A DNA stretch of 64,000 bases from Comamonas sp. (GTDB lineage Bacteria > Pseudomonadota > Gammaproteobacteria > Burkholderiales > Burkholderiaceae_C): positions 186,001 to 250,000 of the forward strand of contig JAQVCA010000002.1 of the NCBI GenBank assembly GCA_028690035.1. The letters run 5' to 3'. The notes beneath the pieces were generated by a model. It was not told the DNA's origin. It ran no database searches and worked only from the letters and a program-made list of their open reading frames with translations. How positions within the stretch are numbered: the first letter of the stretch is position 1; each line of letters begins with the position of its first letter. Position numbers and translations under genes: made by a program. Positions 1-64,000 of the stretch are shown here, piece by piece.

Positions 1-413
1 TGGCCAAAGTCGTGCAGCAAGCGGGCAAAGCGCGCGCTGTGCACCGTGCCGCGCGTGGCCATGACACCAATATGGCCGGTGCGGCTCAGTTGCGCAGCCG
101 GTTTGATGGCAGGCTCTACCCCCACCAGTGGCAGGGAGTGCCAATCCTGGCGCAAACTTTCAGCGGCGGCTGCAGTGGCCGTGTTGCATGCCACCACCAG
201 CGCAGCAATACCGTAGTGGGTCTGCAAAAAACGGGCAATGGCATGGCTGCGCGCCTGCACAAAAGCCGCTGTTTTTTCACCGTATGGGGAATAGGCGCTG
301 TCGGCGACATAGACAAAACGCGCCTGGGGCATCGCCCGGCGCAGCGCCTGCAGCACGCTCAAGCCCCCCACGCCGCTGTCGAACACCCCCACCGGGGCCA
401 TGCTGCTGGGCAT
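1..413 (-). CDS. murI: Glutamate racemase, C-terminus cut by window edge
   Basis: This enzyme interconverts L- and D-glutamate in the cytoplasm to supply D-Glu for peptidoglycan. About 137 N-terminal residues are present. They show the family hallmarks in order: the FDSGVGGLSVL loop just after the start, a YVADSAYSPYGEK segment, and the catalytic-cysteine motif ACNTATA. The chosen ATG (complement of 411-413) gives MPSSMAPVGVFDSG; a second ATG four codons later is also possible. The frame stays open to the window edge, so the second catalytic Cys is not visible. Its neighbour on the same strand is a cytochrome c gene about 45 nt upstream. Confidence 0.93.
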   Translation of the reverse strand, partial: MPSSMAPVGVFDSGVGGLSVLQALRRAMPQARFVYVADSAYSPYGEKTAAFVQARSHAIARFLQTHYGIAALVVACNTATAAAAESLRQDWHSLPLVGVEPAIKPAAQLSRTGHIGVMATRGTVHSARFARLLHDFG

Positions 414-458
414 TGCGCAGAAAAAATCTACAACGTCGGAAGAAGTTGGGTCTGCGGC

Positions 459-1139
459 TTAAGGCAGGGCGGCCACGTAAGCGGCCACGGCACGCATGTC
501 GGCATCCGACATCTGACGCGCGACCATTTCCATCTCAGGGCTGGAGCGCACGCCATCGCGCTTGCGGAAATGCTCGAGCGATGCCTGCACATAGCCCGGG
601 TGCTGCCCTGCCAGACGCGGCATGTGCGCGGTGCCGCGTCCATCGACACCGTGGCAGGCGACGCACACCTTGGCATAGTAGGCGCGGCCCTGCTCGACCA
701 GGGCCGGGGGCTGGTTGGGCTGGGGATCGGCAGTTTGTATGGCGTAGTACAGCACCATGCCAGCGGTTTCATCACGGTTCAGCGCCTTGAGCATGCCCTC
801 CATGAACATGTTGCGCCGCCGTCCGTCGATGTACTTGCGCACCTGCTCGACCAAGTAGTCTGGATTCTGCCCTGCCAGCACAGGCAAATCCGCGCTGCTG
901 CTGTGCCCCTTGTCGCCATGACAGTTTGCACACACCGCAGCCACCCGCTTGCCCTTGCCCAGCAGTTGTTTTTCCAGCTCTGGGTTAGTGCGTGCTTCTT
1001 GAATACGGTCATGTACCGGGCCAGTGCCCGTCGCTGAGGTGGTCTGCGCCGCCACAACACCGGGTAAGCACAGCGCAAACAGCATGCCACCCAGGGCAAG
1101 CTTGTGTGTGAGGGTATGCAAAGCAGAGTCCAGATTCAT
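459..1139 (-). CDS. Periplasmic diheme cytochrome c (c4-like)
   Basis: This is a 226-residue electron carrier predicted to be exported. A hydrophobic signal segment (about residues 12-31, ending VVAAQ) is followed by two cytochrome c domains. The heme-binding motifs are CANCH at residues 70-74 and CVACH at 159-163. The tandem layout resembles cytochrome c4, which passes electrons towards terminal oxidases. The ATG at 1139 has no good ribosome site. A TTG five codons upstream (1154) lies 8 nt behind GGAGG and could be the real start. The gene sits immediately upstream of murI on the same strand; the partner enzyme is not evident. Confidence 0.85.
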   Translation of the reverse strand: MNLDSALHTLTHKLALGGMLFALCLPGVVAAQTTSATGTGPVHDRIQEARTNPELEKQLLGKGKRVAAVCANCHGDKGHSSSADLPVLAGQNPDYLVEQVRKYIDGRRRNMFMEGMLKALNRDETAGMVLYYAIQTADPQPNQPPALVEQGRAYYAKVCVACHGVDGRGTAHMPRLAGQHPGYVQASLEHFRKRDGVRSSPEMEMVARQMSDADMRAVAAYVAALP

Positions 1140-1396
1140 AGCAACGTTTGACAATCCAACAACCTCCCGCATCATAGGGGGTCGCCAAGGCCCACCCAAC
1201 CAAAACCAGAAAAAACGCTAGGGGATGTCCCTGCATCATCGGAAGCAACCACCATGACTATTCTTATTTTTGCAACAATTTATCGCCAAAATATGCGCTT
1301 ATCAAGTTGCGGTAGAGCAGAGACAATGAACTTTGTCGCATCTCAAATGCATCTCAGATGATGCTTTTTGGGCCCATTCACTTTTGGAGATTGATC

Positions 1397-2020
1397 TTGA
1401 AACTGTTGCATATCGACGCTGCCATCACTGGCGAAAATTCTGTGTCCCGTACCCTGACCGCACAGATTGTTGCTGCCTGGAAAACCGCTCACCCCCACAC
1501 CGAAGTGGAATACCTGGATCTGGTCGCCAACGCCCCGGCCCACTTCACCATGGACGCCATGTGCCCACGTACTGGCCAGACCGATGGCTTGACCGCCGCA
1601 CAAGTCGCAGAAAACGCCGTCTCTGAACAGCTGGTGCGCCAGTTCCTGTCTGCGGATGTGGTGGTGATCGGTGCCCCGTTCTACAACTTTGGTATTCCCA
1701 GCCAGCTCAAGGCTTGGATCGATCGCATTGCCCAGCCTGGGCGCACCTTCCAGTACACCGCCAATGGCCCTGAAGGCTTGGCCAAGGGCAAGAAGGTGAT
1801 CGTGGCCTCCACACGCGGCGGTGTGTACTCCACCAGCCCCCAAGGCCAGGCCATGGAACACCAAGAAAGCTACCTGCAGACCGTGCTCGGCTTTTTTGGC
1901 ATCACCGATGTGGAGTTTGTCCGCGCCGAAGGGGTGGCGATGGGCGACGACGCCAAGGCCCAAGCCCTGCAACAGGCACAAGCTGCACTGCAACGCGTCG
2001 TGGCGGCCTCGGCCACCTAA
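1397..2020 (+). CDS. azoR: FMN-dependent NADH-azoreductase / quinone reductase
   Basis: This is a flavodoxin-fold oxidoreductase of 207 residues, close to the usual AzoR length of about 200. The family reduces quinones and azo bonds with NADH using FMN. Visible features are the N-terminal KLLHIDAA strand followed by an N-S-x-S-R-type phosphate loop, the [19 protein letters not shown] segment characteristic of AzoR, and a STRGG segment. The start was taken as TTG at 1397 because GGAG lies 7 nt upstream and the protein then begins MKLLHIDAA. An ATG at 1358 would add 13 residues unlike the family. A strong terminator follows. The gene is divergent from the cytochrome c gene across a 257-nt promoter region. 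Confidence 0.88.
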
Positions 2021-2048
2021 GCCAGCGCGCTTTGTGTGAGCGCACCAT

Positions 2049-2083
2049 AAAAAAGCCTGCTGACACAGTCCGCAGGCTTTTTT
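2049..2083. terminator. Bidirectional rho-independent terminator
   Basis: A perfect 10-bp stem (AAAAGCCTGC pairing with GCAGGCTTTT) encloses an 11-nt loop. It has A residues on one side and a T run on the other, so it can terminate both azoR (plus) and lipA (minus), which converge here. Confidence 0.9.
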
Positions 2084-2104
2084 ACCATTCAGAAGTCGGC
2101 GGCT

Positions 2105-3160
2105 TCAGCAGCGCATGGCACTGGTGGCAGCTTCGCCCAGACTTTGCAACATTGCCGGGCTCAGTCCGACGTTGTTGCCCGCCAGCACCTGTTCGGCACG
2201 GTAGCTGGAGCGCACCAACGGGCCAGATACCACCTCCACAAAACCTTTGGACAACGCCATATCGCGGTAACGAGCGAACTCCTGCGGGCTGACAAAGCGC
2301 TGTACCGGCAGGTGGTTTTTGGTGGGGCGCATGTACTGGCCCAACGTCACCACATCCACATGGGCGGCGCGCATGTCGTCCATGGCCTCTTCAATTTCAG
2401 CATCGGTCTCGCCCAGGCCCAGCATCAGACTGGTTTTGCTCACCACTTGGGGGGCGTACTCCTTGGCGAACTTGAGTACCTGCAGCGTGCGCTCGTAGCC
2501 AGCGCGCGGATCGCGCACCGGGTGCGTCAGACGACGCACGGTTTCCAGATTCTGCGCATAGGTGGCCAGACCCGCGTCCAAGACCTGGGCCACCAAATCC
2601 TGCTGCCCTTGGAAGTCGGGGGTCAGTGCCTCAATGGCCGTGTCAGGCATACGCTCGTGGATGGCACGGATGCACGCGGCGTAATGGGCAGCACCAAAGT
2701 CGGGCAAATCGTCGCGATCCACCGAGGTCAGCACCACGTACTTCAAGTCCATCAGCGCCACCGCCTCGGCCACATTGGCCGGTTCCTGTGGGTCGAGCCA
2801 GCCTTTGGGGTTGCCAGTGTTCACCGAACAGAATTTGCAGGCGCGCGTACACACCGAACCCATCAGCATCAGCGTGGCCGTACCGCGCCCCCAGCACTCG
2901 GCAATATTGGGGCACTTGGACTCGGCACACACAGTGTGCAGCTTGTGGCCACGCACAATGTCCATCACCTCTTGGTAGCGCGCGCCATTGGGCACGCGCA
3001 CACGCAGCCAGTCGGGCTTGCCAGAGACGTCGGGCACCTCGGCCAAGGCGTTGTGCTTCATGCCATCGAGCACCGCGCTGGTTCCCTGCGGAGTGATGAT
3101 TTTGCTGCCAGATGCCGTGCGTTGACGGTGGATGCTGATGGTGGGGGGGGTATCGCTCAT
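2105..3160 (-). CDS. lipA: Lipoyl synthase
   Basis: This radical SAM enzyme inserts two sulfurs into protein-bound octanoyl groups to make lipoyl cofactors for pyruvate and 2-oxoglutarate dehydrogenases and glycine cleavage. The 351 residues show both [4Fe-4S] clusters: C78/C83/C89 (auxiliary cluster, [12 protein letters not shown]) and C104/C108/C111 (radical [11 protein letters not shown]). The C-terminal RSSYRAE motif supplies the serine ligand of the auxiliary cluster. Length and motif order are normal. lipB, often adjacent in betaproteobacteria, is not next to it here. Confidence 0.97.
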
Positions 3161-3309
3161 GCGCTCAGCTTCTCAAAAAGACCTGTGCCCCAGGACGGGG
3201 CACGGTAACAGATGGCCTGAAATTGTATAGAGCCCCCCCTGGCCATGGCGGCAGGCGTGCGGATACCCACAACACCCTGCCAGAGCTGGGAAGGTGGGCG
3301 CTGGTGCGC

Positions 3310-4182
3310 TCAGTGCTCATCGCTGCGCCGACAACCCGGAATCTGGTTGTCCCAGCGCTTGCCATCGGGGGTGCACTTCCAAAATGTCTGCGCCCCTTCC
3401 ACCAGGCACACGGGGCGCATCAGCAGCACCGCTTCGGAACATGGGCGCACATGTATCTCTGGGGCGGGCAGTGGTGTGGGCACCACTGGCTCAGGCACGG
3501 CCATGGGCTCAGGAGGCGCTGGCGCGGGGGGTGGTTTCGGCCTGGACTTGGGTTTGGGCTTGGTCTCTACGGCATGCGGCTCCACAGCGGGTGTCTGGAC
3601 TTCTTCAGGCTCAAGCACCACTTCGGAGGGATCCCAGCGAGGCACTGGCGGGGCTGCAGCAGGCTGCGGCGGAACCGGGATCAGAATTTGGGGCGTTGCC
3701 GATGCCGTCGGCCCAGACGGCTTGCCATCCACATACACCGCGGTGGCCAGCGCCTGCTCGGTGGTCAGGGGAACACTGCCGGCCATGGCCGACTTGCTCT
3801 GACCAGTCCACGCAAAGTATGCGCCCACCAAAGCCAGCAGCAATGCCACAACGACTGCAGCAGCCACACGCCCGGTTGTGCCCTGTCGCTCGGTGTGAGA
3901 AGACGATTTTCTACGTCGCTTTTTACGCCGCACCTCGGGAACCGGGGTGCTGAGCGACCAGCCGCAATGGTTGCAAAACTTCAGCCCAGGCTTGGGCTGC
4001 TGCTGGCATTTGGGACAGATACTGGGCAGGGCAGTAGCGACCGGTACACCCGTTGGCGGATGCGCTGCGCTGGATGCTACCGACTGCTCCTGCGCATGCG
4101 ATGTCGGTTGCGTGGTCTGACCGCATTTGTGGCAAAACTTGGCACCTTCTTGCAGGGGTGTTTGGCAATGGGAGCAAAGCAC
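3310..4182 (-). CDS. Double zinc-ribbon membrane protein with proline-rich region
   Basis: This is a 290-residue protein of unknown function. Two zinc ribbons occupy the N-terminus: C3/C6/C17/C20 and C56/C59/C70/C73. A basic stretch (RRKKRRRK, about residues 85-92) precedes one membrane helix (about 105-124). A long Pro/Ala/Val-rich linker follows (about 165-255), ending in a small Cys-containing tail with the pattern C-x(n)-C-LVEGAQTFWKC. The layout suggests ribbons in the cytoplasm and the tail outside. The family is common in betaproteobacteria but I know no assigned role. The divergent neighbour trhP starts 106 nt away. Confidence 0.75.
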   Translation of the reverse strand: MLCSHCQTPLQEGAKFCHKCGQTTQPTSHAQEQSVASSAAHPPTGVPVATALPSICPKCQQQPKPGLKFCNHCGWSLSTPVPEVRRKKRRRKSSSHTERQGTTGRVAAAVVVALLLALVGAYFAWTGQSKSAMAGSVPLTTEQALATAVYVDGKPSGPTASATPQILIPVPPQPAAAPPVPRWDPSEVVLEPEEVQTPAVEPHAVETKPKPKSRPKPPPAPAPPEPMAVPEPVVPTPLPAPEIHVRPCSEAVLLMRPVCLVEGAQTFWKCTPDGKRWDNQIPGCRRSDEH

Positions 4183-4288
4183 GGATACGACTCTTATATA
4201 TAAGTTATAGGAATCGGACGATGTTACCGCGTGGTTTCTGTGCCGATGACCGCGCAGTTGGCACGTTTATCTGACAATCGCGCCCACT

Positions 4289-5659
4289 ATGACATTGCTC
4301 AAAGCCCCTGAACTGCTCCTGCCCGCTGGCTCGCTGGAAAAGATGCGTGCCGCCTACGACTTTGGCGCCGACGCTGTCTATGCCGGCCAGCCGCGCTACA
4401 GCTTGCGCGCACGCAACAACGAATTTCGCCTGGAGCAAATCGCCCAAGGCATTGCAGAAGCGCACGCGCGCGGCAAAAAATTCTTTGTCACCAGCAACCT
4501 GATTGCGCACAACGACAAAGTACGCACCTACCTGCGCGACATTGAACCGGTGATCGAGTGCAAGCCCGACGCCTTCATCATGGCCGACCCCGGCCTGATT
4601 GCCATGGTGAAAGAAAAGTGGCCCGACACCGAGATTCACCTCTCGGTGCAGGCCAACACCACCAACTACGCCACGGTGAAGTTTTGGCAAAAGGCGGGCG
4701 TGTCGCGCATCATCCTCTCGCGCGAACTGAGCTTGGACGAGATCGAAAAAATCCGCCAGGAATGCCCCGACATGGAGCTGGAAGTGTTCGTGCATGGTGC
4801 GCTGTGCATTGCCTACTCGGGCCGCTGCCTGCTCTCGGGCTACTTCAACCGGCGCGACCCCAACCAAGGCACCTGCACCAACGCCTGCCGCTGGGAATAC
4901 AAAACGCACGACGCCGCCGTGGACCCCAACACCGGCGAAGCCCTGGCCACACCCATGGAGCCAGGCTTTAGCTTTACCAAATCGCGCGAAGACGCTGACA
5001 GCCAATTTGCCAGCACCGTGGGCAGCGGCGAGCGCCACCCGCTGGCCGACCAGGTGTATTTGCTGGAAGAAAAAGGCCGCCCCGGCGAGCTGATGCCCAT
5101 CATGGAAGATGAGCACGGCACCTACATCATGAACAGCAAAGACCTGCGCGCCGTCGAGCACGTCGAGCGCCTGGTGAAAATCGGTGTGGATTCGCTCAAG
5201 ATCGAAGGGCGCACCAAAAGCCTGTACTACGTGGCGCGCACCGCCCAGGTGTACCGCCGCGCCATTGACGACGCCGTGGCTGGTCGCCCCTTCAACCCCC
5301 ACCTCATCACCGAGCTGGAAAGCCTGGCCAACCGCGGCTACACCGGCGGCCTGCTGGAGCGCCGCCCGGCCAACGACTACCAAAACTACGAAACCGGCAA
5401 CAGCGTGCTGCAGCGCGCGCACTTTGTCGGCCAGGTGCGCGGTTACGACAACGGCATGGCCGAGATCGAAACCATGAACCGCTTTGCCGTGGGCGACATG
5501 ATCGAAATCATCCACCCCAGCGGCAACCGCACCATCAAGCTGGAACAGATGTTCAACCTCGACGGCGATCCGGTGCAAGTGGCCCCGGGCAATCCGGTGC
5601 GCGTGCGCATCCCGGTCACAGGCCCGATGGAAGGCGCGCTGATCGCCCGCTTGCTCTAG
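4289..5659 (+). CDS. trhP: Peptidase U32-family tRNA hydroxylation protein
   Basis: This 456-residue protein of the U32/YegQ family is needed for prephenate-dependent formation of 5-hydroxyuridine at the wobble base of some tRNAs. Family features are the start (KAPELLLPAGSLEKMRAAYDFGADAVYAG), the HLSVQANTTNY strand, the segment HGALCIAYSGRCLLS and the Cys-containing GTCTNACRWEY. These cysteines are conserved in U32 proteins and may bind an iron-sulfur cluster. An insert at about residues 205-260 is also seen in YegQ. A terminator lies 40 nt downstream, so it is probably transcribed alone. Confidence 0.9.
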   Translation: MTLLKAPELLLPAGSLEKMRAAYDFGADAVYAGQPRYSLRARNNEFRLEQIAQGIAEAHARGKKFFVTSNLIAHNDKVRTYLRDIEPVIECKPDAFIMADPGLIAMVKEKWPDTEIHLSVQANTTNYATVKFWQKAGVSRIILSRELSLDEIEKIRQECPDMELEVFVHGALCIAYSGRCLLSGYFNRRDPNQGTCTNACRWEYKTHDAAVDPNTGEALATPMEPGFSFTKSREDADSQFASTVGSGERHPLADQVYLLEEKGRPGELMPIMEDEHGTYIMNSKDLRAVEHVERLVKIGVDSLKIEGRTKSLYYVARTAQVYRRAIDDAVAGRPFNPHLITELESLANRGYTGGLLERRPANDYQNYETGNSVLQRAHFVGQVRGYDNGMAEIETMNRFAVGDMIEIIHPSGNRTIKLEQMFNLDGDPVQVAPGNPVRVRIPVTGPMEGALIARLL

Positions 5660-5698
5660 AGCGCCTTGACCCGCGCTTGCGCGGACACCGCTCTTGCA

Positions 5699-5720
5699 CC
5701 CGCCGCTGGCGGGTTTTTTT
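5699..5720 (+). terminator. Rho-independent terminator after trhP
   Basis: The stem CCCGCC/GGCGGG with a 3-nt loop is followed by seven T residues. It ends the trhP transcript. Confidence 0.88.
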
Positions 5721-5922
5721 GTGCCTGCAGACCCAGATCGCATGGCACCAGGCTCAGCCCCAGCAGCAAGCATTTAAATCAATATGTTTGCACACAAAAC
5801 AAATAGCACGCTCGTTTGATAATGAAGCATTGCCACCCGGGTTTTTTAAAAAATACCAAATAATTACAGGGTAAACCATAAGTATCCCCCCGGTTTTTAG
5901 TCTTGCGCCAGATGAACTCCAA
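5721..5922. other. Intergenic stretch without a recognised gene
   Basis: This moderately AT-rich spacer lies between the trhP terminator and the operator-like block upstream of badH. I see no open reading frame, RNA or repeat in it. It probably holds promoter elements for the badH operon. Confidence 0.5.
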
Positions 5923-6016
5923 CTCTAGAATTTTAGTAAACATATTTACTTAATCTGCTGCATACCAGCAGCACTATCGGCCAACTTGGCCACTCTAGCA
6001 AACCATGGGAGATGCA
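5923..6016 (+). promoter_or_regulatory. Regulatory region A of the cyclohexanecarboxylate locus (candidate BadR operator)
   Basis: This block plus the first six bases of badH aligns without gaps to 15967-16066, with 93 of 100 positions identical. Three inverted repeats are preserved: AGTAAA-N4-TTTACT at 5935-5950, TGCTGC-N6-GCAGCA at 5956-5973 and GGCCAACTTGGCC at 5979-5991. The AT-rich first dyad has the size and symmetry of a MarR-family operator, and a BadR-like MarR gene sits beside the second copy. GGGAG (6007-6011) is the ribosome site for badH. Confidence 0.72.
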
Positions 6017-6784
6017 ATGCAACGTTTCAAGGACAAGACTGTGATCGTCACCGGCGGCGGTGGTGGCATCGGCGGCGCTTCGTGCCTGCGTCTGGCCGCT
6101 GAGGGCGCCAAAGTGGCCGTTCTCGATCGCGATCTGGCCGCCGCGCAAAAAACCGTTGATGCGGTGCTGCAAGCCGGCGGACAAGCCGCTGCTTTTGCCT
6201 GCGATATCACCGATCGTGCCCAAGTCGATGCCGCAGTGGCCGCTGTGCAAGCGCAGCTGGGCCCCATCGCCGCCTTGGTCAACAACGCAGGCTGGGACGT
6301 TTTCAAGCCCTTCTTGAAGACCCATCCCACTGAGTGGGAAAAACTCATTGCCATCAACCTCACTGGCGCCTTGCACATGCTGCATGCGGTGCTGCCCGGC
6401 ATGGTCGAGCGTGGCTATGGCCGCGTGGTGAATGTGGCCTCGGACGCTGCGCGTGGCGGTTCGTCGGGCGAGGCGGTGTATTCGGCCTGCAAGGGTGGCT
6501 TGGTGGCTCTGTCCAAGACGCTGGCACGCGAGCATGCGCGCCACAACATCACCGTGAACGCGGTGTGCCCCGGCCCCACCGATACGGCATTGCTGGCGGG
6601 CGTGGCCGAAGGCGCACGCGACCCGGCCAAGCTGATTGAAGCGTTCCGCAGTGCCATTCCGCTGGGCCGTCTGGGTCAGGGCGACGATTTGGCCTCGGCC
6701 ATCGCCTTCTTTGCCAGCGACGACGCTGGCTTTGTGACCGGCCAGGTGCTCAGCGTCTCGGGCGGTTTGACCATGCACGGCTGA
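6017..6784 (+). CDS. badH: 2-hydroxycyclohexanecarboxyl-CoA dehydrogenase
   Basis: This is a 255-residue short-chain dehydrogenase that oxidises 2-hydroxycyclohexanecarboxyl-CoA to the 2-keto form with NAD+. Visible motifs are the TGGGGGIGG nucleotide loop near residue 12, NNAG, the catalytic Ser of NVASDAARGGSSGE, and the Tyr-Lys pair in YSACK. The segments NNAGWDVFKPF and CPGPTDTALL are ones I associate with BadH of Rhodopseudomonas palustris. I chose the ATG at 6017 because GGGAG sits about 5 nt upstream and the same arrangement precedes aliB; an ATG at 6005 overlaps that ribosome site. It is the first gene of the catabolic operon and badI follows. Confidence 0.88.
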   Translation: MQRFKDKTVIVTGGGGGIGGASCLRLAAEGAKVAVLDRDLAAAQKTVDAVLQAGGQAAAFACDITDRAQVDAAVAAVQAQLGPIAALVNNAGWDVFKPFLKTHPTEWEKLIAINLTGALHMLHAVLPGMVERGYGRVVNVASDAARGGSSGEAVYSACKGGLVALSKTLAREHARHNITVNAVCPGPTDTALLAGVAEGARDPAKLIEAFRSAIPLGRLGQGDDLASAIAFFASDDAGFVTGQVLSVSGGLTMHG

Positions 6785-6831
6785 TACCCGGCCCCCTACC
6801 CCCATTCATCAGTCATTAGCGAGACAACACC

Positions 6832-7614
6832 ATGAGCTTTGAAGACATCCTGTACGAAGTGAAGAACGGCGTGGCCTGGATCACGATCAACCGCCCCGAG
6901 AAGATGAATGCGTTTCGCGGCACCACCTGCGACGAAATCATCAAGGCGCTGAACAAGGCCGGCTACGACCGCGAGGTGGGCTGCATCGTGCTGGCCGGCG
7001 CGGGCGAGAAAGCGTTTTGCACCGGCGGCGACCAGTCCGCGCACGATGGCAACTACGACGGGCGCGGCACGATTGGCCTGCCCATGGAAGAGCTGCACAC
7101 CGCCATCCGCGACGTGCCCAAGCCGGTGATTGCCCGCGTGCAGGGCTTTGCCATCGGTGGCGGCAATGTGCTGTGCACGATCTGCGACCTGACGATTTGC
7201 TCGGACAAGGCCATCTTTGGTCAGGTCGGCCCCAAGATGGGTTCGGTCGACCCAGGCTATGGCACCGCCTTCCTGGCACGTGTCGTGGGCGAGAAAAAAG
7301 CGCGCGAAATCTGGTACCTGAACAAACGCTACAGCGGCCAGGAAGCCGTGGATATGGGCCTGGCCAATATCTGCGTGCCCCATGAGCAGCTCGATGCCAC
7401 CGTGCAGGAATGGGCCGAGACCATTTGCGAGCGCAGCCCCACAGCCATCGCCATTGCCAAGCGCAGCTTCAACATGGACACAGCGCACCAGTCAGGCATC
7501 GCCGGGCTGGGCATGTACGCGCTCAAGCTGTACTACGACACCGAGGAATCGCGCGAGGGCGTCAGCGCGCTCAAGGAAAAGCGCAAGCCCGAGTTCCGTA
7601 AGTTCTTCAAGTAA
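6832..7614 (+). CDS. badI: 2-ketocyclohexanecarboxyl-CoA hydrolase (ring cleavage)
   Basis: This crotonase-fold enzyme of 260 residues opens the six-membered ring of 2-ketocyclohexanecarboxyl-CoA by hydrolysis, giving pimelyl-CoA. It carries the segments FRGTTCDE, CTGGDQSAHDGNYDGRG, GFAIGGGNVL and FGQVGPKMGSVDPGYG, which I recognise from R. palustris BadI; these also resemble the related naphthoate synthases. The C-terminal EKRKPEFRKFFK tail is typical too. Length equals the known enzyme. It lies 47 nt after badH. The match to BadI rather than a generic enoyl-CoA hydratase is what fixes the pathway for the whole locus. Confidence 0.9.
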   Translation: MSFEDILYEVKNGVAWITINRPEKMNAFRGTTCDEIIKALNKAGYDREVGCIVLAGAGEKAFCTGGDQSAHDGNYDGRGTIGLPMEELHTAIRDVPKPVIARVQGFAIGGGNVLCTICDLTICSDKAIFGQVGPKMGSVDPGYGTAFLARVVGEKKAREIWYLNKRYSGQEAVDMGLANICVPHEQLDATVQEWAETICERSPTAIAIAKRSFNMDTAHQSGIAGLGMYALKLYYDTEESREGVSALKEKRKPEFRKFFK

Positions 7615-7643
7615 ATCCTTTCCACAAGCAAGGAGCTCTCTGC

Positions 7644-8804
7644 ATGGCACTCGATACCGAATCCTTTGACATCCTGCTGGCGACGGTGCAGCGCTTCGTG
7701 CGCGAGCGTCTGGTGCCTGCAGAAAACCACCTGGAAGAACACGACGAAGTGCCCCCGGCCCTCATTGAAGCAATGAAGGAAATGGGCCTGTTCGGTCTGA
7801 CCGTGCCCGAAGAGTACGGTGGCATTGGCCTGTCGGTCAGCCAGGAAGTGCTGGTCAACTACGAGCTGGGGCGCACTGCGCCAGCCTTTCGCTCGGTGTT
7901 TGGCACCAACATCGGCATCGGCTCGCAGGGCATTCTGATGGACGGCACCCCCGAGCAAAAGGCGCTGTACCTGCCGCGCGTGGCCAGCGGCGAGCTGATC
8001 ATGTCCTTTGCCCTGACCGAGCCGGATGCAGGCACCGACGCGGCCTCGCTGAAAACGCGTGCCGAGCTCGATGGCGACCACTACGTGCTCAACGGCACCA
8101 AGCGCTACATCACCAACGCCCCCCGCGCCGGCGCCTTCACGCTCATGGCGCGCACGGGTGGCCCCGGTGCCGGGGGCGTGTCGGCGTTCATCGTCGATGC
8201 CCACACCCCGGGCATCAGCCTGGGCAAAAACGACAAAAAGATGGGCCAGCGCGGCACCAAAACCTGCGACGTGATCCTGGAGAACGTGCGCGTGCCCGCG
8301 GCCAACATCATCGGGGGCGTGCCCGGCCAGGGCTTCAAGACCGCCATGAAGGTGCTCGATCGCGGGCGCCTGAACATCTCGGCCACCTCCTGCGGACTGG
8401 CCTCGCGCATCCTGGACGAAGCGCGCCGCTACGCCCGCGAACGCAAGCAGTTTGGCAAGGCGATTGGCGAGTTCCAGCTCATCCAGGGCATGCTGGCCGA
8501 CAGCCAGGCCGAGCTGCTGGCCGGCTGGGCGCTGGTGCGCGAAGTGGCGCAGCGCTTTGATGGCAAGCCCGCGCATGTGTCCGATCCGGACATCTCCATG
8601 CGCGTATCCTGCGCCAAGCTGTTTGCCACCGAAATGGTGGGCCGCGTGGCCGACCGTGGCGTGCAAATCCACGGCGGCGCGGGCTATATCAACGAATACC
8701 CGGTCGAGCGTTTCTACCGCGACGCACGCCTGCTGCGTCTGTACGAAGGCACCACCCAGGTGCAACAGCTCATCATCGGTCGCGAACTGCTGCGCCAAGA
8801 CTGA
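7644..8804 (+). CDS. Acyl-CoA dehydrogenase, probably for pimelyl-CoA
   Basis: This is a 386-residue flavoenzyme of the acyl-CoA dehydrogenase family. Visible landmarks are [15 protein letters not shown] and KRYITNAP around the FAD site, [12 protein letters not shown], and [27 protein letters not shown], where the Glu of YEGT is the usual catalytic base. The start has AGGAG 8 nt upstream. Placement directly after badHI and before glutaryl-CoA dehydrogenase suggests that it oxidises pimelyl-CoA. R. palustris uses a two-subunit PimCD for this step, so the substrate here is inferred from context only. Electrons would pass to ETF and the ETF:quinone oxidoreductase encoded in the same operon. Confidence 0.8.
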
Positions 8805-8899
8805 CGCCCTGGCGCACGTTACATTGCCTCTGCAGGTCGTGCCCACAGGTCCCCATGCCGCTGGCGCACCACCTGCCTTTTTTGTTTTTGGAGCACCCC

Positions 8900-10090
8900 A
8901 TGAGTAACTTCCACTGGAACGACCCTTTCCAACTCGATCAGCAACTCACCGAAGACGAGCGCATGATCCGCGACGCCGCGCGCAGCTACTGCCAGGACAA
9001 GCTGGCCCCGCGCGTGCAGGACATGTTCCGCCACGAAAAAACCGACATCTCCATCTTTCGCGAGATGGGCGAGCTGGGCCTGCTGGGCCCCACCATCCCC
9101 ACGCAGTACGGCGGCGCGGGCCTGAACTACGTCAGCTACGGCCTGGTGGCGCGCGAGATCGAGTGGGTCGATTCGGGCTACCGCTCCATGGCCAGCGTGC
9201 AATCGTCCCTGGTGATGGTGCCCATCAACACCTTTGGCACCGAAGCGCAAAAGCAAAAATACCTGCCCAAGCTGGCCACCGGTGAATACATCGGCTGCTT
9301 TGGCCTGACCGAGCCCGACCACGGCTCCGACCCCAGCAGCATGATAACGCGCGCCCAGAAAGTGGCCGGCGGCTACCAGCTCAGCGGCAGCAAGATGTGG
9401 ATCACCAACAGCCCTGTGGCCGATGTGTTTGTCGTCTGGGCCAAAGAGGTGTCCGAAAGCGGCGCTGTCGGCCCCATCCGCGGCTTCATTCTGGAAAAGG
9501 GCATGAAAGGGCTGTCGGCCCCGGCCATCCACGGCAAGGTGGGCCTGCGCGCCTCGGTCACGGGCGAGATCGTCATGGACCAGGTGTTTGTGCCCGAAGA
9601 GAACGCCTTCCCCGAAGTGCAGGGCCTGAAAGGCCCCTTCACCTGCCTGAACAGCGCGCGCTACGGCATCGCCTGGGGCGTCATGGGCGCCGCCGAGGCC
9701 TGCTGGCACACCGCACGCCAGTACACGCTGGACCGCAAGCAGTTTGGCCGCCCCCTGGCCGCCAACCAGCTGATCCAGAAAAAACTGGCCGACATGCAGA
9801 CCGAAATCACCCTGGGCCTGCAAGCGGCGCTGCGCGTGGGCCGCATGAAGGATGAGGGCCAGAACGTGGTGGAAATCACCTCGCTGATCAAGCGCAACAA
9901 CTGCGGCAAGGCGCTGGACATTTCCCGCATGGCGCGCGACATGCTGGGCGGCAACGGCATCAGCGACGAGTTCGGCGTGGCGCGCCACCTGGTGAACCTG
10001 GAGGTGGTCAACACCTACGAGGGCACGCACGACATCCACGCCCTGATCCTGGGCCGTGCGCAGACCGGCATTGCCGCGTTCTGCAACTAA
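8900..10090 (+). CDS. gcdH: Glutaryl-CoA dehydrogenase
   Basis: This 396-residue decarboxylating acyl-CoA dehydrogenase converts glutaryl-CoA to crotonyl-CoA and CO2. Family marks include the N-terminal [62 protein letters not shown], and the catalytic segment [17 protein letters not shown] with Glu in YEGT. The start at 8900 has GGAG 7 nt upstream; an earlier ATG at 8855 has no such site. Glutaryl-CoA is the expected product after one round of beta-oxidation of pimelyl-CoA, so the gene fits this operon. A hairpin element separates it from the next gene. Confidence 0.92.
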
Positions 10091-10105
10091 GCCACTGCAT
10101 AAACC

Positions 10106-10192
10106 ATAGCTTTTACCGCTTGATAGACAAAGGTTTCAGATGCTTTCATATCTAAAACACTTACCAAACAAGCGGTAACAGCTATTTTTTTT
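10106..10192 (+). repeat. Extragenic hairpin element, copy 1
   Basis: This is a long imperfect hairpin: ATAGCT (10106-10111) pairs with AGCTAT (10180-10185), and TTACCGCTTG (10113-10122) pairs perfectly with CAAGCGGTAA (10169-10178). It ends in an 8-nt T run. It belongs to a family found at about eleven sites in this window. Its T run could partly terminate or stabilise the operon mRNA between gcdH and the fusion gene. Confidence 0.8.
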
Positions 10193-10204
10193 GAGACTGC
10201 ACCC

Positions 10205-12298
10205 ATGACCAGCGACAGCGACACCGACCACACCGCCCCCGCCATTCAGACCAGCCGCACCGATGGCGTGCTGGTCATTGAAATCTGCAACCCCCCGGTG
10301 AATGCCGCCTCGGCCGCGGTGCGCCAGGGCCTGGTCGCTGCGCTGCAGACGCTGCAGGCGGATGCCGATCTGCAGGCTGGCGTGCTCATGGGCGCGGGCA
10401 ACACCTTTGTGGCAGGTTCTGACCTGCGCGAATTTGGCCAGCCCATGCAGCACCCGCAGCTGCCCGCCGTGATTGCCGCCATCGAGCAATGCAGCAAGCC
10501 CGTGGTGGCGGCCCTGCACGGCGCAGCGCTGGGCGGCGGGCTGGAGCTGGCGCTGGGCTGCGATGCCCGCGTGGCCCAGGCCGGCACCCAGCTGGGTCTG
10601 CCCGAGGTGACGCTGGGCATCATCCCCGGCGCCGGTGGCACCCAGCGCCTGCCCCGGCGCACCGGGCTGCTGCAGGCCATCCCCCTGATCTGCCGTGGCG
10701 AGCGCTTTGCCGCCGCGCAGGCGCTCAAGCTGCGCCTGGTCGATGCCGTGGTGGACCAAGACGCCGACCTGCGCGCCCACGCCATCGCCCATGCCCTGGG
10801 CCTGCAGGGGCGCAAACAGCGCATCCGCGACGAGGCCGTGCCCGCCGAGGATGCCGCCCAGATTGCCGCCGCCGAACAGGCCGCGCTGCGTGCGGGCAAG
10901 CACCAGCCCGCCGTGGTCGCCGCCATTGCCGCGCTGCAAGACAGCGCCCGCCTGCCCTTTGACGAGGCCCTGGCGCGCGAGCGCGCCGCGTTCGAGGCCC
11001 TGCGCCTGTCCCCGCAGGCCCTGGCCCTGCGCCACCTGTTCTTTGCCGAGCGCGAAGCCACCCGCCCGCCCGCGCAATGGGCCAAAGCGCCCGATGCCGC
11101 ACCGCGCGCCGTGCAGACCGTGGCCGTGATTGGCGCGGGCACCATGGGCACGGGCATTGCCATTGCCGCCCTGGGCGCAGGGCTGCAGGTGGTGCTGCTG
11201 GAGCAAACCCCCGAAGCCCTGGACACGGGCCTGCAGCGCATCACCAGCCACTACGCCGGCCGCGTGCAGGCGGGCAAGATGGGCGCCGCCCAGGCCAGCG
11301 CCGAGCAAGAGCGCCTACACGGCAGCTGCCACTGGCCCGACATTGCGCGCGCCGATCTGGTGATCGAGGCCGTGTTTGAAGACCTGGCCGTCAAGCAGCA
11401 GGTGTTCCGCCAGATCGACCAGCATGCGCGCGCCGGTGCGGTGCTGGCCACCAACACCTCGTACCTGGATGTGGATGCCATTGCGCGCAGCACCCAGCGC
11501 CCGCAGGATGTGCTGGGCCTGCATTTCTTCAGTCCGGCCAACGTCATGAAGCTGCTCGAAGTGGTGCAAGGCAGCGACAGCACCCCCGACGTCCTGGCCA
11601 CCGGCCTGCAACTGGGCCGGCGCCTGGGCAAGCTGCCCGTGCTGTGCCGCAACGCCTTTGGCTTTATCGGCAACCGCATCTACAACGCCTACCGCCGCCA
11701 GTGCGAGTTCATGCTCGAAGACGGCGCCTGGCCCGAGGACGTGGACCAGGCCATGCAGGCCTTTGGCATGGCCATGGGGCCATTTGCCGTGGCCGACCTC
11801 TCGGGTCTGGACATTGCCTGGCGCATGCGCAAGGCCCAGGCGGCCACGCGCGATCCGCGCGAGCGCTATGTGGACATTCTGGATACGCTGTGCGAACAAG
11901 GCCGCCTAGGGCGCAAGAGCGGCGCGGGCTACTACACCTATGCCGACGGAAAGCACAACCCGGTCAGCGACGACACCGTGCGCGCCGTGATTGCCGACGC
12001 CTCGGCGCGGCGCGGCATCGCGCGCAAAGCCATTGGTCCCACCACCATCCAGCGCCGCGCGCTGCTGGCCATGGCCAACGAAGCGGCCTTGCTGCTGGCC
12101 CAGGGCGTGGCCCTGCGCGCCAGCGACATCGACGTGGTGCTGGCGCATGGCTACGGTTTTCCGCGCTGGGAAGGCGGCCCGGTGTTCTGGACACGCCAGC
12201 AAGACCTGGCCACCCTGACCCGGGAGCTGCAGGCCCTGGCGCAGGAGTGCGGCCACGGCTTTGTGGTCGGTGATCTGTCGATTCTGTTGCAACCCTGA
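10205..12298 (+). CDS. Enoyl-CoA hydratase / 3-hydroxyacyl-CoA dehydrogenase fusion
   Basis: This is a FadB-like multifunctional beta-oxidation protein of 697 residues. The crotonase domain comes first (about residues 10-200), with the oxyanion loop in HGAALGGGLELAL and both catalytic glutamates in place (GGLELA and LPEVTLGIIPGAGGTQRL). The NAD-binding dehydrogenase domain follows, with GAGTMG at residues 310-315, the HFFSPANVMKLLEVV segment, and two C-terminal helical domains. It should hydrate enoyl-CoAs and oxidise the 3-hydroxyacyl-CoA. No separate cyclohex-1-enecarboxyl-CoA hydratase (BadK) is encoded here, so its hydratase half may serve the ring intermediate too. It overlaps the thiolase by 1 nt (TGATG). 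Confidence 0.88.
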   Translation: MTSDSDTDHTAPAIQTSRTDGVLVIEICNPPVNAASAAVRQGLVAALQTLQADADLQAGVLMGAGNTFVAGSDLREFGQPMQHPQLPAVIAAIEQCSKPVVAALHGAALGGGLELALGCDARVAQAGTQLGLPEVTLGIIPGAGGTQRLPRRTGLLQAIPLICRGERFAAAQALKLRLVDAVVDQDADLRAHAIAHALGLQGRKQRIRDEAVPAEDAAQIAAAEQAALRAGKHQPAVVAAIAALQDSARLPFDEALARERAAFEALRLSPQALALRHLFFAEREATRPPAQWAKAPDAAPRAVQTVAVIGAGTMGTGIAIAALGAGLQVVLLEQTPEALDTGLQRITSHYAGRVQAGKMGAAQASAEQERLHGSCHWPDIARADLVIEAVFEDLAVKQQVFRQIDQHARAGAVLATNTSYLDVDAIARSTQRPQDVLGLHFFSPANVMKLLEVVQGSDSTPDVLATGLQLGRRLGKLPVLCRNAFGFIGNRIYNAYRRQCEFMLEDGAWPEDVDQAMQAFGMAMGPFAVADLSGLDIAWRMRKAQAATRDPRERYVDILDTLCEQGRLGRKSGAGYYTYADGKHNPVSDDTVRAVIADASARRGIARKAIGPTTIQRRALLAMANEAALLLAQGVALRASDIDVVLAHGYGFPRWEGGPVFWTRQQDLATLTRELQALAQECGHGFVVGDLSILLQP

Positions 12299-13533
12299 TG
12301 CTGAAAGGCTTTGCCACCATGCCCCGCTCTACCCCCGACGCATTCATCTGCGATGCCATCCGCACCCCCATTGGCCGCTACGGTGGCGCCCTCAGCACGG
12401 TGCGCACCGACGATCTGGCCGCCCTGCCCATCAGGGCGCTGATGCAGCGCAACCCCCACGTCGATTGGGCCGCCGTCAGCGATGTGCTCTACGGCTGCGC
12501 CAACCAGGCCGGCGAAGACAACCGCAACGTGGCGCACATGGCCAGCCTGCTGGCCGGTTTGCCCGTCGAGGTGCCCGGTGCCACCATCAACCGCCTGTGC
12601 GGCTCGGGCATGGACGCCGTGGGCAGCGCTGCACGCGCCATCCAGGCCGGTGCCGCCGGCCTGATGATTGCCGGTGGCGTCGAGAGCATGAGCCGCGCCC
12701 CGTTTGTCATGCCCAAGGCCGACAGTGCTTTCAGCCGCACCAACGCCGTGTACGACACGACGATCGGCTGGCGATTTGTCAACCAGCTGATGAAAGAAAA
12801 ATACGGCATCGATTCCATGCCCGAAACCGCCGAGAACGTGGCCCGGGAGTTTGGCATCGAGCGCGCCGCGCAAGACCGCATGGCCCTGGCCAGCCAGACC
12901 AAGGCCCTGGCGGCGCAGCAGGCGGGCCATCTGGCGCGCGAGATCGTGCCCGTGACCATTGCGCAAAAGAAGGGCGATCCCATCGTCGTCAGCCAGGACG
13001 AGCACCCGCGCGCCACCAGCCTGGAGGCACTGGCCAAGTTGAAGGGCGTGGTGCGCCCTGATGGCAGCGTGACCGCCGGCAACGCCAGCGGGGTGAACGA
13101 CGGTGCCTGCGCCCTGCTGCTGGCCGACGAGGCGCGTGCGGTGCAGTACGGCCTGACGCCGCGCGCCCGCGTGCTGGGCATGGCCACCGCCGGGGTCGCG
13201 CCGCGCATCATGGGCATCGGCCCCGTGCCGGCCACGCAGAAAGTGCTCGCCCTGACCGGCCTGACGCTGGCCCAGCTGGATGTGATCGAGCTCAACGAAG
13301 CCTTTGCCGCGCAGGGCCTGGCCGTGCTGCGCCAGCTGGGCCTGCAAGACGACGACGAGCGCGTCAACGCCTGGGGCGGTGCCATTGCCCTGGGCCACCC
13401 GCTGGGCGCCAGCGGCGCGCGTCTGGCCACCACGGCCGTGAACCGTTTGCATGCCAGCGGCGGCCACTACGCGCTGTGTACCATGTGCATCGGCGTGGGC
13501 CAGGGCATCGCCCTGGTGCTGGAGCGCGTGTGA
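12298..13533 (+). CDS. Acetyl-CoA acyltransferase (thiolase)
   Basis: This 411-residue thiolase of the PcaF/FadA type cleaves 3-ketoacyl-CoA. Motifs are the AIRTPIGRYGGAL start, the nucleophilic Cys in NRLCGSGMDAV, GGVESMSRAPFVM, NEAFAAQ, the GHPLGASGAR His motif and the C-terminal catalytic Cys in CTMCIGVGQG. In this operon it would release acetyl-CoA from 3-ketopimelyl-CoA and from acetoacetyl-CoA. The ATG at 12298 overlaps the upstream stop; an ATG at 12319 with AAAGG upstream is an alternative. ETF:quinone oxidoreductase starts 1 nt after its stop codon. Confidence 0.93.
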   Translation: MLKGFATMPRSTPDAFICDAIRTPIGRYGGALSTVRTDDLAALPIRALMQRNPHVDWAAVSDVLYGCANQAGEDNRNVAHMASLLAGLPVEVPGATINRLCGSGMDAVGSAARAIQAGAAGLMIAGGVESMSRAPFVMPKADSAFSRTNAVYDTTIGWRFVNQLMKEKYGIDSMPETAENVAREFGIERAAQDRMALASQTKALAAQQAGHLAREIVPVTIAQKKGDPIVVSQDEHPRATSLEALAKLKGVVRPDGSVTAGNASGVNDGACALLLADEARAVQYGLTPRARVLGMATAGVAPRIMGIGPVPATQKVLALTGLTLAQLDVIELNEAFAAQGLAVLRQLGLQDDDERVNAWGGAIALGHPLGASGARLATTAVNRLHASGGHYALCTMCIGVGQGIALVLERV

Positions 13534-13534
13534 C

Positions 13535-15235
13535 ATGACGCATCCCGACATCCTGCGCGCCCATGGCCCGCGTGAAGCCATGGAGTACGACGTGGTCGTC
13601 GTGGGCGGCGGCCCCGGCGGCCTGGCCACGGCCATCCGCATCAAGCAGCTGGCGGCCCAGCACGGCCAGGAGCTCTCGGTGGTGGTGCTGGAAAAAGGCT
13701 CCGAACCCGGGGCGCACATCCTCTCGGGCGCCATCATGGACCCCCGGGCGCTGACCGAGCTCATCCCCGACTGGCACGCCCAGGGCGCACCGCTGACCCA
13801 GCCGGTGACCGACGAGGCCTACAGCTTCCTGAGCGCCACCTCGGCCTGGCGCGTGCCCCACCTGTTGCTGCCGCCCTTTGCGCACAACCACGGCAACTAC
13901 ATCGTGCGCCTGGGCGATGTGACCAAGTGGCTGGCCGAGCAGGCCGAAGCGCTGGGCGTGGAAATCTTTCCCGGTTTTGCCGGGGCCGAAGTGCTGTACA
14001 GCGACGACGGTGCCGTGCGCGGCGTGGCCACGGGCGATATGGGCATCGGCAAGGATGGCCAGCCCACCGAGAACTTCCAGCTGGGCATGGAGCTGCTGGG
14101 CAAATACACCATCTTTGCCGAGGGCGCGCGTGGCCACCTGGGCAAGCAGGTGATCGCCAGGTTCGGGCTTGACGCCGGGTGCGATCCGCAAAGCTTTGGC
14201 CTGGGCATCAAAGAGCTGTGGGAGATCGATCCCGCGCGCCATCGCCCCGGCTTTGTCATGCACACCGCCGGCTGGCCCATGGACAGCGACACCTACGGCG
14301 GCGCCTTCCTCTACCACCTGGAGGGCAACAAGGTGGCGCTGGGCTTTGTCACCGGCCTGGGCTACAGCAACCCCTACCTGAGTCCGTTCGAGGAATTTCA
14401 GCGCTGGAAGACGCACCCCAACATCCGCTGGTATTTTGAAAATGCCCAGGGCGAGATCACCGCCAAACGCCTGTCGTATGGTGCGCGCGCCATCAATGCC
14501 AGCGGCCTCAACGCGCTGCCGCAGTTCGTCTGCCCGGGTGGTGCGCTGGTTGGGTGCGACGCGGGCTTTTTGAACGTCAGCCGCATCAAGGGCAGCCACG
14601 CCGCCATCAAGACCGGCATGCTGGCGGGCGAAGCGGCCTTTGCCGCCCTGGTGGCCGGGCGCCAGCACGATGTGCTGCACGACTACCCCGCCGCCTTTGA
14701 AGCCAGCTGGCTCTACGACGAGCTGTACCGCGACCGCAACTTCAAGAACTGGTTCAAGTACGGCCTGGGCGTGGGCACGCTGATGAATGGCCTGGAGCAG
14801 CTGGTGCTGCGCGGCCATGCGCCCTGGACGCTGCGCCGCACCAAGGCCGACCACGAATACCTCAAGCCGGCCAGCCAGTGCCCGCCCATCGACTACCCCA
14901 AGCCCGATGGCCAGCTCACCTTCGATCGCCTCAGCAGCGTGTTCATCAGCAACACCAACCACGAAGAGCAGCAGCCCGCGCACCTGACGCTGAAAGACGC
15001 CAGCGTGCCCGTGCGCATCAACCTGGCGCAATACGCCGGGCCCGAGACGCGCTACTGCCCCGCCGGGGTGTACGAGTTTGTGCCCGATGAGGCCCTGGGT
15101 GGTCAGGCCCAGCGCCTGCAGATCAACGCGCAAAACTGTGTGCACTGCAAGACCTGCGACATCAAAGACCCGACGCAAAACATCGTCTGGGTCACGCCCG
15201 AGGGCGGCGGCGGGCCCAACTACGCGGGCATGTGA
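13535..15235 (+). CDS. Electron transfer flavoprotein:ubiquinone oxidoreductase
   Basis: This is a 566-residue membrane-associated flavoprotein. It takes electrons from ETF, reduced by acyl-CoA dehydrogenases, and passes them to ubiquinone. An FAD-binding VVVVGGGPGGLATA motif lies near residue 18. The C-terminal [4Fe-4S] cysteines are in RYCPAGVYEF and CVHCKTC. Three dehydrogenases in this locus (AliB, the 7644 enzyme and GcdH) would all feed it. The ETF subunits themselves are not in the window. The gene follows the thiolase by 1 nt and closes the operon at a terminator. An internal ATG at 13580 is a possible alternative start. Confidence 0.93.
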   Translation: MTHPDILRAHGPREAMEYDVVVVGGGPGGLATAIRIKQLAAQHGQELSVVVLEKGSEPGAHILSGAIMDPRALTELIPDWHAQGAPLTQPVTDEAYSFLSATSAWRVPHLLLPPFAHNHGNYIVRLGDVTKWLAEQAEALGVEIFPGFAGAEVLYSDDGAVRGVATGDMGIGKDGQPTENFQLGMELLGKYTIFAEGARGHLGKQVIARFGLDAGCDPQSFGLGIKELWEIDPARHRPGFVMHTAGWPMDSDTYGGAFLYHLEGNKVALGFVTGLGYSNPYLSPFEEFQRWKTHPNIRWYFENAQGEITAKRLSYGARAINASGLNALPQFVCPGGALVGCDAGFLNVSRIKGSHAAIKTGMLAGEAAFAALVAGRQHDVLHDYPAAFEASWLYDELYRDRNFKNWFKYGLGVGTLMNGLEQLVLRGHAPWTLRRTKADHEYLKPASQCPPIDYPKPDGQLTFDRLSSVFISNTNHEEQQPAHLTLKDASVPVRINLAQYAGPETRYCPAGVYEFVPDEALGGQAQRLQINAQNCVHCKTCDIKDPTQNIVWVTPEGGGGPNYAGM

Positions 15236-15322
15236 CAGCGCACCGACGGCACAAACCGCACAGGAGTCCTGCCAACTGCTGTTGGTCTAGTTTCATCAGG
15301 GTGCTATCTCTTGGATAGCTTG

Positions 15323-15357
15323 CGGCGCTTTCCCCATAAGGGAAGCGCCGTTTTTTT
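15323..15357 (+). terminator. Terminator of the badH-to-ETF-QO operon
   Basis: A G+C-rich stem CGGCGCT/AGCGCCG is extended by TCCC/GGGA and followed by seven T residues. It separates the operon from the convergent badR-like gene. The sequence just upstream (ATAGCTTG) resembles the hairpin-element family. Confidence 0.88.
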
Positions 15358-15365
15358 ATTGTTTT

Positions 15366-15923
15366 TTAGAGTGTGCTGCCCACCTCGGACGACGCGGGCA
15401 CCGGGGTCTCGTCCATGTCGGACTCGGTGGGGCCGTGCACCCAATCCTCATCAATGCGCTGCATGTTGCCCAGCATTTTGAGCAGGTAGTGCAGCGTGTG
15501 CGTGATGTCGTTGATGGAAAAGTCGCCCAGGATGTCCTGGTAGTAGGTGCGGATTTTGGGCTGCGCCAGCACCTCCCACACATGCTGGCCCGAGGGCGTC
15601 ATCGTCACCAGACGCGAGCGGCGGTCGCGCGCATCGGGCAGCACGGCGACATGGCCGTCGCGCTCCATGCGGCCAATCAGACCCGACAGATTCTGGCGGC
15701 TGACCATCAGGTAGCGCGCCAGATCGCCCATGCTCATACCGCCCTGGGCCTGCGGACGCGACAAAGCGCCCAGCACCGCCCATTGCTGCGTGGTCAGGCC
15801 TTCTGCTTCCACCGCCCTGGTGCCGGTTTTATGCAACATGTTTGCACACTGATAGAGCCGAAAGAACAAGCGGTTGGCCAGTTCCATCTTGACAGAATCT
15901 TCAACATTCGCAGGGTTAACCAT
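15366..15923 (-). CDS. badR: MarR-family regulator, BadR-like
   Basis: This is a 185-residue winged-helix regulator. It shows the MarR core: RLYQCANMLHKTGTRAVEAEGLTTQQWAVLGAL, then the recognition region MGDLARYLMVSRQNLSGLIGRMERDG and the wing DARDRRSRLVTMTPSG. In R. palustris, BadR is a MarR-type repressor of cyclohexanecarboxylate genes relieved by 2-ketocyclohexanecarboxyl-CoA. Position between the two catabolic arms and divergence from aliB support the same role here. The second ATG (15923) was chosen because AGGAG lies 6 nt upstream; the ATG at 15929 touches that site. The tail after residue 165 is acidic and polar. Confidence 0.8.
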   Translation of the reverse strand: MVNPANVEDSVKMELANRLFFRLYQCANMLHKTGTRAVEAEGLTTQQWAVLGALSRPQAQGGMSMGDLARYLMVSRQNLSGLIGRMERDGHVAVLPDARDRRSRLVTMTPSGQHVWEVLAQPKIRTYYQDILGDFSINDITHTLHYLLKMLGNMQRIDEDWVHGPTESDMDETPVPASSEVGSTL

Positions 15924-15966
15924 GATCATCTCCTGTGTTTTGAGCCTTGCGCTGCACAGACTCCAT

Positions 15967-16060
15967 CTCTAGAATTTTGGTAAACATATTTACTTAATGT
16001 GCTGCACACCAGCAGCATCATCGGCCAACTTGGTCACTCTAGCAAACCACGGGAGATGCA
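15967..16060. promoter_or_regulatory. Regulatory region B (badR/aliB intergenic operator)
   Basis: This is the second copy of the block at 5923-6016. The dyad GTAAA-N4-TTTAC is at 15980-15993; the TGCTGC/GCAGCA and GGCCAA/TTGG dyads and the GGGAG ribosome site are also kept. Lying between divergent badR and aliB, it can serve both autoregulation and control of the uptake and activation arm. Confidence 0.72.
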
Positions 16061-17218
16061 ATGCAACCCAATCCCTACCTCACCGAAGATCTGCAGGCAC
16101 TGGCCGAAACCGCACGCCGCTTTGCCACCGAGCGCGTGGCCCCCGGCTTTCTGGAGCGCGACCAGACGCGCGACCTGAACCGCGCGCTGCTGCGCGAAAT
16201 GGGCAGCCTGGGCTTTATCTGCCCGGAACTGCCCGAAGCCTTTGGCGGCCTGGGCATGGGCTGCCTGGCCGCAGGTGTGATCCATGAGGAAATCGCCCGC
16301 GCCGACCTGAGCTTTTCGTACCTGAACCTGCTGGCCTCGCTCAACGGGCAAATTCTGTCCAAGTACGGCGACCCGGCCGTGGTCGGCCCCTGGCTGCAAA
16401 AACTGGTGGCCGGCGAGGCCATCTGCTGCATCGCACTGACCGAGCCACGCGGCGGCTCCGACGCGGCCAACCTGCGCTTGAAAATCGAGCGCGACGGCGA
16501 TTTTTACGTCATCAACGGCGAAAAAACCTCCATCTCGGCCGCCGACCAGGCCGACATTGCCGTGGTCTTTGGCCGCACCGGCACCCCCGAATCCAAGGCC
16601 CATGGCGTCACGGCGCTGCTGGTGCCCATGGACACCCCCGGCATCACCACCAACCGCTTCGACTGCCATGGCCAGCGCGCCATTGGCCGGGGCTCGATCT
16701 TCTTCGAGAACGTGCGCGTGCCCGTGAGCCACCGCCTGGGCGACGAGAACAAGGGCTTTGTGCAGGTGATGCACGGCTTTGACTTCTCGCGCTCGCTCAT
16801 TGGCCTGCAGGTGCTGGCCGTGGCGCGCGTGGCGCTGGACGAAACCTGGGCATACATCACCCAGCGCGAGGCCTTTGGCCAGCCGCTGTCGGCCTTCCAG
16901 GGCGTGACGCACCCGCTGGCGCAGTACGACACCGAGGTCGAAGGCGCGCGCCTGCTGTGCCTGCAGGGATTGTGGCTCAAAGACCAGGGCCTGCCCCACA
17001 CCGCCGAGGCCGGCATGGCCAAGTGGTGGGGCCCCAAGCTGGCCTACGACGTGATCCACCAGTGCCTGCTGTGCTACGGCCACGGCGGTTACGACCGTGG
17101 CCTGATGGAACAGCGCCTGCGCGATGTGCTGGGCTTCCAGATTGGCGATGGCACGGCGCAGATCATGAAAACCATCATCGCGCGCACCCGTGCAGGCCGC
17201 CAGTTCGTGCCCGCATAA
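16061..17218 (+). CDS. aliB: Cyclohexanecarboxyl-CoA dehydrogenase
   Basis: This 385-residue acyl-CoA dehydrogenase introduces the 1,2 double bond into cyclohexanecarboxyl-CoA, the step after activation by AliA. Visible marks are CCIALTEPRGGSDAANL, KTSISAADQADIAVVFGRTG, REAFGQPLSAFQGV and CYGHGGYDRGLMEQRLRDVLGFQIGDGTAQIMK. In the last motif the usual catalytic Glu of YEGT is Asp (D363 in GDGT). I recall that cyclohexanecarboxyl-CoA dehydrogenases of anaerobes use aspartate as base, which agrees with the assignment. The start at 16061 has GGGAG upstream, within a region nearly identical to the badH leader. A hairpin element separates it from aliA. Confidence 0.82.
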   Translation: MQPNPYLTEDLQALAETARRFATERVAPGFLERDQTRDLNRALLREMGSLGFICPELPEAFGGLGMGCLAAGVIHEEIARADLSFSYLNLLASLNGQILSKYGDPAVVGPWLQKLVAGEAICCIALTEPRGGSDAANLRLKIERDGDFYVINGEKTSISAADQADIAVVFGRTGTPESKAHGVTALLVPMDTPGITTNRFDCHGQRAIGRGSIFFENVRVPVSHRLGDENKGFVQVMHGFDFSRSLIGLQVLAVARVALDETWAYITQREAFGQPLSAFQGVTHPLAQYDTEVEGARLLCLQGLWLKDQGLPHTAEAGMAKWWGPKLAYDVIHQCLLCYGHGGYDRGLMEQRLRDVLGFQIGDGTAQIMKTIIARTRAGRQFVPA

Positions 17219-17223
17219 AAAGC

Positions 17224-17309
17224 ATAGCTGGTAGCGCTTTGCACATAAGGATTTCACTAAAAAAACACATTGAAATCCTTTCATATCAAGCGCCAGCAGC
17301 TCTTTTTTT
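17224..17309 (+). repeat. Extragenic hairpin element, copy 2
   Basis: The outer arms are ATAGCTGGTAGCGCTT and TCAAGCGCCAGCAGCT. The inner arms AAGGATTTCA and TGAAATCCTT are perfectly complementary over 10 bp. A T run ends it. It lies in the 117-nt space between aliB and aliA. Confidence 0.8.
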
Positions 17310-17335
17310 CATAACTACATTCCGGAGACACCCCC

Positions 17336-19003
17336 ATGCAATTCGACACCGTTCTATTGCCGCCGCGCCGCGCGCGCCTGATTGCCCAGGGTCTGTGGCA
17401 CGACCGCACCATCAATGGCGAGCTGGACGCCTGCGTCCAGGCCTGCCCCGACCAGCTGGCCCTGACCGCCGTGCAGGTGGAAACGGGCAACGTCCGGCGC
17501 TTTACCTACCGCGAGCTGGGCCAGATGGCCGACCGCATGGCCGTGGGCCTGGCGCGCCTGGGGGTGGGCAAGGGCGATGTGGTGGCCTGCCAGCTGCCCA
17601 ACTGGTGGCAGTTCACGCTGATGTATCTGGCCTGCTCGCGCCTTGGTGCGGTGGTGAACCCGCTGATGCACATCTTTCGCGAGCGCGAGCTGTCCTTCAT
17701 GCTGCAGCACGGCGAGGCCAAGGTGGCCGTGGTGCCCAAGATGTTCCGCGGCTTTGACTTTGAGCAGATGCTGCTGGGCCTGCAGCCCAGCCTGCCCCAC
17801 CTCAAGCATGTGCTGGCCATTGGTGGCCAGGGCAGCTCCAGCTTTGAAGCCCTGCTGTGCGAGCCCGAGTGGGAAAAGGCCAGCGACGCACAGGACATCC
17901 TCACGCGCAGCCGCCCGGGCCCGGACGATGTCACCCAGCTGATCTACACCTCGGGCACCACCGGCGAGCCCAAGGGCGTGATGCACACGGCCAACACGCT
18001 GATGTCCAACATCGTGCCCTACGCGCGGCGCATGCAGCTCGATGCCCAGGATGTGATCCTGATGGCCTCGCCCATGGCGCACCAGACCGGCTTCATGTAC
18101 GGGCTGATGATGCCCATCCTGCTCAAGGCCAGCGTGGTGCTGCAAGATGTGTGGGAGCCCAAAAAGGCCATTGCCCTGATCCAGCAGGAGCAGGTGTCGT
18201 TCACCATGGCCTCCACCCCCTTCCTGACCGATCTGGCACGCACTGTGGCCGCAGAACGGCAAGCGGGCGGTATCGGCGTGCCCACGCTGCGCACGTTTTT
18301 GTGCGCGGGCGCGCCCATCCCTGGCCCGCTGGTGGAGCAGGCGCGCTCGGCGCTGGGTGTGAAGGTGGTCTCGGCCTGGGGCATGTCGGAAAACGGCGCG
18401 GTGACCACCACCGAGCTGAGCGACGACGATGAGCGCTCGATCAACACCGACGGCCACCCCCTGCCCGGCGTGGAGGTGAAGGTGGTGGATGTGGATGGCG
18501 CGCCCCTGCCCAACGGCACGCCCGGGCGCCTGCTGCTGCGCTCGTGTTCCAACTTTGGCGGCTATCTCAAGCGCCCACATCTGAACGGCACCGATGCCGA
18601 CGACTGGTTCGATACCGGCGACCTGGCCACCCTGGACGCGCGCGGCTACATCCGCATCACCGGGCGCAGCAAGGACGTGATCATCCGCGGCGGCGAGAAC
18701 ATTCCAGTGGTGGAAATTGAGGCCCTGCTCTACAAGCACCCAGCCGTGTCGCTGGCCGCCGTGGTGTCCTACCCCGACGAGCGCCTGGGCGAGCGCGCCT
18801 GCGCCGTGGTGGTGCCCAAGGAGGGACAGACCCTCAGTCTGGCAGAGCTGCAGCGCTTCATGCACGAGCACAAGGTGGCCATCCAGTACGTGCCCGAACG
18901 CCTGATCCTGCAAGAGGCCATGCCCGCCACGCCCTCGGGCAAGATTCAGAAGTTCAAGCTGCGCGATGCCATCCGTGAACTGATCCGCAACACCCCGGAG
19001 TAA
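17336..19003 (+). CDS. aliA: Cyclohexanecarboxylate-CoA ligase
   Basis: This 555-residue acyl-CoA synthetase of the AMP-forming family activates the ring acid with ATP and CoA. Motifs are YTSGTTGEPKG (from residue 204), the AWGMSENGAVTTT A5-like motif, DTGDLATLDARGYIRITGRSKDVIIRGGENI, and the catalytic Lys in PSGKIQKF near the C-terminus. The N-terminal LPPRRARLIAQGLWHDRTI is typical of the cyclohexanecarboxylate-ligase subfamily as I know it. A ribosome site (CCGGAG) precedes the ATG. The following permease gene begins 7 nt after the stop, so uptake and activation are co-transcribed. Confidence 0.87.
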   Translation: MQFDTVLLPPRRARLIAQGLWHDRTINGELDACVQACPDQLALTAVQVETGNVRRFTYRELGQMADRMAVGLARLGVGKGDVVACQLPNWWQFTLMYLACSRLGAVVNPLMHIFRERELSFMLQHGEAKVAVVPKMFRGFDFEQMLLGLQPSLPHLKHVLAIGGQGSSSFEALLCEPEWEKASDAQDILTRSRPGPDDVTQLIYTSGTTGEPKGVMHTANTLMSNIVPYARRMQLDAQDVILMASPMAHQTGFMYGLMMPILLKASVVLQDVWEPKKAIALIQQEQVSFTMASTPFLTDLARTVAAERQAGGIGVPTLRTFLCAGAPIPGPLVEQARSALGVKVVSAWGMSENGAVTTTELSDDDERSINTDGHPLPGVEVKVVDVDGAPLPNGTPGRLLLRSCSNFGGYLKRPHLNGTDADDWFDTGDLATLDARGYIRITGRSKDVIIRGGENIPVVEIEALLYKHPAVSLAAVVSYPDERLGERACAVVVPKEGQTLSLAELQRFMHEHKVAIQYVPERLILQEAMPATPSGKIQKFKLRDAIRELIRNTPE

Positions 19004-19010
19004 GGCCACC

Positions 19011-19862
19011 ATGCTAACGATCAATCTGTTCAACGGACTGGTGTACGGCGCCCTGCTCATCATCATGAGTTCAGGCCTGGCACTGATCTACGGCCTGCGG
19101 CGGGTGGTGAACTTTGCCCACGGCGCGCTGTACATGCTGGGCGCCTACATCGCCTTCACGGTGGCCACGCACAGCAATTTCTGGGTGGCGCTGGTGGTGG
19201 CCCCGCTGGTCATGGCGCTGGTGGGGGTGCTGCTCGATCGCTACGGTTTTCGCCTGCTGCAAGACCGCGAGCCGCTGAACGTGATGCTGGTCACTTTTGG
19301 TCTGTTGCTCATTCTGGAAGACCTGGTGGTCTTCATCTGGGGCAAGGGCAACCACTCGCTGTTCACGCCGCAGCTGCTCAATTTCTCGGTGCCGCTGTTG
19401 GGCGAAAGCCTGCCGGCCTATCGCATCGGGGTGATTGTGGTGGGCGCGGTCGTGGCCCTGGGGCTGACGCTGTGGCTGCGCTATTCGCGCATGGGCCTGT
19501 TTGTGCGCGCGGCCAGTACCGATCCGGTGACCACGTCCATGCAGGGGGTGAACACCGATGGCTTGAGCGCCACCGTCGTGGGCCTGGGTGCCGCACTGGC
19601 CGGATTGGCGGGCGTGGTTGCGGCGCCGTTCCTGTCGCTGTCGCCGCACATGAGTTCGGACGTGCTCATCGACTCTTTCGTGGTGGTGGTGATTGGCGGC
19701 CTGGGCTCGCTGGCCGGTGCCTTCATCGCCGCCTTGCTGCTGGGGATGATGCAGGCCATCGGCGCGGTGTACCTGCCGCAGGTATCGGTACTGCTGCCGT
19801 TCTTGTTCATGATTGCCATCCTGGTCTGGAAGCCCTCGGGCCTGGCCGGTAGCCGCACCTGA
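19011..19862 (+). CDS. ABC transporter permease, LivH type
   Basis: This is a 283-residue integral membrane protein with about eight hydrophobic segments, of the branched-chain amino acid (HAAT) permease family. It has the family pattern GLVYGALLIIMSSGLALIYGLRRVVNFAHGALYMLGAY at the start and the cytoplasmic-loop motif VVVIGGLGSLAGAFIAALLLG that contacts the ATPase. It should form a heterodimeric channel with the next gene. Its place in the aliBA operon argues for cyclohexanecarboxylate or a related acid as substrate rather than amino acids; this is inference. Confidence 0.9.
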   Translation: MLTINLFNGLVYGALLIIMSSGLALIYGLRRVVNFAHGALYMLGAYIAFTVATHSNFWVALVVAPLVMALVGVLLDRYGFRLLQDREPLNVMLVTFGLLLILEDLVVFIWGKGNHSLFTPQLLNFSVPLLGESLPAYRIGVIVVGAVVALGLTLWLRYSRMGLFVRAASTDPVTTSMQGVNTDGLSATVVGLGAALAGLAGVVAAPFLSLSPHMSSDVLIDSFVVVVIGGLGSLAGAFIAALLLGMMQAIGAVYLPQVSVLLPFLFMIAILVWKPSGLAGSRT

Positions 19863-19881
19863 TGCGCAGGAAGGAATTGCT

Positions 19882-20826
19882 ATGCCTTTGAGTCTTTCCC
19901 GCATTGCCCAGGCGGCGCTGCTGGCCCTGGTGGGCGGTGCGCTGATCGCGGCGCTGACCAGTTCGGCCAGCCTGCTGGGCATGTTCACCCAGGCCGTGAT
20001 CTACGCCATCTTCGCGCTGGGCGTGGGCGTGCTGCTCAAGCAAAACGGCCTGGTCAGTTTTGGCCATGCGCTGTTTTTTGGTGCTGCCGGCTACGGCATG
20101 GGGCTGGCGCTGACGCTGCAGTGGCTGCCCGCCGAGCTGGCCTTGCTGGCGGTGCTGGCGGCCATTGCCGTGGGGGCTTTCCTGATCGGTCTGGTCATCG
20201 TGCGGGTGCCCGGCATTGCGTTTGGCATGCTGACGCTGGCCATTGGCCAGATGGCCTACCTGCTGGCCTCGCGTGCGCGCGGTGTCACTGGCGGCGCTGA
20301 CGGCATGGGCATTCCGTGGCCGGATACGCTGTTTGGCATCTCCCAGGCCACGCTGCTGGAGCCCACCACGCTGTTTCTGCTGTCCTGGGTGCTGATGGTG
20401 CTGGTCACCTGCGTGCTGGTCTGGCTGCTGGGCACGCGCTTTGGCGCCGTGACCGAGGCCATCCGCGACAACGAGGAGCGCGCGCTGGTGTACGCGCTGT
20501 CGGCCGTGGTCACGGGCATTGCCGGGCTGCTGTCGTCGCTGAACACGGGCTTCATCTCGCCCGAGAGCCTGCACTGGAGCGTTTCGGCCATCACCTTGCT
20601 GATGGTGGTGGTGGGGGGCTTCAAGCGCCCCATCGGCCCCATCGTGGGCGCCATCGTGTATTTCCTGTTCAAAGACCTGCTGGGCGAATGGGCCACGCAC
20701 TCGCTGGCGCTGTTTGGCGCGGCGCTGATTGCGGTGATCGTGTTCTCGCCCGATGGCATCGTCGGCGCCGCAACCAAGTTGCGCCAGCGCCTGCGCTATG
20801 GCCCCCTGGCAAAAAAAGAAGGCTGA
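19882..20826 (+). CDS. ABC transporter permease, LivM type
   Basis: This is the second permease of the HAAT-type importer, 314 residues. It shows FALGVGVLLKQNGLVSFGHALFFGAAGYGM near the N-terminus and the ATPase-contact region VVVGGFKRPIGPIVGAIVYFLFKDL. AAGGAA precedes the ATG at 19882. It is 19 nt behind its partner and 4 nt ahead of the ATPase gene. An upstream in-frame ATG at 19813 lies within the preceding gene and lacks support. Confidence 0.9.
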   Translation: MPLSLSRIAQAALLALVGGALIAALTSSASLLGMFTQAVIYAIFALGVGVLLKQNGLVSFGHALFFGAAGYGMGLALTLQWLPAELALLAVLAAIAVGAFLIGLVIVRVPGIAFGMLTLAIGQMAYLLASRARGVTGGADGMGIPWPDTLFGISQATLLEPTTLFLLSWVLMVLVTCVLVWLLGTRFGAVTEAIRDNEERALVYALSAVVTGIAGLLSSLNTGFISPESLHWSVSAITLLMVVVGGFKRPIGPIVGAIVYFLFKDLLGEWATHSLALFGAALIAVIVFSPDGIVGAATKLRQRLRYGPLAKKEG

Positions 20827-20830
20827 TGGC

Positions 20831-21568
20831 ATGAGCACCCCAACTTCAACGGTTTCCTATGTATTGCAGGCCGAGGATGTGGCCATCCACTATGGCGGCG
20901 TCAAGGCCCTCGATGGCGTGGAGCTGACGCTGGAAAAAGGCCAGATCCGCGGCCTCATCGGCCCCAACGGGGCGGGCAAATCCACGGTGATCGATGCCAT
21001 CACCGGACGTCGGCGCCTGACGCGCGGGCGTGTGCTGCTCGATGGCGAAGACGTCACCACCCTGGGCGCGGTCGAGCGGCGCAAGCGCGGCCTGTCGCGC
21101 AGCTTTCAGCGCACCAGCATCTTTGCCGGCATGACGGTGCGCCGTCAGGTGGAGCTGGCCTCGTTCCAGATGGGCGTGCTCGACAGTGAGGCCGATGCCG
21201 ATGCCGTGCTCGAAGAGCTGGATCTGGCACGCCTGAGCAACATGGTGGCCGAAGACCTGGGCTACGGCGAACAACGCCGCCTGGACCTGGCCCTGGCCCT
21301 GGTGGGGCGCCCCAAGCTGCTCATGCTCGACGAACCCATGGCAGGCCTGTCGGTGCAAGAGTCGCACGACCTGGCCGACCACCTGCAGGCGCTGACCTCG
21401 CGCTGGAGCGTGTCGGTGCTGCTGGTCGAACATGATATGGACGTGGTGTTTGGCATCTCCAATGCCGTCACCGTCTTTGAACTGGGCCGCGTCATCGCCA
21501 GCGGCGATCCGGCCAGCGTGCGCGCCAACAGCCGTGTGCGCGAGGCCTATCTGGGGAGTGCCGCATGA
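20831..21568 (+). CDS. ABC transporter ATPase, LivG type
   Basis: This is a 245-residue nucleotide-binding subunit. Walker A is GPNGAGKST. The signature region deviates: where LSGGQ is expected, it has LGYGEQRRLDLALAL, as is usual in LivG proteins. Walker B is LLMLDEPMAGL, followed by LLVEHDMDVVF. The start was set at 20831 (MSTPTSTVS). The stop overlaps the next ATG by 4 nt (ATGA), so the two ATPases are probably made in equal amounts. Confidence 0.92.
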   Translation: MSTPTSTVSYVLQAEDVAIHYGGVKALDGVELTLEKGQIRGLIGPNGAGKSTVIDAITGRRRLTRGRVLLDGEDVTTLGAVERRKRGLSRSFQRTSIFAGMTVRRQVELASFQMGVLDSEADADAVLEELDLARLSNMVAEDLGYGEQRRLDLALALVGRPKLLMLDEPMAGLSVQESHDLADHLQALTSRWSVSVLLVEHDMDVVFGISNAVTVFELGRVIASGDPASVRANSRVREAYLGSAA

Positions 21569-22269
21569 CCGCTTTGCTCGCATTGGAAAACGTGGACGCC
21601 TTTTATGGCGCTGCACACATCTTGCACCGCCTGAGCCTGCAGGTGCAGCCCGGCGAGCGCGTGGCCTTGATCGGACGCAACGGCGTGGGCAAGACCACGG
21701 TGGTCAACACCATTTTGGGCCTGGCACAGTTGCGCAAAGGCACGGTGCGCATTGGCAGCGCGACCATCGCCCGCCCGCGCCCCTACCTGGCTGCCCAGCG
21801 TGGCGTGGTGGTGGTGCCGCAGGGGCGGCGCATTGTGGCCAACCTGACGGTGGAAGAAAACCTGCTGCTGGGCGGCGCCGTGGGCCGCAAGGGCCCCTGG
21901 ACGGTGCCCGAGATCTACAAACTCTTTCCCATCCTGCAAGAGCGCGCGCACACCCCGGGCACGGCGCTGTCGGGTGGGCAGCAACAGATGCTGGCGGTGG
22001 GGCGCGCCCTGATGTCCAACCCCAGCCTGGTGCTGCTGGATGAGCCCACCGAAGGGCTGGCACCGGTGATCGTCGACCAACTGGCCGACATCTTCAACCG
22101 CGTCGCCGACCAGGGCACTGCCCTGCTGCTGATCGAGCAGAACCTGAGCCTGGTCACGCGCGTGGCGCACCGCTATCTGGCCATGGCCAAGGGCGCCGTG
22201 GTGGCCCAGGGCGCGGTCGATACCTCTGCCGCCTGCACGCAAGAGCTGGCCGCACATATTGCGGTGTAA
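21565..22269 (+). CDS. ABC transporter ATPase, LivF type
   Basis: This is a 234-residue ATPase partner. Walker A is GRNGVGKTT, the signature is LSGGQQQMLAVGRALM, Walker B is LVLLDEPTEGL, and the H-loop region reads LLLIEQNL. Length and motifs are normal for LivF. It is translationally coupled to the LivG-type gene and followed after 43 nt by the binding-protein gene. Confidence 0.92.
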   Translation: MTALLALENVDAFYGAAHILHRLSLQVQPGERVALIGRNGVGKTTVVNTILGLAQLRKGTVRIGSATIARPRPYLAAQRGVVVVPQGRRIVANLTVEENLLLGGAVGRKGPWTVPEIYKLFPILQERAHTPGTALSGGQQQMLAVGRALMSNPSLVLLDEPTEGLAPVIVDQLADIFNRVADQGTALLLIEQNLSLVTRVAHRYLAMAKGAVVAQGAVDTSAACTQELAAHIAV

Positions 22270-22312
22270 GCGTTTAACGATTCCATCCCCCTCACTACAT
22301 AAGGAGACAACC

Positions 22313-23491
22313 ATGAGGAAACCCACCACCCTGCTGACCGGTGTTGCACTGGCTGCCGCGCTGCCCCTGGGCGCACTGGCCCAGGACAAAGAGCCGATCA
22401 AGATCGCGCTGGTGACGTCCAAGTCCGGCGCCTTTTCCACCATGGGCGCCGATGTGGCCAATGGCGTCAAGTTTGCCGTCGAAGAGGCCAACGCCAAGGG
22501 CGGCATCGACGGGCGCAAGATTGAACTGGCCGAGGGCGACGACGAGAGCACGCCCGACGCCGGGCGCCGCGTGGCCGAAAAACTGGCGCGCGACGGGCAC
22601 AAGCTCATCATTGGGCCCATCACCTCGTCCATCTCTCTGGCCATCAGCCAGAACCTGGCGCGCTGGGATGCTGCCTTCATTGGCACCATCAGCAAGGCCG
22701 ACAAGCTCACACAAGACGCCTGCAGCCCGCGCTTTGTGCGCACCAACCACTCCGACGCCATGGACTTGGCTATGATCAACGAGTGGGCCAAAACGGTGCC
22801 GGGCAACAACTTTGCCATCATGGCCGCCGACTATGTCTGGGGCCAGGACTCGGCCAAATCCTTTGAAGCGGCCGTCACCGCCCAGGGCAAGAAGGTGGGC
22901 ACCAAGCTGTTCGTGCCTCTGGGCACCAAAGACTACGCGCCCTACATCCAGCAGCTCAAGAACGCCAAGCCCGATGCCGTGTGGGTGGCCGACGTCTCGG
23001 GCGCCATCGCCTTCACCAAGCAGGCGGCCGACTTTGGTCTGATTCCGCAAACGCCGCTGATCGGCCACGCGCTGCTGTCCAACTTCATCGTCAATGCCAC
23101 AGGCACGGCCCTGACGAATGTGCCCGGCAACGTGGGCTATACCCCCGACATCGACACCCCGCAAAGCAAGGCCTTTGTCGCGGCCTTCAAAGCCAAGCAC
23201 CAGCGTCTGCCCTCTGACACCGAAGGCCAGGCCTACAACGGCGCCATGGTGCTGCTCCAAGGCGTGAAGCTGGCCGGCAGCGTCAAGCCCGCTGAAGTCA
23301 CCAAGGCCCTGCGCGGCGCCGAAGTGGACACGCTGTACGGCAAGGCCACGGTGCGCGCGGCCGACAACCAGCTGCTCATCCCCAACTACATCGCGCGCGT
23401 CAAGACCGCCGATGGCGTGCTGCGCCCGGTGATCGAGCACACCTACCCCGCCAGCATCGTCCCGCCAGCATCGCCGCTGTGCAAGATGTAA
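22313..23491 (+). CDS. Periplasmic substrate-binding protein of the ABC importer
   Basis: This is a 392-residue binding protein of the Leu/Ile/Val type. A signal peptide occupies residues 1-23 (hydrophobic core GVALAAALPLGALAQ). The mature part begins KEPIKIALVTSKSGAFSTMGADVANGVKFAVEEANAKGGIDGRKIEL, the standard start of this family. AAGGAGA lies 8 nt before the ATG at 22313. It delivers ligand to the permeases encoded upstream. The ligand is inferred from context to be an alicyclic carboxylate. Confidence 0.9.
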   Translation: MRKPTTLLTGVALAAALPLGALAQDKEPIKIALVTSKSGAFSTMGADVANGVKFAVEEANAKGGIDGRKIELAEGDDESTPDAGRRVAEKLARDGHKLIIGPITSSISLAISQNLARWDAAFIGTISKADKLTQDACSPRFVRTNHSDAMDLAMINEWAKTVPGNNFAIMAADYVWGQDSAKSFEAAVTAQGKKVGTKLFVPLGTKDYAPYIQQLKNAKPDAVWVADVSGAIAFTKQAADFGLIPQTPLIGHALLSNFIVNATGTALTNVPGNVGYTPDIDTPQSKAFVAAFKAKHQRLPSDTEGQAYNGAMVLLQGVKLAGSVKPAEVTKALRGAEVDTLYGKATVRAADNQLLIPNYIARVKTADGVLRPVIEHTYPASIVPPASPLCKM

Positions 23492-23557
23492 GCACGACCA
23501 TGCCCTGGGCCACCTTGCACCATGCACCCTGAACAGAAAAAACCTCGGAGACTTTTT

Positions 23558-24652
23558 ATGCGTCGCACCCAACCTTTCACCGCCCCGATGTTGGGCGCCT
23601 TGCTGCTCTGCGCAGGTGCCAGCACCCCGGCACTGGCCCAAAGCGTCACCCTCTACGGTCTGGTGGATACCGGCATCGAGCGCCTGGACAACACCAGCTC
23701 GGGCGGCAGCATCATGCGCATGCCCAGCATTGCCGGATCGGCCGCCTCCCGCTGGGGCGTGCGTGGCAGCGAAGACCTGGGCAATGGCCTCAAGGCCGTG
23801 TTCACCCTGGAATCGGGCTTTGGCCTGGACACCGGGGAAACCCAGCAAGGCGGGCGCGCTTTTGGACGCCAAGCGTTTGTTGGCGTCTCGGGCCGCTGGG
23901 GCCAGCTGTCGCTGGGGCGCCAGTACTCGATGCTGCTGCCTGGCTCGGCCAACAGCGATCTCTTTCTGGCCCAAATCTATGGCACCGGTGCCTTTGACAC
24001 CTACCTGGCCGGCCCGCGTCTGGACAACGCGCTGGCCTACCTGGGCAAGTTTGGCGGCGTGACAGCGGGCGTGCTGTACAGCCTGGGCCGCGATGGTCTC
24101 TCCTGCCCCGGAGAAAGCAGCAACAGCAGCGAGTGCCGCGCCTGGTCTGCCGTGCTGAAGTACGACACCCCCACCTGGGGCGTGGGTTCGTGGATCGACG
24201 AGCAAAACGGCCGCGATAGCCGCGCCACGGGCGGGGCCGACCTGAGCGAGAAAACCGATCGCCGCTGGGCAATCAATGGCTACGTCCTGTTGGGCAAAAC
24301 CAAGCTGGCGGCCAACTACATGCAACGCAAGAACGAAAGTGCTGCGGCCACGCAGCAAAAAAGCACCCTGTGGTCGCTGGGCGTGGCCCACCCCTTGAGC
24401 ACTGCCGTCACGCTGGAAGCACAGTACTACGACTTCAGCTACAAGGACAGCGCCGACGGCGGCAAGATGCTGGCGCTGCGCGGTACCTATGCGTTCTCCA
24501 AACGCACCGCCGTCTATGCCACGGTGGGCGCGCTGCGCAACGATGGCAAAGCGCGCTTCTCGCCCTCGGTAGCGGCCAGCAACACCGCCCTGGCGCCCCT
24601 GGCCGGTGAAAACCAGACCGGCATCATGGTCGGCCTGCGCCACGCGTTCTAG
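23558..24652 (+). CDS. Gram-negative porin
   Basis: This is a 364-residue outer-membrane porin of the betaproteobacterial type. A signal peptide ending STPALAQ is followed by SVTLYGLVDTGIERLDN, the usual first strand. Further motifs are RWGVRGSEDLGNGLKAVFTLESGF, RQAFVGVSGRWGQLSLGRQY and the C-terminal GLRHAF ending in Phe, the assembly signal. GGAGAC precedes the ATG at 23558. It lies 66 nt behind the binding-protein gene, so it probably lets the ring acid cross the outer membrane. Confidence 0.9.
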   Translation: MRRTQPFTAPMLGALLLCAGASTPALAQSVTLYGLVDTGIERLDNTSSGGSIMRMPSIAGSAASRWGVRGSEDLGNGLKAVFTLESGFGLDTGETQQGGRAFGRQAFVGVSGRWGQLSLGRQYSMLLPGSANSDLFLAQIYGTGAFDTYLAGPRLDNALAYLGKFGGVTAGVLYSLGRDGLSCPGESSNSSECRAWSAVLKYDTPTWGVGSWIDEQNGRDSRATGGADLSEKTDRRWAINGYVLLGKTKLAANYMQRKNESAAATQQKSTLWSLGVAHPLSTAVTLEAQYYDFSYKDSADGGKMLALRGTYAFSKRTAVYATVGALRNDGKARFSPSVAASNTALAPLAGENQTGIMVGLRHAF

Positions 24653-24661
24653 GCCTGCACC

Positions 24662-25762
24662 ATGCACACCCAGGCAGCCTTTATCACCGGCCACGGCGGC
24701 AACGACGTGGTGCAGGTGGCAGCGCGCAGCCTGCCTGCGCGCGCGCCCGGTCAGGTGCGCGTGCGCATGCAAGCTGCCACCCTCAACCAGGTGGACTTGT
24801 ACATGCGCAACAGTGGTGCAGGCATCACGCACCAGCTGCCGCAAATTCTGGGACTCGATGGCGCGGGCATCGTGCACGAGTGCGACAGCCACGATCCGCT
24901 GCTGCGCCCCGGGCAGGAGGTGGTGATCCACCCGGGCGTGGCCTGTGGCCGCTGCGAGTTCTGCCTGGGCGGCGACAGCGCGCTGTGCAGCCGCATCCAG
25001 TTTCTGGGCGAACACCGCGACGGCACCTTTTCCCAGTGGGTGCAGGTGCCTGCGGCGCAGCTGTTCCCCAAGCCCACGCACCTGGACTGGGGCGAGGCGG
25101 CGGCCCTGGGCGTCAACCACCTGACGGCCTGGCGCATGCTGTTCACCAAGGCGCGCCTGCAGCCCTGGGAGACGGTGCTGATCTTTGGCATCGGCGGCGG
25201 GGTGTCGCTGGCCGCGCTGCAACTGGCCAAGGCCATCGGCGCGCGCGCCATCGTCACCTCACGCAATACCGACAAACTGGAACGCGCCCGCGCCCTGGGC
25301 GCCGACCAGGTCATCCACAGCACGACCCAGGATGTGGCCAAAGAGGCTCTGGCACTCACCGGGGGCCGAGGCGTGGACGTGGTGTTCGAGAACGTGGGCG
25401 CCGCCGCCTGGCCCTGGGCCATGAAAGCGCTGGTGCGCGGTGGCCGCCTGGTCACCTGCGGCGCCACCACCGGTGATCAGCCCGGCGCCGATCTGCGCCG
25501 CCTGTTTGTGCGGCAGCTGCAAATCTTTGGTTCCAGCCTGGGCACCCTGGGTGAATTCCATGACCTGCTGGGCTTTGTGCAGCGCACGGACCTGCGCCCT
25601 GTCATCGACAGCCGCTTTGCCCTGGCCGATGTGCATGCGGCGCTCAACCGCCTGGAGTCGGGCGCGCAGTTCGGTAAGGTGGTGCTGGAGTTGGATACAG
25701 CGCCACCTCCTGCGCCAGCAAGGCAATCGAGCGCGGGGCGCAGCCTTCGGCATCGTTGCTGA
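24662..25762 (+). CDS. Zinc-type MDR oxidoreductase (quinone reductase/alcohol dehydrogenase-like)
   Basis: This is a 366-residue medium-chain dehydrogenase. Visible are a structural zinc lobe with four cysteines (GVACGRCEFCLGGDSALCS), GLDGAGIV, and the NADPH-binding FGIGGGVSLAALQLAK. Cofactor and fold are clear; the substrate is not. It starts 9 nt after the porin stop and so belongs to the aliB operon by position. No step of the cyclohexanecarboxylate route obviously needs it. Its last 119 nt overlap the convergent DUF72 gene, and its tail after about residue 345 (Pro/Ala then Arg/Ser-rich) looks non-homologous, as if the original stop was lost. Confidence 0.82.
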   Translation: MHTQAAFITGHGGNDVVQVAARSLPARAPGQVRVRMQAATLNQVDLYMRNSGAGITHQLPQILGLDGAGIVHECDSHDPLLRPGQEVVIHPGVACGRCEFCLGGDSALCSRIQFLGEHRDGTFSQWVQVPAAQLFPKPTHLDWGEAAALGVNHLTAWRMLFTKARLQPWETVLIFGIGGGVSLAALQLAKAIGARAIVTSRNTDKLERARALGADQVIHSTTQDVAKEALALTGGRGVDVVFENVGAAAWPWAMKALVRGGRLVTCGATTGDQPGADLRRLFVRQLQIFGSSLGTLGEFHDLLGFVQRTDLRPVIDSRFALADVHAALNRLESGAQFGKVVLELDTAPPPAPARQSSAGRSLRHRC

Positions 25763-26711
25763 TGGTGACAAAGGCCGGCTGCCCGGCACCGGTGATCCCG
25801 GCGATGGTGCGCGCCAGCACCGCGCGCGTATGCGGATCGGGACTGCGCATGGCATTGAACGGCGCGTGCTGCTCTTGCGCAGCACGGTAGCCAAAAGGGC
25901 CAAAGCTGCGGTTCAGGCTCCAGCGGCACACCAAGGGGCCGGGCCACAGCGCGCGCAGCAAGGGCAGTTGTGCCTCGATGGGCGGCATCTTGCCGTGCAG
26001 CCCCAGGCAATAGGTGGCGCCATGCTTGCGCAGCACCTGGGCCAGCGCTGGGGTGAGCAGCGCAGGATCGCGCACCTCCAGCGCCACGATGGGGCACGCG
26101 GTCAGCGCCCGCTCCTGCAGCGTTTTCTGCACCGCTGCCAGCAACTGCGCCAGCTGCACCCACAGTCCATCCTGGTGGTGCAACAGGCGCAGCGGCAACG
26201 GGCTGAGCTGAAACAGCAGCACGCCCAGCTTGGCGCCCATGCCATCGAGCACCGGCTGCACAAAATGCTGCAGCGCCAGCGTGGGCGAGAGAAACGCCGG
26301 GTTGTCGCTCTGGCCCAGGCCATCGTCGCCGCGCAGCAGTGCATCGGTCACCAGATTCGGGCACTTGACCAAAAAGCGAAAGTCTTCGGGCACCTGCGCT
26401 GCCATCTGCGCGTACTGCGTGGCCGTCAACGGACGCCAAAAAGTGCGATCCACGCTCACCGTGCGCATAAGCGGGTGCTGGGCATACGCCTGCAGGCCAT
26501 CGCGCGACAGCACGCTGGCGTCGTACACGCCGTCCCACACCAGCCCATCCCAGCCGGGATACGACCAAGTAGACACGCCCATGCGCAGCCCCGGCGGCAG
26601 TTGCTGTGCCAACGCCTGCCACTGCCGGGCATCGGGTGCCAGCTGCACGGGTGCCACGGCAGCATGGCCCGTCACGGGCTCTGGAATGGGGCCAAAAAGA
26701 TCGGCTTGCAT
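25644..26711 (-). CDS. DUF72 family protein
   Basis: This 355-residue protein belongs to the YecE/DUF72 family of TIM-barrel proteins with no settled function. Family landmarks are RMGVSTWSYPGWDG, SVDRTFWRPLTATQYAQMAAQVPEDFRFLVKCP, and the C-terminal AFVTISNDAEGCAPRSIALL. The ATG at 26711 (MQADLFGPIPEP) was chosen because the homologous region begins soon after. A longer in-frame extension to 27743 lies opposite the ParB-like gene and is not credible. Its 3' end overlaps the convergent MDR gene by 119 nt. Confidence 0.85.
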   Translation of the reverse strand: MQADLFGPIPEPVTGHAAVAPVQLAPDARQWQALAQQLPPGLRMGVSTWSYPGWDGLVWDGVYDASVLSRDGLQAYAQHPLMRTVSVDRTFWRPLTATQYAQMAAQVPEDFRFLVKCPNLVTDALLRGDDGLGQSDNPAFLSPTLALQHFVQPVLDGMGAKLGVLLFQLSPLPLRLLHHQDGLWVQLAQLLAAVQKTLQERALTACPIVALEVRDPALLTPALAQVLRKHGATYCLGLHGKMPPIEAQLPLLRALWPGPLVCRWSLNRSFGPFGYRAAQEQHAPFNAMRSPDPHTRAVLARTIAGITGAGQPAFVTISNDAEGCAPRSIALLAQEVALYPTPAPPYRTARPTPGG

Positions 26712-26777
26712 CGCGATAAATTTTGAAAAAGATAGCTGCTTGCGCTTTACAGGCGTGCATTTCAGCATAATTCGACC

Positions 26778-27677
26778 ATGACCGCTGACATCACCATCCT
26801 GCCCGAGTTGCAGGCCTACATCGACCCCCTCACCCCCGACGAATTCGACGCGCTGGAGCGCAGCATCCTGGCCGAAGGCTGCCGCGACGCGCTGGTGCTG
26901 TGGGGCAACGTGCTGGTCGATGGCCACAACCGCTACCGCATCTGCCAACAGCACGGCGTGCCGTTTCAGACCGTGCAAAACACCGCGTTCCAGAGTCTGG
27001 AAGACGTGCAGCTGTGGATGATCGACCAGCACCTGGGGCGGCGCAGCATCTCCGACTTCCAGCGCGGCGTGCTCGCCCTGCGCAAGCGCGAGATCATCAC
27101 CCAGCGCCGCGCTGCTGCCGCCGCCGCCGTGCAGGCTGCGCAAACGCACCGCAGCCCGGAAGACAGCACGGCGCCCTGGGAAGGCGAGACCGACCCCGCC
27201 GTGGCCCAGACCCTGGCACAGCTGCCCAAGGTGCCCGACCTGGCGCTGGACACGCGCGAGGCCTTGGCGCGCGCGGCGCGCCTGTCGCCCAGCCAAGTCA
27301 AGCAGATTGAAACCATCCAGCAGCAGGCCGCGCCCGAAGTGGTCAGCGCCGTAAAAACAGGCGAGCTGTCCCTGAGCGCTGCTGCCACGCTGGCACGCCT
27401 GCCCCTGCCAGAACAACAAGCCGCCGCCGAACAAGGTGCCCAGGGTCTGAAAGAAGCCGTCAAGCGCGTGCGCCAGGCGCAAAAAACCGCACGCGCAGAA
27501 AAAGCCGCCACCGCCACGCCCGCCCAAGCCGCAGCACCTGCCGCTGAGGGTGCTGACAACGCTGCGCCAGCCGATGTGCAGACGCTGCAAGCGCGCATCG
27601 CCACGCTGGAGGCCGAAAACCAGCGCCTGCGCCTGCAGGTGCAAACCCTGCAAGGGCTGCTGGCTGAGCAAAATTGA
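26778..27677 (+). CDS. Orphan ParB N-terminal-domain protein with coiled coil
   Basis: This is a 299-residue protein. Residues about 1-100 match the ParB/Sulfiredoxin-like fold (LTPDEFDALERSILAEGCRDALVLWGNVLVDGHNRYRICQQHG), the type found in phage and plasmid ParB-like regulators. A helical middle (about 140-215) could hold a helix-turn-helix (LARAARLSPSQVKQIETIQ). The C-terminus is Ala-rich and ends in a leucine-zipper-like coiled coil (about 265-297). There is no ParA nearby and no parS-like repeat that I can see. It may be a transcription factor descended from a mobile element. It is divergent from the DUF72 gene. Confidence 0.75.
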   Translation: MTADITILPELQAYIDPLTPDEFDALERSILAEGCRDALVLWGNVLVDGHNRYRICQQHGVPFQTVQNTAFQSLEDVQLWMIDQHLGRRSISDFQRGVLALRKREIITQRRAAAAAAVQAAQTHRSPEDSTAPWEGETDPAVAQTLAQLPKVPDLALDTREALARAARLSPSQVKQIETIQQQAAPEVVSAVKTGELSLSAAATLARLPLPEQQAAAEQGAQGLKEAVKRVRQAQKTARAEKAATATPAQAAAPAAEGADNAAPADVQTLQARIATLEAENQRLRLQVQTLQGLLAEQN

Positions 27678-27768
27678 GCGCATAGGCCATACTATTTTTT
27701 CCTCAAGTTGGGCGCGGGTTTGCCGATAAAAGGGGCACCCCATCCCCTACTTTTTGGAGGAAGTCCCC

Positions 27769-28479
27769 ATGGTTGCACCCACCACCGCCCTGCCCTCGGC
27801 AGCACAGCCGACCGTCCCCAACGCACCGGCCAGTGCCAAGGCCCCCGCCGATCAGGCCGCCGCTGCCGCACCGGATGCGATTGCCCAGGCACGCAAAGCC
27901 GCCCAAGCGCGCCCCGAAGGCCAGCGCAACACGCTGAATGCGCAGATCTTGGAAGCCTCGCTGCAGGTGTCGGTGCAGGCCGGCAACCAAAGCATGGCGC
28001 TGCTGTACCGCACGGCCATCGACAGCATCAACGAGTACCTGGAACCTGAACTGGGCCCCGACGCCATCGGCCAGGCCATGGCCCAGGACAACAGCGCCGA
28101 AGCCACCGCCGGGCGCATCCTGAGCCAGTCCACCGCGTTCTACGAAGCCTATGCTGCCCAGCACCAGGGCGAAAACCCCGAAGACGTGGCACGCAATTTT
28201 GTCGCGCTGATTCGGGGGGGCTTTGAACAAGGCTTTGGCGAGGCCGAAGACATCCTTCAAGGGCTGGGCGTGCTGGAGGAAGGCAGCCCCATTGCCGAAG
28301 GCATCCAGAAAACCTATGCCCTGGTGCAAAAAGGTTACGACGATTTCCTGGCGCAAAAACTGGAAGCGCTGCGCCAGCCCGCACCTGAACCTCCCCCTGC
28401 CACCACCCCGGCAACCGACCCTATGAGCGACGCCACCCCCACAGCGGCGGCTGCCACCACAGGCATCCCCCACACCTGA
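27769..28479 (+). CDS. DUF5610 domain protein
   Basis: This is a 236-residue soluble protein with an Ala/Pro-rich N-terminus, a helical central domain (about residues 45-195; contains STAFYEAYAAQHQGENPEDVARNFVALIRGGFEQGFGEAEDILQGLGVL) and a Pro/Thr-rich tail. The central segment matches what I know as DUF5610; no function is established. The ribosome site GGAGGAAG sits 5 nt before the ATG at 27769, which decides the start. A hairpin terminator follows. Confidence 0.7.
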   Translation: MVAPTTALPSAAQPTVPNAPASAKAPADQAAAAAPDAIAQARKAAQARPEGQRNTLNAQILEASLQVSVQAGNQSMALLYRTAIDSINEYLEPELGPDAIGQAMAQDNSAEATAGRILSQSTAFYEAYAAQHQGENPEDVARNFVALIRGGFEQGFGEAEDILQGLGVLEEGSPIAEGIQKTYALVQKGYDDFLAQKLEALRQPAPEPPPATTPATDPMSDATPTAAAATTGIPHT

Positions 28480-28512
28480 TGGCACGTGGTAGCGCCGCAC
28501 CTGGATAAACTC

Positions 28513-28555
28513 ATAGCACCAATCCCTTTGCAGATAAGGGATTGGCGCTATTTTT
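28513..28555 (+). terminator. Hairpin terminator, related to the extragenic hairpin family
   Basis: The stem TAGC-A-CCAATCCCTT pairs with AAGGGATTGG-C-GCTA around a 7-nt loop and is followed by five T residues. It terminates the DUF5610 gene. The surrounding GTAGCGC and ATAGC words resemble the ATAGCT hairpin family. Confidence 0.8.
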
Positions 28556-28718
28556 ATGCTTGAAAAGCGCACCATCTCCACCCAAGCGTAGCAGCGGCGC
28601 AACATTTTTCAGGGTTTTACAAAAAAACAGCCTCCTATCCTTGCCAGCCTATATTTGAAGCTACTAAACTTGTAGCAAATTGACGCGCCAGCCTGGCGCA
28701 GCACAAGGAGAAGCGATC

Positions 28719-29021
28719 ATGAGCTCAAAAGAAAATTTCGCCATCAACCAGCTGCTCGAACAGTTGGAGCGCCGTTACGCCTTGCGCGTGCTGTGGGCGC
28801 TGCGCGATGGCCACCCCCAGACGTTCCGACTGCTGCAAGACAGCGTGGGGGGCATCACCCCCAACACCCTGAACACGCGCATCAAAGAACTGCGCGAAGC
28901 CGGTTTCATGGAGCATGGCAACGACGGCTACATCGTCACCCTGCAAGGCCAGGATCTGCTCAAGCGCCTCAACGACCTGCAAGCCTTTGCCAACCGCTGG
29001 GCGGGCAAGGGCAAAGCGTAA
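28719..29021 (+). CDS. HxlR-like winged-helix regulator
   Basis: This is a 100-residue DNA-binding protein resembling the HxlR family: NQLLEQLERRYALRVLWALRDGHPQTFRLLQDSVGGITPNTLNTRIKELREAGFMEHGNDGYIVT. The helix-turn-helix is about residues 35-60. AGGAG sits 8 nt before the ATG at 28719. There is no N-terminal cysteine, so it is not a typical thiol sensor of this family. FKBP follows after 50 nt. Confidence 0.8.
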   Translation: MSSKENFAINQLLEQLERRYALRVLWALRDGHPQTFRLLQDSVGGITPNTLNTRIKELREAGFMEHGNDGYIVTLQGQDLLKRLNDLQAFANRWAGKGKA

Positions 29022-29071
29022 GCTGCAAGGCGCAAACCACACTTCACCATTTTGAATAGGAATTCATCCCC

Positions 29072-29425
29072 ATGGCAATGACCACCACCGCCTCTGGCCT
29101 GCAGTACGAAGACACCGTTGTGGGCACTGGCGCCACCGCTGTGGCTGGCAAGCATGTGACCGTGCATTACACCGGCTGGCTCTACCAGAACGGCCAGCAG
29201 GGCGCCAAATTCGACTCCAGCAAAGACCGCAACGATCCCTTTATCTTCGCCCTGGGCGCAGGCATGGTGATTCGCGGCTGGGACGAAGGCGTGCAAGGCA
29301 TGCAAGTGGGCGGCAAACGCACCCTGATCATCCCTGCCGAGCTGGGCTACGGCGCACGCGGCGCCGGTGGCGTGATTCCCCCGAACGCCACGCTCAAATT
29401 TGATGTGGAGCTGCTGGCGGTATAA
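29072..29425 (+). CDS. FKBP-type peptidyl-prolyl cis-trans isomerase
   Basis: This 117-residue single-domain FKBP catalyses proline isomerisation. Active-site segments are VTVHYTGWLYQNG, FDSSKDRNDPFIFALGAGMVIRGWDEGVQGMQVGGKRTLIIPAELGYGARG and IPPNATLKFDVELL. There is no signal peptide, so it acts in the cytoplasm. A terminator follows 26 nt downstream. Confidence 0.93.
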   Translation: MAMTTTASGLQYEDTVVGTGATAVAGKHVTVHYTGWLYQNGQQGAKFDSSKDRNDPFIFALGAGMVIRGWDEGVQGMQVGGKRTLIIPAELGYGARGAGGVIPPNATLKFDVELLAV

Positions 29426-29451
29426 GCCCCACGCTGCATCCTCTGCTTCTG

Positions 29452-29474
29452 GCCTGCACATGCAGGCTTTTTTT
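29452..29474 (+). terminator. Terminator after FKBP
   Basis: The perfect stem GCCTGCA/TGCAGGC with a 2-nt loop is followed by seven T residues. Confidence 0.88.
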
Positions 29475-29563
29475 ATAGCTGCTCGCGCTGATTGGCAAAG
29501 GATTTAAGACTCTTACCTGCTTGAAAAGCATATGTATCAAGCGCTAAGCGCTATGCTTTTTTA
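29475..29563. repeat. Extragenic hairpin element, copy 3
   Basis: It begins ATAGCTGCTCGCGCTGATTGGC and contains AAGGATTTAAGAC, then TCAAGCGCTAAGCGCTAT and a T run. It overlaps the last codons of the symporter gene on the other strand, so here the element has supplied coding sequence or the gene runs into it. Confidence 0.7.
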
Positions 29564-31682
29564 TTTTTCCCAGGGCGCTGACAGCGACCGTCACCACCAG
29601 CCCCACGGGCACGCCAAACACGGCGGCCGACATGGGTTGGATCTCCCACCACAGGCCATCGGCCAGCCAGCTGTGGGGCAAGGCTGCGCGCACCGGGGCT
29701 GCGTGCGAAAGCATGTAGTACAGCGTCACTCCCAAGCCACTGAGCATGCCTGCCACAGCGCCTTGGCGGTTGGTGCCGCGCCAGAAAATGCCCAGCACCA
29801 TGGCGGGTACAAACGCCGAGGCGGCCAAAGAGAACGAGGCCGTCACCATCGGCAAGATGTCCGAAGAGCGCTGCCCGGCCACAAAAGCCGCCGCCAGCGC
29901 CACAGCCATAAGCACAAACTTGGAGACGATCACCCGCTGCTCGTTGCTGGGCTTGGTGCGACGCGACTCAAAATACAGGTCGCGCACCAGCGCATTGCTG
30001 ATGGTCAGCAGCAGGCCATCGGCAGTGGACAGCGCAGCGGCCAGCCCACCGGCGGCCACCAGCCCCGAGATCACGTACGGCAGCCCGGCAATCTCGGGCG
30101 TGGCCAGCATGATCAGGTCGGCGCCCAGACGGATTTCGCCCCACTGCAGGCGCCCGTCGCCATTCACATCCTCGACGGCCAGCAGCGAGGCATCCACCCG
30201 CGTCCACTGCGCCATCCAGGCGGGCAGCTCGTCAAAGCGCACCCCCACCAGCTGGTGCATGACTTCAAACTTCACCATGGCCGCCAGCGCGGGCGCGCTC
30301 AGGTACATCAGGGCAATGAAAAAAAGCGTCCATGCCACCGAGGTGCGCGCCCCGGCCACCGAGGGCGCGGTGTAGTAGCGCGTGAGCAAATGCGGCAGCC
30401 CGGCGGTGCCCGCCATCAGGCAAAACATCAGCGCCAGAAAATTGCGCCGTGAACGCTCGAACAGTGCCTGCGCCTCGGGGCTGCCGTGGGGGTCGCCCGC
30501 AAAGGGCTGGGTGTGCAAGGGCACGCCGCCCAGGGGCTGGGCGCGTTGCAGGTAGTCCTGCATCTGCATCTGCCACTGCTGGCGTGCTTCCTCCTCGCTG
30601 CGCGGCAGGCTGGCCAGCGCACGGTTGACCCGCACAATGGCCGCCATAGCCACGTCCGCATCTGCATCCGCATCGCGCTCGCGGCTGCCGGTGGCACGCA
30701 AATGGCGCGCCTGCTCCTGCAAGGTTTGGCGTTCGGCCTCCAGCGCCTGCCCGACATGGCCCAGCTTGTCGGCCAGCGCCTGGGCGCGGCGCTCGAACTC
30801 GGCACGCACCTCCTGCTCTTGGGGCGAGGCGAGCAGCTGCGCCTCACGCTCGGCAATCGCCTGCAGGTGGCCACCATAGGCCACGGCCGCCACGGGGTTG
30901 CCCAGTTGCTGGTAGGCCAGCCACGACACCGGAATCAAAAACGCCAGCAGCAGCACGATGTACTGCGACACCTGCGTCCAAGTAATAGCGCGCATGCCAC
31001 CCAGAAAGGAACACACCAGAACGCCACCCAGACCCAGCATGATGCCGATCTCAAACTGCACCCCGGTCAGGCGCGAGGCAATCAGACCCACGCCGTAAAT
31101 CTGCGCCACCACATAGGTGAACGAGCACATCACCGTGGCCAGGGCCGCAATCACGCGCGGCCAGGTGCCGCCAAAGCGCTGCTGAAAAAAATCCGGCAAG
31201 GTGTACAGGCGCATGGCACGCAGGTGCGGCGCCACCAGCATGGCCACCAGCACAAAGCCCCCCGTCCAGCCCAGCAAGTAAGCCAAGCCACCGGGCTGAT
31301 CGGGCCCACCGCTGAACCCCTGTAGGTACAAGGCCCCGGCCAGGCTGATGAAGGAAGCGGCGCTCATCCAATCGGCCGCCGCCGCCATGCCGTTGTACAT
31401 AGGCGGAATGCGCCGCCCAGCCACGTAGTACTCTTCGGCTGAACCGGTGCGTCCAAACACGCCAATCAGGGCGTACACCATGACGGTGACGAACAAAAAT
31501 ATCGGGCCAATCCAGTGGCGTGCCAAGCCCAGGGATTCGGCCCAGATCATCAGGCCCAAAAACCCCAACACCCCCAGGGTGTAGAGGCCAACAAACCGGT
31601 GCCAGCGCCAACGATGGCGTGCCGCACGCAACACACTGAAACGCAGGCGTGTGGCGCCGTTAGCGTTTTTGTCCTGCACCAT
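29544..31682 (-). CDS. Sodium:solute symporter (VC_2705/acetate-permease type) with EF-hand loop
   Basis: This is a 712-residue membrane transporter of the SSS family, longer than the usual 550-600. The N-terminal transmembrane core includes RTGSAEEYYVAGRRIPPMYNGMAAAADWMSAASFISLAG, a family hallmark. An insertion of about 145 residues (about 265-410) is charged and partly coiled coil (EREAQLL to QEQARHLR). A canonical EF-hand calcium loop, DVNGDGRLQWGE, lies at residues 505-516 (DNA 30135-30170). The start at 31682 gives a 23-nt overlap with the DUF4212 gene, the usual partner of this subfamily. The substrate is probably a short carboxylate such as acetate, by family resemblance. Confidence 0.85.
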   Translation of the reverse strand: MVQDKNANGATRLRFSVLRAARHRWRWHRFVGLYTLGVLGFLGLMIWAESLGLARHWIGPIFLFVTVMVYALIGVFGRTGSAEEYYVAGRRIPPMYNGMAAAADWMSAASFISLAGALYLQGFSGGPDQPGGLAYLLGWTGGFVLVAMLVAPHLRAMRLYTLPDFFQQRFGGTWPRVIAALATVMCSFTYVVAQIYGVGLIASRLTGVQFEIGIMLGLGGVLVCSFLGGMRAITWTQVSQYIVLLLAFLIPVSWLAYQQLGNPVAAVAYGGHLQAIAEREAQLLASPQEQEVRAEFERRAQALADKLGHVGQALEAERQTLQEQARHLRATGSRERDADADADVAMAAIVRVNRALASLPRSEEEARQQWQMQMQDYLQRAQPLGGVPLHTQPFAGDPHGSPEAQALFERSRRNFLALMFCLMAGTAGLPHLLTRYYTAPSVAGARTSVAWTLFFIALMYLSAPALAAMVKFEVMHQLVGVRFDELPAWMAQWTRVDASLLAVEDVNGDGRLQWGEIRLGADLIMLATPEIAGLPYVISGLVAAGGLAAALSTADGLLLTISNALVRDLYFESRRTKPSNEQRVIVSKFVLMAVALAAAFVAGQRSSDILPMVTASFSLAASAFVPAMVLGIFWRGTNRQGAVAGMLSGLGVTLYYMLSHAAPVRAALPHSWLADGLWWEIQPMSAAVFGVPVGLVVTVAVSALGKIKKHSA

Positions 31683-32052
31683 GGCCCATATCGGTTGGAA
31701 GGTTGGAGGCCAGCAGCTCTGGTGCCGAGGGCAGGCTCTGGCCTGGCGTGGCGCCTGCGCTGGCGTGCAGACGATCTTGACGCTCAAAGTAGTCCATGGC
31801 AGCGCAATACACCAGCACCAGCACCATGAAAATCAGGACGGCACCTTGTGCGGCCATCCAGTAACCCAGCTGCCCCCCGGGAACCAGGGCCTGCAGCTCG
31901 CGGGCATAAAACGTCACCCCAAATGAAGACACCACCCAGACCGAAAGCAAGACCGCTTTCAGCCACAGGTGGTGGGTATCGTGCAGATCGGGGGCAAACA
32001 CGCCCCCGTCTGCGCGGGCCTCATCATGCGGAGCAGTGGGATGCACGGGCAT
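31660..32052 (-). CDS. DUF4212 small membrane subunit of the symporter
   Basis: This is a 130-residue protein with two membrane helices (about residues 28-47 and 60-85; core LKAVLLSVWVVSSFGVTFYARELQ and GYWMAAQGAVLIFMVLVLVYCAAMDY). DUF4212 proteins regularly precede VC_2705-type symporters and are thought to act with them. The start (MPVHPTAPHDE) is at 32052, with GAGG 8 nt upstream. It lies 23 nt after ppsA and overlaps the symporter, so the three genes look like one operon. Confidence 0.83.
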   Translation of the reverse strand: MPVHPTAPHDEARADGGVFAPDLHDTHHLWLKAVLLSVWVVSSFGVTFYARELQALVPGGQLGYWMAAQGAVLIFMVLVLVYCAAMDYFERQDRLHASAGATPGQSLPSAPELLASNLPTDMGHGAGQKR

Positions 32053-32075
32053 GGAGAGGGCCTCGGTGAGCCGGA

Positions 32076-34466
32076 TCAACCGGCCAGGTTTTTCCAGGTC
32101 TCGATCACGGTGTCGGGGTTGAGCGAAATCGACACGATGCCCTTGTCGGCCAGCCACTGGGCAAAGTCGGGGTGGTCGGAAGGGCCCTGACCGCAGATGC
32201 CCACGTACTTGCCCTTGGCCAAGCAGGCATCAATGGCACGCTCCAGCATCTTCTTGACAGCAGGATCGCGCTCGTCGAAGTCGGCAGCCAGCAGCTCCAG
32301 GCCAGAGTCGCGGTCCAGGCCCAGGGTCAGCTGGGTCAGGTCGTTGGAGCCAATCGAGAAGCCGTCGAAGTACTCAAGGAACTCGTCGGCCAGGATGGCG
32401 TTGGAAGGCACTTCGCACATCATGATCAGCTTGAGGCCGTTCTCGCCGCGCTTGAGGCCGTTGTCGGCCAGCAGCTCGGTCACGCGCTCGGCCTGCTTCA
32501 AGGTGCGCACGAAGGGGATCATGATTTCCACGTTGGTCAGACCCATGTCTTCACGTACGCGGCGCAGGGCTTCGCATTCCATCTTGAAGGCTTCGCCAAA
32601 GTCTTCAGAGATATAGCGCGCAGCGCCACGGAAGCCCAGCATCGGGTTTTCTTCCTCGGGCTCGTAGCGGCTGCCGCCGATCAGTTTGCGGTACTCATTG
32701 GACTTGAAGTCCGACATACGCACGATGACGGGCTTGGGCCAGAACGCAGCGGCAATGGTGGCCACGCCTTCAGCGACCTTATCGACGTAGAACGCACGGG
32801 GCGATGCATGGCCACGGGCCACGGATTCCACGGCCTTCTTCAGGTCGGCATCGACTGCGGGGTAGTCCAGGATGGCCTTGGGATGCACGCCGATGTTGTT
32901 GTTGATGATGAACTCCAGACGCGCCAGACCCACACCGCCGTTGGGCAGCTGCGCAAAGTCAAAGGCCAGCTGGGGGTTGCCCACGTTCATCATGATCTTG
33001 GTGGCAATCTCGGGCATGGTGCCGCGCTGCACTTCGGTGATCTCGGTCTCGATCACACCGTCGTAGATCTTGCCGGTGTCGCCCTCGGCGCAGGACACGG
33101 TCACCAGGGTGCCGTCTTTCAAGCGTGCGGTGGCATCGCCGCAGCCGACCACGGCAGGAATACCCAGCTCGCGCGCAATGATGGCGGCGTGGCAGGTACG
33201 GCCACCACGGTTGGTCACAATCGCTGCCGCTTTCTTCATGACGGGTTCCCAGTTCGGGTCGGTCATGTCGGTCACCAGCACGTCGCCGGCTTGCACCTGG
33301 TCCATTTGCGAGATGTCGGACACCAGACGCACGGTACCGGTACCAATCTTTTGGCCAATCGCGCGGCCTTCGGCCAGCACCGTGCCCGTGCCTTTGAGCT
33401 TGTAACGCAGCTCGGCCTGGCCCTTGGACTGGCTCTTCACGGTCTCGGGGCGCGCCTGCAGGATGTACAGCTGGCCGTCGGTGCCGTCCTTGCCCCACTC
33501 GATGTCCATGGGGCGGCCATAGTGCTGCTCGATCACCAGCGCGTACTGCGCCAGTTGCTGCACTTCGGCATCGGTCAAGGAGTAGCGGTTGCGCAGCTCA
33601 GGCGCCACATCGGTGGTCTTGACCAGATTGCCGGTGGCAGCCTTTTCTTCGGCGCTGGCAAACACCATCTGGATCAGCTTGGAACCCAGGTTGCGGCGGA
33701 TCAGCGCTTGCTTGCCCGCTTTGAGCATGGGCTTGTGTACGTAGAACTCGTCCGGGTTCACAGCGCCTTGCACCACGGTTTCGCCCAGGCCATAGCTGGA
33801 GGTGATAAAGACCACTTCTTCAAAGCCGGACTCGGTATCGATGGTGAACATCACGCCCGCTGCGCCCAGGTCAGAGCGCACCATGCGCTGCACGCCAGCG
33901 GACAGGGCTACGACATCGTGCTCAAAGCCTTTGTGTACGCGGTAGGAGATGGCGCGGTCGTTGTACAACGAGGCAAATACTTCCTTCATCTTGTGCAGCA
34001 CATCTTCGATGCCCACCACGTTCAGGAAAGTCTCTTGCTGACCGGCAAACGAAGCATCGGGCAGGTCTTCAGCGGTGGCTGAAGAGCGCACCGCAAACGA
34101 AGCCGATTCGTTGCCACCTTGTAAGGTGGCAAAGGCTTCGCGGATGGCTTTTTCCAGTTCGACGGGAAAGGGCTGGGCTTCCACCATGGCGCGGATCTCG
34201 GCACCCACTTGAGCCAAGGCGCGCACGTCATCGACGTTCAGCGCCTTGAGCTTGGCGGAGATTTTCTCGGCCAGGCCTTCAAAAGCCAGGAACTGGCGGA
34301 AAGCATGGGCCGTGGTGGCAAAGCCGGTGGGCACGCGCACGCCCTGGGGCAGCTGGGAAATCATCTCGCCCAGCGAGGCGTTTTTGCCGCCCACGACCTC
34401 GACGTCTTCCATGCGCAGTTGCTCAAAAGGCACCACCAAAGCGTTCGCTGCAAAGCGTTCGGACAT
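32076..34466 (-). CDS. ppsA: Phosphoenolpyruvate synthase
   Basis: This 796-residue enzyme converts pyruvate and ATP to PEP, AMP and phosphate for gluconeogenesis. The N-terminal ATP-grasp domain shows [22 protein letters not shown]. The phosphohistidine domain carries [23 protein letters not shown] with the catalytic His. The C-terminal PEP/pyruvate barrel has [17 protein letters not shown] and [20 protein letters not shown] lies 8 nt before the ATG. The likely regulator PpsR is encoded divergently. The transporter genes downstream suggest a joint role in growth on small organic acids. Confidence 0.97.
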
Positions 34467-34565
34467 AACAAAACTCCAAAGTTAAAAAACCGCTGCTGCC
34501 CGTTTCCTGCCACCCATGGGCCAAAGAAAGAGCAAAAAAACCGCATGCTGTGCGCCGGTCACTGG

Positions 34566-34595
34566 TTGTACTTGTAGTTGTAGTTGTAGTTGGAC
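34566..34595 (+). repeat. Hexanucleotide repeat in the ppsA/ppsR promoter region
   Basis: Five consecutive hexamers: TTGTAC, then TTGTAG three times, then TTGGAC. They lie in the 236-nt divergent intergenic region, about 108 nt before the ppsR start. Six-base units do not shift a reading frame but could change promoter spacing. Confidence 0.75.
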
Positions 34596-34702
34596 TTGCG
34601 CTGGCACGCGGAAGAATCTGGCGAATAATGCGCGATTGTAGAGCCGGGAGGTCAAAACCCAGACAAAGCCCGGCAGTTTCTGACCCAGCCCTTGACGCGC
34701 CC

Positions 34703-35536
34703 ATGCACACACGCACTGTTTTCGTACTTTCTGATGGCACCGGCATTACCGCCGAAACTTTTGGCACCGCTTTGATGGCGCAATTCGACATCAAGCCGCG
34801 CATTGTGCGCATTCCCTTTGTGGATACCGCCGACAAGGCCCACCAGGCGGTGCGCCAGATCAACCACACCGGAGAGTTGGAAGGCAAAAAACCGATTGTG
34901 TTCACCACCTTGGTGAATCAAGAGGTGTTGCAGGTCGTCAACACCCAGTGCAAAGGGCTGCTGATGGACATGTTTGGCACCTTTGTGCAGCCGCTAGAGG
35001 ATGAACTGGGCATGAAATCCCAGCACCGCGTGGGGCGCTTTAGCGACATCAGCCAAAGCAAGGAATACCTCAGCCGCATGGACGCCATCAACTACACCCT
35101 GGCACACGACGATGGCCAGACGCACGCCGATCTGTCGGGGGCCGATGTGGTGCTCATTGGCGTCAGCCGCTCGGGCAAAACCCCCACCAGCCTGTACCTG
35201 GCCATGCAGTTTGGCCTGAAGGTGGCCAACTACCCGCTGATTCCCGAAGACTTCGAGCGCAAAAAGCTGCCGCCCGCGCTGGAGCCGATCCGCAAAAAGC
35301 TCTTTGGCCTGACCATCGACCCGCAGCGCCTGTCGGATATTCGCAACGAACGCCGCCCCAACTCACACTACGCCAGCCTGGCCAACTGCCGCCATGAGGT
35401 ACACGAGGCCGAGGCCATGATGCGCCGTGCCGGGGTGCAGTGGTTGTCGAGCACGCACAAGTCGATCGAAGAAATCTCCACCACCGTGCTGCAGCAGGTG
35501 CTGCCCCAGCGTCTGGGCATCAACCTGAACGGCTAA
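34703..35536 (+). CDS. ppsR: PEP synthase regulatory protein (kinase/pyrophosphorylase)
   Basis: This 277-residue DUF299 protein, by family, inactivates PpsA through ADP-dependent phosphorylation and reactivates it by phosphorolysis. It starts [18 protein letters not shown] and carries the P-loop [15 protein letters not shown] near residue 155. The ATG at 34703 (MHTRTVFV) matches the family start. An in-frame extension back to 34550 would add a Val-rich stretch encoded by the hexamer repeat and is not expected for this cytoplasmic enzyme. Confidence 0.93.
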
Positions 35537-35609
35537 ACGGCTCAACGCTTGAAAACTGGGGGCGCTAGAATGCGCCCCTTCTTGCGCCGACCCATTGGGG
35601 GGTGGGCGC

Positions 35610-35649
35610 CATGGGTTCCCTCACCCCCATGCCCTCGGTAAAAAAAGGA
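35610..35649 (+). promoter_or_regulatory. Possible preQ1-I riboswitch upstream of yhhQ
   Basis: A 6-bp hairpin (CATGGG 35610-35615, CCCATG 35626-35631) has a 10-nt loop TTCCCTCACC. A tail ending in seven A residues and then GGA (35647-35649) follows; this GGA is also the ribosome site for the next gene. Loop UCC can pair with GGA as a pseudoknot. The GGTTC...CACCC hairpin and A-rich tail resemble small class-I preQ1 aptamers, and the next gene encodes a queuosine-precursor transporter. The tail lacks the usual CUA, so this is tentative. Confidence 0.38.
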
Positions 35650-35656
35650 TGCCTCC

Positions 35657-36328
35657 ATGTTCCAGCTTTCGACAGCGGCACAGCGCAACGCGCTGCTGGC
35701 CCTGATCGCCCTGCATATCGCCCTCATCATCGCCAGCAACTATCTGGTGCAACTGCCCATCCTGCTCTGGGGCTGGCATACCACTTGGGGCGCTTTCAGT
35801 TTTCCTTTTCTGTTTTTGGTGACCGACCTGACGGTGCGCCTGATCGGCAAGCAGGCCGCACGCACGGTGATTGCCCGCGTCATGCTGCCCGCGTTGGTGG
35901 CGTCGTACATCGTCTCGGTGCTGTTCCACGATGGTGTCTTCACGGGCTGGGAGAGTCTGGCCGCGTTCAACCTGTTTGTCTTTCGCATCTCGCTGGGCAG
36001 CTTTTTGGCCTATGCCCTGGGCCAGCTGCTGGATGTGCAGGTGTTCGATCGCCTGCGCCGCCTGCGCCAATGGTGGGTGGCGCCGCTGGCCGCCAGCGTG
36101 GTCGGTCAGGCAGTGGACACGCTGGTGTTTTTCAGCGTAGCGTTTTGGCGCAGCACCGATCCGTTCATGGCCTCGCACTGGGTGGAGATCGCCTGGGTGG
36201 ACTACGTCATCAAAATCGTGGTGAGCACTGTCGTCTTTTTGCCGCTGTACGGTGCGCTGCTGCAGTCTTTGCTGCGCTGGTTGCCCGCGCCAGCGCACGG
36301 CACGCACCCCACGGTGCGCGGTCTGTAA
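35657..36328 (+). CDS. yhhQ: Queuosine precursor transporter (DUF165/YhhQ)
   Basis: This is a 223-residue inner-membrane protein with about six helices. It shows the family pattern NYLVQLPILLWGWHTTWGAFSFPFLFLVTDLTVRLIGKQAAR and VVGQAVDTLVFFSVAFW. The family imports preQ0/preQ1-type 7-deazaguanines for tRNA queuosine synthesis. The ribosome site GGA is 7 nt before the ATG and lies in the possible riboswitch tail. A hairpin element follows. Confidence 0.88.
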   Translation: MFQLSTAAQRNALLALIALHIALIIASNYLVQLPILLWGWHTTWGAFSFPFLFLVTDLTVRLIGKQAARTVIARVMLPALVASYIVSVLFHDGVFTGWESLAAFNLFVFRISLGSFLAYALGQLLDVQVFDRLRRLRQWWVAPLAASVVGQAVDTLVFFSVAFWRSTDPFMASHWVEIAWVDYVIKIVVSTVVFLPLYGALLQSLLRWLPAPAHGTHPTVRGL

Positions 36329-36353
36329 AGCAATGCCGCAGCTCTCATAATTC

Positions 36354-36440
36354 ATAGCTTGTCGCGCTTGTTGGCATTGATTTTTAGATTGTTTTATTTC
36401 TGAAAACCATACCAACAAAGCGCAACAAGCTCTTTTTTTA
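36354..36440 (+). repeat. Extragenic hairpin element, copy 4
   Basis: The arms ATAGCTTGTCGCGCTTGTTGG and CCAACAAAGCGCAACAAGCT pair almost fully, with a T run at the end. The position just after yhhQ fits a terminator role. Confidence 0.8.
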
Positions 36441-36521
36441 AGAGTATCTGCATCCACCCTTGCCAAGGCGCGCTCGCCTGACGCACAGTGCAGGCCTTGC
36501 CACCACTTTTGCCTCCTTGCC

Positions 36522-37034
36522 ATGCACCCCGCTTTGCTGCCTCTGACGCTTTGGGCCCTGGCCCTGTTTGCCCCTGCACATGCACAGGTGCAGCGCTGCA
36601 CCGACGCGCGCACCGGCCAGGTGACGTACACCGACGGCCCCTGCGCCGCCGGTCAGCAGGCCACCGAGGTGCTGCCCGCCCTGAGCCCTGAAGAACGCGC
36701 CGCGCAGCAACGCCAGTACCAGCAAGCCCAGGAGCGCCTGCAGGCCGAGTTGGCGCGCAGCCAAGCCGCCAGACGGGCGCAAGCGCAGGCCGAAGCGGCC
36801 CAGGCCGCTGCCCAGGCCGCGCGCCGCCCGCCACCGCCTGTGGTGGTGACGGTGCCCGAGGCACAGCCCTACGCCGTGCCCTACCCGGTGTATGTGGATC
36901 GCGGGCAGCCCCATCGCCCGCACCGTCCGGGCCACCAGAGCAAACCCCCACCACCGCCCCAGCCGGGCCCAGGCTGGCACTGCAATGTGTTTCGCTGCTC
37001 CGACGGCAAGGGCAATGTGGTGCCCCGCCCCTGA
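36522..37034 (+). CDS. Secreted DUF4124 protein
   Basis: This is a 170-residue exported protein. A signal peptide (about residues 1-20, ending PAHAQ) precedes a short DUF4124 domain, recognisable by VQRCTDARTGQVTYTDGPCAAG with two cysteines. A Gln/Ala-rich helix (about 65-110) and a Pro/His-rich segment follow. The C-terminus has a second Cys pair (CNVFRCSDGKGN). The function is unknown; DUF4124 is common in envelope proteins of proteobacteria. Confidence 0.75.
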   Translation: MHPALLPLTLWALALFAPAHAQVQRCTDARTGQVTYTDGPCAAGQQATEVLPALSPEERAAQQRQYQQAQERLQAELARSQAARRAQAQAEAAQAAAQAARRPPPPVVVTVPEAQPYAVPYPVYVDRGQPHRPHRPGHQSKPPPPPQPGPGWHCNVFRCSDGKGNVVPRP

Positions 37035-37068
37035 GGGCGGAAATGCCTTCGATTGCCCTCGATCGGCC

Positions 37069-38025
37069 TCAACCGCCCTCGGCAGCCAGTCCCTGCAGCA
37101 CATCGGGCCAGCGCAGCTGCAGGCGCAACTCGGTTTTCAAGCGCACATTGCGCAGGCGACGCGATTCGCTCATAAAGCTCAGCACCATCGGGGAGAGCAA
37201 CGCCTGGGCCTGGGCGCGGTCCACGCGCGGCGGGCGCGGCAGGCCGTACAGGTCGGCGGCTTGGTCAAAGTAGTCGCCCATGCGCAGCACGCGGTCGTCG
37301 CAGACGTTGAAGGCGCGCTGCGCCGGTGCGCGCCACAGGGCCAGCCAGGCAGCGCGCGCCAGATCGTCGGCGTGGATGTGGTTGGTGAACACATCGTCCT
37401 GGGCACGCAATACGGGCAGGCCTTTTTCCAGGCGCGTCCGGGGGGTGCCGCCCACGCGATCGGGCGCGTAAATCCCCGGCGCACGCAGCAAGGCCAGCCG
37501 GATGCCACGGCGCTGGCCAAAGCGGCGCAGTTGCTGCTCGGCCTGCACGCGGCGCTGGGCGCGTGCTGTGCGCGGTGCCACAGGGCGGCTCTCATCCACC
37601 CAGGCCCCGCCGGCATCGCCGTACACCCCGGTGGTCGAGACATACACCAGCGCGCGCGGCACGCTGCGCCGCCCCAGCGCGCGCAACAGCGCTTGGGTGC
37701 GCGTGTCGGTCTGGCCCTGCCCCGGGGGCGGCGCCAGGTGCAACACGTACTGCGCCACCCCGGCCAGACGCCGCAGGCTGGCCGCATCGTCCAGATTGCC
37801 CAGCACGGGTAGGGCCCCCGCTGCGCGCAGCACCGGCATTTTTTCGGGGGAAGAGGTCAGCGCCAGCACCTGCACGGCATGTCCCTGGCCGGGCAGCAAA
37901 CGCAGGATGCGCTGGCCCACATCGCCGCAGCCGATGATAAGTAGGCGCACACGCCGCGCGCGCCGGCTGGCGCGGGGCATGGGGGGCATGGCCGGGCGCA
38001 CGCCCGACACGTATGGATTTGGCAT
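37069..38025 (-). CDS. NAD-dependent epimerase/dehydratase family protein
   Basis: This is a 318-residue extended SDR-like protein. An N-terminal basic lead of about 25 residues precedes the Rossmann motif LLIIGCGDVGQRIL. VYVSTTGVYGDAGGAWVDES corresponds to the SDR active-site strand; the YxxxK pair is not clear, so enzymatic activity is uncertain. AFNVCDDRVLRMGDYFDQAADLYGLPRPPRV is a typical C-terminal segment of YeeZ-like proteins. The start at 38025 (MPNPYVSG) was chosen over one 16 codons earlier. It is divergent from the ferredoxin-reductase gene. Confidence 0.75.
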   Translation of the reverse strand: MPNPYVSGVRPAMPPMPRASRRARRVRLLIIGCGDVGQRILRLLPGQGHAVQVLALTSSPEKMPVLRAAGALPVLGNLDDAASLRRLAGVAQYVLHLAPPPGQGQTDTRTQALLRALGRRSVPRALVYVSTTGVYGDAGGAWVDESRPVAPRTARAQRRVQAEQQLRRFGQRRGIRLALLRAPGIYAPDRVGGTPRTRLEKGLPVLRAQDDVFTNHIHADDLARAAWLALWRAPAQRAFNVCDDRVLRMGDYFDQAADLYGLPRPPRVDRAQAQALLSPMVLSFMSESRRLRNVRLKTELRLQLRWPDVLQGLAAEGG

Positions 38026-38101
38026 TCTGGGCACAATTCGGCCTTTCGCGGCAGGCCATGGCGTGGCCTGCATTCAGAAAACTTGTGAGGATAACCAGAA
38101 T

Positions 38102-39139
38102 ATGAGCACCCACCTGAGCCACCAAGTCAGCGTCGCACCCAGTGGCCGCAGCTTCACCGTCGCCCCTGGGCAGACCATTTTGGAAGCCGCCATTGCCGCT
38201 GGCGTGAACCTGCCCTATGGCTGCAAAGATGGGGCCTGCGGCTCATGCAAGTGCCAAAAAATCAGTGGCCAGGTCGAGCATGCCCAGCATGCCAGTGGCG
38301 CCTTGACCCCCGAAGAAGTGGCCGCTGGCATGGTGCTGACCTGCCGGGCGCAGCCCGTATCCGATGTGGTGCTGCAGGCGCGCCAAGTCACCGATGCACA
38401 CAGCCACCCGGTCAAGAAAATGCCCGTGCGCGTGCGCCGCCTCGAGCGCTTGCGCCCCGATGTCGTGCGGCTGGAGTTGCAGCTGCCTGCCACCGAAAAA
38501 TTTGCCTACGACGCTGGGCAGTACATCGAATTTTTGCTGCGCGATGGCGCGCGCCGTGCTTACTCCATGGCCAACGCCCCGCACCCCCCAGGCAGCGCGC
38601 CGGGGTTGGAGCTGCATATTCGCCACATGCCCGGCGGGCTGTTCACTGACCACGTGTTCAGCGCCATGAAGGAAAAAGACATCCTGCGCATCGAAGGCCC
38701 GTTTGGCAGCTGCACGCTGCGTGAGGACAGCACCCAGCCCTTGATTTTCTTGGTCTCGGGCACGGGCTTTGCCCCCGCCAAGGCCTTGCTGGAGCAGCTG
38801 GCGCACAGCGCCAGCCCGCGCCCTGTCACGCTGTACTGGGGCGGACGCCGCCCGCAGGACCTCTACATGGGCGACTGGCTGACACAGCACCGCCTGCCCG
38901 GCGGCTTGCGCTTTATCCCGGTGGTATCGGATGCGCTGCCCGAGGACGGCTGGCAAGGCCGCACCGGCTGGGTGCATCAGGCCGTGCTGGACGACTTTGC
39001 CGACCTGTCTGGCTTTCAGGTTTATGCCTGCGGCGCCCCGGCCATGGTGAACGCCGCACGCAGCAGCTTCACCAGCACGCGCCAGCTGGCCGACGAAGAT
39101 TTTTTTGCCGACGCTTTCACCAGCGCAGCCGACCAATAA
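38102..39139 (+). CDS. 2Fe-2S ferredoxin/FAD/NAD(P) reductase (CDP-6-deoxyglucoseen reductase-like)
   Basis: This is a 345-residue fusion reductase. The N-terminal plant-type ferredoxin domain has GCKDGACGSCKCQKISG and a distal CRAQ cysteine. The FAD domain contains RAYSMANAPH. The NAD-binding domain has FLVSGTGFAPAKALLEQL and YACGAPAMV. Such proteins pass electrons from NAD(P)H through FAD and 2Fe-2S to an oxygenase or other acceptor. No obvious terminal partner is nearby. In this clade it is a common core gene usually named after CDP-6-deoxy-delta-3,4-glucoseen reductase, which may be misleading. Confidence 0.85.
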   Translation: MSTHLSHQVSVAPSGRSFTVAPGQTILEAAIAAGVNLPYGCKDGACGSCKCQKISGQVEHAQHASGALTPEEVAAGMVLTCRAQPVSDVVLQARQVTDAHSHPVKKMPVRVRRLERLRPDVVRLELQLPATEKFAYDAGQYIEFLLRDGARRAYSMANAPHPPGSAPGLELHIRHMPGGLFTDHVFSAMKEKDILRIEGPFGSCTLREDSTQPLIFLVSGTGFAPAKALLEQLAHSASPRPVTLYWGGRRPQDLYMGDWLTQHRLPGGLRFIPVVSDALPEDGWQGRTGWVHQAVLDDFADLSGFQVYACGAPAMVNAARSSFTSTRQLADEDFFADAFTSAADQ

Positions 39140-39155
39140 CACGGAGCCTTCTGCC

Positions 39156-39659
39156 ATGCCCCCCGTTCCCGCACGCCACGCCTACCAATTGCACCTGCAG
39201 GTGCAGCATGCTCCCCACGCTGTGTGGCGCCGTCTGCTGGTGGCCGACACCACCACGCTGGCGCAGCTGCACCGCATTGTGCAAACCGCCCTGGGCTGGT
39301 ACGCGCCCGCGCCTTACTGGCTGGAGATTGCCGGACAGCGCTACGGCCAGCCCGACCCTGACCATGCCGAAGACACCACCATGGATGCGCGCCGCTACAC
39401 CATCGGCCAGCTGCTGCAGGCCGGTGCCGTACCGCTGCGCTACAGCTATGTGCAGGGCGATGACACCTGGCAGGCACGCCTGCGCCTGGAAGCGCAGCAG
39501 CCCATCATCGCCACGTTGCAACTGCCCGACTGCCTGGACGGACGCGGCCAGACCGACAGCAGCTGTTTTGACCTGGCAGCGGCACGGCGGCGCGTGCAGG
39601 CGCTGCAGCTGCTACCCACCCCCTCTGCCACGGTGACCAAAGTGGCTGAAACCGTCTAA
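39156..39659 (+). CDS. Plasmid pRiA4b ORF-3-like protein
   Basis: This is a 167-residue protein of the pRiA4b ORF-3/MM3350 family: YQLHLQVQHAPHAVWRRLLVADTTTLAQLHRIVQTALGW at the start and RYTIGQLLQAGAVPLRYSYVQGDDTWQARLRLE further on. The fold is known from structural genomics; the function is not. The ribosome site CGGAG precedes the ATG. It is 16 nt behind the reductase gene and likely co-transcribed. The protein is shorter than many family members, ending soon after the conserved core. Confidence 0.75.
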   Translation: MPPVPARHAYQLHLQVQHAPHAVWRRLLVADTTTLAQLHRIVQTALGWYAPAPYWLEIAGQRYGQPDPDHAEDTTMDARRYTIGQLLQAGAVPLRYSYVQGDDTWQARLRLEAQQPIIATLQLPDCLDGRGQTDSSCFDLAAARRRVQALQLLPTPSATVTKVAETV

Positions 39660-39711
39660 AAATAGAGCTGTCAGCGCTTGCTGGCATTGGGTAAAAGGCC
39701 TATTTCTTTAT

Positions 39712-39744
39712 AAAAAAACCCCGACCACCTAAGGTGTGTCGGGG
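39712..39744 (-). terminator. Terminator of ettA
   Basis: Read on the minus strand, the stem CCCCGAC/GTCGGGG with an inner ACC/GGT pairing is followed by seven T residues. It lies 35 nt past the ettA stop. Confidence 0.85.
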
Positions 39745-39778
39745 CCAATGCAGAGCGCACGAAGCGCTGTACTGCGGC

Positions 39779-41440
39779 TTATTTCAGGGCTTTGTAGCGG
39801 AAGCGCTTGGGCGCAGCGCCGTCCTCTCCCAGGCGGCGCTTCTTGTCGGCCTCGTACTCTTGGTAGTTGCCGTCAAAGAACACCCACTGCGAGTCGCCTT
39901 CGGCGGCCAGGATGTGCGTGGCGATGCGGTCCAAGAACCAGCGATCGTGACTGATCACCAGCACCGTGCCTGCGTATTCCAGCAGCGCATCTTCCAGGGC
40001 GCGCAGGGTTTCCACGTCCAAGTCGTTGGAGGGCTCGTCCAGCAGCAGCACGTTGCCACCCTGGATCAGCGTCTTGGCCAGGTGCAAACGGCCACGCTCA
40101 CCACCAGAGAGGTTGCCCACCTTTTTCTGCTGGTCCTGACCGCTGAAGTTGAAACGCCCGCAGTAAGCGCGGCTGGCCATCTGGAATTTGCCAATGTTGA
40201 GCATGTCCAGACCGCCGGAGACGTCTTCCCACACAGTCTTGTCGTCCGAGAGGCTGTCGCGCGACTGATCCACATAGGCCAGCTGCACTGTCTGACCGAT
40301 GTCCACCGTGCCGCTGTCAGGCTGCTCTTTGCCAGCAATGAGCTTGAACAGCGTGGATTTACCCGCGCCGTTGGGGCCGATGATGCCGACGATGGCACCA
40401 GCAGGAATGTTCATCGACAGGTTATCGATAAGCAAACGATCCCCAAAGGCCTTGGAGACGTTTTTAAATTCGATCACTTTGCTGCCCAGACGCTCGGCCA
40501 CAGGAATGAAAATTTCCTGGGTTTCATTGCGTTTTTGGTATTCGTAATCGCTCAGTTCTTCAAAGCGGGCAATGCGTGCTTTGGATTTTGTCTGGCGACC
40601 TTTGGCGTTTTGGCGTACCCATTCCAGCTCTTTTTTCAAGGCTTTGGCGCGTGCTTCTTCACCCTTTTGCTCTTGCTCCAAGCGGTTGCCTTTTTGCAGC
40701 AACCAGTCAGAGTAATTGCCCTTGTAGGGAATGCCATGGCCACGGTCCAACTCCAGAATCCATTCGGCCGCGTTGTCTAGGAAATAGCGGTCGTGGGTAA
40801 TGGCCACCACGGTGCCGCTGAAACGGTGCAGAAACTGCTCCAGCCAATCGACCGACTCGGCGTCCAAGTGGTTGGTGGGCTCGTCCAGCAGCAGCATGTC
40901 GGGCTTGGACAGCAGCAGCTTGCACAGCGCCACGCGGCGTTTTTCACCGCCGGAGAGCTTGCCCACTATGGCCTCCCAAGGCGGCAGACGCAGCGCATCG
41001 GCGGCAATTTCGAGTTGGTGTTCAGAATCGGTACCAGCAGCAGCAATGATGGCTTCGAGCTCGCCTTGCTCCTTGGCCAGCGCATCAAAATCAGCATCTT
41101 CTTCGGCGTAAGCGGCGTACACATCTTCCAAGCGTGCCTTGGCGTTGTTCACCTCGGCCATAGCCTCTTCGACGGCCTGGCGCACGGTGTGCTCGGGGTT
41201 GAGCTGCGGTTCCTGGGGCAGGTAGCCAATCGACAGGCCCGGCATCGCAATGGCCTCGCCCTCAAAATCCTTATCCACGCCTGCCATGATTTTCAGCAGC
41301 GAAGATTTGCCCGAGCCATTCAAGCCCAGCACACCAATCTTGGCACCTGGAAAAAAGGACAAAGAAATATCTTTCAAGATCTGGCGCTTGGGCGGCACCG
41401 TCTTGGTCAGATGGTTCATGGAAAAAACGTATTGAGCCAT
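39779..41440 (-). CDS. ettA: Energy-dependent translational throttle protein EttA
   Basis: This is a 553-residue ABC-F ATPase that binds the ribosomal E site and gates entry into elongation according to ADP/ATP ratio. Two nucleotide domains are present: Walker A GLNGSGKSS and GPNGAGKST, with signatures LSGGEKRR and LSGGERGR. Between them lie a charged linker (about residues 240-310) and the arm typical of EttA. The start MAQYVFSMNHLTKTVPPKRQ at 41440 fits the family; earlier in-frame ATGs add unrelated sequence. Confidence 0.95.
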   Translation of the reverse strand: MAQYVFSMNHLTKTVPPKRQILKDISLSFFPGAKIGVLGLNGSGKSSLLKIMAGVDKDFEGEAIAMPGLSIGYLPQEPQLNPEHTVRQAVEEAMAEVNNAKARLEDVYAAYAEEDADFDALAKEQGELEAIIAAAGTDSEHQLEIAADALRLPPWEAIVGKLSGGEKRRVALCKLLLSKPDMLLLDEPTNHLDAESVDWLEQFLHRFSGTVVAITHDRYFLDNAAEWILELDRGHGIPYKGNYSDWLLQKGNRLEQEQKGEEARAKALKKELEWVRQNAKGRQTKSKARIARFEELSDYEYQKRNETQEIFIPVAERLGSKVIEFKNVSKAFGDRLLIDNLSMNIPAGAIVGIIGPNGAGKSTLFKLIAGKEQPDSGTVDIGQTVQLAYVDQSRDSLSDDKTVWEDVSGGLDMLNIGKFQMASRAYCGRFNFSGQDQQKKVGNLSGGERGRLHLAKTLIQGGNVLLLDEPSNDLDVETLRALEDALLEYAGTVLVISHDRWFLDRIATHILAAEGDSQWVFFDGNYQEYEADKKRRLGEDGAAPKRFRYKALK

Positions 41441-41735
41441 GTGTCTTTCAGAGAAAATTTTTTGCAATGGTGCCGCTGTATCGCAGTCTTTGCACAGCAG
41501 CCAACGCATGATTATCAACGCATGCGACAATACGCGCCGCTGATGGCTCCAGTTGCCTTTGGCAACAGCGCTTTTGCTGGGGACAAGAAGCCGCCCACCC
41601 ACGCGGCCCGATGCTCCCACCTTTTATGTGAACCTCATCTGCCTTTCGACTGGCCCGGCCACCTGCAATGCGTGGCCCTGCAAGGCCGATACCCAAATAC
41701 AACCCAGCGCCCAGGTCGGGCGTATTGCGACAACA

Positions 41736-43505
41736 ATGACATTTGAAGAACTGAACTTGGCTCCGGCCATCGTCCAAGCCGTACATGAACAGGGCTACAC
41801 CAGCCCCACGCCCATCCAGGCACAGGCCATTCCCGCCGTGCTGGCAGGCCACGACCTGCTGGCAGGGGCACAGACCGGCACCGGTAAAACCGCAGCTTTT
41901 GTGCTGCCCATCTTGCACCGCCTGACGCAAGGCGGCACACAAAAACCGGCGGGCGGCATCCGCGCCCTGATCCTAAGCCCCACCCGTGAACTGGCTGCTC
42001 AGATTGAGGAAAACCTGCGTGCATATGCCCAGCACCTGCCCATCAAGTCCACTGTGATCTTTGGTGGCGTGGGCATGAAACCGCAAATCGACCGCATCCA
42101 CAAAGGCATTGATGTGCTGGTGGCCACCCCCGGGCGCCTGCTCGACTTGCAGCAGCAAGGCTTTATGGATCTGTCGCAGGTAGAAGTGCTGGTGCTCGAT
42201 GAGGCCGACCGCATGCTGGACATGGGCTTTATCCACGATGTGAAAAAAGTCCTGGCCCTGGTGCCCAAGAACAAGCAAAGCCTGCTGTTTTCGGCCACCT
42301 TCAGTGACGACATCCGCGAACTGGCCAACAGCCTGCTCAAAAACCCGCAAAGCATCCAGGTCACCCCAAGCAACACCACCGTGCAGCGCATCACCCAGGT
42401 GATCCACCCCGTGGGCCGCAACAAGAAAAAAGCCGCGTTGCTGCACATCATCCAGGAACACAACTGGAGCCAGGTGCTGGTCTTTACGCGCACCAAATTT
42501 GGCGCCAACCATGTGGCTGAATACCTGACCAAGCACGGTGTCACCGCTATGGCTTTGCATGGCAACAAAAGCCAAAGCGCGCGCACTCAGGCGCTAGCAG
42601 GCTTTAAAACTGGCGAACTGCGTGCGCTGGTAGCTACTGATATTGCAGCACGCGGCATTGATATTGACGAGCTGCCGCACGTCGTGAACTACGAAATCCC
42701 GAACGTTCCTGAAGACTACGTACACCGCATTGGCCGCACGGGCCGCGCGGGGCGCGAAGGCCACGCCGTCAGCCTGGTGTGCCTGGATGAAGAAGGCTTC
42801 ATGATGGACATCGAGCGCTTCACCAAACAGGACATCCCTGTGCAGGTACTGCCCGAATTTGGCCCCGAAGCCGGCGAGAAAGCCGAGCCCATCGCCATGG
42901 GGCGCCAGACCATCTGGGGTGGTGCTGGCAAGCCGCCCAGCCGCGAAGTCATGCAGGCTGCCGCAAAAGCGGCGCGCCAGGAGATGATGGAGCGCATCCG
43001 CAGCAACAAGGCTCCGCAAGGCGGTGGCGGCAATGGCGGTGGCCGTGGCGGTGCCCGCAAGCCCGTGGCTGCCGCAGCAGCCCAGGTGACTGGCCCTGCT
43101 GCGGGCGATGACGCCGCCGATGGCTTTCAGCCCGCAGGCACTCCTGGACGCCGTAACGGCCAGGGCTACAACCGCTCGCGCCAACGCCCCTCGCGCAACG
43201 CCAGCCCACGCCCAGTCTCCGAGGCACGTGAGCCACGTGAATTCCGCGAGGCTCGCCCCCCCCGCAGCAGCGAGCCGCGTGGCGAAACTGCCAACAGCCG
43301 CTACGAATACCAGCCGCCCAGCGATGCCCATTTGGGCACGCAGCTGGGTCGCCCCATCCACAAAGGCCCACGTCCTGGCGCTGCCGGTGCCCAGCCTGAC
43401 CCCACACGCACCAGCATCGATCTGCTCGTAGAGCGTCCGCGCCGAGGCGGTGGTGGGGGCTTTGCGGGCAACCGCAAGCGCACTGGAGGCAACTTCAACC
43501 GCTAA
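41736..43505 (+). CDS. rhlE: DEAD-box RNA helicase, RhlE type
   Basis: This is a 589-residue ATP-dependent RNA helicase. The start [36 protein letters not shown] contains the Q motif. Then come AQTGTGKT (Walker A), [22 protein letters not shown] (DEAD), SATFS and [10 protein letters not shown]. The C-terminal 200 residues are disordered and rich in Arg, Gly, Pro and Ala, typical for RNA contact. The ATG at 41736 is supported by family alignment; no strong ribosome site is seen. A terminator follows. Confidence 0.93.
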
Positions 43506-43521
43506 TCCCCGACTCCTGCAG

Positions 43522-43553
43522 CCCAGGCAAAGCCCCTTTGCCTGGGTTGTTGT
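43522..43553 (+). terminator. Terminator after the RhlE gene
   Basis: The perfect 11-bp stem CCCAGGCAAAG/CTTTGCCTGGG with a 3-nt loop is followed by a T-rich tail (TTGTTGT). Confidence 0.85.
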
Positions 43554-43596
43554 CTATAGGGGCAGCTGCCCTGTTTCTCCTTGAGGTAGACCGCAT

Positions 43597-45324
43597 ATGA
43601 CCAACCCACTTGCTCTTGTTGTCCCCCCCAATGCCTCCAGCCGCATGCGCCTGCACCCCAGTCGCTGGCTGTTGGTGGGCAGCGCTCTGGCGCTGGCGGC
43701 ATGCACCAGCGTCCCCCTACCCGAATGGCCCGCTGCAGGCACCACCCGCACTGGTGCCCCAACCGCAGCCACTGCGCCCAGTAGTCCAGCGCCAGCCCCC
43801 ACGGCCAGCACCAGCCCGGTGGTACAGACCAGCGTAGATCCGCTGCCCTACAGCCATGCGATTGCCTCACTCTTTCCGACCCCCAGCCAGCGCTACCAAA
43901 CCCCAGGCTTGAGTGATGGGCGCAGCACCTTCACCACCAACACCCAGTTGGCACAGCTGTTGCGCGATCTGCCGCGCCACAGCGAGCAAGGCCACCATCT
44001 GACCGTGCTGGAGGCGGGCAACTCACAAAACGGCCAACAGCTGTATGCCGTACTGGCTGCACACAGCGCCGACCTCAGCCCAGCAGCACTGGACAATACC
44101 CGCCGCCCCACTGTCATGATTGTGGCGGGCCAGCAAGGCAATGCGCCCGCCAGTACCGAGGCCGTGCTCGCCCTACTGCAAGAGTTAGACAGCGGCGGCC
44201 TGCTCCCCCCCATGCTGGCCAAAATCAACCTGCTGCTGGTGCCGCGCGCCAACCCCGATGGTTTTGATGCCAAAAGCAGCAGCACCGCCAATGGCACCGA
44301 CCTGCGCCGCGACCACTTACAGCTCAACACCCCCGAGGCGCGCGCCCTGGCACAGCTCATGAACCGCTACCGCCCAGCCATCGTCGTGGATGCCGGCGAG
44401 TTCCCAGCCCTGCAACCCACGCTGGAGCGCTTTGCTGCCGTACGCGCCAACGATGTCGGCGTGCAGTACGCACACACGGCCAACACACACGAATTCATCA
44501 CCAAAGCCACGCGCGAATGGTTCTACCAGCCGCTGCTGCAGCGCCTCGCCCAGGCAGAGCTGCGCGTCGATGCGCTGGCCAACCCCACCGGCAGCGACGC
44601 CAGCGCGGGTTTTGCCATGGACACCCCGGCGCCCACGACCCTGACCAACATCGCCACCCTGAAAAATGCCCTGGGCCTGATCGTGGACAGTCGGGGTAGC
44701 GACCTGGGCAGCACCCACATCCAGCGCCGCGTCCACAGTCATGTGCAAGCCATGCTGTCCGTGCTGGACAGCGCCAGCCTGCACGCAGCCGACCTGTACA
44801 AAATCCAAAGCTTTGCCGCGCGCGACACTGCCTCCAAAGCCTGCCAGGGCAATCTGGCCGTGCAGGCGCAGCCCACGACGCAGCAGCGCAAGATCACCCT
44901 GATCGACAGCGCCAGCGCCCAGCTGACTGAGCACACCGTCACCTGGCAATCGGCCCTGGAACTGAGCACGCCCCAGCTGCGCAGCCGCCCCTGTGGCTAC
45001 TGGCTCGCAGCTGAAGCGCGCAACACCGCAGCCCAGCTCGACCAACTGGGCGTACAGGTACAGCGCGTAGCCGAGATCACCCCCCTGGTGGCTGATGGCT
45101 ACCAAGCGGGCAGCAACGGCGCCGCCATCAGCGTGCAACGTGCCTTGATCGACGCCACCCCGGACAGCTACTACGTCAGCATGAACCAGCCCCAGGCCCA
45201 CTTGGCCAGCGCTGTCCTAGAGCCCGACACGACCTACAGCAGCTACGAGCAAGGTATCCTGGGCAACCTGTCCCACCTGGCACGCGTTGTCACCCCCGCC
45301 CCCTTGGTGTTTGCCGACGACTGA
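43597..45324 (+). CDS. M14 carboxypeptidase-like lipoprotein lacking metal ligands
   Basis: This is a 575-residue predicted lipoprotein. The lipobox LAAC places the lipidated Cys at residue 36, after a short polar lead and a hydrophobic segment. A Pro/Thr/Ala-rich linker follows, then a domain related to M14 zinc carboxypeptidases (RRPTVMIVAGQQGNAPAS, LVPRANPDGFD, DLRRDHLQLNTPEARAL, VVDAGEF, DSRGSDLG, QRRVHSHV). The zinc-binding H-x-x-E expected in the first motif reads QGNA, and the third ligand His expected before EF reads Gly. It may thus be a non-catalytic binding protein of the envelope. A shorter start at Met17 is possible. Confidence 0.75.
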   Translation: MTNPLALVVPPNASSRMRLHPSRWLLVGSALALAACTSVPLPEWPAAGTTRTGAPTAATAPSSPAPAPTASTSPVVQTSVDPLPYSHAIASLFPTPSQRYQTPGLSDGRSTFTTNTQLAQLLRDLPRHSEQGHHLTVLEAGNSQNGQQLYAVLAAHSADLSPAALDNTRRPTVMIVAGQQGNAPASTEAVLALLQELDSGGLLPPMLAKINLLLVPRANPDGFDAKSSSTANGTDLRRDHLQLNTPEARALAQLMNRYRPAIVVDAGEFPALQPTLERFAAVRANDVGVQYAHTANTHEFITKATREWFYQPLLQRLAQAELRVDALANPTGSDASAGFAMDTPAPTTLTNIATLKNALGLIVDSRGSDLGSTHIQRRVHSHVQAMLSVLDSASLHAADLYKIQSFAARDTASKACQGNLAVQAQPTTQQRKITLIDSASAQLTEHTVTWQSALELSTPQLRSRPCGYWLAAEARNTAAQLDQLGVQVQRVAEITPLVADGYQAGSNGAAISVQRALIDATPDSYYVSMNQPQAHLASAVLEPDTTYSSYEQGILGNLSHLARVVTPAPLVFADD

Positions 45325-45372
45325 GCAACACGCCCGCAAGCCCTGCTGCCCGGGGTATCATCGCCCCCCTCT

Positions 45373-45449
45373 CCGCCTGTAGCTCATCCGGATAGAGCAA
45401 TTGCCTTCTAAGCAATAGGTAGCTGGTTCGAGTCCAGCCAGGCGGGCCA
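45373..45449 (+). tRNA. tRNA-Arg (anticodon TCT)
   Basis: This 77-nt cloverleaf has acceptor stem CCGCCTG/CAGGCGG, discriminator G and encoded CCA. The anticodon loop CTTCTAA gives anticodon TCT, and the T arm contains GGTTCGAGTCC. It reads AGA codons. Its terminator follows 9 nt later. Confidence 0.95.
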
Positions 45450-45458
45450 ATAAAAACA

Positions 45459-45493
45459 ACGGGTTGCATGATTTTTCATGCAGCCCGTTTTTC
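45459..45493 (+). terminator. Terminator of tRNA-Arg
   Basis: A 12-bp stem with one G-T pair (ACGGGTTGCATG with CATGCAGCCCGT) surrounds a 6-nt loop and is followed by T residues. Its 3' half is the sequence repeated at 47041-47060. Confidence 0.9.
45471..45490 (+). repeat. Direct repeat, left copy (att-like)
   Basis: ATTTTTCATGCAGCCCGTTT is identical to 47041-47060; counting the preceding TTGCA with two mismatches, 25 of 27 bases agree. It is the loop and 3' arm of the tRNA-Arg terminator and marks the left edge of an AT-rich islet. Confidence 0.75.
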
Positions 45494-45866
45494 GTTTTAT
45501 GTCGCTTTCACAGTTGACACACAAATGCGCCGTGTCTGCGGCAGTCCGCGCTTAACCTATCAAGAATCACATTGCAATAGCTTATTTGTCAGATGTTGAA
45601 ATTTTGTGCAACAAAACGACACACTATGGCTTTTTTTTATGAGATCTATAGGATTGATTGCCTCAGCTTACAGACTTCCGTTTTCTTGAGGCCATCTAAA
45701 TTTTGTTAACCCCGCACAACCAAGAGGCAGATTTTTCTCTGAAAAATGGAATTGCTCTCTGCAATGATCTTGCTTTACTGAAGAGTAAGTTGGGTATTTT
45801 TCAAAAAACTTTGAAAATAATGCAGAAATTAAAATCGGATTTATTTTTCATCAAAGGACTCTCATT
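45494..45866. other. AT-rich spacer at the left of the islet
   Basis: This has much lower GC than the rest of the window. I see no gene, RNA or clear repeat. The promoter of the following secreted-protein gene must lie here; AAAGGA about 9 nt before its ATG is the ribosome site. Confidence 0.5.
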
Positions 45867-46406
45867 ATGAACAAACTACTCAAACTGACTGCACCTGCAA
45901 TCCTCTTGCTGGCCATTGGCGGTAATGCTTTGGCCAACGATAATAATGTAAATTTACCAGAGGGTTACTTTAAGCTGACGACTCATTTCCGTGAGGGAAA
46001 CAATGAATGCCTTGAGGGCAATCAGGCAAAAGGCTCCATGAATGGTGCTGCATTTATGGATGCATGTCAGAACGTATCTGGCCAGTTGTGGAAAGCAACA
46101 CCTGCTGGCAATGGCTACTTTAAGTTAACCACGCAATTCCGTGAGAGCCATGGTGAATGCCTTGAAGGCAACCAAGTCAAAGGCTCCATGAATGGCGCCG
46201 CATTTATGGACAAATGCCAGAACGTATCTGGTCAGTTGTGGAAAGCAACGCCTACTGGCAATGGCTACTTTAAGCTGACCACTCAATTCCGTGAGAGCCA
46301 TGGTGAATGCCTTGAAGGTAACCAAGTCAAAGGCTCCATGAATGGTGCCGCATTTATGGATAAATGCCAAAACGTCACTGGTCAACTTTGGAAAATTAAG
46401 CAGTAA
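45867..46406 (+). CDS. Secreted three-repeat protein, probably a ricin-B-like beta-trefoil
   Basis: This is a 179-residue exported protein. A signal peptide (residues 1-23, ending NALA) is followed by three tandem repeats of about 48 residues starting near 32, 80 and 128. Each reads GYFKLTTxFRE, then ECLEGNQxKGSMNGAAFMD, then CQNVxGQLWK. Each repeat has two cysteines and a Q-x-W (QLW) motif, the signature of ricin-type lectin repeats; three such repeats make one beta-trefoil. Repeats 2 and 3 are nearly identical also at DNA level, so the last duplication is recent. Low GC and the islet setting point to horizontal transfer. The ligand is unknown. Confidence 0.72.
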   Translation: MNKLLKLTAPAILLLAIGGNALANDNNVNLPEGYFKLTTHFREGNNECLEGNQAKGSMNGAAFMDACQNVSGQLWKATPAGNGYFKLTTQFRESHGECLEGNQVKGSMNGAAFMDKCQNVSGQLWKATPTGNGYFKLTTQFRESHGECLEGNQVKGSMNGAAFMDKCQNVTGQLWKIKQ

Positions 46407-46509
46407 ATAACAATTCACAGCCAATATGAAAAATATTGGCTGTATTTTTATCTATAAAAATAACTATAATTTAGCAATACTGTAAAATCAATCACTAAGT
46501 CAATTTTAC

Positions 46510-47013
46510 ATGAAGACTATTTATTTTTTTATTGCCGCATTTTTTTTCAATTTTTCTGCCCAAGCCAACGAGGATTGGTTTATTACCTCCAAAGGCTATG
46601 GCCCTGTGAAGGCTGGCATGTCTGTCGCTGAAGCAGAAGTTTTACTGAAATTCAAACTTAAAACTTTTGAAAATAAACCAATTGATAAATATTGTGATTA
46701 TGTCTCCTCAAGCGGACAACGGGAGGGGGTTGATTACATGATCCAAGAAGGTAAAATCAGCCGAATAGAAGTCTCTGACAGCAGAGTCAAAACCAAATCA
46801 GGCGCAAAAGTCGGGGACTCCACAGCCAAGCTCAAAGATATTTTTGGTTCACAGCTAGAAATAGAGCCTCACAAATACGATCCCAATGGATTTTATTATT
46901 ATCTTTGGGACAGTGATAAAAGCCACGGCGTAAAATTTGATATTTTAAAAGACAAAGTACGTCGAATATACGCTGGCGATCAGTCAATTGATTTGGTCGA
47001 AGGTTGTTTATAG
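46510..47013 (+). CDS. Secreted protein of unknown function
   Basis: This is a 167-residue protein with a Phe-rich signal peptide (about 1-19). The mature part contains KGYGPVKAGMSVAEAEVLL, a mid-protein Cys (KYCDYV), GVDYMIQEGKISRIEV and a C-terminal Cys (DLVEGCL); the two cysteines could form a disulfide. I recognise the pattern as a widespread unnamed family of small periplasmic proteins but cannot give a role. Codon use is AT-rich, like the lectin-like gene before it and unlike the genome. Confidence 0.65.
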   Translation: MKTIYFFIAAFFFNFSAQANEDWFITSKGYGPVKAGMSVAEAEVLLKFKLKTFENKPIDKYCDYVSSSGQREGVDYMIQEGKISRIEVSDSRVKTKSGAKVGDSTAKLKDIFGSQLEIEPHKYDPNGFYYYLWDSDKSHGVKFDILKDKVRRIYAGDQSIDLVEGCL

Positions 47014-47040
47014 ATTTGAATCCGCCTTTTCTATTGCAGT

Positions 47041-47060
47041 ATTTTTCATGCAGCCCGTTT
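47041..47060 (+). repeat. Direct repeat, right copy (att-like)
   Basis: This is a second copy of the 20-bp 3' half of the tRNA-Arg terminator. Here the 5' arm of the hairpin is missing, so it cannot fold as a terminator. It marks the right edge of the AT-rich islet. Confidence 0.75.
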
Positions 47061-47125
47061 GTGTTTGTTTTTGCCAAGGGGTAAACAAAGGGTCAACCAC
47101 TTTGCTGCGGTGCCAGCACGGGCAC

Positions 47126-47872
47126 TCAGGTGGCTTTGGGTAAATTCACCCGCTTTGCAAGCTCTTCGGCCGATTCTTTGCGCTCACTGTAACGGTCCAC
47201 CAGGTAGGGGGCCACATCGCGCGTCAGCAAGGTGAATTTCACCAGCTCTTCCATGACATCGACCACGCGATCGTAGTAACTGGAAGGTCTCATGCGATTG
47301 TCAGCATCAAATTCCTGAAAGGCTTTGGCCACCGAGGACTGGTTCGGAATCGTCAGCATGCGCATCCAGCGCCCCAGCACGCGCATCTGATTGACCGCAT
47401 TGAAGGACTGGCTGCCTCCACACACCTGCATCACGGCCAGGGTTTTGCCCTGGGTGGGGCGCACTGCACCGGCAGACAGGGGAATCCAGTCGATCTGGGC
47501 TTTCATGATGCCCGTCATCGCACCATGGCGCTCGGGCGAGCACCACACCATGCCTTCGGCCCACAGCGTCAGTGCGCGCAGTTCCTGCACCTTGGGGTGG
47601 CTCTCCGGCGCATCGTCGGGCAAAGGCAGCCCGCTGGGACAGAAGATTTGGGTCTCGGCCCCCATGGCCTGCAGCAAGCGCGCGGCCTCTTCCACCAGCA
47701 GGCGGCTGAAAGAGCGCTCACGCAACGACCCGTACAGCAGCAAGATGCGTGGCGGATGGCTGGCGCGCATGGGAGCGACCAAGTGTTCAGGGTCTGGAAC
47801 CCGAAAATGTGCTGGCACTACGGTAGGCAAAGCCTCCAAGGGTTGGGTTACATGCTCAGGCACGTTGTCCAT
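47126..47872 (-). CDS. arsH: NADPH-dependent FMN reductase ArsH
   Basis: This 248-residue flavoprotein is found in arsenic operons; it oxidises trivalent organoarsenicals and reduces quinones. Motifs are [15 protein letters not shown] (FMN phosphate loop), [26 protein letters not shown] and [14 protein letters not shown]. The start at 47872 overlaps arsC by 17 nt; an ATG at 47896 is an alternative that would enlarge the overlap. It is the last gene of the ars operon. Confidence 0.92.
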
Positions 47873-48278
47873 CCTTTCCAACCACCACTTCACCATCTTC
47901 TTTGGTGAACGCCCCCCGCTGTGGGTTCGGCAAAATGTCCAGCACCACCTCGGAAGGGCGGCACAGGCGCACCCCCAGCGCGGTCTGAACGATGGGGCGC
48001 TGGATCAGGATGGGGTGCTGCGCAATCGCATCGAGCAACTGTGCATCCGTCAGCGCGGGGTTGCCCAGCCCCAGTTCTTCGTAGGGGGTGCCCTTTTGGC
48101 GCAGCACATCGCGCACGCTCAGGCCCATGGCCTGCACCAAACCCAGCAGCTCCTCGCGGCTGGGGGGCGTTTTGAGGTATTCCACCACCCGAGGCTCCAC
48201 GCCACTGTTGCGAATCATCGCCAGCGTGTTGCGTGAAGTGCCGCACTGGGGATTGTGGTAAATCGTGATATCGCTCAT
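47856..48278 (-). CDS. arsC: Arsenate reductase, glutaredoxin-coupled
   Basis: This is a 140-residue ArsC of the E. coli plasmid R773 type, which reduces arsenate to arsenite. The catalytic Cys is in [10 protein letters not shown]. The arginines that bind the oxyanion lie in PILIQRPIV and [10 protein letters not shown]. The start was set at [10 protein letters not shown]; a Met two codons earlier is possible. It lies 40 nt downstream of the efflux gene and overlaps arsH. Confidence 0.95.
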
Positions 48279-48318
48279 CGCCAAAGAATCCTCGTAAAAG
48301 TCTGGGTAGCCTGGGAGA

Positions 48319-49347
48319 TCAAGAAGTGGTCTGCTCGGCAGATGGGGGACGCCAGGCGTTGACCATGGCCACCAAAGACAGCATCACCGGCACCTCCACC
48401 AGCACGCCCACCACAGTGGCCAGGGCGGCGCCCGAATTCAGGCCAAACAACGAAATGGCCACGGCCACGGCCAGCTCAAAAAAGTTGGAGGTGCCAATCA
48501 GGCAGGCGGGGCCGGCCACGTTGTGCGGCAGCTTCAGCCGCTTCGCCATCCACCAGCTGAGGAAGAAAATGCCGTAGGTCTGCAGCACCAGGGGCACGGC
48601 AATCAGCCCAATCACCCCGGGCTGGGCCACGATGGTTTCTGCCTGAAAGCCAAACAGCAGCACCACGGTGGCAATCAGCCCCACGACAGACCATGGCTTG
48701 AGCGCCGCCACGTAGGCGCTCAAGGCCTGGGACGAGCGCTGCAGCAGCCAATGCCGCGTCCACATGCCCGCTGCCAGTGGCAGCACCACGTACAGCACGG
48801 TGCTCAGCACCAGGGTCTCCCAAGGCACCGTCACATTGGTTACGCCCAGCAAAAAGGCCGCAATCGGGGCAAAGGCAAAGACCATGATCAGGTCGTTCAC
48901 CGACACCTGCACCAGGGTGTAGTTGGCATCGCCTTTGACCAGTTGGCTCCAGACAAACACCATGGCTGTACACGGCGCCACCCCCAGCAAGATCATCCCG
49001 GCGATGTACTCGCTGGCCGACTGCGCATCCACCCAAGGCGCAAACAGATGCTGAAAAAACAGCACCCCCAACGCCGCCATGGTGAAAGGCTTGATGAGCC
49101 AGTTGACCACCAGCGTGAGCAGCAAACCCTGCGGGCGCTTGCCCACGTCTTTGACGGCGTGCCAGTCGATCTGAATCATCATCGGGTAAATCATCACCCA
49201 GATGAACACGGCCACCACCAGGTTGACCTGGGCGTATTCCAGGGCGGCCACTGCCTGAAATACCTCAGGCAACCACAGACCCAGCAGCACCCCGGCACCG
49301 ATGCCCAAGGCCACCCACACCGTTAAAAAACGCTCAAAAATTCCCAT
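48319..49347 (-). CDS. acr3: Arsenite efflux permease, Acr3 type
   Basis: This is a 342-residue membrane protein with about ten helices, of the ACR3 family that expels arsenite. It starts [23 protein letters not shown], and the conserved catalytic Cys is in [34 protein letters not shown] is also typical. The start at 49347 follows AAGGAAG with 8 nt spacing. It lies between arsR and arsC. Confidence 0.95.
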
Positions 49348-49378
49348 TTTTTTCTTCCTTGATCCCAGTGTCCGGGCA

Positions 49379-49705
49379 TCAGCAATGCGTACAGACAGGC
49401 ACGCTGACCTCTGCACAAGGTTCTCCCTGGCAGCACTCTGCGGTCAAAAACGCCAGCAAAGCATGCATCCTGACCAGATCAGCCCGGTAGATGATGTGGC
49501 GCCCATTGCGCTCGCCAGTCACCAGGCCGGCATGGTGCAGTTCCTTCAGATGAAAGGACAAGGCCGTGGCGGGCACCTCCAAGGTCTGCGACATGCTGCT
49601 GGGCGTCAGCCCCGCCTTGCCTGCCACCACCAGCAGGCGAAACAGCTTCAGGCGGGTTTCTTGGGCCAGCGCTGCCAGCGCTTTGACCACTTCGGGTTCG
49701 TGCAT
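49379..49705 (-). CDS. arsR: Arsenic-responsive repressor ArsR
   Basis: This is a 108-residue winged-helix repressor of the ArsR/SmtB family. The DNA-binding region is [30 protein letters not shown] with wing [11 protein letters not shown]. The R773-type metal motif CVC in helix 4 is absent. Instead a C-terminal Cys cluster (CCQGEPC and CTHC) probably binds As(III), as in other ArsR subtypes. The start at 49705 has AAAGGAAC upstream. It is first in the operon arsR-acr3-arsC-arsH. Confidence 0.92.
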
Positions 49706-49767
49706 CGTGGTTCCTTTCGTCGGATGTCCGGTACATCCACACATCACACAATCGTTGGATGAAATTT

Positions 49768-49789
49768 TAATTCAAAAATAATTGAATTA
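49768..49789 (-). promoter_or_regulatory. Candidate ArsR operator
   Basis: The perfect inverted repeat TAATTCAA-N6-TTGAATTA lies 63 nt upstream of arsR in an AT-rich stretch. ArsR-family dimers bind such dyads over the promoter. Confidence 0.65.
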
Positions 49790-50007
49790 TTAAACAAACA
49801 CAAACCGCACCATGCCGATGCACATCGCATGCAGCCCGTGGTGCGTGCTGGTGCGTGAACGGCGATGGCACCGTCGAGTTCGTGCCCGGCAAGCCCATCT
49901 CGATCCAGGAATTCAAAAAATAAGCACCGCGCTTTTAAATAAATCTATAGCATACACCGCAAGACTGGCAAGCGTTTTCTGTGTTTTTCTTTATTATTTT
50001 TCAGCGA
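49790..50007. other. Intergenic stretch with a truncated coding remnant
   Basis: At 49828-49839 there is a 12-bp match (CATGCAGCCCGT) to the core of the tRNA-Arg terminator repeat. At 49855-49923 an open frame of 22 codons reads VNGDGTVEFVPGKP then ISIQEFKK and a stop. It has GC-rich codon use like chromosomal genes and no start or upstream part, so it is probably the 3' remnant of a lost gene. I do not recognise its family. Confidence 0.4.
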
Positions 50008-50883
50008 TTATTTTTCAGCGGCGCCCAGCACGATCTGCGCCTGCGGCGCGTAACCGTGGTTGAGCGGGCCGTGGCCCTGGCCGGTGTGTACCTGGGCGCC
50101 CGCAGCAATCGCCCCCAGGATGTAGGTGCGCGCCTGCTGCACGGCCTGTGCCAGCGCCAGGCCGCGCGCCAGATGGGCAGCGATGGCCGACGACAGCGTG
50201 CAGCCCGTGCCGTGGCCGTTGTGCGTGGCAATGCGCGCCGATTCCAGGCGCTGGCGCGAGCCATCGGCACCGGCGAGCAAATCCACCACCCAATCGCCCG
50301 AAAGGTGCCCACCTTTGAGCAGCACATGGGGCGCGCCCAGCGCCAGCAGTTGGGCGGCGGCGCCTTCCATCTCGTCGATGCTGTGGATGGGGCGGTTGAT
50401 GAGCCAACCGGCCTCGTCCAGATTGGGGGTGATGACGCTGGCCAGCGGGAACAACTCGCGCACCAGGGCATCGGCGGTTTCTTGGGCGATGAGGCGGTCG
50501 CCGCTGGTGGCCACCATCACCGGGTCGAGCACCACCTGCGTGATGCCGTAGCGGCGGATGGCATCGGCCACCGCGCGCACGCTTTCGGGCGCGCCCAGCA
50601 TGCCGATCTTGAGGGCATCGACGCCAATGTCTTGCAGCACGGCATCGAGCTGCGCGGCCAGCATCTGCACCGGCACGGCGTGGATGGCACGCACGCCCTG
50701 GGTGTTTTGCGCGGTGATGGCGGCAATGGCCGTCATGCCGTAGCAGCCCAGCGCGGCGAAGGTTTTCAGGTCGGCCTGAATACCAGCGCCGCCGCCGCTG
50801 TCGGAGCCAGCGATGGAAAGCACGCGCACATAGCGCGGGGTACGCGCCACGGCAGCGCTGGAGGGGGAAGCATCGTGTGTCAT
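50008..50883 (-). CDS. thiD: Hydroxymethylpyrimidine/phosphomethylpyrimidine kinase
   Basis: This 291-residue ribokinase-fold enzyme phosphorylates HMP and HMP-P for thiamine synthesis. Motifs are VLSIAGSDSGGGAGIQADLKTF at the N-terminus, DPVMVATSGDRL, ITPNLDEAGWL, LLKGGHLSGDWVVD, and the anion-hole THNGHGTGCTLSSAIAAHLARG. It is divergent from the riboswitch-controlled thiOSGE cluster, so the riboswitch does not lie in its own leader. Confidence 0.95.
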   Translation of the reverse strand: MTHDASPSSAAVARTPRYVRVLSIAGSDSGGGAGIQADLKTFAALGCYGMTAIAAITAQNTQGVRAIHAVPVQMLAAQLDAVLQDIGVDALKIGMLGAPESVRAVADAIRRYGITQVVLDPVMVATSGDRLIAQETADALVRELFPLASVITPNLDEAGWLINRPIHSIDEMEGAAAQLLALGAPHVLLKGGHLSGDWVVDLLAGADGSRQRLESARIATHNGHGTGCTLSSAIAAHLARGLALAQAVQQARTYILGAIAAGAQVHTGQGHGPLNHGYAPQAQIVLGAAEK

Positions 50884-50980
50884 GGCAAAAATTATGACTT
50901 ACGCCAAGCTTTGTGCAGGCCGCAAGAGCACACCGCCCGGGGTGTTGTTGCCCCTGTGCTGTAATGCCCGCTGCACGGAC

Positions 50981-51102
50981 GAAACAGGGGTGTCCCGCTG
51001 CCCAGGCAGGGCGGTTGCGCGACTGAGAACATACCCTGGGGCCCAGCTGCACCCGGCAGCGCCCCGCGACCCGATCCAGATCATGCTGGCGTGGGCAGTT
51101 TC
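50981..51102 (+). promoter_or_regulatory. TPP riboswitch
   Basis: This is a THI-box aptamer. GGGGTGTCC is near the 5' end, and the pyrimidine-sensor arm contains CTGAGA. The pyrophosphate-sensor arm includes ACCCGATCCAGATCATGCTGGCGTGGG in shortened form (51068-51094). P1 is closed by GAAAC (50981-50985) and GTTTC (51098-51102). It lies 75 nt before thiO and should lower expression of thiOSGE when thiamine pyrophosphate is high. Confidence 0.93.
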
Positions 51103-51176
51103 AGCAAGCAAGTGCCGCCACGCCGCTGGTGCGCGCCCCGGTTTTGTCCTTGGCCCCACTTTTTGGACCCCCACGG

Positions 51177-52280
51177 ATGAACACCATGTTTGCACTGACC
51201 TCTCCTTCTCACATCGTTGTTTTGGGCGCGGGCCTGATGGGCCGCCTGCTGGCGCTGTCGCTGGCGCGTCAGGGCCACCGCGTGCAGGTGATGGACGCCC
51301 ACGGCCCCCAGGGCGAAGGCGCCGCCGCCCCGGTGGCTGCAGCCATGCTGGCGCCGCTGGCCGAATCGGCCGTCACTGAGCCAAATGTGGTGCGCATGGG
51401 CCAGCACAGCCTGGAGCGCTGGCCGCAGCTGCTGCACAGCCTGCGCACGCCGGTGTACTTTCAGCGCAATGGCACCTTGGTGGTGTGGCACCGCCAAGAC
51501 CAGGCCGATGCACAGCGCCTGGCCGCGCTGTTTCATAAAAACCGCCAGATCAACACCACCCTGCCCCAGCCAGAAAACCTCAACGCCCAGCGCCTGGCCG
51601 AGGTGGAACCGGCCCTGCAAGGCCGCTTTCAGTCGGGCCTGCTGCTGCCCGACGAGGGCCAGCTGGACAACCGCCAGCTGCTGCCCGCGCTGCTCAAAGA
51701 GCTGGAGGCTCTGGGGGTGGAACTGCACTGGCACAGCCCGAAAGAGCTGTCCGACTTTGCCCCCGGCCAGAGCGGCCAGCCCGATCTGGTACTCGACTGC
51801 CGTGGCCTGGGCGCACGCACGGCCTGGACGCAGGTGCGCGGGGTGCGCGGCGAAGTGATCCGCGTACACGCCCCCGAGGTAACGCTGCAGCGCCCCACGC
51901 GCCTGATCCACCCGCGCTACTCGCTGTACATCGCGCCCAAGGAAAACCATCTGTTTGTGATTGGCGCCACCGAGATCGAATCCGACGACATGGGCCCGGC
52001 CAGCGTGCGCTCGACCATGGAGCTGCTCAGCGCCCTGTACACCGTGCACAGCGGCTTTGCCGAAGCGCGCATCTTGGAGCTCAACACCCAATGCCGCCCC
52101 ACCCTGCCCGACAACCTGCCCGCGCTGCGCTGGGTGGGCGAGCGCGTGCTGCAGGTCAACGGCCTGTACCGCCACGGCTACATGATCTCGCCCAGCATGC
52201 ACGACATCACCTTGCAGGTGCTGACCGACGGCCACAGCCCGCTGGCCCAAGCGCTGCAAGTGCCCGTGCTGCACAGCTAA
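51177..52280 (+). CDS. thiO: FAD-dependent glycine oxidase-type enzyme ThiO
   Basis: This 367-residue FAD amine oxidase supplies the glycine imine for the thiazole ring. The dinucleotide motif IVVLGAGLMGRLLALSLARQGH is followed by GEGAAAPVAAAMLAPLAES. C-terminally there are FVIGATEIESDD and NGLYRHGYMISPSMHD, which surround the active site. The start at 51177 (MNTMFALTS) or three codons later at 51186 cannot be separated. It follows the TPP riboswitch and is 32 nt ahead of thiS. Confidence 0.92.
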   Translation: MNTMFALTSPSHIVVLGAGLMGRLLALSLARQGHRVQVMDAHGPQGEGAAAPVAAAMLAPLAESAVTEPNVVRMGQHSLERWPQLLHSLRTPVYFQRNGTLVVWHRQDQADAQRLAALFHKNRQINTTLPQPENLNAQRLAEVEPALQGRFQSGLLLPDEGQLDNRQLLPALLKELEALGVELHWHSPKELSDFAPGQSGQPDLVLDCRGLGARTAWTQVRGVRGEVIRVHAPEVTLQRPTRLIHPRYSLYIAPKENHLFVIGATEIESDDMGPASVRSTMELLSALYTVHSGFAEARILELNTQCRPTLPDNLPALRWVGERVLQVNGLYRHGYMISPSMHDITLQVLTDGHSPLAQALQVPVLHS

Positions 52281-52312
52281 AGACGCAACCAAAAACGATA
52301 AGCTTGCCCACC

Positions 52313-52513
52313 ATGCACATCTTCATCAACCAACAACCCGTTGACCTTGCCCAACCCCACGCCAGCGTGGCCGATGCCCTGGCGCAGTGGAACGCGCGCC
52401 CGCCCTACGCGGTGGCGCTGAACACGCAATTTGTCCCCAAAAGCCAGTACGCCAGCCAAGCGCTGCACGAGGGCGACCAGCTGGAAGTCATCTCCCCCGT
52501 CACCGGCGGCTAA
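52313..52513 (+). CDS. thiS: Sulfur carrier protein ThiS
   Basis: This is a 66-residue ubiquitin-like sulfur carrier. It ends in GG (VISPVTGG), where a thiocarboxylate is formed for thiazole synthesis. QQPVDL near the start and the EGDQLEVISPVTGG tail are typical. It lies between thiO and thiG. Confidence 0.95.
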   Translation: MHIFINQQPVDLAQPHASVADALAQWNARPPYAVALNTQFVPKSQYASQALHEGDQLEVISPVTGG

Positions 52514-52522
52514 ATTAAAACC

Positions 52523-52609
52523 ATAGCTTTTTGCGATCTCTAGATAAGGATTTCAGCGTCAAATCACCTTGAAACCTTGTATTTACAAGCGCAAGCAGCT
52601 TTTATTTTT
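52523..52609 (+). repeat. Extragenic hairpin element, copy 5
   Basis: ATAGCT at the left and AGCAGCT at the right frame the element; AAGGATTTCA and TTGAAACCTT are the inner arms. It sits in the thiS/thiG space and contributes the sequence just upstream of the thiG start. Confidence 0.78.
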
Positions 52610-52618
52610 GATATTCCC

Positions 52619-53431
52619 ATGTCCGATACTGCCGACACCCCTTTCATCCTTTACGGCCAAAGCTTCCAGAGCCGATTGCTGCTGGGCACCTCGCGCTACC
52701 CCTCGCCCGCCATTCTGGAAGCCGCTGTGCGCCGCGCCCAACCGGCGATGGTCACCGCCTCGCTGCGCCGCCAAGGCAGCAACACCGCCCAGGTGCAAGA
52801 TGCGGGCGCCAGCTTTTGGCAACTGCTCAAGCAACTCAGCGTGCCGGTGCTGCCCAACACCGCTGGCTGCATGAGCGTGCAGGAAGCCATCACCACCGCG
52901 CAGATGGCGCGCGAAGTGTTCGATACGCCGTGGATCAAGCTCGAGCTGATTGGCGACGACTACACCCTGCAGCCCGACACGCTCAACCTGGTGCAAGCCG
53001 CCGACACACTGATCAAGGACGGCTTTCACGTGCTGCCCTACTGCACCGAAGACCTGGTGCTGTGCCAGCGCCTGGTGGATGTCGGCTGCCAGGCCGTCAT
53101 GCCCTGGGCCGCACCGATTGGCACGGGCCGCGGCCCGGCCAACCCCTATGCCATGCAGGTGCTGCGCGAGCGCCTGGACGTGCCGCTGATCGTCGATGCC
53201 GGTCTGGGCCGCCCCAGCCACGCCTGCACCGTCATGGAATGGGGCTTTGATGGCGTGCTGCTCAACACCGCCGTCGCCCTGGCGCAAGACCCCGTGGCCA
53301 TGGCCAGCGCCTTTGCCGATGCCGTGCGCGCCGGGCGCAGCGCCTATCTGGCGGGCGCTATGGCCGAACAAACCGCCGCCCAACCCAGCACGCCCACGCT
53401 GGGCACCCCTTTCTGGCACCACGCACAATGA
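52619..53431 (+). CDS. thiG: Thiazole synthase
   Basis: This 270-residue TIM barrel joins DXP, glycine imine and ThiS-thiocarboxylate to form the thiazole phosphate. Motifs are SRLLLGTSRYPSP, LPNTAGC, WIKLELIGDDYTLQPD (active-site Lys), AAPIGTGRGPANPYAMQ and VPLIVDAGLGRPSHACTVMEWGFDGVLLNTAVA. The start at 52619 lies directly after a hairpin element and lacks a strong ribosome site. thiE overlaps its stop by 4 nt. Confidence 0.95.
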   Translation: MSDTADTPFILYGQSFQSRLLLGTSRYPSPAILEAAVRRAQPAMVTASLRRQGSNTAQVQDAGASFWQLLKQLSVPVLPNTAGCMSVQEAITTAQMAREVFDTPWIKLELIGDDYTLQPDTLNLVQAADTLIKDGFHVLPYCTEDLVLCQRLVDVGCQAVMPWAAPIGTGRGPANPYAMQVLRERLDVPLIVDAGLGRPSHACTVMEWGFDGVLLNTAVALAQDPVAMASAFADAVRAGRSAYLAGAMAEQTAAQPSTPTLGTPFWHHAQ

Positions 53432-54405
53432 GCAGCACCCACTCCCCCACCATCGAGCAGATGGCCGCTGCCATCGTGCAAGCGCACCGCGCCCGCTTGG
53501 GCGACCAGGAACACCTGCCGCCCCAGCCCACGCCTGCTGTGGACACCAGCGCCACACAGGCCAGCGATCCGATCTACCAAGCCGCCCTGCACGCCTGCAG
53601 CCAACTGGGCTTTATCGCCTGCGACGCCCACACCCTGGCCAGCGCCTGGGCCCAGCAAAGCCAGCGCCTGGGCGCGTTCGACGCCACCCTGTGGCCCAGC
53701 CACGCCGCCGACTTTGGCATCGCCGCGCCCGATGCTGCCCGCGCCTTTGCGCCCTGCCCGCAGCAGCTGGGCCTGTACGCCGTGCTGCCCGATGCCGACT
53801 GGGTGGGCCGCATGGCCCGCGCTGGTGTGCCCACGGTGCAACTGCGCTTTAAGAGCGACGACCAAGACGCCATCCGCGCCCAAGTCCACGCTGCCGTCGC
53901 TGCCGTGCAAGGCACCGATGCGCGCCTGTTCATCAACGACCACTGGCAGCACGCGCTGGAGGCGGGCGTCTACGGCATCCACATCGGCCAGGAAGACCTG
54001 GACGCCCTGCCCGCGCCCGCGCTAGAGCGCATCCGCGCCAGCGGCACGCGCCTGGGCATCAGCACCCACGGCTACGCCGAAATGCTGCGCGCCCAAGCGG
54101 TGCAGCCCAGCTACATCGCCCTGGGCGCGGTCTTTCCGACCACGCTGAAAAAAATGGCCACCGCCCCGCAGGGCTTGGCACGTTTGGGCGCCTACGCCCA
54201 GCTGCTGCACGGCACGCCGCTGGTGGCGATTGGCGGCATCGGCATCGAACAATTTGCCGCCGTGCGCGCCACCGGCGTCGGCTCCATTGCCGTGGTGCGC
54301 GCCTTGGTGAATGCGCCCGATCCGGAGGCGGCAGCGCATGAGCTGATGGCCGCGCTGGCCGATGGCGCTGGCCCAGCCTCCCACCCCACCGCCGCCACGC
54401 CATGA
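53428..54405 (+). CDS. thiE: Thiamine phosphate synthase with N-terminal extension
   Basis: This is a 325-residue protein; the ThiE barrel (normally about 210 residues) starts near residue 108. Barrel motifs are [59 protein letters not shown] and [13 protein letters not shown]. The first 100 residues (HRARLGD to AFAPCPQQ) have no motif I recognise. It couples HMP-PP and thiazole phosphate to thiamine phosphate. ATGA overlaps at both ends couple it to thiG and, unusually, to hsdM. Confidence 0.9.
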
Positions 54406-56147
54406 ACCAGCAAACCCTGTCCGCCTTTATCTGGTCGGTGGCCGACCTGCTGCGCGGCGACTACAAGCAGGCCGATTACGGCAAGGTCATCCTGCCGTTC
54501 ACCGTGCTGCGGCGCCTGGATTGCGTGCTGGCGGCCAGCAAAGCCGCCGTACTGGCCGAACTGGCCGCCAAGGAAAAGCTGGGCATCAACCCCGAGCCGT
54601 TTTTGCTGCGCAAATCCGGGCACAGCTTCTACAACACCTCGCCGCTGGACTTGAAGACCCTGCTGGGCGACGCCGACCACATCGCGCAGAACCTGTACAG
54701 CTATGTGCAAGCCTTCTCGCCCGCCGTGCGCGATGTGTTTGAGCGCTTTGAACTGCACACCCAGATCGAGCGTCTGGCCAAGGCCGGGCTGCTCTATCAG
54801 GTCACAGAAAAATTCGCCCAGATCGACCTGCACCCGGACCGCGTCAGCAATATGCAGATGGGGCTGGTGTTCGAGGAGCTGATCCGCAAATTTGCCGAAA
54901 TCAGCAACGAAACCGCCGGGGAGCACTTCACCCCGCGCGAAGTCATTCGGCTGATGGTGAACCTGATCTTTATCGAAGACGACGCCATCCTGAGCCAGCC
55001 CGGCGTGGTGCGCACCATTTATGACCCCACAGCGGGCACGGGTGGGATGCTCAGCGTGGCGGGCGAGTACCTGGCCGAGCACAACCCGCAAGCACGCCTG
55101 ACAGTGTTTGGCCAAGAGCTCAACCCCGAGTCCTACGCCATCTGCAAGGCCGACATGCTCATCAAAGGTCAGGACGTGGCCAACATCGCCTTTGGCAACA
55201 CCCTGAGCGACGACGGCCACGCCGCCAAGCAGTTCGACTACATGCTTTCCAACCCGCCCTTTGGCGTGGAGTGGAAAAAGGTCGAAAAAGAAGTGCGTAA
55301 AGAGCACGAGCAACAGGGCTACAACGGCCGCTTTGGCCCCGGCCTGCCGCGCGTGTCCGATGGCTCCATGCTGTTTTTGCTGCACCTGATCAGCAAAATG
55401 CGCCCGGCCCAGGAAGGCGGCTGCCGCCTGGGCATCGTGCTCAACGGCTCACCGCTGTTCACCGGCGGCGCAGGCAGTGGCGAGAGCGAAATCCGCCGCT
55501 ACGTACTGGAAAACGACCTGTGCGAAGCCATCGTCGGCCTGCCCACCGACATGTTCTACAACACCGGCATCGCCACCTACGTGTGGATTTTGTCCAACAA
55601 AAAACCCGCCGCGCGCAAAGGCAAAGTGCAGCTGATCGACGCCAGCGGCATGTGGCAAAAAATGCGCAAAAGCCTGGGCAGTAAGCGCAAAGAACTGAGC
55701 GACGCGCACATCGAGCGCATCACGCGCCTGTTTGGCGACTTTGTCGAGGCGCAGGACGACGACGGCACACCCATTAGCCGCATCTTCGACAACGAAGCCT
55801 TTGGCTACCACAGCATCACCGTGGAGCGCCCGCTGCGCGATGCCAGCGGCCAGATCGTGCTGGGCCAAAAGGGCAAGCAAAAAGGCAAGCCCCAGCCCGA
55901 CACCAGCCTGCGCGACACCGAAAACGTGCCGCTGACCGAATCCGTGGCCGACTACTTCGCCCGCGAAGTGCTGCCGCACGCGCCCGATGCGTGGATCGAC
56001 CCCGACAAAACCAAAGTGGGCTACGAAATCCCGTTCAACCGGCACTTCTACGTCTTCAAGCCCCCGCGCCCGCTGGCAGAGATTGACGCAGAGCTGAAGC
56101 AGACCACCGACCGGATTTTGGAGATGATCAGGGGGCTGTCGGCATGA
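54402..56147 (+). CDS. hsdM: Type I restriction-modification, DNA methyltransferase subunit
   Basis: This is a 581-residue N6-adenine methyltransferase. The N-terminal helical domain begins [35 protein letters not shown]. The SAM motif DPTAGTGG is at residues 208-215 and the catalytic NPPF at 284-287. With HsdS it methylates the recognition site; with HsdR it forms the nuclease complex. The start overlaps thiE by 4 nt and no ribosome site of its own is visible, so translation probably depends on ribosomes finishing thiE. The stop overlaps hsdS by 4 nt. Confidence 0.95.
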
Positions 56148-57529
56148 GTTTTCCTCGATATCCGGAGTACAAGGACAGTGGGGTAGCGTGGCTGGGGGAG
56201 GTGCCGGCGCATTGGACTGTGAGTCCCTTAAAAAAGGTGATCTCACGCATCGAATCAGGAACCAGTGTGAATGCCATCGACACGCCCGCTGGCCATGAAG
56301 AGCTTGGTGTTCTGAAAACCAGTTGCGTGTATCGCGGCTTTTTCGATGCCGAGGAAAACAAAGCCGTTGTCCCCGAGGAATATGACCGCGTAGCGTGTCC
56401 TGTGACTGCAGGAACGCTCATCGTGAGTCGGATGAATACGCCTGAGCTTGTCGGTGCAGCAGGCGTCGTGCACACCAGCTACAAAAACTTATTTCTGCCT
56501 GACCGACTGTGGCAAGTTCACTTCACTGGTGCAGTACCCGACTTCGTGCATCACTGGACGCATACGCCAGACTACCGAGCGCAAGTGGAAATGGCTTGTG
56601 CAGGAACCAGCTCCAGCATGCAGAACCTTGGACAAGACGAGTTTCGTTGCTTTGTTCTTGCTCTTCCGCCACCCGAAGAACAAACCGCCATCGCCACCTT
56701 CCTCGACCGCGAAACCGCCAAGATCGACGCGCTGGTGGCCGAGCAGCAAAAGCTGATCGCCCTGTTGCAGGAAAAGCGCCAGGCCGTTATCTCCCACGCC
56801 GTGACCAAGGGGCTGGACCCGAACGTGCCGATGAAGGACTCGGGCGTGGAGTGGCTGGGGGAGGTGCCGGGGCATTGGGAGGTACGACGGGTACGCAACC
56901 TTTCCAGCTTTGTGACCAGCGGGCCACGTGGATGGTCAGAACGTATCAGCGAGGTTGGAGCCAAGTTCATTCAAAGCGGAGACTTGACAGATGATTTATC
57001 CATCGCTTTCGACGAAGCCAAACGTGTAGCGGTAGATGCCGATGCAGAGGCTGTTCGCACCAAGTTGACGAATGGAGATGTAGTCGTCTGCATCACAGGA
57101 GCAAAGACAGGAAACGTGGCGGTGTGCGCCACCGTTCCCGAAGATGCCTATGTGAACCAGCATCTGTGCCTAATTCGCCCACGTGCAGAAATCCTCCCGG
57201 AATTGCTGGCGGTATATCTGAAAAGCGACGCCGGGCAGAGATATTTCGCGGTGGCTCAATACGGCCTGAAGCAAGGCATGAGTTTGGAAAACATCAAGGA
57301 GGCCACGGTGCCTGTCCCACCAATCTACGAGCAGCGGAAAATCTTGGAGGTGACACACCGTGTTACTGCAAGCATCGGCGCTCTTGTTCGCGAAGCCCGC
57401 ACCGCCATCACCCTGCTGCAAGAACGCCGCACCGCCCTGATCTCTGCCGCCGTCACCGGCCAGATCGACGTACGCGGGCTGCTGCCTGATGAAAAAAACA
57501 CGCCACCATTTCCAAAAATAACCAAGTAG
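56144..57529 (+). CDS. hsdS: Type I restriction-modification, specificity subunit
   Basis: This is a 461-residue DNA-recognition subunit with two target-recognition domains (about residues 25-180 and 246-405). Each is preceded by a near-identical segment ([12 protein letters not shown] from residue 13, [12 protein letters not shown] from 234) and followed by a coiled-coil spacer ([40 protein letters not shown] and its C-terminal analogue). The two recognition domains have lower GC than the conserved parts, as expected for swapped cassettes. Its stop codon lies inside the MqsA-type operator of the next genes. Confidence 0.94.
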
Positions 57530-57533
57530 GTTA
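57519..57533 (+). promoter_or_regulatory. Candidate MqsA operator
   Basis: The palindrome TAACC-AAGTA-GGTTA matches the known MqsA site core AACC-N5-GGTT. It ends 10 nt before mqsR and spans the hsdS stop codon (57527-57529). It implies that mqsRA has its own promoter in the end of hsdS and represses itself. Confidence 0.75.
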
Positions 57534-57543
57534 AATTTCACCC

Positions 57544-57840
57544 ATGGAAAAGCCCACGCCCCATACCAAGCTGGCACAGGTCAAAGCCTTGATCGCAGCG
57601 AATAAGGTACGCACCACCCAGTCGGCAAGGGTGGGTGCCACGGCGTTGGGGCTGGGTCTTTCCGACATGTTGGCGGTGGTGGCGGCACTGAGGCCAACCG
57701 ATTTTTACAAGAGCATGACCACCCATGCCGATCACCAAATATGGCAAGACGTGTACCGCCCACGTACCCCCGTGGGTGATGTGTATCTCAAACTGACGGT
57801 CATCGACGATGTGTTGATCGTGTCTTTCAAGGAGTTGTGA
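57544..57840 (+). CDS. mqsR: Toxin MqsR (mRNA interferase)
   Basis: This 98-residue RelE-fold ribonuclease, by family, cuts mRNA at GCU. It starts MEKPTPHTKLAQVKALI, and the conserved core SDFYKSMTTxxDHxIWQDVYRP appears as FYKSMTTHADHQIWQDVYRP, followed by VGDVYLKLTVIDDVLIVSFKEL. These are strong matches to E. coli MqsR, including length. It lies directly behind hsdS and 2 nt before mqsA. Confidence 0.95.
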   Translation: MEKPTPHTKLAQVKALIAANKVRTTQSARVGATALGLGLSDMLAVVAALRPTDFYKSMTTHADHQIWQDVYRPRTPVGDVYLKLTVIDDVLIVSFKEL

Positions 57841-57842
57841 GC

Positions 57843-58244
57843 ATGAAATGCCCTGTGTGTGGCGCAGCCGAACTGATCCATGACACGCGCGATATCGCTT
57901 ACACCTACAAAGGTGAAGCCACCACGATCGCCGCTGTCACTGCAGACTTTTGCCCAGCCTGCGATGAATCTATTACCGATAGCGCGGAAACCGAACGCGT
58001 CATGCAAGAGATGCAAGCGTTCAACAGGCAGGTGAACGCCGCGATGGTGGATCCGGGGTTCATCACAGCAGTGCGCAAAAAGCTCAATCTGGGCCAGCGC
58101 GAGGCAGCAGAAATTTTTGGCGGTGGCGTCAATGCTTTCTCTCGTTACGAAAACGGCAAGACCAGGCCACCGCTGGCGCTGGTCAAACTGCTCAAGCTGC
58201 TGGATCGCCACCCAGATTTACTGAGCGAAATTAGGGCAGCTTGA
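57843..58244 (+). CDS. mqsA: Antitoxin MqsA
   Basis: This is a 133-residue antitoxin and repressor. The N-terminal zinc domain has CPVC and CPAC, which hold the toxin. The C-terminal helix-turn-helix contains LGQREAAEIFGGGVNAFSRYENGKTRPP, almost as in E. coli MqsA. The ATG at 57843 is chosen because AAGGAG lies 8 nt upstream; a GTG at 57837 is too close to it. The gene order toxin-antitoxin is normal for mqsRA. Confidence 0.95.
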   Translation: MKCPVCGAAELIHDTRDIAYTYKGEATTIAAVTADFCPACDESITDSAETERVMQEMQAFNRQVNAAMVDPGFITAVRKKLNLGQREAAEIFGGGVNAFSRYENGKTRPPLALVKLLKLLDRHPDLLSEIRAA

Positions 58245-58384
58245 CGAGCAATAACACTCCTAATTAAAGAGCTATCCGCGCTTGCCCGGCAAGCGTTTTA
58301 GGCTGATTTCATTCAAAAATCTCCAGCAGCACTGGCTTGCCCAATGTGGCTTTCAGGGCAAATTCCCCGCGTTTTGAGCAACAC

Positions 58385-58450
58385 ACCGCGCCGGGCAACG
58401 TGGGGGACGCCAGCGGCTACGACACGGCGCGCGGGCTGGGTAGCACCTAA
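58385..58450 (+). pseudogene. Remnant of an hsdR N-terminal region
   Basis: The frame reads TAPGNVGDASGYDTARGLGST then stop. It aligns with residues of intact hsdR near 60238-60297 (AAPGSPGDASGYDTVRALYP), and the DNA is also clearly similar over about 55 bases. No start or downstream part remains. Confidence 0.7.
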
Positions 58451-58525
58451 AACGCTCCTGATTCAATAGCTTCTACCGCCCATATTTAAAGGGCTAGAGG
58501 CTGTTTTGATCAAAATTTTTATCCT

Positions 58526-58597
58526 ATGAATCGGCGCATGCCACTGAAAAAAATATCTGCGAAACTGCGATTTCTGAAAAAAATCTCCAGCGACTGA
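58526..58597 (+). CDS. Possible small cationic leader peptide
   Basis: An open frame of 23 codons encodes MNRRMPLKKISAKLRF then LKKISSD. It is strongly basic, with an internal repeat LKKIS, and ends 35 nt before fic. The two underlying DNA repeats (CTGAAAAAAAT) lie 30 bp apart. There is no clear ribosome site, so it may be chance. Confidence 0.25.
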   Translation: MNRRMPLKKISAKLRFLKKISSD

Positions 58598-58632
58598 AAA
58601 TTTTTTCTACGCAGACCCCAGAACTGAATGCA

Positions 58633-60147
58633 ATGAGCAACGCAATTGGCTACGCCTGGATACAGGAGCAGCTGCAAACCCCCGACTTTCTCGGCTCCAA
58701 CAAGGCACGGCTGGCGCAGGTGCAAAGTTTGCAGCGCCTACCCGAAGGGGCGCTGCTGGTGCCTGCCAAACAAGCGCCCGGCGCGCGGCTGCTGGAGCAC
58801 GCCCTGTTTGCCCTCAAGCATGAAGGCGTGCGGCTGGACTACCTGTTGGCCGCGCTGCGCCAGGTTGATGCCCCAGAGATGCTGGCCGAATTTCAGCGCA
58901 CCCCCAACGGCAGCTACATCCGCAAGCTGTGCCTGCTTTGGGAACATGCCCACCAGCAGCCATTGCCGGGCGTGGAGGACGGGCTGATCACCGCCGCTTA
59001 TGTGCCCTTGTTTGACCCGCAGCAGTACCTCACCGGGGCCTCGCGGCGCAATGCGCGCTGGCGGGTGGATTGCAATGGCCTGGGCGACTTGCACTTTTGC
59101 CCTGTGGTGCGTCGCACGCAAGCTGTCAACGAAGGGCTGCAGCGCAACGTGCTGGCCGCGGCGCGGGAGTTTGCCGCCGCCATTGGCCCGCAGATGCTGG
59201 AGCGCGCTCTGTCCTGGGCGTATTTGAGCGAGACAGAAGGCTCGTTTGCCATCGAAAAAGAAACGCCCACGCAAGACAAAGCGCGCCGCTTTAGCGCCTT
59301 GCTCCAGCGCGCGCACACGCCGTGCCCATTGACCGAGAACTATCTGGTGGAGCTGCAAAACGCCACCGTCAGCAATCCGTTTGATCAGGCGGTGCAGTTC
59401 CGTACCGAGCAAAACCGCCTGCAAGGCAACGCCTTGGGCGCGGCGGGCGTGACTTATGTGCCGCCCGAGCCTGAGTTGTGCGCCCAGCTCATGGAGCACT
59501 GGATGGCGCTGGCCAACCAGCGGCCTGACGGGCTAGACCCGCTGGCACATGCGGCACTGGTGTCGTTTGCCTTTGTGTTTTTGCACCCGTTCATGGATGG
59601 CAACGGGCGCTTGTCGCGCTTTTTGCTGCACCACTGCTTGGGGCAGTCTCATAGCCTGCCCCCTGGCTTTTTGTTGCCCATCTCGGTGGCTATGAAAAAA
59701 CATGAAGACCAGTACCTGCAAGCACTCACCGCCTTCAGCCGCCCGGCGCGCGAGCTGTGCGAGGTGCAATGGGCGGGCGACGACGCCTACAGCTTTACCT
59801 GGCAGGCCGACGCCGATCGCTGGTTCCGGTTCATGGACGTGACCGAGGGCGTGGCCTTTACCTTGGCCATGGCGCGGGCAGCGCTGGAGGTGGAGTTGCA
59901 CCAGGAGGTGGACTTTCTGGCACTGTTCGACGACGTGGCCCACTACATCCACCAGCGCTACGACCTGCGCAGCACGGATCTGAGCACACTGATCGTCACC
60001 ATCCACCAAAACGGCGGCAAGCTCTCCATCAACCGCCGCAAACGCTTTGCCGATCGTGTGCAATCCCATGTACTGGATGCGATAGAGGCTGCCGTAGCCC
60101 GGCGCATGGGCGGCCTGCCACTGTCTGAACCAGAAGACGAAGACTAA
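58633..60147 (+). CDS. Fic family protein
   Basis: This is a 504-residue protein with a Fic domain. The active-site motif HPFMDGNGRLSR begins at residue 318 and matches HPFx(D/E)GN(G/K)R fully, so AMP transfer to a target protein is possible. An SETEG segment near residue 199 resembles the inhibitory helix but its spacing differs. The C-terminal part (about 420-500) is helical and may be winged-helix. Fic genes are known as passengers within type I restriction loci; whether it modifies the complex or acts as a toxin is unknown. hsdR starts 20 nt after it. Confidence 0.88.
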   Translation: MSNAIGYAWIQEQLQTPDFLGSNKARLAQVQSLQRLPEGALLVPAKQAPGARLLEHALFALKHEGVRLDYLLAALRQVDAPEMLAEFQRTPNGSYIRKLCLLWEHAHQQPLPGVEDGLITAAYVPLFDPQQYLTGASRRNARWRVDCNGLGDLHFCPVVRRTQAVNEGLQRNVLAAAREFAAAIGPQMLERALSWAYLSETEGSFAIEKETPTQDKARRFSALLQRAHTPCPLTENYLVELQNATVSNPFDQAVQFRTEQNRLQGNALGAAGVTYVPPEPELCAQLMEHWMALANQRPDGLDPLAHAALVSFAFVFLHPFMDGNGRLSRFLLHHCLGQSHSLPPGFLLPISVAMKKHEDQYLQALTAFSRPARELCEVQWAGDDAYSFTWQADADRWFRFMDVTEGVAFTLAMARAALEVELHQEVDFLALFDDVAHYIHQRYDLRSTDLSTLIVTIHQNGGKLSINRRKRFADRVQSHVLDAIEAAVARRMGGLPLSEPEDED

Positions 60148-60167
60148 AAACATTACGGAGACTCGCC

Positions 60168-63100
60168 ATGCCCCTGCACCACGAACACGCCTTGGAAGAA
60201 GACATCTGCCACCACTTAGCGGCGCACGGCTGGCTGTATGCCGCGCCGGGCAGCCCGGGCGATGCCAGCGGCTACGACACAGTGCGCGCTCTGTACCCCG
60301 CCGATGTGCTGGCCTGGGTGCAGCAGACCCAGCCGCAGGCCTGGGCGGCGCTGACCAAGCACCACGGCGCCGCCGCTAAAGCCCTGTTGCTGGAGCGCCT
60401 GCGCAAGGCGCTGGATGAGCGCGGCACGCTGGAGGTGCTGCGCGTGGGCATTGACCTGCTGGGGCTGCGGGCGCCGCTGAAACTGGCGCAGTTCAAACCC
60501 GCGCTGGCCATGAACCCGGATTTGCAGGCGCGCTACGCGGCCAACCGCCTGCGTGTGGTGCGCCAGTGCCGTACCAACCACGACGACATCATCGACCTGG
60601 TGCTGTTTTTGAACGGCATTCCGGTGGCCACGGCGGAGCTGAAAACCGACTTCACCCAGGATGTGAACGCGGCGGTGGACCAGTACCGCTTTGACCGCAT
60701 CCCCAAACCCAAGGGCAAGCCCTTTGCCGAGCCACTGCTGGATTTTCCGCGCGGCGCGCTGGTGCACTTTGCCGTGAGCAACCGCGCGGTGATGATGAGC
60801 ACGCGCCTGACGGGCCCGGCCACGCGCTTTCTGCCCTTCAACCAGGGCGATGGTGGCGGCGCGGGCAATCCGCCCAACCCCGCAGGCCATCGCACGGCGT
60901 ATTTGTGGGAGCAGGTCTGGCAGCGCGACAGCTGGCTGGAGATTTTGGGCCGCTACCTGGTCACGCAGCGCAACGACAAAAAGCAGCCGACGGGCTTTAT
61001 CTTCCCGCGCTACCACCAGCTGGACGCCACGCGCAAGCTGCAGGCCGCTGTGCTGGCCGAGGGGCCGGGGCACAAGTATTTGATCCAGCACAGCGCCGGA
61101 TCGGGCAAGACCAATTCGATTGCCTGGACGGCGCATTTTCTGGCCGATCTGCACGATGCCGACAACCGCAAACTGTTCGACAGCGTGCTGGTGGTGAGCG
61201 ACCGCAATGTGCTCGATGCCCAGCTGCAAGAAGCCATTTTTGAGTTTGAGCGCACCAAGGGCGTGGTGGCCACCATCACCGGCGAAGGCAGCAGCAAAAG
61301 CACGGCGCTGGCCGAGGCGCTGGGCGGGGGCAAAAAGATCGTGGTCTGCACCATCCAGACCTTCCCGTTTGCGCTGAAGGCGGTGCAGGAATTGGCCGCC
61401 ACCCAGGGCAAGCGCTTTGCGGTGATTGCCGACGAGGCACACAGCAGCCAGACCGGCGAAGCTGCCAGCAAGCTCAAGCAGCTCTTGAGCGCCGAAGAAC
61501 TGCAAGACCTGCAAGACGGCGGCGAAATCGGCACCGAAGACCTGCTGGCTGCGCAGATGGCGGCGCGCGCGCCGGGGGCCAGCGATGTGGGCATCACCTA
61601 CGTGGCCTTTACCGCCACGCCCAAGGGCAAGACGCTGGAGCTGTTTGGCCGCCGCCCCCAGCCCGAGCTGCCCGCCGGGCCGGACAACCTGCCTACGCCC
61701 TTTCATGTGTATTCGATGCGCCAGGCGATTGAGGAAGGCTTCATCCTCGATGTGCTGAAAAACTACACGCCCTACAAGCTGGCCTTCAAGCTGGCCAACG
61801 AGGGCCAAGAGTGGGACGAAAAAGAAGTCGAACGCAGCGCCGCCATGAAGGGCCTGATGCGCTGGGTGCGCCTGCACCCGTACAACATCAGCCAGAAGGT
61901 GGCGGTGGTGGTGGAGCATTTCCGCGAGAACGTGCAGCCGCTTTTGAACGGCCACGCCAAGGCCATGGTGGTGGTGGGCAGCCGCCAAGAGGCGGTGCGC
62001 TGGCAACTGGCGCTGCAAAAATATATAGCTGACAACGCTTACCCAGTGGGCGCTTTGGTCGCTTTTTCTGGTGAAGTCAACGACCCGGCAAGCCTGCCAG
62101 AACCCGTCACGGAAAACAGCCCCCAGCTCAACCCGCTGCTCAAGGGCCGCGATATCCGCGAGGCTTTTGCCACCGAGCCGTACCAAATCCTGCTGGTGGC
62201 CAACAAGTTCCAGACCGGGTTTGACCAGCCGCTCTTGTGCGGCATGTACGTGGACAAGCGCCTGGGCGGCATCCAGGCGGTGCAAACGCTCAGTCGCCTG
62301 AACCGCGCCTACAGCGGCCCGTTTGGCCACAAGGACACCACCTACATCCTGGATTTTGTGAACGAGCCGGACGACATCCTGGCTGCATTCAAAACCTATT
62401 ACGCAACCGCCGAGCTGGCCGGGGTGACCGATCCGCATCTGGTCTATGACCTGCGCGCCAAGCTGGATGCCGCGGGCCATTACGACGATTTTGAGGTGGA
62501 GCGCGTGGTGCTGGCCGAGCTGAACCCCAAAGCCACCCAAGCCATGCTGGCCGCGGCCATAGAGCCGGTGGCCGATCGCTTACTCAAGCGCTATGCAGCA
62601 GCACACCAAGCGCTGCTGGCCGCAGAAAGCAGTGCCATCGTCGATGGCCCCAGCGCCCAAGCCGCCAAGGATGAATTGGACGCGCTGCAACTGTTCAAGC
62701 GCGATCTGGGCACCTTTGTGCGCGTGTATGCGTTTTTGGGCCAGGTGTTCGACTACGGCAACACGGCCATCGAAAAGCGCGCCATCTTCTTCAAACGCCT
62801 GCTGCCACTGCTGGAGTTTGGCCGCGAGCGCGAGGGCATTGATCTGTCCAAAGTGGTACTGACCCACCACCGCCTCAAAGCCCAAGGCCAGCGCAGCCTG
62901 GCGCTGCACGACACCGAGGGCGACTACCAACTGCAGCCCCTGCTGGATACCGGCGGCGGTGCTGTGCAAGACAAGGAGAAGCTGCTGCTGTCCGAGATCG
63001 TGGCCAAAGTGAACGATTTGTTCGAGGGCGATTTGAGCGACGACGACCAGCTGGTCTATGTGAACCACGTGCTCAAAGGCAAGCTGCTGGAATCGGACCT

Positions 63101-63338
63101 GCTGCGCCAACAAGCGGCCAGCAACACCAAAGAGCAGTTTGCCAACTCCCCCGATCTGGCCCACGCCCTGCTGGACGCCATCATGGACGCCCTGAGCGCA
63201 CACCAGACCATGAGCACCCAGGCCCTGAACTCCGAACGCGTGCGCCATGGCCTGACCGACATCCTGCTGGGGCCTGCGCAACTGTATGAGGCACTGCGCG
63301 GCGCTGGCCATGCCCCGGGCGTGGCACTGGGGCGCTGA
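60168..63338 (+). CDS. hsdR: Type I restriction enzyme, R subunit
   Basis: This 1056-residue subunit translocates DNA and cuts it. The N-terminal PD-(D/E)xK nuclease has D143 and E157-x-K159 (ATAELKTD). The helicase motor shows HSAGSGKT at residues 308-315, DEAH at 422-425, FTATPK, and FQTGFDQPLL followed by QTLSRLNRAYSG. The C-terminal helical domain would contact HsdM. ACGGAG precedes the ATG. The reading frame is intact; with hsdM and hsdS intact too, the system appears functional. Confidence 0.95.
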   Translation: MPLHHEHALEEDICHHLAAHGWLYAAPGSPGDASGYDTVRALYPADVLAWVQQTQPQAWAALTKHHGAAAKALLLERLRKALDERGTLEVLRVGIDLLGLRAPLKLAQFKPALAMNPDLQARYAANRLRVVRQCRTNHDDIIDLVLFLNGIPVATAELKTDFTQDVNAAVDQYRFDRIPKPKGKPFAEPLLDFPRGALVHFAVSNRAVMMSTRLTGPATRFLPFNQGDGGGAGNPPNPAGHRTAYLWEQVWQRDSWLEILGRYLVTQRNDKKQPTGFIFPRYHQLDATRKLQAAVLAEGPGHKYLIQHSAGSGKTNSIAWTAHFLADLHDADNRKLFDSVLVVSDRNVLDAQLQEAIFEFERTKGVVATITGEGSSKSTALAEALGGGKKIVVCTIQTFPFALKAVQELAATQGKRFAVIADEAHSSQTGEAASKLKQLLSAEELQDLQDGGEIGTEDLLAAQMAARAPGASDVGITYVAFTATPKGKTLELFGRRPQPELPAGPDNLPTPFHVYSMRQAIEEGFILDVLKNYTPYKLAFKLANEGQEWDEKEVERSAAMKGLMRWVRLHPYNISQKVAVVVEHFRENVQPLLNGHAKAMVVVGSRQEAVRWQLALQKYIADNAYPVGALVAFSGEVNDPASLPEPVTENSPQLNPLLKGRDIREAFATEPYQILLVANKFQTGFDQPLLCGMYVDKRLGGIQAVQTLSRLNRAYSGPFGHKDTTYILDFVNEPDDILAAFKTYYATAELAGVTDPHLVYDLRAKLDAAGHYDDFEVERVVLAELNPKATQAMLAAAIEPVADRLLKRYAAAHQALLAAESSAIVDGPSAQAAKDELDALQLFKRDLGTFVRVYAFLGQVFDYGNTAIEKRAIFFKRLLPLLEFGREREGIDLSKVVLTHHRLKAQGQRSLALHDTEGDYQLQPLLDTGGGAVQDKEKLLLSEIVAKVNDLFEGDLSDDDQLVYVNHVLKGKLLESDLLRQQAASNTKEQFANSPDLAHALLDAIMDALSAHQTMSTQALNSERVRHGLTDILLGPAQLYEALRGAGHAPGVALGR

Positions 63339-63380
63339 ACGCCGCATTCACCCGTATCCCCCTTTTTTCGATTTGCCACG

Positions 63381-64000
63381 ATGCATTCGTTGTTGATGTA
63401 CCTTGCCCTTGCGGCAACAAGCAGTGCCTGGGCCAATGCTGGGGCCAATATCCAGCTGCCGCCAGCGGCCAAAAACACGGTTTACAAGTGCGAGGTGCAG
63501 GGCCGCACGCACTACTCCGATACGCCCTGCCCCGGGGCGGTCGAGGTCGATGTCACGCCGACACGCGGCGTACACAGCATGTCGGGCACCAAACGCACCA
63601 GCGCTGCGGTACAGCACGAGGCCATGCTGGAAAACATGCAAAGAGCACGTCAGCAAGCCATGGCCAGCGTTCTGCCTGCGTCCGCCTCTGCACAACCGGC
63701 GGTTGCACAGCCTGCACACGCGGTACAACCCCAGGCGTTGGCATCGGCTCCACAGCCCGCCCGCACTTCCAGCAGCGCGCTCGACCCCATGCAAATCATC
63801 CACGGCATGCTGTCCACCTTGCTACAGGCGGTGCAGCCCCTGCTGTGGTTTTTGCCCTTGTTGGTCCTGGTGTTGATCGTCAAGACAGCGGCCTTTAAGG
63901 GCTGGATCGGTGAATTGCTTATCCGACAGCTGCTCAAGAAGCGGCCCGCAGCCAAGGACGAAAAAGAGCTGCATCTGCACAACGTCACCCTGAAAGACGA
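63381..64000 (+). CDS. DUF4124-membrane protein with possible NERD nuclease domain, C-terminus cut
   Basis: At least 206 residues, continuing past the window. A short signal-like segment (residues 1-20) precedes a DUF4124 domain (NTVYKCEVQGRTHYSDTPCPG). A Gln/Ala-rich linker and one membrane helix (about 158-178, core LLWFLPLLVLVLIV) follow. The last visible segment, KGWIGELLIRQLL...ELHLHNVTLKD, has the pattern that opens NERD nuclease-like domains. It lies directly behind hsdR, so it may belong to the defence island. The ATG at 63381 has no clear ribosome site. The NERD call rests on about 40 residues. Confidence 0.6.
   Translation, partial: MHSLLMYLALAATSSAWANAGANIQLPPAAKNTVYKCEVQGRTHYSDTPCPGAVEVDVTPTRGVHSMSGTKRTSAAVQHEAMLENMQRARQQAMASVLPASASAQPAVAQPAHAVQPQALASAPQPARTSSSALDPMQIIHGMLSTLLQAVQPLLWFLPLLVLVLIVKTAAFKGWIGELLIRQLLKKRPAAKDEKELHLHNVTLKD

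Follow-up and report, generated by a model that had tools for sequence, protein, structure and literature searches.

The region spanning positions 6017–25762 of the window (the whole 64-kb stretch of Comamonas sp. DNA under analysis) very probably constitutes a chromosomal locus of the bad-ali-aab type for the oxidation of cyclohexanecarboxylate (CHC), a ring-shaped acid occurring in crude oil, with two co-directional operons placed under one BadR-like repressor. This reading is supported by equivalog scores, the GcdH match, the sharing of gene set and palindrome position with relatives, the occurrence of the palindrome at only two places in the genome and the absence of a match to benzoyl-CoA reductase subunit A. 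It is also supported by the homologous cluster of Aromatoleum sp. CIB, proven by badHI deletion and repressor assays (PMC9795900). It is weakened by a BadH score slightly under the cut-off, a missing BadK, the lack of a sigma-70-like promoter at either control site and, in both operator copies, a difference at a base reported to be essential for CIB BadR (PMC9795900). The initial annotation had proposed a CHC-type catabolic locus with uptake, a lower pathway and an ETF:quinone oxidoreductase (ETF-QO) gene. Family scores support this, and the genes it had named (BadH, BadI, AliA, AliB, a BadR-like regulator, dehydrogenases, fusion, thiolase, ETF-QO and import genes) are intact frames at or near where it had placed them.

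The locus is composed of 17 intact reading frames, forming two co-directional runs with a MarR-type regulator between them on the opposite strand. Run 1 (6017–15235) includes badH, badI, an acyl-CoA dehydrogenase gene (acd1), gcdH, a FadB-type fusion, a PcaF-type thiolase and ETF-QO. It is followed by a terminator-like hairpin (15322–15351, plus strand) with a 12-pair stem and a T run, the hairpin scan as a whole being not significant (19 terminator-like hits versus 15.4 in shuffles). Run 2 (16061–25762) includes aliB, aliA and, all on the plus strand, four ABC transporter genes for LivH-type (19011–19862, PF02653) and LivM-type (19882–20826, start picked by eye, PF02653) permeases and LivG-type (20831–21568, start picked by eye, PF00005 and PF12399) and LivF-type (21565–22269, PF00005) ATPases, a LivK-type periplasmic binding protein (22313–23491, PF13458), an outer-membrane porin (23558–24652, PF13609) and a zinc-type dehydrogenase or quinone-oxidoreductase-like protein (24662–25762, PF00107 and PF08240), which reached no NCBIfam cut-off. 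The boundaries of both operons are predicted, and no sigma-70-like promoter was detected at either control region (canonical promoters: 1 found versus 2.2 expected).

In the CHC route, whose substrates and order of reactions are putative, CHC would be imported through the porin and the ABC importer. AliA would convert it to CHC-CoA, which AliB would then dehydrogenate; water would be added by an unlinked or generic hydratase instead of BadK, BadH would carry out the oxidation and BadI would open the ring to give pimelyl-CoA. Three of these proteins score above NCBIfam equivalog cut-offs: the CHC-CoA ligase AliA (17336–19003, plus strand; TIGR03208, 925.2 bits for a cut-off of 792.3), which is the sole over-cut-off copy in the genome, the CHC-CoA dehydrogenase AliB (16061–17218, plus strand; TIGR03207, 689.5 for 575.35) and the ring-opening 2-ketocyclohexanecarboxyl-CoA hydrolase BadI (6832–7614, plus strand; TIGR03210, 524.1 for 467.6). 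For BadH, the 2-hydroxycyclohexanecarboxyl-CoA dehydrogenase (6017–6784, plus strand), the best family is TIGR03206 with 423.3 bits, about 8 bits under the NCBIfam cut-off of 431.2; matches of at least 60% were present in 92 of 101 relatives, in listed stretches that include the best 80 of at least 583. The initial annotation had considered that the 6832 protein might group with ordinary enoyl-CoA hydratases. This assignment, or one to MenB, was rejected, since the BadI family gives 524 bits versus 319 for the runner-up family, of MenB type. The nearest solved structures are of MenB type as well. As judged from its sequence, the 6832 protein is BadI and not an ordinary hydratase. The badR-like gene (15366–15929, minus strand) encodes a protein with a MarR fold by Pfam (PF12802) and has a tblastn match to the badR adjoining badH in relatives. 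It faces aliB in the window and badH in most relatives shown.

In Cupriavidus gilardii a proposed role of Bad-type genes is to act on methyl-substituted CHC (PMC4547698), and a badKHI cluster without aliAB has been proposed for monoterpenes (as related in PMC9795900). The locus could accordingly be dedicated to another alicyclic acid, such as substituted naphthenic or monoterpene-derived ring acids, with CHC as a side substrate, and the porin and zinc-type dehydrogenase have no place in a plain CHC route. However, AliA and AliB lie far above the cut-offs of CHC-specific equivalogs, and we consider this alternative unlikely. A locus feeding on anaerobic benzoate degradation and not on CHC itself, as in R. 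palustris where BadH and BadI serve the benzoate route (PMC9795900), is extremely improbable and largely refuted, because a genome search for the class I benzoyl-CoA reductase subunit A gave no match although the genome (2.9 Mb, 22 contigs) is 99.79% complete; the linked aliA and aliB would, moreover, be needless. Use of CHC through the aerobic P450/4-hydroxybenzoate route known in other aerobes (PMC9795900), which would leave the locus an auxiliary role, is also very unlikely: the genome holds one P450 match (C12:8512–9054), but it is unlinked, and the locus carries a complete ring-opening set.

Beyond ring opening, CHC oxidation would proceed from pimelyl-CoA to glutaryl-CoA and acetyl-CoA through the 7644 dehydrogenase, the fusion and the thiolase. 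GcdH would then yield crotonyl-CoA and CO2, and the fusion together with a thiolase would lead to acetyl-CoA. Candidates at the family level are present for all five activities (pimelyl-CoA dehydrogenase, hydratase, dehydrogenase, thiolase and glutaryl-CoA dehydrogenase); their assignment to the aab steps is at this level only, and their specificity for pimelyl-CoA is presumptive. The 7644 acyl-CoA dehydrogenase (7644–8804, plus strand; Pfam acyl-CoA dehydrogenase domains) carries a catalytic-type YEGT motif and is probably an AabA-like pimelyl-CoA dehydrogenase, a substrate suggested by its position directly after badI. It is not PimC- or PimD-like (85.5 and 101.8 bits versus cut-offs of 623.85 and 652.7, respectively). 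The gcdH product (8900–10090, plus strand, the start at 8900 being likelier than 8855) matches the solved glutaryl-CoA dehydrogenase 3gnc with 734 bits and conserves the DSGYRS block and a second block, which rules out a mere look-alike; it is the only strong match in its own genome, the runner-up being 37% identical. The FadB/FadJ-type enoyl-CoA hydratase/3-hydroxyacyl-CoA dehydrogenase fusion (10205–12298, plus strand; Pfam) has 6ium as best solved match (553 bits); as judged by eye, it retains the HFFSPA motif as well as the two crotonase glutamates. The thiolase (12298–13533, plus strand; start possibly 12319) scores 693.6 bits with the PcaF equivalog TIGR02430 (NCBIfam cut-off 597) and is a probable 3-oxopimelyl-CoA thiolase.

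Electrons from the three dehydrogenases would pass to ETF and from there to the local ETF-QO (13535–15235, plus strand, start 13535 or 13580; PF05187 and PF21162), a second genomic copy, 76% identical to the one on contig C14. Respiratory electron transfer had been described as included in the locus, which is true of ETF-QO but not of ETF itself, encoded once in the genome, on contig C21.

The locus had also been regarded as self-contained, with a full route. This was not borne out: no badK (cyclohex-1-ene-1-carboxyl-CoA hydratase) gene was found in 6017–25762, with nothing between the end of aliA (19003) and the start of the importer (19011), and a genome search using the Comamonas granuli BadK as query found no orthologue. 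One step of the route is therefore left without a dedicated enzyme. This does not exclude membership in the bad-ali group, because badK is absent from most Burkholderiales clusters (PMC9795900). The best matches to C. granuli BadK in the genome were a hydratase encoded on contig C22 (64%) and a protein at 40%. The C22 hydratase is 82–89% identical to a protein in six of eight genomes tested, with and without BadI, including a congener where no over-cut-off BadI was seen, and C. granuli, Acidovorax soli and a Rhodoferax genome encode a protein of this type alongside a distinct BadK. Tree analysis places the C22 hydratase outside the BadK clade (support 0.989). It was thus rejected as a BadK orthologue and is, on these comparisons, a generic hydratase. 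Nor was it retained as a BadR target, the genome having no exact site beyond the two at the locus; with two mismatches to the operator pattern allowed, its 16-kb stretch gave 4 matches versus 1.81 expected. Two Brachymonas genomes present the same picture, with a cluster devoid of badK and, after the generic hydratase, a next match at 43%. A ‘badK-like gene elsewhere’ can thus be an ordinary hydratase common to non-degraders.

Alternatively, the fusion may replace BadK and hydrate cyclohexene-carboxyl-CoA, and the locus would then be self-contained after all. Both its crotonase glutamates are present and, BadI aside, no other gene of the locus encodes a hydratase. However, fusion homologues (at least 58% identical) adjoin badK in four of the five listed relatives having one (L069, L077, L092 and L140; not seen in L082, short on one side), so the fusion is no general substitute, and the C22 hydratase is 64% identical to BadK. 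Substitution by the fusion is thus possible but doubtful. Because of this adjacency to badK, the generic hydratase appears the likelier replacement, the choice between the two being presumptive.

The two runs are joined by a duplicated control region. Segments 5867–6023 (operon 1, plus strand) and 15911–16067 (operon 2 and badR, plus strand) are near-copies, 85% identical over 157 bp without gaps, and a gapped local alignment of the pair scored 198, whereas none of 200 shuffles exceeded 29. The copied segment begins in the first badR codons, includes the operator and stops seven bases into badH or aliB, and it splits the locus genes into the two predicted operons. Among the listed relatives, BadH genes start with ATGCAA or ATGCAG in 30 of 92, and AliB proteins with MNPY or MNPNPY in 53 of 83 (one with MQANPY, 8 not readable). 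AliB of the window starts with MQPNPY, which looks as if the start of badH had been joined to that of aliB. The simplest reading would be that the badR-badH control region and the badH start were copied in front of aliB as the lower-pathway genes came between, presumably in this direction. Comparison of both control regions by blastn with 109 relatives' stretches (the best 80 of at least 583 and 29 others) gave no hit at E 1e-3; conservation there is therefore confined to a short block. No description of a duplicated badR-badH control region was found in the open-access literature.

Both control-region copies carry the operator-like palindrome GTAAACATATTTAC (5936–5949 and 15980–15993), 81 bases upstream of badH and of aliB, respectively. 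BadR, known as a CHC-CoA-responsive repressor (PMC9795900), would bind both 14-bp palindromes to repress the two operons and would be released by a CoA intermediate. The published BadR site CAATNNATTG was found nowhere in the 64-kb window, and its core CAAN4TTG has 22 matches there, none in either control region. The window variant AAAN4TTT instead occupies a conserved 14-bp frame. Among the relatives' divergent badR-badH regions, the 14-bp palindrome GWMAAYRYRTTKWC occurs in 54 of 72, versus 0 in 40 shuffle rounds (a control that overstates significance, the relatives sharing ancestry), CAAN4TTG in 35 (5.4 by shuffling) and CAATNNATTG in 14. The 14-bp pattern itself was derived once the regions had been inspected and is thus fitted to these data. 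In an alignment of 60 regions, the palindrome block stands out from unconserved flanks. A slightly narrower pattern, GWMAAYRTRTTKWC, matches exactly two places in the 2.9-Mb genome, both of them the locus copies (reversed-pattern control, 1).

Upstream of badH the 14-mer was present in 62 of 89 listed relatives, at a median position of -84 (range -186 to -36). Its outer core bases were C and G in 28 of these 62 regions, C and T in 18, A and G in 15, and A and T, as in the window, in a single one (L075). In 34 of these regions one or both half-sites therefore deviate at the first base, which gel shifts have found to be essential for CIB BadR (PMC9795900). It follows that relatives tolerate the change or that their BadR changed, and the published rule needs widening. 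The 14-bp pattern detects candidate BadR sites that escape the published core; together with the BadK point, it could be useful for annotation of naphthenic-acid degraders, CHC biosensors and pathway modules. No report of the operator variant was found in the open-access literature. Tentatively, the copying of a control region may have divided a single bad-ali operon in two, giving a regulon that links ring opening with the oxidation of C7 dicarboxylates, the reduction of quinone and uptake. BadR and operator would have shifted together to a symmetric AAA-N4-TTT, forbidden by the published rule, and BadK would have been lost, its step passing to a generic or fused hydratase.

The pathway, the host group and the gcdH linkage are not new, because they are published: in one betaproteobacterium the bad-ali genes are required to use CHC, whether or not oxygen is present (Sanz and Diaz 2022, PMC9795900), the aab lower pathway is linked to bad-ali with gcdH in some clusters, and bad-ali-aab clusters have been described in Comamonas, Acidovorax, Variovorax and Polaromonas, among others (PMC9795900). 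A search of the open-access literature for Comamonadaceae with cyclohexanecarboxylic acid found no paper. According to PMC9795900, Aromatoleum sp. CIB and relatives share with the window AliA, AliB, BadH, BadI, BadR and a pimelyl-type dehydrogenase right after badI, as well as thiolase and hydratase/dehydrogenase steps, two transcription units with one MarR repressor and, in some relatives, gcdH. In contrast, CIB has badK and separate aabB and aabC where the window has the fusion and no badK, its operons are transcribed divergently from one common region instead of running in the same direction with one region copy each, and its operator core is CAAN4TTG. The window also has ETF-QO and an importer, while the main text of PMC9795900 mentions etfAB but does not contain ‘transporter’, ‘ABC’, ‘ETF’ or ‘quinone’ as whole words; no report of ETF-QO linkage to bad-ali was found in the open-access literature.

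Rhodopseudomonas (L107, R. pseudopalustris, analysed here, and R. palustris as described in PMC9795900) has MarR-type regulation too, and the L107 proteins are 76% (BadH), 86% (BadI), 79% (AliB), 70% (AliA) and 78% (BadR) identical to those of the window. L107 differs by a single badH-badI-aliB-aliA-badK operon, with badK present, and by the lack of any acd1, gcdH, fusion, thiolase or ETF-QO match in its 20-kb stretch. Novelty relative to R. palustris alone, claimed in the initial annotation, was overstated, since bad-ali-aab genes with gcdH are already published (PMC9795900). Genuine differences do exist, namely the linkage of ETF-QO, the layout in two operons and the duplication of the control region. 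Overall the locus is a modest variant of a known system, the new points being the missing badK, the duplicated control region tying the two halves and the operator variant.

BadI exceeded the cut-off in 30 of 200 family genomes, that of the window included. The 109 stretches compared, the best 80 of at least 583 relatives and 29 from other over-cut-off family genomes, hold 101 distinct badI genes, 73 of them with at least 8 kb downstream. Among these 73 listed, acd1 was present in 22, gcdH in 16, badK in 27, the fusion in 5, the thiolase in 7, ETF-QO in 4, the LivH permease in 8, the zinc-type dehydrogenase (at least 50%) in 9 and the porin in 1, by identity thresholds of our own choosing that miss distant versions, and in stretches that reach at most about 10–16 kb downstream of badI and in some cases meet contig ends. 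The window order, with lower-pathway genes between badH-badI and aliB-aliA and badR facing aliB, was seen by eye in none of the 109 listed stretches (the best 80 of at least 583, plus 29). The one-piece arrangement had been called different; acd1, gcdH, fusion, thiolase and ETF-QO indeed occur together in 0 of the 73 listed, but L140 is near-complete. Comamonas granuli (L042) shares ETF-QO, thiolase, badR, badH, badI, aliB, aliA, importer and zinc-type dehydrogenase with the window, and differs by the absence of an acd1 or gcdH match and by a fusion of only 45% in its stretch. L140 shares the upper genes, acd1, gcdH, fusion and thiolase and differs by having no ETF-QO match in its stretch. In both, unlike in the window, badR diverges from an unbroken badH-badI-aliB-aliA-badK. 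With four of the five lower-pathway genes plus badK within 20 kb, L140 indicates that near-complete one-piece loci do exist.

The zinc-type dehydrogenase gene (24662-25762, plus strand) closes the predicted second operon of the probable cyclohexanecarboxylate locus. Among 73 relatives with at least 8 kb downstream of badI, drawn from the best 80 of 583 relatives and 29 family genomes, bad-ali genes had such a dehydrogenase nearby in nine, including Rhodopseudomonas pseudopalustris, where the homologue (59%) adjoins badR. A third, weaker site resembling the putative BadR operator was observed about 237 bases upstream of badH (GCAAACATATTGAT, 5778-5791, minus strand, 3 mismatches).

Hairpin-like intergenic repeats at 10098-10193, 17215-17312, 26729-26747 and 29539-29557 share the motif AGCATAGCTGNTAGCGCTT, for which 5 matches were found against 0.04 expected, with up to 3 mismatches allowed. 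They possibly represent a small palindromic repeat family.

A PEP-synthase-like gene and a kinase/pyrophosphorylase gene (PF03618) form a divergent pair at 32076-35536, and the latter is probably the regulator of the former. Among the thiamine synthesis genes at 50008-54405, a minus-strand ThiD-like kinase is followed by plus-strand genes, namely an FAD oxidoreductase and then ThiG and ThiE-like frames. A Type I restriction-modification-like set (54402-63338) is ordered HsdM, HsdS, Fic-domain protein (58633-60147) and HsdR-like protein (60168-63338).
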